Positions 1 to 41,049 of a stretch of 41,049 nucleotides of DNA are shown piece by piece. The stretch comes from Bacillota bacterium. Its GTDB lineage: Bacteria; Bacillota; Proteinivoracia; UBA4975; VEMY01. The translations under genes and the position numbers were made by a program. Every line of letters begins with the position of its first letter. Positions within the stretch are counted from its first letter, which is position 1. The stretch lies in NCBI GenBank assembly GCA_009711825.1, contig VEMY01000020.1, positions 1 to 41,049 of the forward strand. Direction: 5' to 3'. Under the pieces are notes generated by a model. That model did not search any database, was not told the origin of the DNA, and saw only the letters and a program-made list of their open reading frames with translations.

Positions 1-325
1 ACCCCTTATGCACCGATTATGTAGGAATAGCTCGATATTCCTAGGTATTACTTCAATTTCCGGGGTGCAAAATCCTGCCGTTAATGGAAGAAATTATAAG
101 GGAAAAGGGACTTTCTGCAGTGGAATCACTAATATATAGCAAATAACATCCATTTTAATAAAATTTTTTTTATATTTAACAAGTTTAAGACAAGGCTTGT
201 CACAGCTAGTTGTTAAAATAACACTGTGATCCTTGTTTTTGATTTTAACTCGGGTTTAAAAGGGGTGATTGATGAGATAGGAAGATGATTATTTGACAGT
301 AAAAAATATTAAAGGAGGGTTTTTT
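1..325. other. Leader/intergenic region before the surface protein gene
   Basis: No convincing gene is visible here. The stretch holds an 8-bp inverted repeat (22-29 with 36-43, loop of 6) and a 6-bp pairing of 9-14 with 64-69 that encloses it, so the first 70 bases can fold back. A longer nested stem-loop at 190-236 is listed separately. The last 60 bases are A+T-rich and end in an AAAGGAGGG ribosome binding site. I cannot assign a known riboswitch class. Confidence 0.5.
190..241 (+). terminator. Nested stem-loop followed by a T-tract (terminator or attenuator)
   Basis: Three stacked pairings are visible: 190-195 with 231-236, 200-205 with 224-229, and 211-215 with 219-223 around an AAA loop. 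The 3' arm is nearly continuous and runs into TTTTT. This could end transcription from a gene left of the window. It could also act as an attenuator in the leader of the gene at 326, since it sits about 85 bases upstream of that start. Confidence 0.45.
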
Positions 326-1990
326 GTGAAACGGTTTGGTATTCTGTTTGTTGTGGCAACAATGATTTTGGCTGCTTTTTCTTTTACTTTTGCCGTGGAA
401 GAACCTGCAGAGGTTTGGGTAGGAGACGAATCAAAGCAAGAGTTGAATTTTGGTACAATCGCGGAAGCTATTGACGCAGTAAAAGATGGTGGGATTGTCA
501 ATGTTGTTGCTGGTGAATATGAAGAGAACATTGTTCTATCAAAATCCATTATTCTTGTTGGGCCTAATGCAGGAGTTGACCCCAATAGTGGAAACAGAGA
601 AAACGAAGCAGTGCTCAAATCGGATAACGGGCATATCTTCAAAAATACTACAGACGAAATCGCCGTTACCATACAAGGGTTCACTTTTGAGGTAGGTGCA
701 AACGACATTCGCTTTGTTTCTCAAACCAGCGGTAATGATACTGCGTGGACGATAGAGAATAATATTTTTGAAACAACAGATAAAAATTATGTCGTGAACG
801 GTCATTTTTGGTTCACGGGTGGCTCCGGGCTTGTTCTCAAGTTCAACAACAACTATGTGTCTAACTATTTTTCCAATGGTTTAATGGTGGCCCGGGATGG
901 GCAAATAGAAGTGATGAACAATGTTTGGGATGACTATTTAGGCTGGGCCTTAAACTTAAACAATGTTACTGGTGTAATCTCTGATAATGTTATTGAAGGT
1001 GCTATGGGTGGGGTCTTATTGGAGAACCCTGCAAATGACGTTGATATAATGGGCAATACTTTTACGGTTAGCGCCGACCCGGATTATGGTGGTGGCGTGG
1101 GACTAAATTTCTACCACCGTTTTGCAGGCACTGCCAATGTTATTGATAATCAGTTTGCCAATAATGCAATTGGTATAAATGTTCGGATCGAAAACGATGT
1201 TGAGCCGGATCTCGGTGATGTTGTTATCAGCGGTAATCATTTTGATGGCAACGAAAACGACATTGTTAATAATGCTAGCAGTTCAATTACTGCTCCGTTA
1301 AACTGGTGGGGAAGCGCGGATGAGCCTGTAGCTTTTGTTGGCGATGTTGATTATGCCCCCTGGGCCATCAGTGAAGACCTTACTACCTTCGCAACCCGCA
1401 AAGCCGTATCCAGCGCTGATGCTCCCGTAGAGCTTGAAGAAGACGTTAACTATATCAACATCAATGCCAACGACTTTGCTGACGAAGATGTTTTGACCCT
1501 CAAACAGAATGGAATGGAGCTTAACTTCCCGGTAAGCTTGTTGCCTGAAGGCGATGCTGAAATCACCATTACAAAGAAGGCTGCTGACGCTCCCGAAGGC
1601 TTCAAGCTTCTTGGTCAGGTGTACAGCTTCGTAATGAACGATGGCGCCAACACAGAGTTTGACGGTACATTCACTTTAGTCTTTACCTACGATCCAGACG
1701 AAGTGGACAACCCTGAAAATCTCGACATTTACTGGTTTAACAACGGAGAATGGGTGGCTCAGGGTGCTGTTGTTGACACAGACGCCAACACAGTCACTCT
1801 CGAACTCGATCATTGGAGCGACTTCGCCCTGATGGAAGAGGCTGCCGAAGAAGAGACCCCGGCTCCGATTGACGAAGATGATGACGATGAACTGGCAGAG
1901 ACAGGTTCAAACATCATGTGGCTGATTCCCCTCGGCCTGATGTTGATTTATGCCAGCGCATTTGTTCTGCGCCGTCGGGTACTTGCATAA
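326..1990 (+). CDS. Secreted beta-helix surface protein with LAETG sortase signal
   Basis: This 554-residue protein starts at GTG 326, six bases after AAAGGAGGG. An upstream in-frame start at 293 lacks a good site and would spoil the signal peptide. Residues 1-23 form a signal peptide (KR, hydrophobic core, small residues at the end). Residues from about 40 to 340 carry short repeated strand-turn units rich in Asn and Gly (such as NNIF, GNTF, DNQF), typical of a right-handed parallel beta-helix of the pectate-lyase/NosD kind. A beta-sandwich-like domain follows, ending near DHWSDFALM. The C-terminus has an acidic stretch, LAETG at about 523-527, a hydrophobic helix and an RRR tail, which is a cell-wall sorting signal. 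No catalytic residues can be named, so an adhesive or carbohydrate-binding role is a guess. The next gene is a sortase. Confidence 0.85.
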   Translation: MKRFGILFVVATMILAAFSFTFAVEEPAEVWVGDESKQELNFGTIAEAIDAVKDGGIVNVVAGEYEENIVLSKSIILVGPNAGVDPNSGNRENEAVLKSDNGHIFKNTTDEIAVTIQGFTFEVGANDIRFVSQTSGNDTAWTIENNIFETTDKNYVVNGHFWFTGGSGLVLKFNNNYVSNYFSNGLMVARDGQIEVMNNVWDDYLGWALNLNNVTGVISDNVIEGAMGGVLLENPANDVDIMGNTFTVSADPDYGGGVGLNFYHRFAGTANVIDNQFANNAIGINVRIENDVEPDLGDVVISGNHFDGNENDIVNNASSSITAPLNWWGSADEPVAFVGDVDYAPWAISEDLTTFATRKAVSSADAPVELEEDVNYININANDFADEDVLTLKQNGMELNFPVSLLPEGDAEITITKKAADAPEGFKLLGQVYSFVMNDGANTEFDGTFTLVFTYDPDEVDNPENLDIYWFNNGEWVAQGAVVDTDANTVTLELDHWSDFALMEEAAEEETPAPIDEDDDDELAETGSNIMWLIPLGLMLIYASAFVLRRRVLA

Positions 1991-1999
1991 GTTTGTTTA

Positions 2000-2022
2000 G
2001 GGGCCAAACCTGGCCCCTTTTC
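2000..2022 (+). terminator. Intrinsic terminator after the surface protein gene
   Basis: A 7-bp perfect stem (GGGGCCA 2000-2006 with TGGCCCC 2011-2017) with a 4-base loop is followed by TTTTCTT. It begins ten bases after the stop codon. Confidence 0.85.
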
Positions 2023-2057
2023 TTATCACTTATACAACTAATATTTGTGTGAATTTA

Positions 2058-2066
2058 TGGTATAAT
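2058..2066 (+). promoter_or_regulatory. Extended -10 promoter for the sortase gene
   Basis: TGG-TATAAT sits about 20 bases upstream of the sortase start, just after the terminator. No good -35 hexamer lies at the usual distance, which fits an extended -10 promoter. Confidence 0.6.
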
Positions 2067-2085
2067 TAGCTGTGGGGGTGACTAA

Positions 2086-2775
2086 ATGTCACGGTTTCAG
2101 AAATGGCGCGACATGCGCCACAAGACGAAAGTTAATATTGCAATTGGCCTCATTCTTGTAATTGGCGGTCTGGCTTTAGTCGGCTATCCTGCTTGGTTAT
2201 GGGTGGAGGGTAAAATAGAGCAGTACCATTTGGAGCAGGCCTTCAATAATCCATCGATAGAGTTTCCCGATGAAGAATATGTTCGACCCCAGGTGCCTGG
2301 CAATGGCGACAATGATGACTATGTTGTCGACATACCGGAATGGACAGATTTTCCTCCCACAAAGGTGGTAATCCCCAAGCTGGATGTGGATGTAAATGTG
2401 GTGGCTGTAGATGATCTGGATATTTTCGCCCGACGGTTAAACCATCCCCCCGGCTACTACCCCACCAGCGCCTATCCCGGCCAGGTGGGCAATGTGACGA
2501 TTGCCGGTCACCGGGACGGTCCCGCCGGTTATTTTCTCAGGGTAAATAACCTGGAGGCAGGGGATTTGGTCATTCTCGAAACTCCCGGCTACAGCTTCCG
2601 CTATGAAGTGGAGCGGGTGTGGATTGTTGAGCCCACAGACTGGAGCGTGGTTGCAGAAACAGACTACGCCGCTCTTACACTTACTACCTGCCAGCGGGTA
2701 GGCACCGATTCGTCTGCCAAGCGCCTGATTGTCCGGGCCAAATTAAAGGATGTGGTCCTCAATGACACAGAATAA
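2086..2775 (+). CDS. Sortase (class D/E-like transpeptidase)
   Basis: This 229-residue membrane-anchored cysteine transpeptidase cuts sorting signals and links surface proteins to the cell wall. Residues 17-40 form an N-terminal membrane helix, followed by an acidic linker. The catalytic set is visible: His142 in TIAGHRDG, Cys202 in TLTLTTCQ and Arg213 in AKRLIVRAK. A second conserved His120 lies in LNHPPGYYP. TLTTC followed by a conserved Arg fits class D/E sortases better than class A or B. It lies directly downstream of a LAETG protein, which is its likely substrate. It has its own extended -10 promoter and a GGGGGTG ribosome binding site. Its 3' end overlaps the next gene by 14 bases. Confidence 0.92.
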   Translation: MSRFQKWRDMRHKTKVNIAIGLILVIGGLALVGYPAWLWVEGKIEQYHLEQAFNNPSIEFPDEEYVRPQVPGNGDNDDYVVDIPEWTDFPPTKVVIPKLDVDVNVVAVDDLDIFARRLNHPPGYYPTSAYPGQVGNVTIAGHRDGPAGYFLRVNNLEAGDLVILETPGYSFRYEVERVWIVEPTDWSVVAETDYAALTLTTCQRVGTDSSAKRLIVRAKLKDVVLNDTE

Positions 2776-3670
2776 GACATTGACCTGGACTGTAAGTCAG
2801 GATGAAGCCGGTGCCCAATTGCGCCGGCTTTTGTACAACAAATATGGCTTTTCCCGTCGCCAGTTAATCCGGCTTCGCAAGGAGGGGGTGGCCCAGGTAA
2901 ACGGAAACCCGGTGTCGCTTACTGTCATCCTTGCCCAGGGTGACCGGGTGTATGTTGAGCTGCCGGAGCACCTTGCGCTGCCCGAGCCGGAGAACATCCC
3001 TCTCACTGTCCTCTACGAGGATGCGGAACTCACCGTTATCGATAAGCCCGCCGGCCTGGTGGTCCATCCCACCCGGGGCTACCCCAATGGCACTTTGCTC
3101 AACGGCCTTGCCTGGCGCTGGAGGGAGCAAGGGCGCCCCGGCCCGGTGCGTCTCGTTACCCGCTTGGATCGGGAGACCTCGGGCCTGGTTTTGGTGGCCG
3201 CCAATGCCTGGATGCATAACGCCCTGATAAATACACGAATAGACAAAGAGTATTTGGCTGTCACCCGGGGGGTGCCTTCCCCTCTTGAACGTACAATAGA
3301 CGTGCCCCTGGGCCGAGTGCCTGACTTCCCCGGCCGGGGAGTGACGGCGGATGGCAAGCCCAGTCGCAGTCATTACCGGGTAGAATCGGTGGCCGGAGAG
3401 CTTGCGCTCGTGCGCCTCTGGCCGGAAACCGGCCGCACCCACCAGCTGCGCCTGCACATGGCACATATCGGCTGCCCGATTGTAGACGATTATCTCTATG
3501 GCCAGGAAGAAGGGCTAGTAGGTAGAGTCGCCCTTCACGCCTGCCACCTGACATTTAAGCACCCGGTAAGCGGCAGAGATTTGGAGTTTTCGTCACCCTT
3601 GCCAAAAGATATGGGGAAATTTTTTCCCGGCAGGGAAAATTCAGCCATGCGAAGAATTAATACCCTATAA
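2762..3670 (+). CDS. RluA-family pseudouridine synthase
   Basis: This 302-residue enzyme isomerises uridine to pseudouridine in rRNA or tRNA. Residues 17-65 form an S4-type RNA-binding domain (SRRQLIRLRKEG ... VNG). The catalytic domain follows, with the RLDRETSG motif at 134-141 and Asp136 as the catalytic aspartate. The family feature IVDDYLYG is near the C-terminus. The ATG at 2762 is preferred over the ATG at 2750 because AAAGGA directly abuts the earlier one. The gene overlaps the sortase gene by 14 bases. The exact target uridine cannot be told from sequence, although the layout with an S4 domain resembles RluD/YlyB-type enzymes. Confidence 0.9.
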   Translation: MTQNKTLTWTVSQDEAGAQLRRLLYNKYGFSRRQLIRLRKEGVAQVNGNPVSLTVILAQGDRVYVELPEHLALPEPENIPLTVLYEDAELTVIDKPAGLVVHPTRGYPNGTLLNGLAWRWREQGRPGPVRLVTRLDRETSGLVLVAANAWMHNALINTRIDKEYLAVTRGVPSPLERTIDVPLGRVPDFPGRGVTADGKPSRSHYRVESVAGELALVRLWPETGRTHQLRLHMAHIGCPIVDDYLYGQEEGLVGRVALHACHLTFKHPVSGRDLEFSSPLPKDMGKFFPGRENSAMRRINTL

Positions 3671-3691
3671 CTTTGGGCAAAGGGTGATGCA

Positions 3692-5638
3692 ATGAAGAAG
3701 GGTATATTAATCACGCAAATTGTCGCAGGCGTCCTGGTCGTCAGCGTTGGCCTGACCATTGTCTTGGGAAGTGGTTTTGGCGGCTCTGCAACTGCACCCG
3801 AAAGCTACTCCAGTTTGGATCAGAATTTAATAACATATTACTCTTGGCGCGATGCCCTTAATGCACCGCCAACCATCGAGATCAGCACGCCGACTGATTG
3901 GCAGCTGCTCTTTGGCGGCATTGCCTCGGCTGCGCCAAAAGCGCCGTCGGTTCCAGTACTGGTGGAGCAGCCAGAGCCTGAGCCGGAACCACCGCCGCCA
4001 CCACCGCGGAAGCGGACACTGCCTCCCGACACTTCTCCGGGCGAGGAGCCGGATTCCCGGCAGGATACACCCCCCAAAGAGGAGGCAACTCCACCACCTT
4101 CCTCTGGCAGCGGGCGTGAATTTGCCCGGGACTTTCCCCCAGATAATATTGAAGAGCCCGAGGACAGCCTAACCGGAAAGCGGGTTGTGATGTCCGCCAA
4201 CACCAGCATGCGTGCGGAGCCCGGCGCCGGCGAGACTCGGCGCTACCCCTATGCCGGTTATGTAACCGAGGTCTTGGCAGATAACGGCGAGTACGTGTGG
4301 ATTCGCTTTGGCAGCCGGGGCGGCTGGGTGCCTAAGGAAGATGTCTCAACCACCAGCCGCAGCGAGGATTACTACCGAGTTGCCTGGCAGTGGATTAGCG
4401 GCCGGGACACCAGTTGGCTGCAGCAGCGGCCGCAGAACTCCGGCTATAACGTGTATGCCCCGGTTATGTACTATGTCCGTGGCTCTCTGGGCTCAAGCTC
4501 CAATTATACTTACATCATGAGCGGCGCCAACTTTACCAACAACATCAAGTTTGCCCGGGAGCGGGGCTACCAGGTCTGGCTGACCTTCCAGCATTTCAGC
4601 ACTTCACCGGGACTGGGCAGCGCATCTTCCCGCAAGGCCAAGATTGACGAGATCATCGGCCGCGCCCTGGAGCACGATGTCGACGGCATTAATATCGATT
4701 ACGAAGCTCTGGGCAGCAGCAACCGCAGCGATTTTACCAAGTTCATCAGTGAAATGTACGTGGAGGCGAAAAAGTATGACTTAATCCTTTCGGTGGATGT
4801 GGTCCGCCCTGCTTCTGGTGTCTATGGCGAGTCCTACGATCGGCCTGCCCTTGCCAAAAACTCCGATTACCTGGTTTTGATGGCCTATGACCAGCACTGG
4901 GGTTCCAGCCCCACTCCCGGTTCGGTGGCCACCTTGGCCTGGACCGAGAGCGCCATTCAGGCCATGCTCAACCAGGGTGTGCCTGCAAGCAAGCTGATTC
5001 TGGGCATTCCCTTCTACAGTCGCAACTGGCGGGTGGAGCGGCCAACAATTACCCCCGAAGAAGATTCGGTGGTCACCACCGACGGTGTGAACATTCGCAC
5101 CGAACCGTCCACCCGGGGCGGCAGCAGCACCGTAGAGTTTACGGCTTCCCGCTACTCGGTGTTCAAGTACTTGGATGAGGTTACACAAATCGGTGGCAGC
5201 GCTACCTGGTATAAAATTGAACATGAGGGGAAGGAACTCTACGTCCACAGCGATTATGCCCAGTTCGTAGCTGCAGGCGAAACCTTCACCGCTGGCAGCC
5301 TCAGCACCATCAGTTCGTACGCCATCCATCTGGAAGTCGGTCTGGAGATTCTTAAGAATTATGACCCGGAAACCAAGACCAGCCATTTTGAGTCCTTTGC
5401 CGGCACGCATCGGCCAATGACCGATGTGGAGATTACCAAGAATCATTCCTCAGGTCAGACTTTAATCACCTATTATGACCCCGATGGCATCTATAACATG
5501 ATCTGGATGGAAAACTGGGACTCCCTTCGGGCCCGGCGTAAGTTGATGGAGAAATACAAGCTTCCTGGCCTTGCCGCTTGGAGCTTGGAGTGGATGGATA
5601 ACAATCGGCAGGCATGGAACCAATTAATAAAAAATTAA
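3692..5638 (+). CDS. SH3-domain/GH18 secreted glycoside hydrolase
   Basis: This 648-residue wall-associated hydrolase has an uncleaved-type signal anchor (about 5-27). A long Pro/Glu-rich linker follows (about 85-160). Next is an SH3b wall-binding domain (about 162-220), then a glycoside hydrolase family 18 barrel from about 228. The GH18 signature DGINIDYE is at 331-338, with Glu338 as general acid. A second SH3-like module (from about VVTTDGVNIRTEPS to YVHSDYAQF) is inserted late in the barrel. The remaining GH18 strands follow, including MIWMENWDS and GLAAWSLEWMD. SH3/GH18 proteins of Firmicutes such as YaaH/YdhD types act on peptidoglycan or spore cortex. Which bond is cut here is unknown. 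AAAGGGTG precedes the start. Confidence 0.88.
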   Translation: MKKGILITQIVAGVLVVSVGLTIVLGSGFGGSATAPESYSSLDQNLITYYSWRDALNAPPTIEISTPTDWQLLFGGIASAAPKAPSVPVLVEQPEPEPEPPPPPPRKRTLPPDTSPGEEPDSRQDTPPKEEATPPPSSGSGREFARDFPPDNIEEPEDSLTGKRVVMSANTSMRAEPGAGETRRYPYAGYVTEVLADNGEYVWIRFGSRGGWVPKEDVSTTSRSEDYYRVAWQWISGRDTSWLQQRPQNSGYNVYAPVMYYVRGSLGSSSNYTYIMSGANFTNNIKFARERGYQVWLTFQHFSTSPGLGSASSRKAKIDEIIGRALEHDVDGINIDYEALGSSNRSDFTKFISEMYVEAKKYDLILSVDVVRPASGVYGESYDRPALAKNSDYLVLMAYDQHWGSSPTPGSVATLAWTESAIQAMLNQGVPASKLILGIPFYSRNWRVERPTITPEEDSVVTTDGVNIRTEPSTRGGSSTVEFTASRYSVFKYLDEVTQIGGSATWYKIEHEGKELYVHSDYAQFVAAGETFTAGSLSTISSYAIHLEVGLEILKNYDPETKTSHFESFAGTHRPMTDVEITKNHSSGQTLITYYDPDGIYNMIWMENWDSLRARRKLMEKYKLPGLAAWSLEWMDNNRQAWNQLIKN

Positions 5639-5645
5639 CATTACA

Positions 5646-5669
5646 GAGGGCTTCTGCCCTCATTTTTTT
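5646..5669 (+). terminator. Intrinsic terminator after the GH18 gene
   Basis: GAGGGC (5646-5651) pairs with GCCCTC (5656-5661) around TTCT and is followed by a run of seven T. It starts seven bases after the stop codon. Confidence 0.85.
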
Positions 5670-5679
5670 CTGCCAATTG

Positions 5680-5688
5680 TGGTATAAT
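5680..5688 (+). promoter_or_regulatory. Extended -10 promoter for the phosphohexomutase gene
   Basis: TGG-TATAAT lies 25 bases upstream of the start codon and eleven bases after the preceding terminator. No recognisable -35 is present, as at 2058. Confidence 0.6.
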
Positions 5689-5713
5689 TTGACGGAAAGA
5701 AAGGGGTGTATGT

Positions 5714-7105
5714 ATGCAGATAAAATTTGGGACCGACGGCTGGCGCGGCATCATCGCCGAGGACTTTACTTTTGGCAACTTGCGCCGGGTTTCAGCCGCC
5801 GTTACCGAGTATTTGCATCAGCAAGATCTGGCCCGTAAAGGGCTTGTAATCGGCTACGACACGAGATTCTTGGCCGAACAATTTGCCGAGACTGTGGCCG
5901 CTCACCTGACTGCCCGGGGCATCCCGGTGTACATGGCCAAGGCCGCAACGCCAACTCCGGTAATCGCCCATTCTATCCTGGACAAAAAAGCGGCCGGCGC
6001 TGTGATGCTCACCGCCAGCCACAATCCCCCGGAATACAACGGCTTTAAGTTTATCCCCGAATATGCGGGACCGGCGACTCCGGATATTACCGACGCCATC
6101 ACCGCCCTGATTCCCGAAACAGCTGAACCAGTAAAAATCAACCGGGACCTGATAACCGAATTCGATCCTGCTCCGGCTTACAAGCAGTTCCTCGCACAGC
6201 AGGTAGATTTCGCTAAATTGAAAAAGATTACAAATAAAATTATAGTGAACCCAATGCACGGCGCCGGCGTCGGATATATGGAAGCAATTTTAGCTGACCT
6301 GGGATTGGACATAGATGTTCAGCGGAACTGGCGCGATCCCCTATTTGGCGGCATAATGCCCGAGCCAAAGCCTGAGTTGCTTACAGACCTTCGCGAGGCA
6401 GTCGTGGCAGCACAAGGTCTTGGCCTGGCACTGGATGGCGATGGCGACCGCTTTGGCATCATCGACAGCGCCGGTAAATATTTGCTGCCCAACCAAGTGC
6501 TTTGTCTGCTGGCCAATTACCTGCTCACCCAGCGGGGGATTAAGGGCCCGCTGGCCAGGACTGTTTCCACAACAACCATGTTGGACCGGATTGCCAAAAA
6601 GCATGGTGTCGAGATTATTGAGACGCCAGTGGGTTTTAAATTCCAGGCGGAAGCGATGCGCAAACAAGGAGCAATCCTCGCCGGCGAAGAATCCGGTGGG
6701 CTCTCGATTGCCGGTCACATTCCCGAAAAGGACGGTATCCTTGCTTGCCTGTTGATGGCCGAGATCACTGTCCACTACGGCAAGCCTCTGAGCGAGCTGA
6801 TGGATGAGCTTTATGACGAATATGGCAAGCTCTACACCCGGCGACTGGATTTCCGCACCGATGCAGACAAAAAACAAGCGATCTTGAAACAACTTGAAGC
6901 ATTTAAACCTGAGACCATAGGCGAAGCAAGGGTTACTGACATTGTCCGGATTGATGGCTGGAAATACCTGCTGGATGATGGCAGTTGGCTGCTGGTTCGC
7001 GCCTCCGGCACTGAAGCGGTGTTTCGGATTTACTGCGAAACCGATTCGGAAGCAAAGCTGGATACTCTGCAGCACGCGCTTGCCAAAGAGCTGGAATTAG
7101 AGTAA
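5714..7105 (+). CDS. Phosphoglucomutase/phosphomannomutase family protein
   Basis: This 463-residue alpha-D-phosphohexomutase interconverts hexose-6-phosphate and hexose-1-phosphate. All four family signatures are present: the phosphoserine loop TASHNP at 100-105 (Ser102), the metal loop DGDGDR at 241-246, the sugar-binding loop GEESGG and the phosphate-binding loop RASGTE near the C-terminus. It could supply glucose-1-phosphate to GalU (37150) for UDP-glucose. The family cannot be split into glucose, mannose or glucosamine specificity by eye; GlmM is less likely since its usual GDGDRC/xxG pattern is not obvious. It has its own promoter and an AAGGGGTG ribosome binding site. Confidence 0.9.
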   Translation: MQIKFGTDGWRGIIAEDFTFGNLRRVSAAVTEYLHQQDLARKGLVIGYDTRFLAEQFAETVAAHLTARGIPVYMAKAATPTPVIAHSILDKKAAGAVMLTASHNPPEYNGFKFIPEYAGPATPDITDAITALIPETAEPVKINRDLITEFDPAPAYKQFLAQQVDFAKLKKITNKIIVNPMHGAGVGYMEAILADLGLDIDVQRNWRDPLFGGIMPEPKPELLTDLREAVVAAQGLGLALDGDGDRFGIIDSAGKYLLPNQVLCLLANYLLTQRGIKGPLARTVSTTTMLDRIAKKHGVEIIETPVGFKFQAEAMRKQGAILAGEESGGLSIAGHIPEKDGILACLLMAEITVHYGKPLSELMDELYDEYGKLYTRRLDFRTDADKKQAILKQLEAFKPETIGEARVTDIVRIDGWKYLLDDGSWLLVRASGTEAVFRIYCETDSEAKLDTLQHALAKELELE

Positions 7106-7186
7106 CTTTTATTACCAAAAAAATCGGCAGGAATAGTTGCCGACACGCTTGAATACTAGATAGTAACCCAGTTGGAGGGGAGATTT

Positions 7187-7906
7187 ATGGAAATAGTACT
7201 AATCAGCGCGCTCGCCGGTCTTGCTACCGGTCTGGGAGCTGTGATAATATTCATCTTTGGACAGCCTTCTAAGCGACTACTGTCCGGAATGTTAGGATTT
7301 GCCGCTGGCATTATGTTGGCAATCTCCGCCTTTGACCTTTTGCCGGAAGCTGTAGAGCTTGGCAGTGTCACCGGCGCTGTCCTCGGTTTTCTGGCCGGTG
7401 TGGCCCTGATGATGGGCCTCGACCTTCTGGTCCCCCACTTGCATATTGGCTCCGGGGAGCAGGAAGGTGGCGATCCGGAGATGGTCAAGGTTGGCTACTT
7501 CATCTTCCTCGGCATCGCTCTGCATAACCTGCCCGAGGGCCTGGCGATTGGCGCCGGCTACTCGGCAGATTTACGCCTGGGCGCGGCGATTGCTCTCGCC
7601 CTGGCCTTGCATAACGTGCCTGAAGGCATGGCAACTGCCATGCCACTAGTTGCCGGCGGAGTCGGCAAGTGGAAGGTAATTGGCCTCACAACTCTGGCCG
7701 GCCTGATGACTCCGGTTGGCACTTTGCTTGGCAAGGTTGTTTTTGCCGCCGGCTCCGGCCTAGTGGCTGCGGCCCTGGCCTTTGCTGCCGGCGCCATGGT
7801 CTATATTGTTAGTGATGAACTGATTCCCCAGTCCCATAGATTCCACAGCCACTGGGCCAACATCGGGTTGGTGGCCGGATTCGTCCTGGGCTTTGTAATA
7901 GCATAG
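7187..7906 (+). CDS. ZIP-family divalent metal transporter
   Basis: This 239-residue integral membrane protein has about eight hydrophobic segments. The two ZIP-family metal-site motifs are clear: HNLPEGLAIG in helix IV and HNVPEGMATAMP in helix V. A central loop carries His and acidic residues (VPHLHIGSGEQEGGD). ZIP/ZupT/GufA proteins import zinc and other divalent metals. The ATG at 7187 is chosen because GGAGGGG lies eight bases before it; an in-frame TTG at 7172 would overlap that site. A stem (7124-7129 with 7138-7143) lies upstream. No link to the polymer genes is visible. Confidence 0.9.
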   Translation: MEIVLISALAGLATGLGAVIIFIFGQPSKRLLSGMLGFAAGIMLAISAFDLLPEAVELGSVTGAVLGFLAGVALMMGLDLLVPHLHIGSGEQEGGDPEMVKVGYFIFLGIALHNLPEGLAIGAGYSADLRLGAAIALALALHNVPEGMATAMPLVAGGVGKWKVIGLTTLAGLMTPVGTLLGKVVFAAGSGLVAAALAFAAGAMVYIVSDELIPQSHRFHSHWANIGLVAGFVLGFVIA

Positions 7907-7965
7907 TTACATTTCCTATGAACAGTTCGCAAGCCCTGCCTCAGGGCTGAAAGGCGGTGCTCCCA

Positions 7966-9060
7966 TTGCAAGAAATAATCGTATTCATTACCGCAGCTGC
8001 GTTTAGCTCCCTGTTGGCACCGGCTACCATTAGATGCGCAACCAAGTGGTCCTTCATGGATAAACCAGGGGCACGGAAAATTCATGTCGCTCCCAAACCC
8101 TGTCTGGGTGGAGCGGTGATTTTCCTGTCCTTTCTCACGACAACGCTGTTTTTCATTCCCCTGAGTCCCAAAGTGCTAATCATCCTCGGGGGAGCGGTCT
8201 TTTATTTTATCCTCGGGCTGGCCGACGATCGGCAAAGTTTGCCGGCTGGCATGAAGTTTGTCGCCGAAATTATTGTCTCGACAATTATTGTCCTTCTGGG
8301 CATTAAATATGGCTACCTGCTTTCTAATCCCTTCGGACAGCTGGGGGCTAGCTTCGTCTGGCTCAGCGTGCCCTTTTATGTGTTTTGGATTGTCGGTATC
8401 GCTAACGCCGTCAACCTGATTGATGGCCTCGATGCCCTGGCCTCCGGCGTGGTGCTGATTGCATGTTTTGTCCTTAGTATTTCGGCGCTGCTTATTCCGG
8501 TAATCAGCCTCAACCCGTTGCTTTTGGCGATAATGGGCAGTCTTATCGGCTACATTCGCTTTAATCTCTATCCGTCTAAAATCATCATGGGCGATAACGG
8601 CAGTTTATTCCTTGGGTATCTGGTGGCGATTATCTCCCTTGTGTCCTATGTGAATGTAGACCGCTCAATTTTTCTCTCAATCATCCCCCCGGCCATGGCC
8701 TTATTTGTACCAATCCTCGATACGACTTTGGCTGTTATTCGTCGGGGCCTAAACGGCAGAAAAATATTCTCGCCCGACCAAAACCATCTTCATCATCATC
8801 TGCTAAAGAACTATTCCCACCCCCGGGCGGTACACATAATCTGGATTCTTAGTTTTTCCTTTGGCATGATTTCGGTGCTGCTCAGTTATTTGATTGAAAA
8901 GCAGGTCTATATTGCCCTCACGGTATTGGCAATTGTCTGCGTCTGGTCATTGTTCAGTGCCCGTCAAATGGGGCTCTTCCGGCATAAGGTTGAGAAGTTG
9001 CCCACCCAGGCCGCTATGGACACTGTCGCCATCAGCCGGGAGAAAGAATCAAGTGCATAG
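7966..9060 (+). CDS. TagO/WecA-like polyprenyl-phosphate sugar-1-phosphate transferase
   Basis: This protein of about 364 residues is a polytopic membrane enzyme of the MraY/WecA/TagO family. It moves a sugar-1-phosphate (usually GlcNAc-1-P) from its UDP donor to undecaprenyl phosphate, the first committed step in teichoic or teichuronic acid assembly. Visible motifs are DDR at about 87-89, NAVNLIDGLDAL at about 147-158, MGDNGS (the catalytic Asp/Asn loop) and a late HLHHHLL. TTG 7966 is preferred as start because AGGCGG sits eight bases before it; GTG 7957 in the same frame is the alternative. A 7-bp hairpin (7932-7938 with 7942-7948) lies just upstream. The gene opens the glycan part of the locus. 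Confidence 0.88.
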   Translation: MQEIIVFITAAAFSSLLAPATIRCATKWSFMDKPGARKIHVAPKPCLGGAVIFLSFLTTTLFFIPLSPKVLIILGGAVFYFILGLADDRQSLPAGMKFVAEIIVSTIIVLLGIKYGYLLSNPFGQLGASFVWLSVPFYVFWIVGIANAVNLIDGLDALASGVVLIACFVLSISALLIPVISLNPLLLAIMGSLIGYIRFNLYPSKIIMGDNGSLFLGYLVAIISLVSYVNVDRSIFLSIIPPAMALFVPILDTTLAVIRRGLNGRKIFSPDQNHLHHHLLKNYSHPRAVHIIWILSFSFGMISVLLSYLIEKQVYIALTVLAIVCVWSLFSARQMGLFRHKVEKLPTQAAMDTVAISREKESSA

Positions 9061-9078
9061 TTTGGAAGGTATGATGCA

Positions 9079-10215
9079 ATGATTTATCTGTTTTGGACCA
9101 GTGTTGCCCTCTTACTCCTGACTTATTTGGGCTATCCATTGCTGTTGTCACTGGCGGCGGCAATAAAAAAGACGACACGTTTTGGGGCAGCAACAGAGCT
9201 GCCCTCTGTTGCATTAATCATCTCGGCTTATAACGAAGAAAAGGTAATAGCCGACAAACTAAAAAACAGCCTTGCTTTGGACTATCCCCCGGACAAGCTG
9301 CAGATAATTGTTGTCTCCGATGGCTCCACCGACGCGACCAACGAAATTGTGCGCTCCTTCGAAGATAAGAACGTAAAACTTATAGTCGTCCAGGGGCGTG
9401 GCGGCAAGACCCATGCCCTGAATGAGGTCCTGCCGACTTTGACCACCCAAGTTGTCGTATTCAGCGATGCCAACTCGATGTACCACTCCAATGCAATAAA
9501 AAGGCTTACTGATCATTTCAACGACCCCAAGGTGGGGGCGGTATGTGGCGAGCTGGTGCTAACAGATAGCGAGAATGGCACCGCCAAGTCCGAGGGGCTT
9601 TACTGGCGCTATGAACAAATGCTTAAAAAATTGGAGAGCAAAATCGGCCGCCTCACCACTTTCAACGGCGCCATCTACGCGCTCCGTCGAGAACTCCACA
9701 AACCGATGTTTCCCGGCGCCGCCAATGACTTCCAACATGCATTGCAGCTGGCAGCAAGAAAGCATAAGAGCGTCTACGAACCCAATGCCCAGGCGTATGA
9801 AGAAAGTGGCGATAACAATCAGGTTGAGTTTAGGCGCCGGGTGCGCATTATTGCCCGGGGCTGGTACGGCCTCACTGCCAACATCGCCGTACTCAATCCC
9901 TTCAATGTCGGTTTCTTCACCGTTCAGATTATCTGCCACAAGCTGCTGCGTTGGCTGGGGCCCGTATTCATGCTCCTTGCATTTATAAGTAACATCTTTT
10001 TGCTTGATATGCCACTGTACCAACTGGCTTTCATTGCCCAGGCAATTTTCTATTTGCTGGCGATCCTGGGCAAACACTTAACCGTAAAACCCATGGCCTT
10101 TGCTCATTACTTTTGCCTGATTAACTGGGCGGCTTTGCTCGGGTTTATCCGCTTCTTGCGGCGTCAAGACGCTTCGGTCTGGGTGCCCACCACCCACAGT
10201 CAGAAAGAAAGCTAA
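9079..10215 (+). CDS. Membrane GT2 glycosyltransferase
   Basis: This 378-residue processive-type glycosyltransferase has an N-terminal membrane helix (about 3-28). A GT-A catalytic domain follows, with ALIISAYNEE, SDGSTD (about 80-85) and FSDANSM (the metal-binding Asp). A conserved GAINDFQHAL-like acceptor region and a variant of the QxxRW motif (RVRIIARGW) come next. Two to three further membrane helices close the protein. This layout resembles membrane synthases such as those for beta-linked polysaccharides. Donor and linkage cannot be read from sequence. It starts 18 bases after the TagO-like gene and would extend its lipid-linked product. Confidence 0.88.
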   Translation: MIYLFWTSVALLLLTYLGYPLLLSLAAAIKKTTRFGAATELPSVALIISAYNEEKVIADKLKNSLALDYPPDKLQIIVVSDGSTDATNEIVRSFEDKNVKLIVVQGRGGKTHALNEVLPTLTTQVVVFSDANSMYHSNAIKRLTDHFNDPKVGAVCGELVLTDSENGTAKSEGLYWRYEQMLKKLESKIGRLTTFNGAIYALRRELHKPMFPGAANDFQHALQLAARKHKSVYEPNAQAYEESGDNNQVEFRRRVRIIARGWYGLTANIAVLNPFNVGFFTVQIICHKLLRWLGPVFMLLAFISNIFLLDMPLYQLAFIAQAIFYLLAILGKHLTVKPMAFAHYFCLINWAALLGFIRFLRRQDASVWVPTTHSQKES

Positions 10216-10227
10216 GAGCTGGACAAG

Positions 10228-10256
10228 CTGAAAAACTTGGAATTTTATGTTATATT
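10228..10256 (+). promoter_or_regulatory. Promoter for the second GT2 gene
   Basis: CTGAAA (10228-10233), a 17-base spacer and TGT-TATATT (-10 at 10251-10256) lie in the 77-base gap before the next gene. Confidence 0.45.
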
Positions 10257-10292
10257 ATTCAAGGAAAAACACCACGGAGAGCGGTGAAATCT

Positions 10293-11186
10293 ATGCGCGT
10301 CAGTTATTTAATCCTCACCTACAACCGCAAACATGATCTTCAGCGCTGCCTGGACAGTGTCATCAATCAGAATTGGGACGACTTGGAGATTGTTGTTGTG
10401 GACAATAACTCTGAAGATGGTACCGACCAAATGGTGACAAATAAATATCCCCAGGTCCAATACGTCCGGGTGGACTATAACAGCGGCGTCTGTCAGGGCC
10501 GGAACATCGGCTTCGAGGCGGCTACCGGAGATGTCATTGTCGTTATTGACGATGACGGCGAGCTGCCCGATAATAATGTTACCGAAGCGATAGCAAAAGG
10601 CTTTCAAGAACACCCGCAAATGGGTATAATGGCACTAAAGGTTTTAAATCCAGCCGACCCAGCCACCCGGCGGGTAATTCCCAGCACCGACAAGTCCATT
10701 GCCGATTTGCAAACCGATATGGAAGTAGCGTATTTTCTCGGTGGCGGCGTAGCAATACGCCGTGAGGTTTTGGACGCGGTCGGCACGTACCCCGCCGCTT
10801 ATTTTTATTCCATGGAGGAATTGGATCTCTCCTACCGCCTGGCCAAAACCCAGTGGCGCATTCGCTATTTCCCCCAGATTACGGTCTTGCATCACGAGTC
10901 GGTGGGCCAGCGCCCCTCCTGGCGCCGGTACTACTACGACTACCGCAACCGTATCTGGCTTACAACCAGCTTTCTCCCTCTGCGTTATCTTGTCGTCAAC
11001 TTGGGTCTATGGGGAGTGAAACTGGGATTAGGGGCCTTGCGCCATGGGCACTTTAAGAGCTTTCTCAAGGGGGCCCGGGACGGCGTTAAGGGGCTATCTC
11101 CCTACAAGCAAAGACGAAAACAATTGAAACTTAAACCGCAAGAAGTTAAGCGGATTCGTAATTTAAGCGGACGTTTGTATTACTAA
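10293..11186 (+). CDS. GT2-family glycosyltransferase (rhamnosyl/galactosyl-type)
   Basis: This 297-residue cytosolic GT-A glycosyltransferase shows SYLILTYNR at the N-terminus, VVVDNNSEDGT at the nucleotide site and VVIDDDGELP in place of the usual DxD. It also has GGGVAIRREVLDAVG, the catalytic-base region MEELDLSYRLAK, and HHESVG with a C-terminal basic region. This is the WcaA/GT2 layout seen for rhamnosyl and similar transferases. The ATG at 10293 is chosen with GGTG seven bases upstream; GTG 10284 is an alternative. A promoter-like site precedes it. The transferred sugar is unknown. Confidence 0.88.
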   Translation: MRVSYLILTYNRKHDLQRCLDSVINQNWDDLEIVVVDNNSEDGTDQMVTNKYPQVQYVRVDYNSGVCQGRNIGFEAATGDVIVVIDDDGELPDNNVTEAIAKGFQEHPQMGIMALKVLNPADPATRRVIPSTDKSIADLQTDMEVAYFLGGGVAIRREVLDAVGTYPAAYFYSMEELDLSYRLAKTQWRIRYFPQITVLHHESVGQRPSWRRYYYDYRNRIWLTTSFLPLRYLVVNLGLWGVKLGLGALRHGHFKSFLKGARDGVKGLSPYKQRRKQLKLKPQEVKRIRNLSGRLYY

Positions 11187-11205
11187 CCAGAAAGGGGTGG
11201 ACTAG

Positions 11206-11919
11206 ATGCAGCAGATATTCCAGCGCATTGAACAGGGTTATGCCGGCAAACGAGCCGGATTGCTATACACACGCTATGTGTCCCGGAAATTTGCCATGCT
11301 CTTTACCGCCCTGTTTTTTAAGTTAAATATCTCTCCCAACATTGTCACCGTCCTTTCGGCGGTCTTTGCCCTATCCGGAGCTGGCGTTCTGTTTTTGCCA
11401 GTGGGCAGTGTGTCTTCTGCAATAATTATGCTCATTTTTTTGCAAGTCTCATATGCCCTGGATTCAGCCGATGGCCAACTGGCACGGCTGTTGGACAAAC
11501 CGTCCCCGATAGGCGCTTGGTTCGACCTGCTCATGGACAGGATTACCGGTTTTTTGGTAACCGCTGCTTTGTTATACTGGTATTGGGAGCAGGACATGTT
11601 CTCCGGTTTTCCGCAATTTTACGGCATTTTTGTTTTTGTCATGTTTGCAAATCTAACGTTTTCATATGCCACCAATCTGAAAGGTCTGGTCATCAAAGCC
11701 AAACCTGGCCCGGGCAAATCATCTCTGCTTAAGGAGCTGGTGTTGGCCCCTTCAGATACCGGTATATTCTATCTCATCTTGACACTGACTGTTCTGATTA
11801 CCAATTATCTACCAGTACTTATCTACAGTGTTTATAAGTTCCTGCTCTTACTCACGGTAATTGGGCGTACTTTGTCGGCACCTGAGCAGATGGACAGGAC
11901 AGAACAATCAGCTTCTTAG
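11206..11919 (+). CDS. CDP-alcohol phosphotransferase family protein
   Basis: This 237-residue membrane protein carries the full family signature: Asp86, Asp89-Gly90, Ala93-Arg94, Gly103, Asp107 and Asp111, that is DxxDGxxAR followed by GxxxDxxxD. These enzymes displace CMP from a CDP-alcohol or nucleotide donor and transfer the phospho-group to an alcohol, with two metal ions held by the aspartates. Family members make phospholipids, and some work in polymer assembly. Its place between glycosyltransferases and an epimerase, near a CDP-forming TagD-like enzyme, suggests a role in a lipid- or glycan-linked phosphodiester. The substrates remain unknown. Confidence 0.85.
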   Translation: MQQIFQRIEQGYAGKRAGLLYTRYVSRKFAMLFTALFFKLNISPNIVTVLSAVFALSGAGVLFLPVGSVSSAIIMLIFLQVSYALDSADGQLARLLDKPSPIGAWFDLLMDRITGFLVTAALLYWYWEQDMFSGFPQFYGIFVFVMFANLTFSYATNLKGLVIKAKPGPGKSSLLKELVLAPSDTGIFYLILTLTVLITNYLPVLIYSVYKFLLLLTVIGRTLSAPEQMDRTEQSAS

Positions 11920-11947
11920 CTGTAAGCCTGGGGACGGAGGTGGAGTT

Positions 11948-12856
11948 GTGGACAACTGTTTGGTAACCGGCGGGGCCGGATTCATTGGCTCCCATCTTGT
12001 TGATGCTCTAATTGACCAGGGATACAAGGTTGTCTGCGTTGACGATCTGTCCCATGGCAAAGAAGAGAATATCAATCCCAAGGCGAAGTTTCATAAACTG
12101 GACATTCGCAGTCCCGAACTCATACAGCTAATCAAACAGAGCAATATCCGCTATGTTTTCCACACCGCTGCCCAAGTTGACGTGCAGACTTCGCTCCGTG
12201 AACCCGTGGAGGATGCCGGAGTCAATATAATTGGCACGTTGAACTTGCTGGAGGCGTGTCGCAGTGCAGATGTAAAGAAAGTAATCTATTCATCTTCAGC
12301 GGCTGTTTACGGTGAGCCGCAATACCTGCCCATTGATGAAGAGCACCCCGTCAACCCCTGTTCGGGGTACGGGGTCAGTAAATATTCAGCCGAGCTTTAC
12401 CTACGGCTGTACCAGCAGCAGTATGGTCTGGACTTCACAATCCTTCGTTATGCCAATGTCTACGGTCCCCGACAGGACGCCACTGCAGACGGGGGCGTGG
12501 TGGCTATCTTCAGCGACCTTCTGGCCAAAAGGCAGTCGCCGGTAATCTATGGTGACGGCGAACAAACCCGGGACTTCATCTACGTCGGGGATGTGGTCAA
12601 CGCCAACTTGGCTGCTATGCAAAGAGCAGGAGGACAAGTACTGAATGTCAGCACCGGTCAGGCCACATCTATCAACACGCTCTGTGCCTTACTTTTAGAA
12701 CTAACGGGCCAGGATTGTCGCCCGGTTAATGAGGCGCCAAAGCCTGGCGATATCCGGCATAATTATCTCAGTGTAAACAAAGCGGCGCACGCATTGGACT
12801 GGCAACCCCGTTATAGCTTGCAAGCCGGTCTTCGTCAAGCAGTTAAAGTGGATTAA
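11948..12856 (+). CDS. NAD-dependent nucleotide-sugar epimerase
   Basis: This 302-residue extended short-chain dehydrogenase resembles GalE/WbpP UDP-sugar 4-epimerases. The Rossmann glycine motif TGGAGFIG is at 7-14, SSSAAVYG near 115-122, and the catalytic YGVSK has Tyr141 and Lys145. TRDFIYVGDV and a late sugar-binding region follow. GTG 11948 is the start because GGAGGTGG precedes it and the Rossmann strand must begin there; the longer open frame upstream overlaps the previous gene and adds no conserved sequence. It probably supplies UDP-Gal, UDP-GalNAc or a uronic-acid epimer to the glycosyltransferases before it. Confidence 0.9.
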   Translation: MDNCLVTGGAGFIGSHLVDALIDQGYKVVCVDDLSHGKEENINPKAKFHKLDIRSPELIQLIKQSNIRYVFHTAAQVDVQTSLREPVEDAGVNIIGTLNLLEACRSADVKKVIYSSSAAVYGEPQYLPIDEEHPVNPCSGYGVSKYSAELYLRLYQQQYGLDFTILRYANVYGPRQDATADGGVVAIFSDLLAKRQSPVIYGDGEQTRDFIYVGDVVNANLAAMQRAGGQVLNVSTGQATSINTLCALLLELTGQDCRPVNEAPKPGDIRHNYLSVNKAAHALDWQPRYSLQAGLRQAVKVD

Positions 12857-12872
12857 ACAGAGGAAGTTTGGA

Positions 12873-14126
12873 GTGATTGCCGTGGAGGCGAAGAAGATTC
12901 AAAAACCATTGCATAGAAAACTGATTGACAGCACCTTGCATCGGAAGCAAGAACTACAATTCTTGGTCAATAACGTCCTCAGCAAAGTGCATATCTCAAG
13001 CGTTGAAGATCCACTGTTTAATTGTAAACTTACTGCGGGCAAGGCGGTCCAGCCCAAGTTTTCCGCTGCCTTTGTCATTGTGCCGCGTTCGATGGGCATA
13101 ACGATTAAAGGTCATATGGAGCTTGATGAGTCTGCGGGCCGACCCGACTCAATTGAAGTGAAATTAGATGGAAAGACAATCCGCAAAGAGCAGCTGGTGT
13201 TCAAGAATAATCGCGCTAGTTTCGCGTTTCCTATTAAACGCCCTACCTTGGCCCATTTCCCTAAATCTTCGGAGCTCCAGGTTGTTACTTCCCTGGGGGA
13301 TATAATTCCCTGGAAAAACTCGGATCGTGTATGCCTGGAGTACCCCAGCGGAACTGGTCAAATCCACCAGCTTATCGAGGAGCGTGGTCTACTGGATAAG
13401 AAGGGGTTTATCAGGTTGTCTGCTGAAGAGCTTAAAGAGCGACAGAACGAATATTTAAAGCTCTATGAAAAGGTCCGGGCGGTGTTTGACAAAGACGTTG
13501 GCAGGCCGCTGTTCATTATTTATGGCACACTCCTTGGCATGTACCGGGATGGCGATTTTATTCCCGGTGATGATGATTTTGATGTTGGCTACATTTCCAA
13601 GGCCCAGGACCCTCTGTCCGTAAAAAAAGAGGTGGAGGAAATAATCTTCACCTTGATGCGCTCTGGGTTTACGATTGTCTTTAATCGCCGTGGAAAACCG
13701 TTCCGAATTCGGGAAACGGGTGGCGACCCGGAAATTCACCTGGATGTAAGACCAGTCTGGTATCAAGATGGTCATGTCTGGGCCCATAAACAAGCCTGTA
13801 TGCCCCTTAAGCTAGAGGGGTTTGAGAATATAGTTGAAGCTCAGTTGCGAGAAACCAAAGTTTATATCCCACAAGATACCGAAGGGTTCTTGCGCGCATA
13901 TTACGGCGAGGGCTGGAAAACGCCTGATCCCAGCTTTTCGAATTCCAGCACCGCTGTTCCCGATCATGTGCGGCAGAATCTAAAAGCGAACTGTTTTAGC
14001 CCTTCAGAGCTGCTAAAACTCAAAAGGTTGGTTGAAAGAGAGAGAGCCCAAAATCCAAATATGGGCGAATTAATCGCTATCGGGCTGATGGATTTGTACC
14101 CGTTAAGTGATTATGAAATAAGCTAG
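12873..14126 (+). CDS. LicD-family phosphotransferase-like protein, copy 1
   Basis: This 417-residue protein contains the LicD/fukutin-type nucleotidyltransferase fold. Visible motifs are IYGTLLGMYRDGDFIPGDDD with the acidic metal site at 233-237 (DDDFD), and HLDVRPVWYQDGHVWAHKQ further on. LicD proteins move a phospho-alcohol (phosphocholine, and in relatives phosphoglycerol or phosphoribitol) from a CDP donor onto a glycan. The first 170 residues form a separate beta-rich region (LDGKTIRKEQLVF) shared with the next gene. GTG 12873 is used; GTG 12882 in the same frame also has a fair ribosome binding site. It begins 16 bases after the epimerase gene. Confidence 0.85.
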   Translation: MIAVEAKKIQKPLHRKLIDSTLHRKQELQFLVNNVLSKVHISSVEDPLFNCKLTAGKAVQPKFSAAFVIVPRSMGITIKGHMELDESAGRPDSIEVKLDGKTIRKEQLVFKNNRASFAFPIKRPTLAHFPKSSELQVVTSLGDIIPWKNSDRVCLEYPSGTGQIHQLIEERGLLDKKGFIRLSAEELKERQNEYLKLYEKVRAVFDKDVGRPLFIIYGTLLGMYRDGDFIPGDDDFDVGYISKAQDPLSVKKEVEEIIFTLMRSGFTIVFNRRGKPFRIRETGGDPEIHLDVRPVWYQDGHVWAHKQACMPLKLEGFENIVEAQLRETKVYIPQDTEGFLRAYYGEGWKTPDPSFSNSSTAVPDHVRQNLKANCFSPSELLKLKRLVERERAQNPNMGELIAIGLMDLYPLSDYEIS

Positions 14127-14153
14127 GTTTTTTTGTTGGAAGGAGGTCGCCCA

Positions 14154-15563
14154 ATGCCCAAACAATCAAGTATTCCACACGCAGTGTCAAGTGGTATAAA
14201 AAATCAGTCCCGGATATTACTTGGCTATTTCTCAAACAACCCGGTGTGGGCCATGCGAGCGGCTGAGAATTACCTTGAAGCAGGTAATAAATCAAAAGCA
14301 AAACACTTTTATCAAAAAGCTTTGGAGAGGGTTAATAACTCCCGAGATACAGTTGTCTTGGAAAAGCGCCATGAACTACAGTTTCGTATTTGCCATGGTC
14401 TGTATCAACTCGGCGTCGAAGTTGCGGATGATCCTTTGTTTAAATGCCGTGTTCGCCCCTGTAAATCTAGCGCCGGAAAACCAGCAGGACGTTATTGGAC
14501 AGCAATGCGCCCGTTTGGCTTAAAAATGAAGGGTGAAGTGGCGTTGGAAGGGGCAGCATGCGCCCGCCCAGAGACAATAGATATATTTTTGGACGGAAAT
14601 CTAATCCGCAAAGAACGCCTATATTTTCAGCAAAACCGGGCATCTTTTTCGTTCATGCTAAAACGTTCCACTCTAGCCCATTTGCCAGAGCAGAGCGAAA
14701 TGGTCCTGAAAACTTCAACAGGTGATCACTTGTTGGACAACTACCATAAAACAAATAAACTGCTTATTGAAATGCCAGGTGGCACGGGAAAAATTTATGA
14801 AATTTTAAACCAGAATCTACTCTGTAAAAAAGGATTTTTCCCTTTATCTGCTGAAGAAATTAACCAACGTCAAGATGCGTATTTAAAACTCTATGAAAAA
14901 GCACGTGCAGTGTTCGATGATATGCTTGAGCGCCCGCTGTTTCTGATGTATGGAACTTTGCTCGGGCTCTATCGAGATGGGGATTTCATCCCTGGAGATG
15001 ACGACTTTGATGTGGGCTATGTTTCAGAACATCGGGATCCTGTTAGTGCCAAGGAAGAAGCTGAAAAGCTTATGATTGCCCTTATCAAGGCTGGGTTTAC
15101 TGTGGCTATTAACTTGAGGGGTAAGCCGTTTCGCCTTCGGGATAAGGATGGTGATCCCAATATACATCTCGACGTACGGCCAATATGGTACCAAGACGGA
15201 AGGGTTTGGGCTCATAAACAGGCGTGTTTGCCACTGCAGCTAGATGACTTCAAACAAGTAGATACAAAGTTTTTGCGAGATACTGAGGTCTATATCCCCT
15301 CGGGCACAGAGGCCTTTTTGAGGTCTTACTACGGGGAAAACTGGAAAACTCCTGACCCAGGCTTTTCAAACTCCAGCGTCTCGGTGCCTGTAAAAGTGAT
15401 GAAGAATCTTCAACGAAATTGCTTTAATCCGGTTGAACTATTGAAACTCAAGGAGTCAATAGACAAAGAGCGGAGTTTAAATCCGGAAATGGGTGAGTTT
15501 ATCGCGGTAGGCCTGCAGAGTCTATATCCATTAAGTGAGTTCGCTAATAAATGTGGCCTTTAG
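14154..15563 (+). CDS. LicD-family phosphotransferase-like protein, copy 2
   Basis: This 469-residue paralogue of the preceding gene is plainly similar along nearly its whole length, so the pair arose by tandem duplication. It keeps the LicD core (MYGTLLGLYRDGDFIPGDDD, HLDVRPIWYQDG). It differs by an extra N-terminal stretch of about 60 residues with a TPR-like helix pair (AMRAAENYLEAGNKSKAKHF). ATG 14154 follows a strong AAGGAGGT site; the in-frame TTG at 14133 does not have one. The TPR-like addition may mediate docking. Two copies with intact acidic motifs suggest two modification steps or two acceptor positions. Confidence 0.85.
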   Translation: MPKQSSIPHAVSSGIKNQSRILLGYFSNNPVWAMRAAENYLEAGNKSKAKHFYQKALERVNNSRDTVVLEKRHELQFRICHGLYQLGVEVADDPLFKCRVRPCKSSAGKPAGRYWTAMRPFGLKMKGEVALEGAACARPETIDIFLDGNLIRKERLYFQQNRASFSFMLKRSTLAHLPEQSEMVLKTSTGDHLLDNYHKTNKLLIEMPGGTGKIYEILNQNLLCKKGFFPLSAEEINQRQDAYLKLYEKARAVFDDMLERPLFLMYGTLLGLYRDGDFIPGDDDFDVGYVSEHRDPVSAKEEAEKLMIALIKAGFTVAINLRGKPFRLRDKDGDPNIHLDVRPIWYQDGRVWAHKQACLPLQLDDFKQVDTKFLRDTEVYIPSGTEAFLRSYYGENWKTPDPGFSNSSVSVPVKVMKNLQRNCFNPVELLKLKESIDKERSLNPEMGEFIAVGLQSLYPLSEFANKCGL

Positions 15564-15610
15564 ATATGCTTTCATAGCGCTCGCATAACTCTTAAAATGG
15601 AGGAATTGGA

Positions 15611-16021
15611 ATGAAAAAAATTGGCTACACCACCGGGGTTTTTGATCTATTCCATATCGGACATCTAAATATCTTGCGGCGAGCAAAGATGAACTGCGAC
15701 TACTTAATTGTCGGAGTTACCACTGATGAATTGAGCGAACAAAGAAAGAAAAAACGCCCGATAATTCCTTTCGATGAGCGGATGGAAATTGTTCAGAGCA
15801 TCAAGTTCGTTGATGAAGTTGTGCCCCAAGTTCATATGGACAAATTTGAGGCGTGGAAAAAACTTAAATTCAATGTAATGTTTGTTGGTGATGACTGGAA
15901 GGGAACACCGAAATGGATCCAGTTAGAAAAGGATTTCAGTCAAGTTGGAGTTGAAATTATCTATTTCCCCTATACGCAACACACGTCGAGCACCAAATTA
16001 AGACTGGTCTTAGGGATTTAG
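15611..16021 (+). CDS. tagD: TagD-like glycerol-3-phosphate cytidylyltransferase
   Basis: This 136-residue enzyme of the small nucleotidylyltransferase superfamily has the nucleotide-binding HxGH motif at 15-18 within GVFDLFHIGHL. It also has DELSEQRKKKRPI and DERMEIVQSIKFVDEV, as in TagD/GCT enzymes that make CDP-glycerol from CTP and glycerol-3-phosphate. The C-terminal STKLR replaces the more usual STTxIR, so another alcohol phosphate is possible. Next to two LicD-like proteins, it is the obvious source of the CDP donor. The start follows a GGAGG site at 15599. Confidence 0.88.
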   Translation: MKKIGYTTGVFDLFHIGHLNILRRAKMNCDYLIVGVTTDELSEQRKKKRPIIPFDERMEIVQSIKFVDEVVPQVHMDKFEAWKKLKFNVMFVGDDWKGTPKWIQLEKDFSQVGVEIIYFPYTQHTSSTKLRLVLGI

Positions 16022-16047
16022 TTTTTATTTAGCAAGGGGGGACAAGA

Positions 16048-17331
16048 GTGAAAAAAACAATTCGTGACCTCAAAATCCCAAACATCCTCTTTTGGGGGAT
16101 TTTGCGGCGGCCTAAAAGTAATGCCGATCGAATTCACCGGTCATTTGTAATTTACTTCTGGAAAAATTCCAAAGGAATAAAAGTGCGCATTAAAGGTCTA
16201 ATGTTATTTTTGTTGTCCCCCTTAGCAATTACTAGACGGATTAACAAACAAGTAAGTGAGCTGGGTAAGAAGGCCAGAGCCTTAGCGGGTAAATCAATTC
16301 TTCGCCAATGGCTGGAGCAATTCTACCTGGCATATTTTTATTCTATTACGCCTAAAACCTACTATCTGCAGGAGTTTTATCTTGCTGATGGATTGGCAAG
16401 GGCGCGGAATTATGTGAATCGAGACGCCATGAAGCAAGGAGTTTATGTGCTGATAAAAGAATACCTCTCTTCTCAACCCAGTAATCCAAAAACTCCTCCA
16501 TTATCGGATAAGCTGAGTGTATCCCAATTCTTGCTTCAGAATGAACTTATGGCTATTCCTGTATTATTGGTAGTTAATGAAAACGGCTCGTTTTTGGACA
16601 ACCAAAACAACCCCACAGATAAACTGCCACAAGCGGATATGTTCTGTAAGCCAAGGAATTCCAAGGGCGGAAAAGATGCTGAAGTATGGTACTGGCTGAG
16701 CGATGACAGTTACAAAAACCCACTAGGGGAGGTCCTCTCTAGCCAAGAACTCAAACAGAGATTTATCAATTATGCTCACAAGCATAGCTCGTATATTATT
16801 CAACCCCTGGTTTTGCCGCATCCTGACTTGCAGGATTTTCGGATTCACGCTACACCGTCTCTGCGGATTATTTCCTATTTAAAAGGCACAGAAGTAAAGA
16901 TTGACAGCGTGCGTTTCAAGTTTTCCCTGGATAATAATTCTGTCGTTGACAATACCCATGCCGGAGGCGTATCTGTTCCAATTGATCTTGATACAGGTGA
17001 AATGACCACTGCTGTAGAGAGCAGGTTAACCGGGATGAATGCTCGTTGGGATCGACATGAGTTGCTAAACGGTCCAATCAAGGGGCGCAAGCTCCCGTAT
17101 ATGGACGAGACAATCGATTTAGTTAAACGAGCACACACTCTCTTCCCCAGTGACATTATCATTGGCTGGGATGTTGTTATCTCTAAGGAAGGTCCAATTA
17201 TTATCGAAGGTAATAATCAGCCTGACTCAACCTTTCCCCAGAGGGCTTACCTAATGCCTTATGGATGCAAGGAGATTGGTCAAGTAATTGCTGATTATGC
17301 AGAGAAAGCAATAACTGAAATGTATCAGTAG
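16048..17331 (+). CDS. Sugar-transfer-associated ATP-grasp protein, copy 1
   Basis: This 427-residue protein matches the ATP-grasp type found with polysaccharide genes (sugar-transfer-associated ATP-grasp). Recognisable parts are FCKPRNSKGGKDAE (ATP-binding lysine and loop), QPLVLPHPDL, SLRIISY, VVDNTHAGGVSVPIDL, IIGWDVVI and the metal-binding IIEGNNQPD. Residues 1-110 are basic and include a hydrophobic patch (GLMLFLLSPLAI), suggesting membrane association. ATP-grasp enzymes join a carboxylate to an amine or similar nucleophile through an acyl phosphate. The substrate here is unknown. It starts with GTG after a GGGGGG run and is related to the gene at 34222. Confidence 0.82.
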   Translation: MKKTIRDLKIPNILFWGILRRPKSNADRIHRSFVIYFWKNSKGIKVRIKGLMLFLLSPLAITRRINKQVSELGKKARALAGKSILRQWLEQFYLAYFYSITPKTYYLQEFYLADGLARARNYVNRDAMKQGVYVLIKEYLSSQPSNPKTPPLSDKLSVSQFLLQNELMAIPVLLVVNENGSFLDNQNNPTDKLPQADMFCKPRNSKGGKDAEVWYWLSDDSYKNPLGEVLSSQELKQRFINYAHKHSSYIIQPLVLPHPDLQDFRIHATPSLRIISYLKGTEVKIDSVRFKFSLDNNSVVDNTHAGGVSVPIDLDTGEMTTAVESRLTGMNARWDRHELLNGPIKGRKLPYMDETIDLVKRAHTLFPSDIIIGWDVVISKEGPIIIEGNNQPDSTFPQRAYLMPYGCKEIGQVIADYAEKAITEMYQ

Positions 17332-17380
17332 CAACATCTTGGAACCTTGGTAAAAATACAGTTCTTCTGGGGGGCGCACT

Positions 17381-20215
17381 GTGTTCAGTAAGGTTAACCT
17401 GATTCGCGTGCTAAAATTTTTATATTATAAGCTTTTATGTAAGTTGCTCCATCCCTCTGGTCCGGGTTTGGATCCCTATCGGGCTGCACCTGTCAAACGA
17501 TGGTTTACTTCGTTGCTTTCCCGCAACAACAAAGCTGCGGTTAGTTTAATTGTTTCCGGAAAGCATGTCGGCTCGGGATATCGTTCCTGGATTGGACGAA
17601 AAGCTCGGATTAATGGTGTTGAGTGTTGGGCCATAAAACGGGGAAAACAGGCCGAAATCCTTTTGCTCGGCGATAGCCCGGCAATTGAAACCGTAATCAG
17701 GTTTGCCTGGCGAGGCCCAGATAAATCAATAATTGAGAATATAAAATGTTGGTGGTTTAATAAACCCACCAGTTACACAAAAAAAGCAGACACAGGGCAT
17801 ACCTTATGGCAGCAAGATACGATTGCCCAATTTATGCATACTTTGCAATATCTCAGTCCCTTACTGGAAAAACCCAACAGGTTTGATGTCAGCAGGGAGG
17901 TCAGTGATGCCAGCGAAGTACGCAGAGCAGCCCTAGCTAGGGGGCTGTTCGTTAAGCGGATGGGCAAGCTTAACTATCTAATGACCCCTGCAAAGGTAGA
18001 GGGCGTTCAAAAATCACAGCCATCCCGAGTTTCAACTTTAATTCGCTCCCTTTCTTGCCATAAACACCTGACCAAGCTACACTTGGCTAAGCATAATCTG
18101 CCTGTTCCTAACGGGAGAGTGTTAACTGAATTAGATGAAGCAAGGGAATACTTTCGTGCTTGTCGCTGTCCAATGGTTGTAAAGCCACTCTCGGGTTCTC
18201 ACGGGCGTGGAATCACTGTAAATGTAGAGACTGATGATGTTTTGGAAATTGCCTGGGATTATGCAAAGAAGTTTCACGACGAGGTAATTCTGGAAGAGTT
18301 CGTTAAAGGCGTTGATGTCCGTGTACTCGTTGTCGGTGGTAAAGCCCAGGCAGCGTTGTTCAGAGTGCCTGCCAACGTCATCGGCGACGGCAAACACACC
18401 ATTGAAGCTTTGATAGAAAAGAAAAACAAGGTCAGATTACTCAATCCAAGGATGCGGAAAGCATTGATTATCCCGGACAGTTATACAGAAGAATTTCTTG
18501 ACCGGCAAGGATATTCGCTACGCTCGGTGCCCAAGTCAGGCCAGATAGTGTTTTTGCATTTGAAGGCAAACATTGAGGCAGGAGGAGACAGCATCAGCCT
18601 GTTGGGATATATTCATCCTGACCTCATGTCCCTGGCGGAAGAGGCAGCTGCATCATTTGGCACCGATGATTATTGGGGCATTGACCTATTGGTTGAGCGG
18701 ATAGATTTGCCTCGGAGTCAACAAAATTGCAAAATAGTCGAGGTTAACTCCAGAGCAAACATCTTCAACGTACAGTTTCCCATGTATGGAGAACCTGCTG
18801 ATGTAGCTCAAGTTCTCGTAGACCACCTTGCAGGCGACACCACCGATTATCCCCAGCAGACGGTGCAAGTCAAAGTTACGGGAGCACTGACATCGGAATT
18901 TTTTCACTGGGCCGAGAGAGGCTTCATTGAACTTTCTCTACAGGGAGACATAGAGAAAGTCGGTGCGCATGCGCTAATCAATCTGCATGGCCCCCACAAT
19001 TTCTTGCTTCAGTACATTGATAACTTGATGGGTTGGCGTGATCAGAAGGCTTGGGTAGATGGTGTCCAAATTCTCGGTAACAAGGCTGAGAAAGTAATGA
19101 GGGAAGCTATTTCGAAGAGCAAACCTAGCGTTTCCAACGTGCAGAAAAATCACACTGACCTGGATGAATGGTTATTTATCAATGAATTTGAGTCTATGGG
19201 GTATGAGGCTGAAGTCCTCCCCGAAAACTTAATAAAGCTCCAAAAAGATGGCGCTATCGGTATAACAGCAACGCGCTTTAGCTCAAAGTTCTGCGATAAA
19301 TTATGTGCCTATTGGTATCACGGGAAAAAAGTGCTCGCTTTGAATGGAATACCCGTTCCACGTGGCGTGCACTTTAAGTGGACTGAATGGAGCAAGGCAG
19401 TGAGATATCTGAAGCAATTCCCTGAGCACTGTGTGGTTTCGGATCTAAATCCCGCTGGTGTACGGAAAGAAAAAATAACTGAAGAAAATCACCTTAAGGC
19501 CTTCTGGGATAGGGCCCAAAAGACCGGCACTAACTATATGCTATTTGAGGAAGATTTGATAGGAGACGAAGTTGCTATAACAGTAGTTGCCGGAAAGGCC
19601 GTTTCTGCACTTGCGATTAAACCGGTTAGCATAACGGGGGATGGCGAGAAAACAGTCGCACAACTGATAGCAGATAAAAATGTTGCACGTTCATCCAATC
19701 CATTTTATCGAAGCAAGCTGCTTTCCCTTGAAGACAGGGAAATAAATCGGATGTTAAAGTTGGCAGAAGTGAATCCAGCTGACGTTCCTAGTCCTGGGCA
19801 GATGGTATATTTAGAAGACCGAGTCAAGTTGCATCTTGGCGGAGAAACCGAAAATGTGACCAATTCTTTGCATAGCGACTTTTTCTTTTTTGCAGTCCAG
19901 GCAGTTCAGGCAATCCCCGGCTTGAAAGCCGCCACTGTCCACATGATTGTATCTCAGCCTTGTGAACCGGCAGTAGAACAAAGATGGGTTGTAATTCAAG
20001 TTAATACCAGTCCCTCTATTGCCATGTTCCATTATCCGTGGCAAGGCGAAGGATACAACCTGGTTGGCCAGATAGTTAATGATTTATGTCTAAAGGAACA
20101 AATTAAGTGGATTGAAGAGTCCGTTAATCTAAGTCCGGGGGATCAATCATTGGCATGCAATAATGACTTAAAAGCCAGTAACCAAGAAGAGCTGGGGGAG
20201 GGAGGTTTAGAGTGA
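17381..20215 (+). CDS. Acylphosphatase-like plus double ATP-grasp protein, copy 1
   Basis: This 944-residue protein has three parts. Residues 1-50 hold a YYKLLCKLL motif at 15-23. Residues about 51-129 form an acylphosphatase-like fold: GKHVGSGYRSW keeps the catalytic Arg (Arg68), but the catalytic Asn is Lys86 (CWAIK for GWVRN). Residues about 195-500 are a cyanophycin-synthetase/GshAB-type ATP-grasp with MVVKPLSGSHGRG, LEEFVKGVDVRVL, ANVIGDG and metal ligands Glu454 and Asn456. Residues about 590-925 are a second ATP-grasp-like half. There the VVKP lysine is Ser687, the glycine-rich loop is gone and the acidic metal ligand is Gln873. It lacks the Mur-ligase half of cyanophycin synthetase. 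GTG start after GGGGGGCG; it overlaps the next gene by four bases, implying coupled translation. Confidence 0.85.
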   Translation: MFSKVNLIRVLKFLYYKLLCKLLHPSGPGLDPYRAAPVKRWFTSLLSRNNKAAVSLIVSGKHVGSGYRSWIGRKARINGVECWAIKRGKQAEILLLGDSPAIETVIRFAWRGPDKSIIENIKCWWFNKPTSYTKKADTGHTLWQQDTIAQFMHTLQYLSPLLEKPNRFDVSREVSDASEVRRAALARGLFVKRMGKLNYLMTPAKVEGVQKSQPSRVSTLIRSLSCHKHLTKLHLAKHNLPVPNGRVLTELDEAREYFRACRCPMVVKPLSGSHGRGITVNVETDDVLEIAWDYAKKFHDEVILEEFVKGVDVRVLVVGGKAQAALFRVPANVIGDGKHTIEALIEKKNKVRLLNPRMRKALIIPDSYTEEFLDRQGYSLRSVPKSGQIVFLHLKANIEAGGDSISLLGYIHPDLMSLAEEAAASFGTDDYWGIDLLVERIDLPRSQQNCKIVEVNSRANIFNVQFPMYGEPADVAQVLVDHLAGDTTDYPQQTVQVKVTGALTSEFFHWAERGFIELSLQGDIEKVGAHALINLHGPHNFLLQYIDNLMGWRDQKAWVDGVQILGNKAEKVMREAISKSKPSVSNVQKNHTDLDEWLFINEFESMGYEAEVLPENLIKLQKDGAIGITATRFSSKFCDKLCAYWYHGKKVLALNGIPVPRGVHFKWTEWSKAVRYLKQFPEHCVVSDLNPAGVRKEKITEENHLKAFWDRAQKTGTNYMLFEEDLIGDEVAITVVAGKAVSALAIKPVSITGDGEKTVAQLIADKNVARSSNPFYRSKLLSLEDREINRMLKLAEVNPADVPSPGQMVYLEDRVKLHLGGETENVTNSLHSDFFFFAVQAVQAIPGLKAATVHMIVSQPCEPAVEQRWVVIQVNTSPSIAMFHYPWQGEGYNLVGQIVNDLCLKEQIKWIEESVNLSPGDQSLACNNDLKASNQEELGEGGLE

Positions 20216-23064
20216 TTACAAAAAATGTTGTCCGGCGCGCCGCAAAAGTTAACTATTATCGAATCCTCTGTAAATTGTTGGACCCCAAAAACCGGGGTCT
20301 AGACCCCTATGAAGATTCTCCGCTGAAACGCAGATTGACTGATATGATGCCTGGGAGAAAAAACTCAGCAGTTTATTTGAAGATAACTGGGGAAGTTACA
20401 GGAATAGGTTATGCCGGTTGGCTCTGGCGTAAAGCGCGTGTCCGGGATTTAGACTGCAAAGTATATGAAAACAGTGATGGCACCGTTGAGGCAGTTATTA
20501 TTGGCAATGGTGAGGATATTGAAGCGGTAGTTTTGTCGGCCTGGAAAGGGTCAAGACGGGCAAAGGTGTCGCACATTAGTGAACATTGGTTTAACAAGCC
20601 TGTCAAGTCTGGTGTTGTGGAAATCAAGGAGGAAAAGCAAGTCTCTTGGTCCCAGGGAACAGCAGATTGTATAATCAATACCCTTGACCACATTAAATCA
20701 ATTACCGGAACACCAAACGAATACCCGGATTTTAATAAATTAGTGGGAACCGATGAACTGGTCAGAGTTGCTGAGGAGCGCAACGTCTTTTATATTCGCA
20801 ACACTCGGAAAGAAGTATTTTTTGTGTCACCGACTAAAACCATTGGGTTGCAGAGGTCCCAGACAACGCGTGTGCCTTCAATGATACATTCTCTTACTGA
20901 TCATAAGCAGCTAACCAAAGATTTTTTGCAACAATATGGGCTGCCGGTTCCAGAGGGTAAGGTCTTTACTGACTTAAAACAAGCGAAAGCGTATCTGGCT
21001 GAGATGAATCGTCCAATGGTTGTCAAACCGGCGGCGGGATTAAACGGATCAGGCGTTACTGTCGATGTCCGTACTGAAGAAGCTTTGGAGACTGCCTGGC
21101 AGTATGCCAAGCTGTTCCACGAGCGTGTTGTCTTGGAAGAATTGGTCCAGGGCGTTGATATCAGGGTTGTTGTGATTGGTGGCACCGCACGGGCTGCGCT
21201 GCTACGGGTGCCTGCTAACGTCACTGGGGATGGGTGCAAAACGATCGAGCAGTTAGTTGAGGAGAAAAATAAATTGAGACTCGGCAACCCAAGACTCAGT
21301 AAGAATTTGATTATTGCGGACGCCTATTCCGACAGTTATTTGGAGCGTCAGGGGCACTCATGGGAGAGCGTCCCGAAAAAAGGTGAAGTGGTTTTCCTTC
21401 ACCTCAAGGCCAACATTTGCAAAGGTGCAGATAGTATTAGCGTGACGGATTTTATTCACCCAGACCTAATGCGCCTGGCTGAAGAGGCCGCTGCTGCTTT
21501 TGGCATCAACGACTATTGGGGTATTGACTTGCTGGCCGAAAGTCTTGACTTGCCCCGGGATCAACAACAATGCGCAATAATTGAACTCAATTCCACTGCC
21601 AATATCGAAAACGTTATTTATCCGCTCTATGGGCCTTCATTTGATTCAGCCAAGAGCTTTATCGACCACTTGTTTCCTGAAGATACCAAAGATTCATCTT
21701 ATCCTGTAGAAAGCTTGTATGTTGAGGTTGCCGGCTTACTCAACGAGGAGTTCACTCGTTGGGTTATTGATTATGCCAGAGAGTTATCACTTCGCTGCTT
21801 CCTCAGGACAGGTGAGAATAGCGCAGATATAATTATTTCTGGTTATCGCCATCATGTTTTCAACTTCTTGGACAAACTGTGGGAATGGAGAAGCAACGAT
21901 AATGGCATATTCCAGGAAGTGGTTGACGGTTTTCAGGTTCATGAGTATCAGGGGAATATCGATAGCGATGATTCTGCATTCATTTCTAAGCCGATTAGGC
22001 TTCATAATTATGAGGCTATCCAGAAAACGGGTCTGCACACTACCGAATATCCTGTCAATCACTATGATTCTGCACACACTGAAGGTGGCCTAAATGAACT
22101 CAACACCAAGCTGTTTACTGAAGAATTTTCTCGCCGTGGATTTGATGCCCTTCCTGTATATGAGGACTTGCTGAAAATTAGTAATGGCGATTCTGATGGA
22201 ATAACAGCGATGCGTTATAGCTCTCTCTTTTGTGACCGTATTTGCGCAAGGTTATATCCCGCGAAAAAGATATTAGCGCTGCACAAGTTACCGGTTGCGC
22301 GTGGTGTTAGGCTCACCGTGAGCAAAAAAAAGAAGGCCCTGGACTATATGCAGCGCATAGCTAAACCCTGCGTAGTCACAGGGTTACATCCGGTTGAGTA
22401 TAGAGCATATAAAATAACAAATGAAGAAGACCTGTTTTTCGCTTGGAAGAAGGAGAAAAAGCGTGGCACAAAAGCCATGCTCTTTGAGGAATTTGTAGAA
22501 GGGTTTACTGTTGATATTGCCGTTACCGCCGACAAATTTTCTGGAGCACTGGTAGTTGAGCCAACAAGCTTATTTGGTGACGGTAAGTCAACAATTAAGC
22601 AACTAATCGAAGAAAGAAACGAGTTACGAAAGCAAAATCCTTGGTATGCCGTTAAGTCTATCGAAATAAAAAATGGTCTCTTGAGAGTATTGGAGTCTCA
22701 GGGCAAGCAAGTTTCAGATATTCTTCAACACGGGGAAAAAATACACGTTGAGTCTGATGTGGACTTGGAGTTTGGTGGCGAGACAGTTAACATCTCAGGG
22801 ATTCTGCATGAAGATTTCAAACAAAAGGCTGTACAAGCCGTTGCAGCTATACCAGGACTGGAGTTTGCCATTGTCCAGATGCGGATTCCGTATCCTGATT
22901 TGCCGGCCGAGAGTCAGAAATGGGTTATCAACAAGATTGACACTAATCCGCAGGTGGCAATGTTCCACTTCCCTTGGCGCGGTCAACCCGTAAATTTAAC
23001 AGGAAGGGTTGTTGCAGAACTATGTTTATCGGATCGAGCAAGATGGGTAGAGAAGGGGAACTGA
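20212..23064 (+). CDS. Acylphosphatase-like plus double ATP-grasp protein, copy 2
   Basis: This 950-residue paralogue is collinear with the previous protein. The N-terminal motif YYRILCKLL is at 15-23. The acylphosphatase-like domain (about 52-130) has lost both catalytic residues: Ala68 replaces Arg (GIGYAGW) and Glu86 replaces Asn (CKVYE). The first ATP-grasp is intact, with MVVKPAAGLNGSG, LEELVQGVDIRVV, ANVTGDG, Glu458 and Asn460. The second half is degenerate: Thr723 replaces the VVKP lysine, and Lys908/Asp910 replace the Glu/Asn metal pair. One active ligase site with a regulatory or acceptor-binding second half is the simplest reading. The GTG start lies inside the TGA overlap with the upstream gene. 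Confidence 0.85.
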   Translation: MITKNVVRRAAKVNYYRILCKLLDPKNRGLDPYEDSPLKRRLTDMMPGRKNSAVYLKITGEVTGIGYAGWLWRKARVRDLDCKVYENSDGTVEAVIIGNGEDIEAVVLSAWKGSRRAKVSHISEHWFNKPVKSGVVEIKEEKQVSWSQGTADCIINTLDHIKSITGTPNEYPDFNKLVGTDELVRVAEERNVFYIRNTRKEVFFVSPTKTIGLQRSQTTRVPSMIHSLTDHKQLTKDFLQQYGLPVPEGKVFTDLKQAKAYLAEMNRPMVVKPAAGLNGSGVTVDVRTEEALETAWQYAKLFHERVVLEELVQGVDIRVVVIGGTARAALLRVPANVTGDGCKTIEQLVEEKNKLRLGNPRLSKNLIIADAYSDSYLERQGHSWESVPKKGEVVFLHLKANICKGADSISVTDFIHPDLMRLAEEAAAAFGINDYWGIDLLAESLDLPRDQQQCAIIELNSTANIENVIYPLYGPSFDSAKSFIDHLFPEDTKDSSYPVESLYVEVAGLLNEEFTRWVIDYARELSLRCFLRTGENSADIIISGYRHHVFNFLDKLWEWRSNDNGIFQEVVDGFQVHEYQGNIDSDDSAFISKPIRLHNYEAIQKTGLHTTEYPVNHYDSAHTEGGLNELNTKLFTEEFSRRGFDALPVYEDLLKISNGDSDGITAMRYSSLFCDRICARLYPAKKILALHKLPVARGVRLTVSKKKKALDYMQRIAKPCVVTGLHPVEYRAYKITNEEDLFFAWKKEKKRGTKAMLFEEFVEGFTVDIAVTADKFSGALVVEPTSLFGDGKSTIKQLIEERNELRKQNPWYAVKSIEIKNGLLRVLESQGKQVSDILQHGEKIHVESDVDLEFGGETVNISGILHEDFKQKAVQAVAAIPGLEFAIVQMRIPYPDLPAESQKWVINKIDTNPQVAMFHFPWRGQPVNLTGRVVAELCLSDRARWVEKGN

Positions 23065-23065
23065 A

Positions 23066-25231
23066 ATGAGAAGAATAAATAGAATTGCTAAGTCTTACTA
23101 TAAGGCGTTTCGTGTGTTATTGAAAAATAAAGATAAGCTAACAAAGCAATCTTCCGTAAAGGAAATCACTACACAACAAGCCAAGAATTTTGTGCTTACT
23201 TTTGGTGGTGACACAAATTTTAGAGATTTCGATGATTTTTCGCATAAAGATTTCGATTTTTTGCTCAGGGATAATGACTATTTTATTGTAAACCTTGAAC
23301 CGTCCTTTGGAGATAAGTTTGATCGACATCTTCGCGCAGGGCGGACAGAATGTCTTCAACCTTTTGTAGAATCCTTGAAGGGATTAGGTGTAACTGCCGT
23401 AAGCCTTGCAAATGAAAGCTCTACCACTATTACCCCAGAAGCTCTTCAGATCACAAAATCTTATTTAGAGCAAGCAGGCGTTGTTTGCTTAGGCGCTGGT
23501 GTTAATAAGCAAGATGCCTCGTCACCTCTAAAAATCAAACTACAGGGCACTACTTCATGTCAAAATTTATACATCCTAACAGGGTTATGGGTTTCAAAAC
23601 GTGATAGAGAAACGACAAAGGCCGTTTTTGCTGCCAAGGAAGCTGCCGGTGTGTACTCCTTGAATGTTGAAAAAACAGTTAAAAAAGTTACTTCTTTGAG
23701 AAAAGAAGACCCGGAAGCACTTATTATAGTCTTTCCTCATTGGCAAGGTTTTGAGGGAAAGAAGGTGCCATCCAAAGTTAAGAATATTTGCAATAAGTTT
23801 ATCACGGCTGGAGCTAACTACGTTATTGGCCATGGTACACATTACTTGGATTACTTTGACGTAGTTGGCGATGGGGCAATATTCGGCTCAATAGGTGACT
23901 TTCTACGTAATTGTTCATTCTCGAGTAAAAAGCGCAATGTGTTACCGTTTAGTGGAGTTGTTAGGTTGGAAATTTGTGAAAAAGACAATGGATGGGCTAT
24001 AAAACAAAAACTTTACCCTATTAGCACAGGGCAATCAAAACCTGGAAATGTAGACTACACAGACGCCAAAATTGTTCAGGCACACCTTGCTTCCGCAATT
24101 CAAGCAGGCATTAAGCAAGATGGTCTAGGGTATTATTTTTCTGGCGAAGCACACAAAGACTCTACTCCTGAAACAAGTGAAATTGTACCTAATAAACTTG
24201 TAAAAGCAATTCAACAAGGATTACAACAAAATGTATACTCGTCAGATGAGCGTTACAGTATTTACGATTTGCTCATGACTGAATTTAAGAAGTATGGTTA
24301 TGAATGTACCATGGTAGATAAACTTATGACCGTAGAAATTAACGATAAGCAAGTAGCTTTTATAAAGACTGTTTCTTCAAAAACTTCAGCAGTGGCTTCA
24401 AGGGTTTTAAAGGATAAGAACTGTGCACGACAAGTTTTTCAACGAGCAGGTGTGAATATCGCAAAGGGGAAACTGTTTGATAGCTCTGACTTTTATAATG
24501 CTGTCTCTTATGCTATGACTTTCCCGGCATGCGTTGTTAAGCCTGTAAATGGCCGGAAAGGAAGGGCAGTCTCGGTGGATATTCGGAATGGAGTAGAATT
24601 CTATACGGCTTGGAATGCGGCCAGTACTTTTTCGAAAAGGGGAATCCTTGTTGAAGAATGTTTTGATGGGGGAATGGAAGGGCGATTTCTGGTTGTTAAC
24701 GGAAAGTGTATTGCTGTATATGCTAAAGTGCCTCCAGCTATTATAGGCAACGGGAATAATACAATTGAAGAGTTAATAGCGCATAAAAATAAACTCCGTT
24801 CATCAAATCCCCATTTGCAACGCAGTCCGATTCAATTAAGCGAATATAGAATTCAATTTCTGAGAAAACAAGGATATGACTTAGATAGTGTTCCAGCTCA
24901 AGGCACCGCAGTGTATATTGACCTAAACTCTAATGTATCAGCTGGTGGGGATAGCTTTGATTTCACCGATGCAGTGCACCCTTCTTACAAAACCGTAGCT
25001 GAATTGGCAAGTTCTTCTGTACCTGGCCTTGATATAGCTGGAGTAGATATCATAGCAACCGACTTTACTCAAAAGGCTACTGAGACCAATTATATCGTAA
25101 TCGAAGCTAATACAGAACCGGCTTTGGGTGGGCACCATTATCCTGTATATGGAACTCCAAGGAACGCTGCAAATGAAATCGTAAAATATATTTTACAGTC
25201 CGAAGGTATCGCATTAAAGTCTAATCTCTAG
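23066..25231 (+). CDS. CapA (PgsA-like) plus ATP-grasp fusion protein
   Basis: This 721-residue fusion has the YYKAFRVLL motif at 11-19. Residues about 42-330 form a CapA/PgsA-type domain of the calcineurin-like fold: FGGDTNF (Gly-Asp at 48-49), NLE at 76-78, FPHWQG and IGHGTHYL (His256, His259). The family NNH metal motif is N116-E117-S118 here, so one ligand set is lost. Residues about 400-721 are one ATP-grasp domain with CVVKPVNGRKGRA, VEECFDGGMEGRFL, AIIGNG and Glu680/Asn682. CapA proteins serve poly-gamma-glutamate capsule synthesis or export in Bacillus. Fusion to an ATP-grasp ligase couples the two roles in one chain. It starts two bases after the preceding stop. Confidence 0.82.
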   Translation: MRRINRIAKSYYKAFRVLLKNKDKLTKQSSVKEITTQQAKNFVLTFGGDTNFRDFDDFSHKDFDFLLRDNDYFIVNLEPSFGDKFDRHLRAGRTECLQPFVESLKGLGVTAVSLANESSTTITPEALQITKSYLEQAGVVCLGAGVNKQDASSPLKIKLQGTTSCQNLYILTGLWVSKRDRETTKAVFAAKEAAGVYSLNVEKTVKKVTSLRKEDPEALIIVFPHWQGFEGKKVPSKVKNICNKFITAGANYVIGHGTHYLDYFDVVGDGAIFGSIGDFLRNCSFSSKKRNVLPFSGVVRLEICEKDNGWAIKQKLYPISTGQSKPGNVDYTDAKIVQAHLASAIQAGIKQDGLGYYFSGEAHKDSTPETSEIVPNKLVKAIQQGLQQNVYSSDERYSIYDLLMTEFKKYGYECTMVDKLMTVEINDKQVAFIKTVSSKTSAVASRVLKDKNCARQVFQRAGVNIAKGKLFDSSDFYNAVSYAMTFPACVVKPVNGRKGRAVSVDIRNGVEFYTAWNAASTFSKRGILVEECFDGGMEGRFLVVNGKCIAVYAKVPPAIIGNGNNTIEELIAHKNKLRSSNPHLQRSPIQLSEYRIQFLRKQGYDLDSVPAQGTAVYIDLNSNVSAGGDSFDFTDAVHPSYKTVAELASSSVPGLDIAGVDIIATDFTQKATETNYIVIEANTEPALGGHHYPVYGTPRNAANEIVKYILQSEGIALKSNL

Positions 25232-25328
25232 TTTTCAGCTATTTAAACGAAATGCTTGATGCTGAATAGTCAGGTTAGTCTTTTATAGAATGGTTGCACA
25301 CTATTCGTGACCAGTAAAGGGGTCTTTT

Positions 25329-26153
25329 ATGATAGAAAATTCGAAGGCAATAGGTGTGTTGGATTCTGGAGTAGGTGGCTTAGGGATAGTTAAGTATCTT
25401 AAAGAATTACTGCCTGGAGAAAATATTTTATATTACGCTGATACAGCGCATATGCCATATGGTTCTAAATCTGCAAGTGAGGTAAAAAATTTAGCCACAA
25501 ATGGAATGAAATATTTATGTGCAAAGCATGAGCTTAAATTACTTATTGTTGCGTGTAATACGGCCACCGTAGCAGGCCTAGAATGTTATCGTAAGCATTT
25601 TCCTATGCCAGTTATTGGTGTAGTCAAGCCAGGAGTAAAAGCAGCAGTTTCTATAACGAAGAATAAAAAAATTGGTTTAATTGCTACAGTGGGTACGGTT
25701 AACAGTAACACTTACCCAAAGCTTATGGTTGAACTTGATCCATCGATAAAAGTTTACCAGATGCCTTGTCCCAAGCTTGCTGGGATAGTCGAAAATCAGG
25801 ACTTTAACCAGGATGTAATATCTATTGCAAAATCATATCTATATCCTTTATTAAACAATGAGATTGATTCATTAATACTAGGCTGTACTCATTATCCTTC
25901 TTTATATCACATAATTCGACCTATTGTGGGGAAGAGCATGAATGTCATTGATCCCAGTTTTTTTACTGTTCGAGAAGTCTATGATTTTTTAACCCAATCA
26001 CTGGGAAGAAACCCGCAGCGGGAAGGATATCAGATATTCTACGTCAGTGGCCAATCATGGAAATTTTATCAAATTGCACAAAAACTGCTAGGCTATCCAA
26101 TAAATATTTCATCTATTCGACAAACCACTAGTGATTTTGCTTTATCTTTATAA
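25329..26153 (+). CDS. murI: Glutamate racemase
   Basis: This 274-residue enzyme interconverts L- and D-glutamate without a cofactor. Both catalytic cysteines are present: Cys76 in VACNTAT and Cys186 in GCTHYP. The N-terminal GVLDSGVGGL (Asp11, Ser13) and DTAHMPYG substrate loops are also there. Length is normal for the family. It sits within the ATP-grasp/CapA cluster rather than with other wall genes, so it may supply D-glutamate to the polymer, in addition to or instead of peptidoglycan. The gene is A+T-rich, follows a 97-base gap with only weak promoter-like sequence, and has an AAAGGGG ribosome binding site. Confidence 0.93.
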   Translation: MIENSKAIGVLDSGVGGLGIVKYLKELLPGENILYYADTAHMPYGSKSASEVKNLATNGMKYLCAKHELKLLIVACNTATVAGLECYRKHFPMPVIGVVKPGVKAAVSITKNKKIGLIATVGTVNSNTYPKLMVELDPSIKVYQMPCPKLAGIVENQDFNQDVISIAKSYLYPLLNNEIDSLILGCTHYPSLYHIIRPIVGKSMNVIDPSFFTVREVYDFLTQSLGRNPQREGYQIFYVSGQSWKFYQIAQKLLGYPINISSIRQTTSDFALSL

Positions 26154-26199
26154 GAATATGAAGCACAATCAAATCTATAAATTATAAGGGGGTATCTAG

Positions 26200-28278
26200 G
26201 TGAGACCAAATCAATATAAAGGGAAAAAATATAAACCGAAAAAACTTCTTGAGCGTAAATATACAAAGCTGGGACTCGACACAAAAAGAATCGGTAAATA
26301 TGTTTTTGTGAATTTTGACGATAGATTAATGGTGTATGGCGGAGGGTCTTATTCAAGTAATAAAGGCCTTCTTGCTTCCCAAATTGCGAATAACAAAATC
26401 ATTACAAAAAAAATCTTCAAAAAACATGGCATAAATGTACCCGAAGGCAAGGTATTCTCTGAAGATAAAAAGGAACTTGCAAAGAAATATCTATGCAAAT
26501 TTGATAAAGCGGTGATTAAGCCAGTTGATGGGCGCAAAGGAAAAGGCGTCACTCTAGGTGTATTGCCAGCTAATTTCGATAAAGCATGGAATTATGCGAT
26601 TGATAATTCGAAGTCTAAAAGAATTATTGTTGAAGAGATGTTTGAAGGAATTTATACACGTTTCTTGGTCGTAGATGGGAAATGTGAAGCCGTATTAAAA
26701 GTATCTGAACCAAATGTTGTTGGGAATGGTAAGGATTCTATTGAGACATTAATCGAAAAAAAGAATAAAATTAGATCTTTAAATCCCCATCTAAAAAGAG
26801 GGTTGATTCAGGTTGATGAGCATAGGATTTCAATACTGAAAGAACAAGGATATAAGCTAAAAAGTATACCTAAGAAAGGTAAGTATGTAAGAATTGATAA
26901 AAAGGCAAATTGTGCAGCAGGGTCAGATTCTAGTGATATTACTAACGAGGTACATCCTCAGTTTAAAAAAATAGCAGAACTTGCAACGCAGGTTATTCCT
27001 GGGCTAGATGTTGCGGGTTTAGATTTTCTTATTAAGGATCCTACGCAGGTTCCTACCAGTGATAATTACGTAGTTATTGAGAATAACGGTCAGCCTGTAC
27101 TGGCTGGGCATATGTTTCCATTTTATGGAGAACCAATTAAGATTGTTGATATTATAGCAGATAAAGATTTGAGGAGAGTTAATGCTTTAAAAACCTTTGA
27201 GATGGCTAATGGCAACACTAAACAATGCTTCACATCCGGAGGAATAGCCGGAGATAAAGAGTTTAACAAGAACAATTACGAAGAGAAACTAAATGATGGT
27301 GAATTAATAGAGACTGAGTTTGCTAGACGTGGGTTTAAACCGTTGAAAGTCGCTGCTTATAATCTTTACAAGATATCAAATCAATGGATAGGATTCCATC
27401 AAGCAATTAGTTCAAATTTATCTCTGATTAGCACCAAACTAGTAAAGAATCTATATTGGCGCAAAAATATTTTTGAACAAACCGAAGTTAAAATAAAGAC
27501 AAGCTGTATATTTAAATTAGACGATAGAGAAGGAGCCGAAAATTACTGGCGCTCCCTAGATAACCCTTTAATGAAGTTTGAAACTGGCAAAGTTGTTCGG
27601 GTTACAAACGAGAATGAAGGTAACTTTAAGCTAACCTGGGAAGATGCCCTAGAGAAAAGTAAGTCATTGGTGGGAAAAGGGGTCTTGATTGAGGAGCAAT
27701 TTTGCAGAGGTAATAAAGCTAAATATCTTGTTGTAGATAACCAGTGCGTGGCTGTGTGCCTATATGAACCTGTAAAGATCGTCGGGAATGGGCAAGATAG
27801 CATCTTCTCCTTGGTTCATGAGGATCTCACAAAAATCTGCCACACCAAAGAGGTTAAAATTAGCGAGTCAGATGCTTTATGTGTTGTAAACAATACAGTT
27901 TTTAACCTTGGCTATGATAGAGATTATATACCTCAATTTGGCCAAGAGATAGTATTTTATTATGAATGTGAAGACTACGATATTCAAGATAGTTATTCCA
28001 TCTATGAATACACAAACCCATATTTAATCGAGATAGCTGAAAGTGCTTCAAAAATTTTGCCTGGACTTGACATTATAAGTGTCGACATCTATTCCGACAA
28101 TCACTTCGGTAAGAATAGTATTCCTAACTATGTTGTAGAAGACATTAATACTTCGCCAAATATCTGTAACTACCAGTATCCAAGTTATGGTAAAGAAAAT
28201 GATGTGGCAAAAAATATTGTTGATTACATTATGCATCGGGCATATCGAGACAAATTAGTTCGGGAGATGATGGATTAA
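26200..28278 (+). CDS. Double ATP-grasp protein without acylphosphatase
   Basis: This 692-residue protein has two ATP-grasp halves and no acylphosphatase domain. The first (about 60-335) is cyanophycin-synthetase-like and intact: AVIKPVDGRKGKG, VEEMFEGIYTRFL, NVVGNG, AAGSDSSD, and Glu294/Asn296 for metal. It is closest to the ATP-grasp half of the gene at 23066. The second (about 365-690) keeps EEQFCRGNKAKYL and KIVGNG, but its VVKP-like site reads LMKFETG and its metal pair is Asp648/Asn650, so activity is less certain. The GTG start follows AAGGGGG. This is among the most A+T-rich genes of the window: a 60-base sample at 26221 is about 37% G+C. Confidence 0.82.
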   Translation: MRPNQYKGKKYKPKKLLERKYTKLGLDTKRIGKYVFVNFDDRLMVYGGGSYSSNKGLLASQIANNKIITKKIFKKHGINVPEGKVFSEDKKELAKKYLCKFDKAVIKPVDGRKGKGVTLGVLPANFDKAWNYAIDNSKSKRIIVEEMFEGIYTRFLVVDGKCEAVLKVSEPNVVGNGKDSIETLIEKKNKIRSLNPHLKRGLIQVDEHRISILKEQGYKLKSIPKKGKYVRIDKKANCAAGSDSSDITNEVHPQFKKIAELATQVIPGLDVAGLDFLIKDPTQVPTSDNYVVIENNGQPVLAGHMFPFYGEPIKIVDIIADKDLRRVNALKTFEMANGNTKQCFTSGGIAGDKEFNKNNYEEKLNDGELIETEFARRGFKPLKVAAYNLYKISNQWIGFHQAISSNLSLISTKLVKNLYWRKNIFEQTEVKIKTSCIFKLDDREGAENYWRSLDNPLMKFETGKVVRVTNENEGNFKLTWEDALEKSKSLVGKGVLIEEQFCRGNKAKYLVVDNQCVAVCLYEPVKIVGNGQDSIFSLVHEDLTKICHTKEVKISESDALCVVNNTVFNLGYDRDYIPQFGQEIVFYYECEDYDIQDSYSIYEYTNPYLIEIAESASKILPGLDIISVDIYSDNHFGKNSIPNYVVEDINTSPNICNYQYPSYGKENDVAKNIVDYIMHRAYRDKLVREMMD

Positions 28279-28305
28279 CTTTTGAGTTTCAGAAAGGGGC
28301 AGCCT

Positions 28306-31300
28306 ATGAGTAAGGTCTACTTTAAGCGCGTTAGTAATAACTCCATAGACGAAGTTAGCCTTTCAGCAAAATTAGTCCTAAAAAAGTTAATAGAGGTAGA
28401 GAGATGTATATTTTCTCACTTTACCCCTATCAAAGTTACTTTTGGCGAGAAAGGTAACAAGACATTTGTTCCGCCTTCAGGTTATGATGGTATTATCGAT
28501 TATTTGCACAAGCAAAATGTCAGAACGGCTTATATCGAAACAAACGTTCTTTACAGAGGTTCAAGGACTACGACAGAAAACCACATTAAATTGGCGTTGG
28601 AACATGGCTTTTCCAGAATACCTGTAATTATTGCTGACGGCCAAGTAGGCGAAGAATACGAACAGATAGAAATTAATAAAGCATTTTATAAGCATTGTAA
28701 AATTGCTAAAGGTTTCTCGGATTACAATCAATTTATTGTTGCAAGCCATTTTAAGGGGCACCATCGGACAGGCTTTGGTGGGGCAATTAAGCAATTAGGT
28801 ATGGGATTCGCTTCCAGGCCAGGCAAGATGGAACAACACACTGATTTTACACCATTAATAAGAAAAAATAGATGTACAGCGTGTGGGGTGTGTGCTAAGC
28901 AATGTGATTTTGACGCTATTTCCATACAGGATGTTGCTGAGATTGACCCAATAAAGTGCGTTGGGTGTGCGGGCTGTATCGCTTTTTGTCCAACAAAAGC
29001 AATACGAAATAGCTGGAAGGGTTCTAATTTTATTGAGAAGCTCTCGGAGTATGCCTTTGCTGCTCAATTAAATAAAGACAATGTATACATCAACTTCTTA
29101 ATCAACATAACCGAACATTGTGATTGTAAAGGTAGAAAGCTTCCTTTGGTAATGGATGACATAGGAGTACTTGCTTCGTTAGATCCTGTGGCTATTGATG
29201 CAGCTTCGTTAGATATTGTTCAAAAGGAATCCGGCAAACAACTGTTTGATAAAGGCAGAAAAACATTACAGTACTCAGAGAGTATAGGACTGGGTAGTTC
29301 CAAGTATGATTTAGTCGAACTTGGTGTCAAGCAGACTTCTAAGTTTGCAGGGTTGCCCAAACGTTGTGCATCAAAACTGATTGAGAAAACCAGCAGTTTG
29401 ATTTCCCCTTTCGAGAAATTCCATGAGACTCAAATTAACAAGGCATCTAGTACCACTGAATCAGGTAGGAAATTTATTATTACTTTTGCCGGCGATACAA
29501 GCCTTGGTGATAATTATATAAGAAAAATGAAAAAACCGTCTCTAAGCAATCGATTGGAAAAGAATCCTCTATCATTTTTTAACAATGTTCATCCTGTTAT
29601 CAAAGACAGCGATTACTTTATTCTCAACTTTGAAAGTGTCTTAGCCGATAAACCGAAGAAATATTTGGAGGGAAAACAATTCCCGAACTGGGACAGCCCA
29701 GAACGGACTTTAGATGTATTTAAACGTTTGGGAGTTAAAGCTGTCAGTATGGCCAACAACCATGCAATGGACTTTGGCCCCAGCGTTATGCTAGAAACAA
29801 AACGTCGTTTCGAAGAAGCGGGAATAAGCTGTTTTGGTGCTGGCGCAGATCACTTAGAGGCTTCAAAACCACTAAAAATTACTCTTACAGGTAAGACCAG
29901 TTCAGTAAATGTCTATGTTTTTACTGGTATGCGTGCTTCCAAACGTTATCGTGATGACTATGGGTTTTTCGCAGGCAGTAATACGCCTGGTGTAAACTGG
30001 TTAGGTGTGAAACAAATAATCCATAGCATTAAACGTCTGAGAAGAAAAGATCCCAAATCATTGATTATTGTTTGTCCCCATTGGCAAGGAGTCGACTATA
30101 GACCTGTTAAACCGAAAATGAAGAAGAAGTGTCAGCAACTCGTTGAGGCAGGGGCAAATTTTGTGTTTGCCAGTGGTACACATATGCTGAGCAATGTTGA
30201 GCGGTGGGGAACAGGAATAATTTGTTACTCAATTGGTAACTTTGTGTTTAATTCTAGCGGGCGATATGCAAAGTTTAATGCTCCCCCTTATAGTCTCCTT
30301 GTGAGAATGGAAATTTTAGAAACAGATAAGGGTTGGCGAGCAACTCCTGTGTTTTACCCCATTATTACGGATAATGCGTCCACTGATTTTCACGTCCAAT
30401 TACTAGATGATTCAAGCGCAAGTGGTTTCAATCCAGCTTTAATCGGGCAGGGTGCGAAAAAGAGAAAACATAATGGGCATACCGGATTTTGGTTGGATGA
30501 ATTAGACGAGTCAACTTTACACGACTATATATTGGGAAATACAAGTTTAAACAAGCTTGATTTTAACGACGAATTTGTATTGGAAGATCAGATAAATCAG
30601 CTTGAGAATCTGCATGATCAACTCGATTTACAGTTCCATGCTTATTATGATTATTTATTCAGAAGTAAGTTACTCAAAACTCGCAACGAGAAGTCTCGCA
30701 GTTATTTTGAGGCATTATCAGGAGCTGTTAAACGAGACTATGTTAGCCATTACATTTTAAGGAAGTTTGAAAGAAGTAAAGTTAGCTTACCCACTACGAT
30801 ATCGTTTAGGGACATAATGGTGGAGAATTCCAGCATCCGTCGTTTAGGTTGCCCTGATTATGCATGGAAGCTTGATAAAAAAAATACTGCATATAAGTTT
30901 GCTGATAGTATTGGACTGCGCAGACCAACAACCGATAACAACGTCTATCGCTTAGAGGATATACAACCACAGAGTGGTCCAGTAGTACTAAAACCTGTCA
31001 AAGGCACAGGTTCCATGGGTGTGTATCTTATCTTCACTAAGGATATTATTTTTTCTGTCCGGGATGGAATTTGGTTGAAGAGTTGGACAGAGGCAATAAA
31101 TGATGCTATGAAGAAATGGCAGCAACGTAAGTTGGGTAAAAATACACTTTTGACCAAAGATGAATGGATGTTGGAAGAGCTCATCTTAAAGGAAAAAGGG
31201 GCGACCATGCCAGCATCTGATCTTAAGTTTTATTGTTTTTACGGCGAGGTGCTGTTAGTCGTGGAGATTGATCGTGCGTCGCAGTTCGGGAAGTTTTGTT

Positions 31301-31623
31301 ATTGGGACTCAGACATGAATTTGGCTGATACCGGCAAATTCGGAGATAATCAATTCAATGGTGTTGGATTCGATAAAGAACACCTAGAGGTAGTGAAGAA
31401 AGTGAGTCTGGAAATACCCGCTCCCTTTGTTAGGATTGATATGCTTAATGGTTACGATGGACTGGTATTGGGTGAATTTACCCCGCGGCCAGGTAAGTTC
31501 CAAAATTTTAATGATAAATGGGACCGTAAACTGGGTGAGGCCTATCGCAGGGCTGAAGGTCGTATACAGACTGATTTGCTATCTGGTAAAACTTTTGATG
31601 CTTACACGAGTGTTTTTAAGTAG
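28306..31623 (+). CDS. DUF362-ferredoxin, CapA and TupA-like ATP-grasp fusion
   Basis: This 1105-residue protein joins three modules. Residues 1-330 look like DUF362 (GSRTTTENHIKLALEHGF, ASHFKGH, GFGGAIKQLGMG, LDPVAIDAASLD). Two [4Fe-4S] motifs are inserted in it: Cys190/193/196/200 and Cys218/221/224/228, each CxxCxxCxxxC. Residues about 388-700 are a CapA domain with AGDTSLGD, NFES, an intact NNH (484-486) and PHWQGVDY, but Ser623 replaces the first His of the usual GHxxH. Residues about 740-1105 are an ATP-grasp domain resembling TupA (VVLKPVKGTGSMG, FVRIDM, LGEFTPRPGKF). ATG 28306 follows GAAAGGGG by six bases; a TTG at 28282 does not. I know of no standard function for this combination. 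Confidence 0.82.
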   Translation: MSKVYFKRVSNNSIDEVSLSAKLVLKKLIEVERCIFSHFTPIKVTFGEKGNKTFVPPSGYDGIIDYLHKQNVRTAYIETNVLYRGSRTTTENHIKLALEHGFSRIPVIIADGQVGEEYEQIEINKAFYKHCKIAKGFSDYNQFIVASHFKGHHRTGFGGAIKQLGMGFASRPGKMEQHTDFTPLIRKNRCTACGVCAKQCDFDAISIQDVAEIDPIKCVGCAGCIAFCPTKAIRNSWKGSNFIEKLSEYAFAAQLNKDNVYINFLINITEHCDCKGRKLPLVMDDIGVLASLDPVAIDAASLDIVQKESGKQLFDKGRKTLQYSESIGLGSSKYDLVELGVKQTSKFAGLPKRCASKLIEKTSSLISPFEKFHETQINKASSTTESGRKFIITFAGDTSLGDNYIRKMKKPSLSNRLEKNPLSFFNNVHPVIKDSDYFILNFESVLADKPKKYLEGKQFPNWDSPERTLDVFKRLGVKAVSMANNHAMDFGPSVMLETKRRFEEAGISCFGAGADHLEASKPLKITLTGKTSSVNVYVFTGMRASKRYRDDYGFFAGSNTPGVNWLGVKQIIHSIKRLRRKDPKSLIIVCPHWQGVDYRPVKPKMKKKCQQLVEAGANFVFASGTHMLSNVERWGTGIICYSIGNFVFNSSGRYAKFNAPPYSLLVRMEILETDKGWRATPVFYPIITDNASTDFHVQLLDDSSASGFNPALIGQGAKKRKHNGHTGFWLDELDESTLHDYILGNTSLNKLDFNDEFVLEDQINQLENLHDQLDLQFHAYYDYLFRSKLLKTRNEKSRSYFEALSGAVKRDYVSHYILRKFERSKVSLPTTISFRDIMVENSSIRRLGCPDYAWKLDKKNTAYKFADSIGLRRPTTDNNVYRLEDIQPQSGPVVLKPVKGTGSMGVYLIFTKDIIFSVRDGIWLKSWTEAINDAMKKWQQRKLGKNTLLTKDEWMLEELILKEKGATMPASDLKFYCFYGEVLLVVEIDRASQFGKFCYWDSDMNLADTGKFGDNQFNGVGFDKEHLEVVKKVSLEIPAPFVRIDMLNGYDGLVLGEFTPRPGKFQNFNDKWDRKLGEAYRRAEGRIQTDLLSGKTFDAYTSVFK

Positions 31624-31692
31624 CAGATCAGTTTAATTTCGACTATATGACTTCTACAGCGCAAAATTTTGTTTTAAGGGAGTGAGCGCTAG

Positions 31693-33198
31693 ATGAAAAT
31701 TAAACGGATGTTTAAGGTTGCATATTATAAGGCACTTTGTGACTTGCTAGGTTCGAAAGATAAAGATTCAAACGTTGTGAAACGTTTCTACCAATTGGTT
31801 CCCGGCAAGGAGGCGGTGCATGTCTTCATTACGGGAAAGGTTACGGGGGTAGGTTACCGAAAGTGGTTGAGGCGAGAGTCGAAGAAACGTAAAGTCGATT
31901 GTTGGGTCCGCAATAAAGACAGAAACACAGTAGAAGCCGTGCTAATAGGACAAGGCCGAAAATTAGATGCGCTTGTTGATGCCGCCAACATGGGGCCAAA
32001 AAGAGCACAAGTTGATACCGTTAGACCTAAGTGGTTCCGTAAATCTTCTGAAGGGTTAGTTGGCAAAGCTGCAGCCGACAGCAATGGGGATTTAAAGGAC
32101 GTTCTGCTTGGCAAGATAGGTTTAAGCAAAATTGACTTTAATGATGAAAATGTCCTCCGTAATCACATTGTACAGCTTGATGAATTACACCAGCACATTG
32201 ATGAGCGGTTTAAGAGTTTTTATGATAAGCTATTCAGAAGTAAACCTCTAAAGACTCGTAGAGCTGAGTCCCGACAATTATATGAGAGGCTGGCTGCTAT
32301 AGTTAAGAAGGATTATATTAGCCATTACACTCTTAGAAAGTTTGAAAGAAGCAAGGTAAATATTTTAAAGACAATTTCTTTCCGAGATATCATGGTAGAA
32401 AACTCAACAATTCGTCGTTTGGGATGTCCTGAGTACGCCTGGAAACTTGACAAAAAAAATATTGCATATCGATTTGCTGACGAGATTGGTTTGCGGCGAC
32501 CTGCCTCGGATTCCAAAGTTTACAAACTATCAGATGTTGAACCTCAAAGCGGGCCTATTGTTCTTAAGCCGGTGAAAGCTACAGGTGCTATGGGCGTCTA
32601 TCTGATCTTTGCGAAGGATAGAATATACTCAGCCAGGGATGGAATCTGGATGCGGTGTTGGGCTGAAGTTATTGATGATGCTGCCAGTAAGCTGGACAAA
32701 CGTGCCCAGGGGAAGAACTCCTTGATGACAAAAGATGAGTGGATGTTAGAGGAACTAATTGTTGATCCGGATAATCCCAAAGTGCCGGCATCTGATTTAA
32801 AATTCTACTGTTTTTACGGTGAAGTTTTATTAATTCAAGAAGTAAACCGTGAGAGACATTATGGTAAAGTATGCTTCTGGGATCAGGATTTAATCGCTGT
32901 AAAAACGGGCAGGTATGATGACAAACTCTTCCAGGGATCTGGCTGCTTGCCGGAACATATGGAGACCGTCAAAAAAATCAGTTTACAAGTCCCTGCACCG
33001 TTTATTCGTATCGATATGCTTAAGGGGAAAGAGTTAGTCCTCGGAGAGTTTACCCCAAGGCCCGGTAAATTCGATGCTTTCAACGATGAGTGGGATCGTA
33101 AATTTGGTGTCGCCTATCGAAAGGCCGAGGCTCGAATTAAAAGCGACTTGTTGAATGGAAAAGGATTTGACGCGTTCAAAAAAACCTTCCGGGTCTAA
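31693..33198 (+). CDS. Acylphosphatase plus TupA-like ATP-grasp protein
   Basis: This 501-residue protein starts with YYKALCDLL at 11-19. An acylphosphatase domain (about 40-115) follows, with both catalytic residues kept: Arg56 in TGVGYRKW and Asn74 in CWVRN. Residues about 125-501 are a TupA-like ATP-grasp domain very close to the C-terminal part of the preceding gene, sharing FRDIMVENS, IRRLGCP, YAWKLDKKN and EFTPRPGKF. The TupA family takes its name from the gene needed for teichuronopeptide in alkaliphilic Bacillus. Having an intact acylphosphatase next to an enzyme that forms acyl phosphates is unusual. An AAGGGAGTG site precedes the ATG. Confidence 0.83.
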   Translation: MKIKRMFKVAYYKALCDLLGSKDKDSNVVKRFYQLVPGKEAVHVFITGKVTGVGYRKWLRRESKKRKVDCWVRNKDRNTVEAVLIGQGRKLDALVDAANMGPKRAQVDTVRPKWFRKSSEGLVGKAAADSNGDLKDVLLGKIGLSKIDFNDENVLRNHIVQLDELHQHIDERFKSFYDKLFRSKPLKTRRAESRQLYERLAAIVKKDYISHYTLRKFERSKVNILKTISFRDIMVENSTIRRLGCPEYAWKLDKKNIAYRFADEIGLRRPASDSKVYKLSDVEPQSGPIVLKPVKATGAMGVYLIFAKDRIYSARDGIWMRCWAEVIDDAASKLDKRAQGKNSLMTKDEWMLEELIVDPDNPKVPASDLKFYCFYGEVLLIQEVNRERHYGKVCFWDQDLIAVKTGRYDDKLFQGSGCLPEHMETVKKISLQVPAPFIRIDMLKGKELVLGEFTPRPGKFDAFNDEWDRKFGVAYRKAEARIKSDLLNGKGFDAFKKTFRV

Positions 33199-33329
33199 TT
33201 CTACTACGGCTCAATTTAAGTGACTGTTGCTTCCGGGGTCTAGAACGAAAACTTGAAGATTGTGTCTCTTTTACAGTAATCTCATAACAATAGTTGGCAC
33301 TTACTTTGTATGTTTTGTTCCCAATTGTT

Positions 33330-33338
33330 TGGTATAAT
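33330..33338 (+). promoter_or_regulatory. Extended -10 promoter for the export genes
   Basis: TGG-TATAAT lies in the 183-base gap before the ABC permease gene, about 45 bases before the chosen start. No clear -35 is visible. The rest of the gap (33199-33329) shows no obvious terminator. Confidence 0.55.
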
Positions 33339-33381
33339 AGGCTTTATAATGGGACAAGTCATAGGAAAGATGGTGTATCAC

Positions 33382-34161
33382 ATGAAGAAATATCTCCAGG
33401 AGATGTATCGCAGAAAAGATCTCCTTGTTTATCTTGTTTTTTCCGGACTGAAGGCGGAGCACCGGAACAGCTTCCTTGGGTATTTCTGGTGGGTGCTCGA
33501 CCCACTGCTTCGCGTCGCAATATATTATTTTCTGGTTGGGATACTCAGAGGTAGAGCTGAGGGCTTTGATTTCGTCGGCTTCTTGGTAATTGGCCTGATG
33601 GGTTGGCGCTGGACTGCTTCAACTATGAGCAGGTCTGCTAAAGCAATAACCGGTAAGGCTGGAATAATATCAAAGGTGTATCTGCCAAAGCTCATATTCC
33701 CTATCGGCACGACTTTTACACAAATGGTCAATTTTTGTTTTAGCCTGAGTATTATTGCCTTGTATCTGATCATTTCCCAGACAATTCCCGGAATGAACCT
33801 TATTTGGTTGCCGTTTATTATGTTAATCCAGTATGTATTCCTACTGGCCATTAGTATGGTTTTAAGCTATTCTGCAGTCTTTATTCGGGATATTGAAAAC
33901 CTGTTGCGCCATATTACAAGGCTCTGGTTTTACAGCTCACCAGTCATCTGGGAACATGGGCGTTTGGGACCGGACTACCAATGGTTTGTTGACCTGAACC
34001 CGATGGCATCGATTTTAAATAGCTATCGTAATATTTTCTTGTATGATGCCGCACCGATGTTCAATAAGCTGCTTATTATCGGGGGCATATCTTTGGTTGT
34101 TGTAGTTGTAATGACCTACTACTACAGTCGTAACGAGCACAAAATGATAAAGCTACTTTAG
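33382..34161 (+). CDS. ABC-2 type polysaccharide/teichoic acid export permease
   Basis: This 259-residue membrane protein of the TagG/Wzm/KpsM family has about six membrane helices. The family N-terminus is clear: a basic cytoplasmic segment (RRKDLLVYLVFSGLKAEHRN) followed by SFLGYFWWVLDPL. The conserved ending FYSSPVIWE ... LNPMASILNSYRNIFL is present too. It would move the lipid-linked polymer across the membrane together with the ATPase at 35519. ATG 33382 is preferred: the longer frame from 33310 would begin upstream of the -10 element at 33333, and GATGGTG lies six bases before 33382. Confidence 0.88.
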   Translation: MKKYLQEMYRRKDLLVYLVFSGLKAEHRNSFLGYFWWVLDPLLRVAIYYFLVGILRGRAEGFDFVGFLVIGLMGWRWTASTMSRSAKAITGKAGIISKVYLPKLIFPIGTTFTQMVNFCFSLSIIALYLIISQTIPGMNLIWLPFIMLIQYVFLLAISMVLSYSAVFIRDIENLLRHITRLWFYSSPVIWEHGRLGPDYQWFVDLNPMASILNSYRNIFLYDAAPMFNKLLIIGGISLVVVVVMTYYYSRNEHKMIKLL

Positions 34162-34221
34162 AGGAATTGGGCCATCAGGGAGCAATCCGTATTTGTGAGC
34201 AATTTTGGGGTGGGATTTACA

Positions 34222-35475
34222 ATGAAAAATCAGATCTATCCAGTCAAACCAATAAGCTTTAAGTTAGGTGGCGCCGAGTCCTCGGAAATAGCACAGTATC
34301 TTCATGCGATGTATTTCAAGCATCGTCTGGAGTATCTCAATAAGTGTAAGAAAATCCCTGGCAGCAGTCTTGTTCGCTCCTGGAATTGGTACTACAAAGA
34401 GGTCTTGCTTGAATCTATCCATCGCGTTTCCAGAAGCGGAAGAAGAATAAAAAAGGTTTATGGCATTCCACTCACAAAGCAATTTCTAGACATTATCAAA
34501 ATGTCTCTTTCGTTACCTGCCCGTCCCCAGGAGTACTACATTTTCGACTTGTTCAAGCAACCAAACAGAGAAGTAGCACGGGAGTATATCTTTCGACATG
34601 AAGTTAAAAACGTGCTGTATAAAATGTTAATCAATACCCCAAAGATAGCTAAGAAATCGCCCCTTACCAACAAAGGCAGATTTGCCCGTAAAGCACTGCG
34701 TAATGGCCTTGCGATAGCACCTACAATCTGCACTATTAATAAGGGTAAGGTAAAGTACTACAATGAACACTCGCCCCAGGGAGATGTGTTCGTCAAGACT
34801 TTGAGTGGCCGTGGAGGTAAAGGCGCAGACCTCTGGCAGTACGATCAGGAGACAAATTTATTTACCCATAGTAAGGTCAAAGGTAAATATAAGTTAGAAG
34901 ATGTTTTAGAGCTCTATTCCAAAAAGAGCAAAAAGGAATCCTATATTTTTCAGCAGAAGGTATCTAACCATCCAGACCTGTCTGAGATAGCATGTAATGC
35001 TCTATCAACTTGTAGAATTGTCACCATGCTAAACGAAAACGATCAACCCGAAGTTGTGACTGCTGTATTAAGGATGGCAGCTAGAGCCGATAGCATCGTT
35101 GATAATATTCATCGAGGCGGCATTGCAGCTCCGATTGATATAATAGATGGACGTTTGGGGAAGGCAACGAATCTCGGTGTGGTTGACCGCGTCGAACGCC
35201 TCTCCAACCATCCTGTTTCCGGTGCGAAAATTGAAGGGCGTGAGCTGCCATTCTGGCCTGATGCCATTAGCGCAGCGCTGCATGCTCATGAAGTTTTTCG
35301 TCCCCGAGTAATTATCGGCTGGGATATTGCGATTACTGCATTCGGTCCTGTCATAATTGAAGGGAATGCACAACCATGTGTAGATTTAATCCAACGCCCT
35401 TACGACAAACCGCTGGGAAATTCTCGTTTCGGTGAGTTATTGGCATACCATCTCCGTAAACTCAACTTCGGCTAG
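34222..35475 (+). CDS. Sugar-transfer-associated ATP-grasp protein, copy 2
   Basis: This 417-residue protein belongs to the same family as the gene at 16048. It shows VFVKTLSGRGGKGAD (ATP loop), IFQQKVSNHPDL, STCRIVTML, IVDNIHRGGIAAPIDI, HPVSGAKIEGRELPFW, VIIGWDIAI and the metal motif IIEGNAQP. The N-terminal 100 residues are basic and helical. ATG 34222 follows GGGGTGGGA; GTG 34195 is an in-frame alternative. It separates the permease and ATPase genes of one transporter, which implies tight functional linkage to export or to the last modification before export. Substrate unknown. Confidence 0.82.
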   Translation: MKNQIYPVKPISFKLGGAESSEIAQYLHAMYFKHRLEYLNKCKKIPGSSLVRSWNWYYKEVLLESIHRVSRSGRRIKKVYGIPLTKQFLDIIKMSLSLPARPQEYYIFDLFKQPNREVAREYIFRHEVKNVLYKMLINTPKIAKKSPLTNKGRFARKALRNGLAIAPTICTINKGKVKYYNEHSPQGDVFVKTLSGRGGKGADLWQYDQETNLFTHSKVKGKYKLEDVLELYSKKSKKESYIFQQKVSNHPDLSEIACNALSTCRIVTMLNENDQPEVVTAVLRMAARADSIVDNIHRGGIAAPIDIIDGRLGKATNLGVVDRVERLSNHPVSGAKIEGRELPFWPDAISAALHAHEVFRPRVIIGWDIAITAFGPVIIEGNAQPCVDLIQRPYDKPLGNSRFGELLAYHLRKLNFG

Positions 35476-35518
35476 GCGCCAAGGCACCTACCAGATTAAA
35501 CAATAAAGGCGTGGTTCG

Positions 35519-37027
35519 ATGAAACTTCAGGCAAATGCTGAACCAGCAAAAAACTATTCTGTCATAGCAAAAGATTTGGGGATAAAATATCTAGCTGGCC
35601 GAAAAGGCGAAGATTTAAAATCCCTGGTCCTCAACCCCCGCGTTCGAAGCGGTGTATTTTGGGCACTCAGGCAAGTGGATTTTTCCTGCTTTGCCGGGGA
35701 CGTAGTGGGGATTATCGGGTCCAATGGTGCAGGAAAAACTACGCTTTGTCGCGTAATCTCTAACTTACTTCGGCCAGATGAAGGGTCAATGACTGTCAAG
35801 GGGGAGGTTTCCGCCCTCCTATCTATGGGGACTGGGTTTAACCATGGGTTATCGGGAAAAGACAACATTTTTCTCAATGGGATGATGCTTGGATTCTCAA
35901 AAAAAGAGATAACAAAAATGTACGATGACATCGTTGAGTTCTCCGGCCTGCATGAGTTTATTAACCAACCTATAAAAAAGTATTCTTCAGGTATGCGTTC
36001 CCGGTTAGGCTTCAGTATTGCCACAATGCTTAACCCTGAAATTCTGGTTTTAGATGAGGCGTTAAGTACTGGTGACGCTGATTTTAAAGCACGGGCGATG
36101 CAAAAAACCAAAGAACTTGTTGCCAACGCGAAAATAGTGATTATTGTTTCGCACAATATAGATTTTATCGCTAAAAACTGCTCAAAAGCCGTGTGGATTG
36201 ACAGGGGGCGGGTAATGGCCCATGGCGAACCCGCCGAGGTTTGCGACAAATACCGTGCAATGGTAGCGGAAAAGCGGCTCAAGAAGCCGCCCAAGCGTTT
36301 GCGCTTGCGTAAAACCGAGACCCTGCCTGGTGACGAAATAGTGATTGAAGCTAAAGACCTCGGCCTCAAGTACAATTTGGATGGGAAAGATTTTTGGGCA
36401 TTGAGACATTGCAATCTGGCTGTCAAAGAGGGAGATATTCTTGGGGTCATTGGCCATAATGGCGCCGGAAAATCTACACTTTGCAAATTGATTAGTGAGA
36501 TTCTTAAACCTGATGAAGGCTCAATCAGTGTAAAGGGTAACATCAATGCTCTACTCAGTTTGGGATCTGGGTTCAACCGGCAGTTGTCCGGGAGAGATAA
36601 TATTTTTCTCAATGGTTTGTTGCTGGGGATCCCCAAAAAAGAGCTGGAGTATCTTTATGATGATATTGTCGAGTTCTCCGGGCTGGAGAAATCGATTCAT
36701 CTGCCAGTAAAGAACTACTCCAGCGGTATGGTATCCCGGCTTGGGTTTAGCATTGCTGCTATGTTGGAGCCAGATATCTTTATCATTGATGAAGCTTTGT
36801 CAGCTGGCGATATGTCCTTTTATGAGCGGGCAAGTGAGCGGATTCAGGAAATGGTGAAAAGCGCCAAAGCGGTTGTGATTGTTACTCACAGCATGAAGTT
36901 TGTGCAGAATGTTTGTACCCGAGCTGTCTGGATGAAGCAGGGCAATATAATTCAAGAAGGTAATCCCGGGGAAATCATTGAGATGTATAGACAGGATGTT
37001 CGCCAAGCTAGAGCGAAGATGAAGTAA
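35519..37027 (+). CDS. Double-domain ABC ATPase of polymer export (TagH/Wzt-like tandem)
   Basis: This 502-residue protein contains two complete nucleotide-binding domains of the TagH/Wzt/KpsT type. Domain 1 has Walker A GSNGAGKT (67-74), signature YSSGM (155-159), Walker B ILVLDE (about 175-180) and switch His212. Domain 2 has GHNGAGKS (312-319), YSSGM (400-404), IFIIDE (about 420-425) and His457. All motifs look active. A basic linker (about 251-268) joins them. Neither half has the extra C-terminal domain of TagH or polymer-binding Wzt. Polymer exporters normally use two copies of a single-domain ATPase, so this is an in-frame duplication-fusion. It pairs with the permease at 33382. Confidence 0.9.
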   Translation: MKLQANAEPAKNYSVIAKDLGIKYLAGRKGEDLKSLVLNPRVRSGVFWALRQVDFSCFAGDVVGIIGSNGAGKTTLCRVISNLLRPDEGSMTVKGEVSALLSMGTGFNHGLSGKDNIFLNGMMLGFSKKEITKMYDDIVEFSGLHEFINQPIKKYSSGMRSRLGFSIATMLNPEILVLDEALSTGDADFKARAMQKTKELVANAKIVIIVSHNIDFIAKNCSKAVWIDRGRVMAHGEPAEVCDKYRAMVAEKRLKKPPKRLRLRKTETLPGDEIVIEAKDLGLKYNLDGKDFWALRHCNLAVKEGDILGVIGHNGAGKSTLCKLISEILKPDEGSISVKGNINALLSLGSGFNRQLSGRDNIFLNGLLLGIPKKELEYLYDDIVEFSGLEKSIHLPVKNYSSGMVSRLGFSIAAMLEPDIFIIDEALSAGDMSFYERASERIQEMVKSAKAVVIVTHSMKFVQNVCTRAVWMKQGNIIQEGNPGEIIEMYRQDVRQARAKMK

Positions 37028-37037
37028 ATATGGCTAG

Positions 37038-37070
37038 CCCTCTCCTGTTTTTGGGGAGGGTTTGCTTCTT
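37038..37070 (+). terminator. Intrinsic terminator after the ABC ATPase gene
   Basis: CCCTCTCC (37038-37045) pairs with GGGGAGGG (37053-37060), with one G-T wobble, and is followed by TTTGCTTCTT. It closes the export operon. Confidence 0.8.
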
Positions 37071-37079
37071 CATTTAGCA

Positions 37080-37108
37080 TTCAATAGGTGTTGATTGCGT
37101 GTTATAAT
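37080..37108 (+). promoter_or_regulatory. Promoter for galU
   Basis: TTCAAT (37080-37085), a 17-base spacer and TGT-TATAAT (-10 at 37103-37108) lie between the terminator and galU. Confidence 0.6.
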
Positions 37109-37149
37109 GGTTAAAGTTATATCTATCAATTTGCTAAGGGGGCAAGGCG

Positions 37150-38067
37150 ATGAAAGTACGTAAAGCAATCATTCCTGCCGCAGGGCTTGGCACCCGGTTC
37201 CTGCCGGCCACAAAAGCTCAACCCAAGGAAATGTTGCCTATTGTCGACAAGCCTGCTATCCAGTATATCGTTGAGGAAGCAGTGGCTAGTGGCATCGAAG
37301 AAATCTTGATTGTAACCGGCCGCAACAAGGGGTCCATGGAAGATCACTTTGACCGCAATATTGAGCTAGAGCTGGCTCTTAAAAACAAGGACGATGATGA
37401 GCTGCTCTCTTTAACTAATACAGTCGACGACAGGGTTACAATTCATTATGTTCGGCAAAAGACACCCCTAGGTTTGGGACATGCCGTTGGCTGCGCCAGG
37501 ACATTTGTGGCCGATGAGCCGTTCGCTGTGCTTTTGGGTGACGATATTGTGGACAATCCTGTGCCCTGTACCAAGCAATTGATAGATATTTATGAGCAGT
37601 GCCAGTGCACAGTCCTGGGAGTGCAGGAAGTGGCCCGGGAAGCCGTAGATAAATATGGTATATTAAAAGTGCAGTCGGTTGAGGGTAGCTTGTATAGGGT
37701 CGAAGATCTGGTGGAAAAGCCGGCTGTTGAAGAAGCCCCTTCCCACATTGCTCTGCTTGGCCGCTATGTAATTACTCCGGAAATATTTGCGGCGTTGGAG
37801 AAAACTGTGCCGGGGAAGCAGAATGAAATTCAACTTACTGACGCGCTGCGGATTCTAGGAAGGTTTCAGGACATCTACGCTTACCATTTTGCCGGCAAAC
37901 GATATGATGTCGGGAACAAGCTGGGGTTCCTGGAAGCCACAGTAGAGTTCGCCCTCAAACGACCGGATCTTGCAGGGCCATTTCGGGAGTATTTAGCACA
38001 GCTGATGAAGACACCACTTGCTCAGGCGGAGGTTGCTGTGTCAAAGGGAAAAGATCCAGGGAAATAG
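37150..38067 (+). CDS. galU: UTP-glucose-1-phosphate uridylyltransferase
   Basis: This 305-residue enzyme makes UDP-glucose from UTP and glucose-1-phosphate. The nucleotide loop IIPAAGLGTRFLPATKAQPK near the N-terminus is diagnostic. It is followed by EMLPIVDKPAIQYIVEEA, QKTPLGLGHAV, VLLGDDIVD and VEKPAVEEAPS, all typical of GalU/GtaB. Length is normal. It has its own promoter and a GGGGGCAAGG ribosome binding site. The product can feed the dehydrogenase at 38597 to give UDP-glucuronate. Confidence 0.95.
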   Translation: MKVRKAIIPAAGLGTRFLPATKAQPKEMLPIVDKPAIQYIVEEAVASGIEEILIVTGRNKGSMEDHFDRNIELELALKNKDDDELLSLTNTVDDRVTIHYVRQKTPLGLGHAVGCARTFVADEPFAVLLGDDIVDNPVPCTKQLIDIYEQCQCTVLGVQEVAREAVDKYGILKVQSVEGSLYRVEDLVEKPAVEEAPSHIALLGRYVITPEIFAALEKTVPGKQNEIQLTDALRILGRFQDIYAYHFAGKRYDVGNKLGFLEATVEFALKRPDLAGPFREYLAQLMKTPLAQAEVAVSKGKDPGK

Positions 38068-38097
38068 ATATGTTATGTTGGACTCAGGGGGTAATTC

Positions 38098-38571
38098 ATG
38101 ACCTGGTTGTTGGAAGTAGTTACATTAGAAATTAAGGTTTTATTCATTTCAATGCTGCCTGTTATTGAGTTGCGGGGCGGGATTCCCTTTGGTGTTGCCA
38201 TGGGGTTGTCACCGGTACATGCCACTTTGTTAGGGATTTTTGGCGGCATTGTTCCCGTACCCTTTATTTTGCTAATGATTCGCCCGTTTCTTGAGTTTTT
38301 GCATGCAAGGAATATTTTCCGGTCTTTGATATATAAGCTGACTCATACTACAATTAAAAATAAATCCCGGATCCAGAAATATGGTTTTTGGGGAATTATT
38401 TTAGTCGTGGCAATTCCGCTGCCCGGGACAGGAGTGTGGTCTGGTAGTTTTGCGGCAGCGCTTCTTGATTTACGGATCAAGCGGGCCTTGCCGGCAATAT
38501 TTATTGGGAATGCGATTGCAGGACTCATATTCTTTATTATTACCTATGGCGCGTCGATTGGGCTTGGGTAA
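38098..38571 (+). CDS. Small multidrug-export-like membrane protein (COG2426 type)
   Basis: This 157-residue protein has about four hydrophobic segments. The family hallmarks are PVIELRGGIPFGVAMGL near the N-terminus and PLPGTGVWSGSFAAALL in the second half, two re-entrant-like Pro/Gly-rich stretches. The family is annotated as small multidrug export, but its true substrate is not established. It lies between galU and the UDP-glucose dehydrogenase gene with 25-30-base gaps, so it is probably co-transcribed. Whether it has a role in envelope polymer traffic is unknown. Confidence 0.82.
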   Translation: MTWLLEVVTLEIKVLFISMLPVIELRGGIPFGVAMGLSPVHATLLGIFGGIVPVPFILLMIRPFLEFLHARNIFRSLIYKLTHTTIKNKSRIQKYGFWGIILVVAIPLPGTGVWSGSFAAALLDLRIKRALPAIFIGNAIAGLIFFIITYGASIGLG

Positions 38572-38596
38572 AGTCTGATTAATGGAGGGAAGCGTT

Positions 38597-39763
38597 ATGA
38601 AGATAGCTGTGGTTGGTACTGGGTATGTTGGGCTTGCCAATGCCGTCTTGCTGGCCCAACATAATGAAGTGGTGGCTTTGGATATAGACGCATCCAAAGT
38701 AGATATGATTAATCAGGGCAGGTCGCCAATTGCTGATACGGAGATAGAGGATTATCTTGCTAACAAATCGTTGAACCTTGTGGCGACGACTGATAAACAC
38801 GCCGCTTATCATGGCGCCAAGTATGTAATTATCGCTACTCCCACAGATTATGATCCGGACACGAATTACTTTAATACCAGCAGCGTGGAATCGGTGATTG
38901 AAGATGTTTTAGCGATTAATTCCGATGCAAGAATGATAATTAAGTCTACGGTTCCGGTAGGCTATACAAAAGAAATTAAAGAGCGGTTTGAAGCGAATAA
39001 TATTATCTTCTCGCCGGAGTTTCTGCGCGAAGGTAAAGCTCTCTACGATAACCTGTACCCCTCTCGGATTATTATCGGGGAGAAATCGGAGCGGGCAAGG
39101 GAGTTTGCTGATTTGTTACAGCAAGGTGCATTAAAAGAGGAGATTCCTGTATTACTTATTGAGTCTACGGAAGCAGAGGCAGTAAAACTCTTCTCCAACA
39201 CCTACTTGGCAATGCGTGTTGCCTATTTCAATGAACTGGATACTTATGCAGAGCTCAAGGGATTGGATGCCCGGGAAATAATTGAGGGGGTCGGCTTAGA
39301 CCCCAGGATAGGCTCCCATTACAACAACCCTTCCTTTGGTTATGGGGGGTACTGCTTGCCCAAGGACACCAGGCAATTGTTGGCCAACTATGTAGGCGTG
39401 CCCAACAATCTTATTGGCGCTATCGTTGATGCAAATGAAACCAGGAAACAGCATATTGCCAGAATGATTCTTGATAAGCAGCCAAAGGTTGTCGGTATTT
39501 ACCGCCTGACCATGAAGACCGGCTCGGATAACTTCCGTGCTTCGGCTATCCAGGGGGTTATGGAGTATATCCGGAAGGCCGGGGTTGACGTGGTAATATA
39601 TGAACCTGGGGTTTGGGAAGCAAGCTTCAACGGCTACAAAGTTGTTCGGGGCCTGGATGAATTCAAACAAGTAGCAGATATAATTGTTTCCAACAGACTA
39701 GCTTCTGAACTTGAAGATGTTGCAGCTAAAGTATATACCCGGGACATATTTAACCGGGATTAA
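38597..39763 (+). CDS. ugd: UDP-glucose 6-dehydrogenase family protein
   Basis: This 388-residue enzyme of the UDP-glucose/GDP-mannose dehydrogenase family has the same length as the short E. coli Ugd type. The Rossmann start [18 protein letters not shown], the ATPTDYD loop, SPEFLREG, and the catalytic cysteine in GGYCLPKDT are present. It oxidises a nucleotide sugar twice with NAD to a uronate. With galU close by, UDP-glucuronate is the likely product, although UDP-hexosaminuronate or others cannot be ruled out by eye. ATG 38597 is chosen since GGAGGG lies eight bases upstream; an ATG at 38582 overlaps that site. Confidence 0.9.
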
Positions 39764-39831
39764 TCTGGGGCTGTCGCACTAGCGGCCTCTGAAAACTTGA
39801 GTTAGATACGTTTAACAATTATTTTACGGTA

Positions 39832-39860
39832 CAGACAAGCAGGAGTTGGGGTGCTATAAT
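39832..39860 (+). promoter_or_regulatory. Promoter for the LCP gene
   Basis: CAGACA (39832-39837), a 17-base spacer and TGC-TATAAT (-10 at 39855-39860) lie in the 135-base gap before the LCP gene. Confidence 0.6.
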
Positions 39861-39898
39861 TCTTCTAATAGACATGGGAGAGGACGGAAGATGCGTCT

Positions 39899-40813
39899 AT
39901 GAAAAAGATACTCTATAGCTTTATAGCGGGATTACTAATATTCGCACTCTGGTTTGCCGGTTCACTGTATATGGATATTCGGGAGATTTATCGGGACCGG
40001 GATGATGATTATGACTTTGCTGACGACTATGATGAAGAAATACCGGAGCCGCCGGAATTGGACTCCTTTTCCTTGGCTGATCCAGGTTTCATCGCCGACC
40101 CTGAGCGGGTGAACATTCTTCTGATCGGCGTCGATGGTGACGCCAGCGCCCGGGCGCCGCGCAGCGATTCGATAATGCTTTTCAGCGTCAATAAGAAAAC
40201 CGGTGACCCGGTTTTAATTTCCATTCCCCGGGACACCTATGTGCAAATACCAGGTAGACGGGCGGATAAAATAAACCACTCCCATGCCTTTGGCGGTGCT
40301 GCGTTACTTCGGGAGTCGGTATCTGGGTTCATGGATGTGCCGGTAGATTATTATCTCAGGGTAAACTTTGACGGCTTTAAAGGGATTGTGGACATGCTTG
40401 GCGGGGTAAATATCTATGTTGAGCGGGATATGCCCAACCGGAAGCTCTGGAAGGGGCAGCAGGTTCTGACTGGGGAACAGGCTCTTTGGTATGTGCGAGA
40501 CCGGGAAGATGGAGATTTAAATCGAGCCGCACGCCAACAACAGTTTCTGGTTGCTGTTGCAAAGCAGGCACAGTCTGCGCCTTTTACCCAGTTTTCACCT
40601 TTGATTCGTGAAGGGGTTAAGCATGTGGACACTGACATGCCAATGATGACTTTGCTGGATTTTGCCCAGCAGTTTTGGAATATGGACCCTGATGCGGCGA
40701 ATAGGTACGTTATTCCGGGAAGCGGGTTTATGCATGAGGGAGTTTATTACCTGCAACCGGATATTGAGGTGGCCAGGACATTTGTAAACAAAAATCTGAA
40801 GGTGCCCAAGTAG
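39899..40813 (+). CDS. LytR-CpsA-Psr (LCP) family polymer-to-wall ligase
   Basis: This 304-residue protein has an N-terminal membrane anchor (about 4-25), an acidic linker (Asp/Glu-rich, 33-55) and an extracellular LCP domain. Conserved residues are visible: ARAPRSDSIM (Arg88, Asp90), ISIPRDTYV (Arg111, Asp112), DKINHSHAFGG, WYVRDRED and DLNRAARQQQ (Arg209, Arg212). LCP enzymes move lipid-linked teichoic acids or capsules onto peptidoglycan muramic acid. Placed at the end of this locus, it is the natural last step for the polymer made here. It has its own promoter and is followed by a strong terminator. Confidence 0.92.
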   Translation: MKKILYSFIAGLLIFALWFAGSLYMDIREIYRDRDDDYDFADDYDEEIPEPPELDSFSLADPGFIADPERVNILLIGVDGDASARAPRSDSIMLFSVNKKTGDPVLISIPRDTYVQIPGRRADKINHSHAFGGAALLRESVSGFMDVPVDYYLRVNFDGFKGIVDMLGGVNIYVERDMPNRKLWKGQQVLTGEQALWYVRDREDGDLNRAARQQQFLVAVAKQAQSAPFTQFSPLIREGVKHVDTDMPMMTLLDFAQQFWNMDPDAANRYVIPGSGFMHEGVYYLQPDIEVARTFVNKNLKVPK

Positions 40814-40825
40814 ATAGAGAGTTCG

Positions 40826-40850
40826 CTCCCCTCATGTGAGGGGAGTTTTT
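40826..40850 (+). terminator. Intrinsic terminator after the LCP gene
   Basis: CTCCCCTC (40826-40833) pairs with GAGGGGAG (40838-40845) around ATGT and runs into TTTTT. It is 13 bases after the stop codon. Confidence 0.9.
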
Positions 40851-40925
40851 ATTTTGGAGGGAAAAACAGTCACTTGTCGAATTTAATTGTTTTTGCTGAA
40901 CCATATAGCCCAAAAGTTGACTGTA

Positions 40926-40954
40926 TTGCCTGTCCAACAACTGCTAGGTATAAT
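40926..40954 (+). promoter_or_regulatory. Promoter reading into the terminal foldback
   Basis: TTGCCT (40926-40931), a 17-base spacer and TATAAT (40949-40954) form a good sigma-A-type promoter. Its -10 hexamer lies within the outer arm of the inverted repeat that follows. No coding start with a convincing frame follows before the window ends. Confidence 0.6.
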
Positions 40955-41048
40955 GACCTTATCTTATGAAAGGAAAGGACGCCCCGTTAGCGTGCTACCC
41001 ATTACAGCAGCACCAGGGCGTCCCAACTCAAAAACCATGGTCATTATA
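40949..41048. repeat. Nested inverted repeat (possible miniature mobile element or IS end)
   Basis: Three nested pairings share one centre. The outer arms 40949-40958 (TATAATGACC) and 41039-41048 are a perfect 10-bp match. Middle arms 40977-40984 (GGACGCCC) and 41016-41023 match over 8 bp. Inner arms 40992-40996 and 41009-41013 match over 5 bp. The unit spans 100 bases and ends at the window edge. It could be a small palindromic element, the end of an insertion sequence continuing outside, or a structured RNA leader. Confidence 0.55.
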
Positions 41049-41049
41049 T

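Follow-up and report, generated by a model that had tools for sequence, protein, structure and literature searches.

A single locus in the genome of a Bacillota bacterium probably directs the assembly of an anionic cell wall polymer that is initiated by a TagO-type enzyme, exported by an ABC transporter, anchored by an LCP protein and, along the way, furnished with amino acids or short peptides by successive ATP-grasp ligases. Scans of contig VEMY01000020.1 (the 41,049-nucleotide stretch analysed, termed the 'window' here) with Pfam/NCBIfam profiles and TIGR02068 found eight proteins with eleven ATP-grasp domains between positions 16048 and 35475, within a single same-strand TagO-to-LCP wall-polymer locus: one each at 16048, 23066, 28282, 31693 and 34195 and two each at 17381, 20212 and 26200. 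This agrees with a first-pass annotation, which had called the eight reading frames at or near the same positions; the CapA (PGA_cap), acylphosphatase and glutamate racemase components and the flanking TagO-, LicD-, TagD-like, ABC and LCP genes that it described were likewise recovered by profile search. Gaps between genes are mostly short (-4 bp between AcG1 and AcG2, and 1 bp between AcG2 and the CapA-ATP-grasp gene). The features are as follows, with G-numbers denoting genomes (G000 is the source).

7957..9060, + strand: TagO/WecA-like undecaprenyl-phosphate sugar-phosphate transferase (PF00953, 1.5e-32; WecA/MraY models)
9079..10215, + strand: GT2 glycosyltransferase (PF13641)
10284..11186, + strand: GT2 glycosyltransferase (PF00535)
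11206..11919, + strand: CDP-alcohol phosphotransferase (PF01066; counterpart near the G377 array)
11861..12856, + strand: NAD-dependent sugar epimerase/dehydratase (PF01370; a counterpart with 57% identity lies close to the G377 array)
12873..14126, + strand: LicD-family phosphotransferase 1 (PF04991, over cut-off)
14133..15563, + strand: LicD-family phosphotransferase 2 (PF04991; 53% identical to LicD 1 by blastp)
15611..16021, + strand: TagD-like glycerol-3-phosphate cytidylyltransferase (PF01467; TIGR01518 95 bits, below the cut-off of 165)
16048..17331, + strand: ATPgrasp_ST ligase ST1, K/D/E/N present (PF14397, 6e-38; orthologs adjoin the arrays of G101, G062, G377 and G302)
17381..20215, + strand: AcG1, acylphosphatase-like + active-looking ATP-grasp + degenerate acylphosphatase-like + pseudo ATP-grasp (profiles, alignment)
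20212..23064, + strand: AcG2, architecture as AcG1; last ligase of the array (profiles, alignment, AF2 model)
21706..21945, + strand: a second, hidden acylphosphatase-like domain within AcG2, at residues ~499-578, that has lost its catalytic motif (profile-profile comparison, AF2 model, alignment)
22108..23031, + strand: pseudo-ATP-grasp half of AcG2 (catalytic residues lost in readable homologs)
23066..25231, + strand: CapA domain + active-looking ATP-grasp (PF09587, 3e-27; CphA-type ATP-grasp profile)
25329..26153, + strand: glutamate racemase, the genome's second copy (TIGR00067 227 bits, cut-off 147)
26200..28278, + strand: protein with two ATP-grasp domains in tandem, of which the N-half looks active and the C-half is doubtful (profiles, residue check)
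28282..31623, + strand: DUF362 + 2x[4Fe-4S] + CapA + TupA ATP-grasp (PF04015, PF00037, PF09587, PF14305)
31693..33198, + strand: acylphosphatase + TupA ATP-grasp (PF00708, 1.5e-14; PF14305, 7e-37; Arg and Asn kept)
33310..34161, + strand: ABC-2 permease, polymer exporter (PF01061; 50-55% identical in G101, G062, G377 and G303)
34195..35475, + strand: ATPgrasp_ST ligase ST2, K/D/E/N present (PF14397, 1e-43)
35519..37027, + strand: TagH-like ABC ATPase, each chain holding two complete nucleotide-binding domains (NF010066; Walker A and signature motif each present twice; 56-57% identical in G101, G062 and G377)
37150..38067, + strand: GalU-like UTP-glucose-1-phosphate uridylyltransferase (PF00483; also near the G101 array)
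38582..39763, + strand: UDP-glucose 6-dehydrogenase (PRK15057 630 bits, cut-off 757; 68% identical near the G101 array)
39899..40813, + strand: LCP (LytR-CpsA-Psr) wall-anchoring ligase (PF03816, 2.9e-42)

The catalytic residues of the ATP-grasp fold are kept in eight of the eleven domains, are doubtful in one (the C-terminal half of 26200) and are lost in two. The earlier proposal of amide-forming ligases that serve a glycan or teichoic-type wall polymer fits everything found, but its count of eleven must be reduced if active enzymes are meant. The two 'dead' domains lie in the AcG proteins (944 and 950 amino acids), which are internal duplications of a unit that pairs acylphosphatase with CphA-type ATP-grasp (the hhalign comparison spans 407 columns, with E 2.8e-38), each with a second, degenerate acylphosphatase-like domain that had been overlooked. 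Both acylphosphatase-like folds are visible in the AF2 model, the second domain of AcG2 having the order beta-alpha-beta-beta-alpha-beta. In the first half of the AcG proteins, the catalytic residues of the ATP-grasp active site are invariant in 14 of 14 homologs from two classes. In all readable homologs of the second half, the lysine is replaced by T/S, the aspartate by Q/H/N/K, and the glutamate is lost; judged by these residues, this half is a conserved pseudo-ligase. In both sequence and fold, AcG comes closest to the solved structures of cyanophycin synthetases and of GshAB, which are amide-forming ligases. The duplicated protein, with its pseudo-ligase half, looks like an undescribed family: the literature searched did not yield 'acylphosphatase domain' together with 'ATP-grasp', nor any description of such an arrangement of ligases with acylphosphatase fusions.

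The acylphosphatase domains themselves were compared at the catalytic arginine of the VGxR loop and the asparagine following GWVxN, the residues expected of an active enzyme. Both residues are kept in 31693 and in the ST1 fusions of three relatives (G101, G062 and G377), are mostly lost in the first domains of the AcG proteins and are all lost in the second. Outside AcG, the fusion partner is a TupA ligase in the source genome and an ATPgrasp_ST ligase (ST1) in those relatives. The remaining ligases comprise the ATPgrasp_ST pair (16048 and 34195), for which no PDB relative was found by sequence and for which we know of no established product, and the TupA-family pair (28282 and 31693; PF14305 4e-42 and 7e-37). 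A 51% identical counterpart of the CapA-TupA protein 28282 is present in G377, and a gene sharing the N-terminus of 31693 follows the array at loci L038/L039. The CapA part of 28282 retains its NNH..D motif and is matched weakly by MslH, a metal-dependent peptide epimerase, so that an epimerase role is possible on sequence grounds; the same role would be unlikely for the CapA part of 23066, which has lost its catalytic NH..D motif. A search of the literature on DUF362 returned nothing useful.

Comparison of gene neighborhoods had been named beforehand as a test that could overturn the proposal, and the genes do travel together: the ligase module recurs in seven genomes from two classes. Where contigs reach far enough, its neighbors are the ABC exporter, ST1 and CDP-glycerol-type transferases; the co-travelling genes include the exporter with its two fused ATPase domains, those transferases and TupA. 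Among the 98 genomes of one class, array ligases occur in four, and the ATPgrasp_ST ortholog is found solely in two of those four. Most phylum-wide matches to AcG2 were set aside as ordinary cyanophycin synthetases (approximately 880 amino acids, matching in the ATP-grasp part only), and the arrangement appears, from the genomes compared, to be confined to a handful of related bacteria. The array-terminal ligase forms one clade across five genomes (support 100/100) and is, by this phylogeny, a position-specific ortholog group, as expected if every ligase has its own step.

These observations bear on whether the locus is simply the product of ordinary paralog expansion, in which one or two ligases matter and the others persist as remnants in a capsule locus that evolves fast. 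The ATP-grasp halves that are dead (two) or doubtful (one), together with the degenerate acylphosphatase and CapA domains, are what such decay would leave. However, the first-half active sites are invariant across 14 homologs from two classes, the dead halves remain full-length and have invariant residues of their own, and the gene order of the array is preserved among relatives. The array is thus evidently under selection, and expansion of this kind is very improbable.

For the favored reading, that of a wall polymer bearing amino acids or short peptides, the following route can be proposed. The TagO-type transferase would begin the chain on undecaprenyl phosphate, and the glycosyltransferases and LicD/TagD-type phosphotransfer enzymes would assemble it. 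The ATPgrasp_ST, CphA-type and TupA-type ligases would convert carboxylates to acyl phosphates and couple these to amines, thereby attaching amino acids to a sugar or uronic acid and/or to one another. In the AcG proteins, whose conserved array would form the core of the system, the first ligase half would be catalytic and the pseudo-ligase half would probably serve substrate holding or a dimer-like assembly, while the acylphosphatases with intact arginine and asparagine (31693 and, in relatives, the ST1 fusions) probably hydrolyze stalled or incorrect acyl phosphates. The ABC pair would then export the polymer, and the LCP enzyme would attach it to peptidoglycan. We infer the amide chemistry on the polymer, as well as the order of addition, the editing and which amino acids are used.

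A more elaborate version, offered tentatively, is an ordered ATP-grasp 'assembly line' that places a sequence-defined peptide on the wall polymer, one amino acid per paralog, with acylphosphatase editing and positioning of the chain by pseudo-ligases. It is an equally speculative suggestion that such a line represents a non-ribosomal, non-NRPS route to peptidyl-teichoic acid.

ATP-grasp enzymes can also form esters, acyl phosphates, and amides with non-amino-acid amines. In one alternative, the ligases would use small amines only to cap or amidate the polymer at its uronic or carboxylic groups (in the manner of a glucuronamide), and no peptide would be made. Capsules are known to be decorated in this way, with amidated glucuronic acid in C. 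jejuni HS:2 (PMC11800379), and the locus contains a UDP-glucose dehydrogenase and nucleotide-sugar genes; nevertheless, the number of distinct orthologous ligases and the CphA/GshAB type of their grasp domains are better accounted for by amino-acid acceptors than by one amidation step, and amidation without peptide formation seems quite unlikely.

If the favored reading is true, teichoic polymers that bear peptides, the work of a dedicated ligase array, belong to the repertoire of Gram-positive-type walls, and teichuronopeptide grows from a one-gene curiosity into a modular pathway. The AcG architecture also makes it testable whether ATP-grasp ligases proofread their acyl-phosphate intermediates via a fused acylphosphatase.

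Four known systems resemble the locus in part. The cyanophycin synthetases (CphA) and GshAB (GshF) share the type of ATP-grasp domain seen in AcG, 23066 and 26200. In contrast to them, AcG has no Mur-ligase half, is duplicated with acylphosphatase-like domains, and scores about 310 bits against TIGR02068 (318 and 308 bits, for the grasp part only, with a cut-off of 850), in keeping with the earlier statement that the locus holds no complete cyanophycin synthetase. A probable true enzyme, above that cut-off and apparently split over the ends of two contigs (C42 and C70), is encoded elsewhere in the genome; because of it, CphA-type sequence alone does not give the product, and a cyanophycin operon was rejected on this ground and on the missing Mur half. 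The setting is that of a wall polymer rather than a storage polymer.

TagGH-exported wall teichoic acid shares the TagO-, TagD-, TagGH-like and LCP genes, with TagD below its TIGR01518 cut-off and the TagH part a double-ATPase chain, and shares the CDP-glycerol transferases present in relatives. The locus differs in this ATPase chain, in its battery of ATP-grasp enzymes and in having LicD in place of the CDP-glycerol glycerophosphotransferase (TagB/F, PF04464), which is absent from the whole source genome. The PgsBCA/CapBCA poly-gamma-glutamate synthases share CapA domains and a glutamate racemase, whereas the CapA domains here are fused to ATP-grasp domains and one is catalytically degenerate; as first noted for PgsB/CapB, no Pfam match to this Mur-type ligase, nor to PgsC, was obtained among the window proteins scanned.

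The nearest known system, as had been proposed, is teichuronopeptide, with its TupA protein, of Bacillus halodurans: both place a TupA-type ATP-grasp in a wall-polymer context with enzymes for uronic acid and glutamate nearby. In a narrow form of this likeness, poly-glutamate (with D-Glu supplied via the racemase and CapA helping) would be joined to a glucuronate-rich glycan, as suggested by the presence of TupA, CapA, an extra glutamate racemase, GalU and UDP-glucose dehydrogenase in one locus and by the makeup of the known polymer, poly-gamma-L-glutamate plus polyglucuronate (PMC8153356). That polymer, however, contains L-Glu, one CapA domain here lacks its catalytic motif, no PgsB/CapB-type ligase was matched among the window proteins scanned, and the CDP-glycerol transferases of relatives point to a teichoic-type backbone. 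Moreover, only the source genome has the additional racemase (two copies, whereas each of six other genomes has one), and the enzyme lies outside the conserved core; neither it, DUF362 nor the tandem 26200 protein turned up in those loci of relatives that were inspected. Its value as a sign of a D-Glu polymer is thereby weakened. UDP-glucose dehydrogenase and this racemase are the only genes seen in the locus that bear on uronate or glutamate composition, and such a copolymer is unlikely. The locus also differs from the Bacillus system in its many ligases from three ATP-grasp families, its acylphosphatase fusions and pseudo-ligase halves, and its teichoic-type exporter. Identity with teichuronopeptide is not claimed; the best reading, by analogy, is that the locus would work like it.

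From 7957 to 40813 of the window (contig C20, 41,049 bases, of a 3.09 Mb genome that is 99.8% complete), all genes lie on the same strand, with mostly short gaps, and the gene inventory of the first-pass annotation was borne out by Pfam and NCBIfam scans. Polymer-building genes are represented by a TagO-like transferase, two GT2 proteins, a CDP-alcohol phosphotransferase, an epimerase, two LicD-family proteins and a TagD-like cytidylyltransferase; they are joined by an ABC-2 permease, a TagH-like ATPase, GalU, a UDP-glucose dehydrogenase, an LCP protein, a glutamate racemase and eight ATP-grasp proteins carrying eleven ATP-grasp domains, all on that one strand:

from 16048, ATPgrasp_ST ligase (ST1)
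17381-20215, AcG1, duplicated acylphosphatase-like plus ATP-grasp protein
20212-23064, AcG2, of the same kind
from 23066, CapA plus ATP-grasp
from 26200, tandem ATP-grasp
28282-31623, DUF362 plus CapA plus TupA
from 31693, acylphosphatase plus TupA
from 34195, ATPgrasp_ST ligase (ST2)

The DUF362 part of the 28282 protein holds two 4Fe-4S motifs, an iron-sulfur domain of unknown function within a polymer-synthesis protein. The TagH-like ATPase (35519-37027) has two complete nucleotide-binding domains in a single chain, an arrangement common to the related genomes G101, G062 and G377, where it adjoins a single permease gene. The LicD-family pair (12873-15563, 53% identity) bears long N-terminal extensions unrecognised by Pfam, and stands in place of CDP-glycerol glycerophosphotransferases, of which the whole genome has none. 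The locus racemase is the second full-scoring copy in this genome (in each of the other six genomes with AcG there is a single copy), and an over-cut-off cyanophycin synthetase elsewhere is apparently split over contig ends. The surface protein encoded at 293-2775 has a C-terminal tail resembling LPxTG (LAETGSN, then a hydrophobic stretch and RRR), and a sortase gene follows it directly.

AcG1 and AcG2 share 42% identity; in each, an acylphosphatase-like domain at the start precedes an ATP-grasp of cyanophycin-synthetase/GshAB type, the enzymes nearest to them by Foldseek and phmmer. Because profile residues 45-500 match profile residues 496-945 (profile-profile, 14 homologs: probability 100, E 2.8e-38, 407 columns, 22% identity), the second half is a repeat of the first. 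The repeat includes a degenerate second acylphosphatase-like domain, reported by no library; a beta-alpha-beta-beta-alpha-beta order recurs at residues 52-127 and 499-578 of an AlphaFold2 model (mean pLDDT 70, pTM 0.41) whose relative domain placement is unreliable.

In the first halves K272, E309, R332, D439, E458 and N460, positions established as nucleotide and metal ligands in the ATP-grasp fold (Ddl, GshB), are invariant (14/14 homologs). Second halves invariably carry Thr or Ser in place of the Lys and Gln, His, Asn or Lys in place of the Asp, and the Glu is gone in every readable sequence, despite many other invariant residues; these halves are therefore conserved pseudo-ligases. The 23066 domain looks intact, and the 26200 protein pairs an intact-looking N-half with a doubtful C-half. 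Judged by eye, the ATPgrasp_ST (16048, 34195) and TupA (28282, 31693) domains retain the Lys and acidic residues expected of them. Both acylphosphatase residues, Arg and Asn, are present in 31693 and in fusions of relatives; the first AcG domains have mostly lost them and the second ones entirely. The CapA NNH..D motif is kept in 28282 and absent from 23066.

Seven genomes in total carry the AcG array. Besides the present genome, two in the window's class (13 genomes) do so, G101 and G062, whose arrays lie alongside an ABC permease (54%), a double ATPase (56-57%), a nucleotidyltransferase, an ATPgrasp_ST-acylphosphatase fusion and CDP-glycerol transferases, with a TupA protein also present in G101. 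A second class has AcG in 4 of its 98 genomes; of these, G377 shows the order LCP, permease, double ATPase, nucleotidyltransferase, CDP-glycerol transferase, ATPgrasp_ST-acylphosphatase, two AcG, CapA-TupA. Two further ATP-grasp-acylphosphatase proteins adjoin a CDP-glycerol transferase and permease in G303, and G301 has a 23066-like ligase close to CDP-glycerol transferases. Two of the four AcG genomes, but none of the other second-class genomes, have a full-strength ST1 ortholog (next best E 1e-12); chance alone would place both of them within those four of the 98 with p ~ 0.001. Among the four, two are fragmented MAGs. Across both classes, the final AcG proteins of five arrays group in one clade (100/100 support), and position in the array is therefore conserved. 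A GTDB r220 contig scan with two peptide patterns, which under-samples the family, matched its specific C-terminal half at only three loci, all on short contigs of Bacillota MAGs, each with two or three consecutive AcG genes; at two, a CDP-glycerol-transferase-like gene precedes the array and a gene sharing the acylphosphatase-type N-terminus of 31693 follows it, and both ends of the third contig fall within the array.

L036 (G062) and L058 (G303) encode, close to this exporter or array, shorter proteins of inverted order, ATP-grasp then acylphosphatase, that of L036 keeping the acylphosphatase Arg and Asn. Beside the G377 array (C7, L055-L057; reverse complement 43489-49538 of a 56-kb stretch), a PEP mutase-cytidylyltransferase fusion, phosphonopyruvate decarboxylase, Fe-type alcohol dehydrogenase, CDP-alcohol phosphotransferase and LicD-like gene, all read from sequence, probably specify phosphonate decoration (2-hydroxyethylphosphonate type) of the same polymer. 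An IS3-like transposase pair (~36983-38163 of the reverse complement) separates its last AcG and CapA-TupA genes; the latter matches 28282 from residue 458 onward only, so that the N-terminal part appears lost or displaced.

Since the genes stay associated with polymer export and wall attachment, and the ligases belong to amide-forming families, the most economical reading is a wall polymer bearing amino acids or peptides, and it is one toward which we lean. That there are so many distinct orthologous ligases suggests a series of steps, and the retained acylphosphatase sites, if one extrapolates from the acyl-phosphate chemistry that ATP-grasp enzymes use, suggest that acyl-phosphate intermediates may be hydrolysed. 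Among known polymers, teichuronopeptide (PMC8153356) is the nearest to this putative one.
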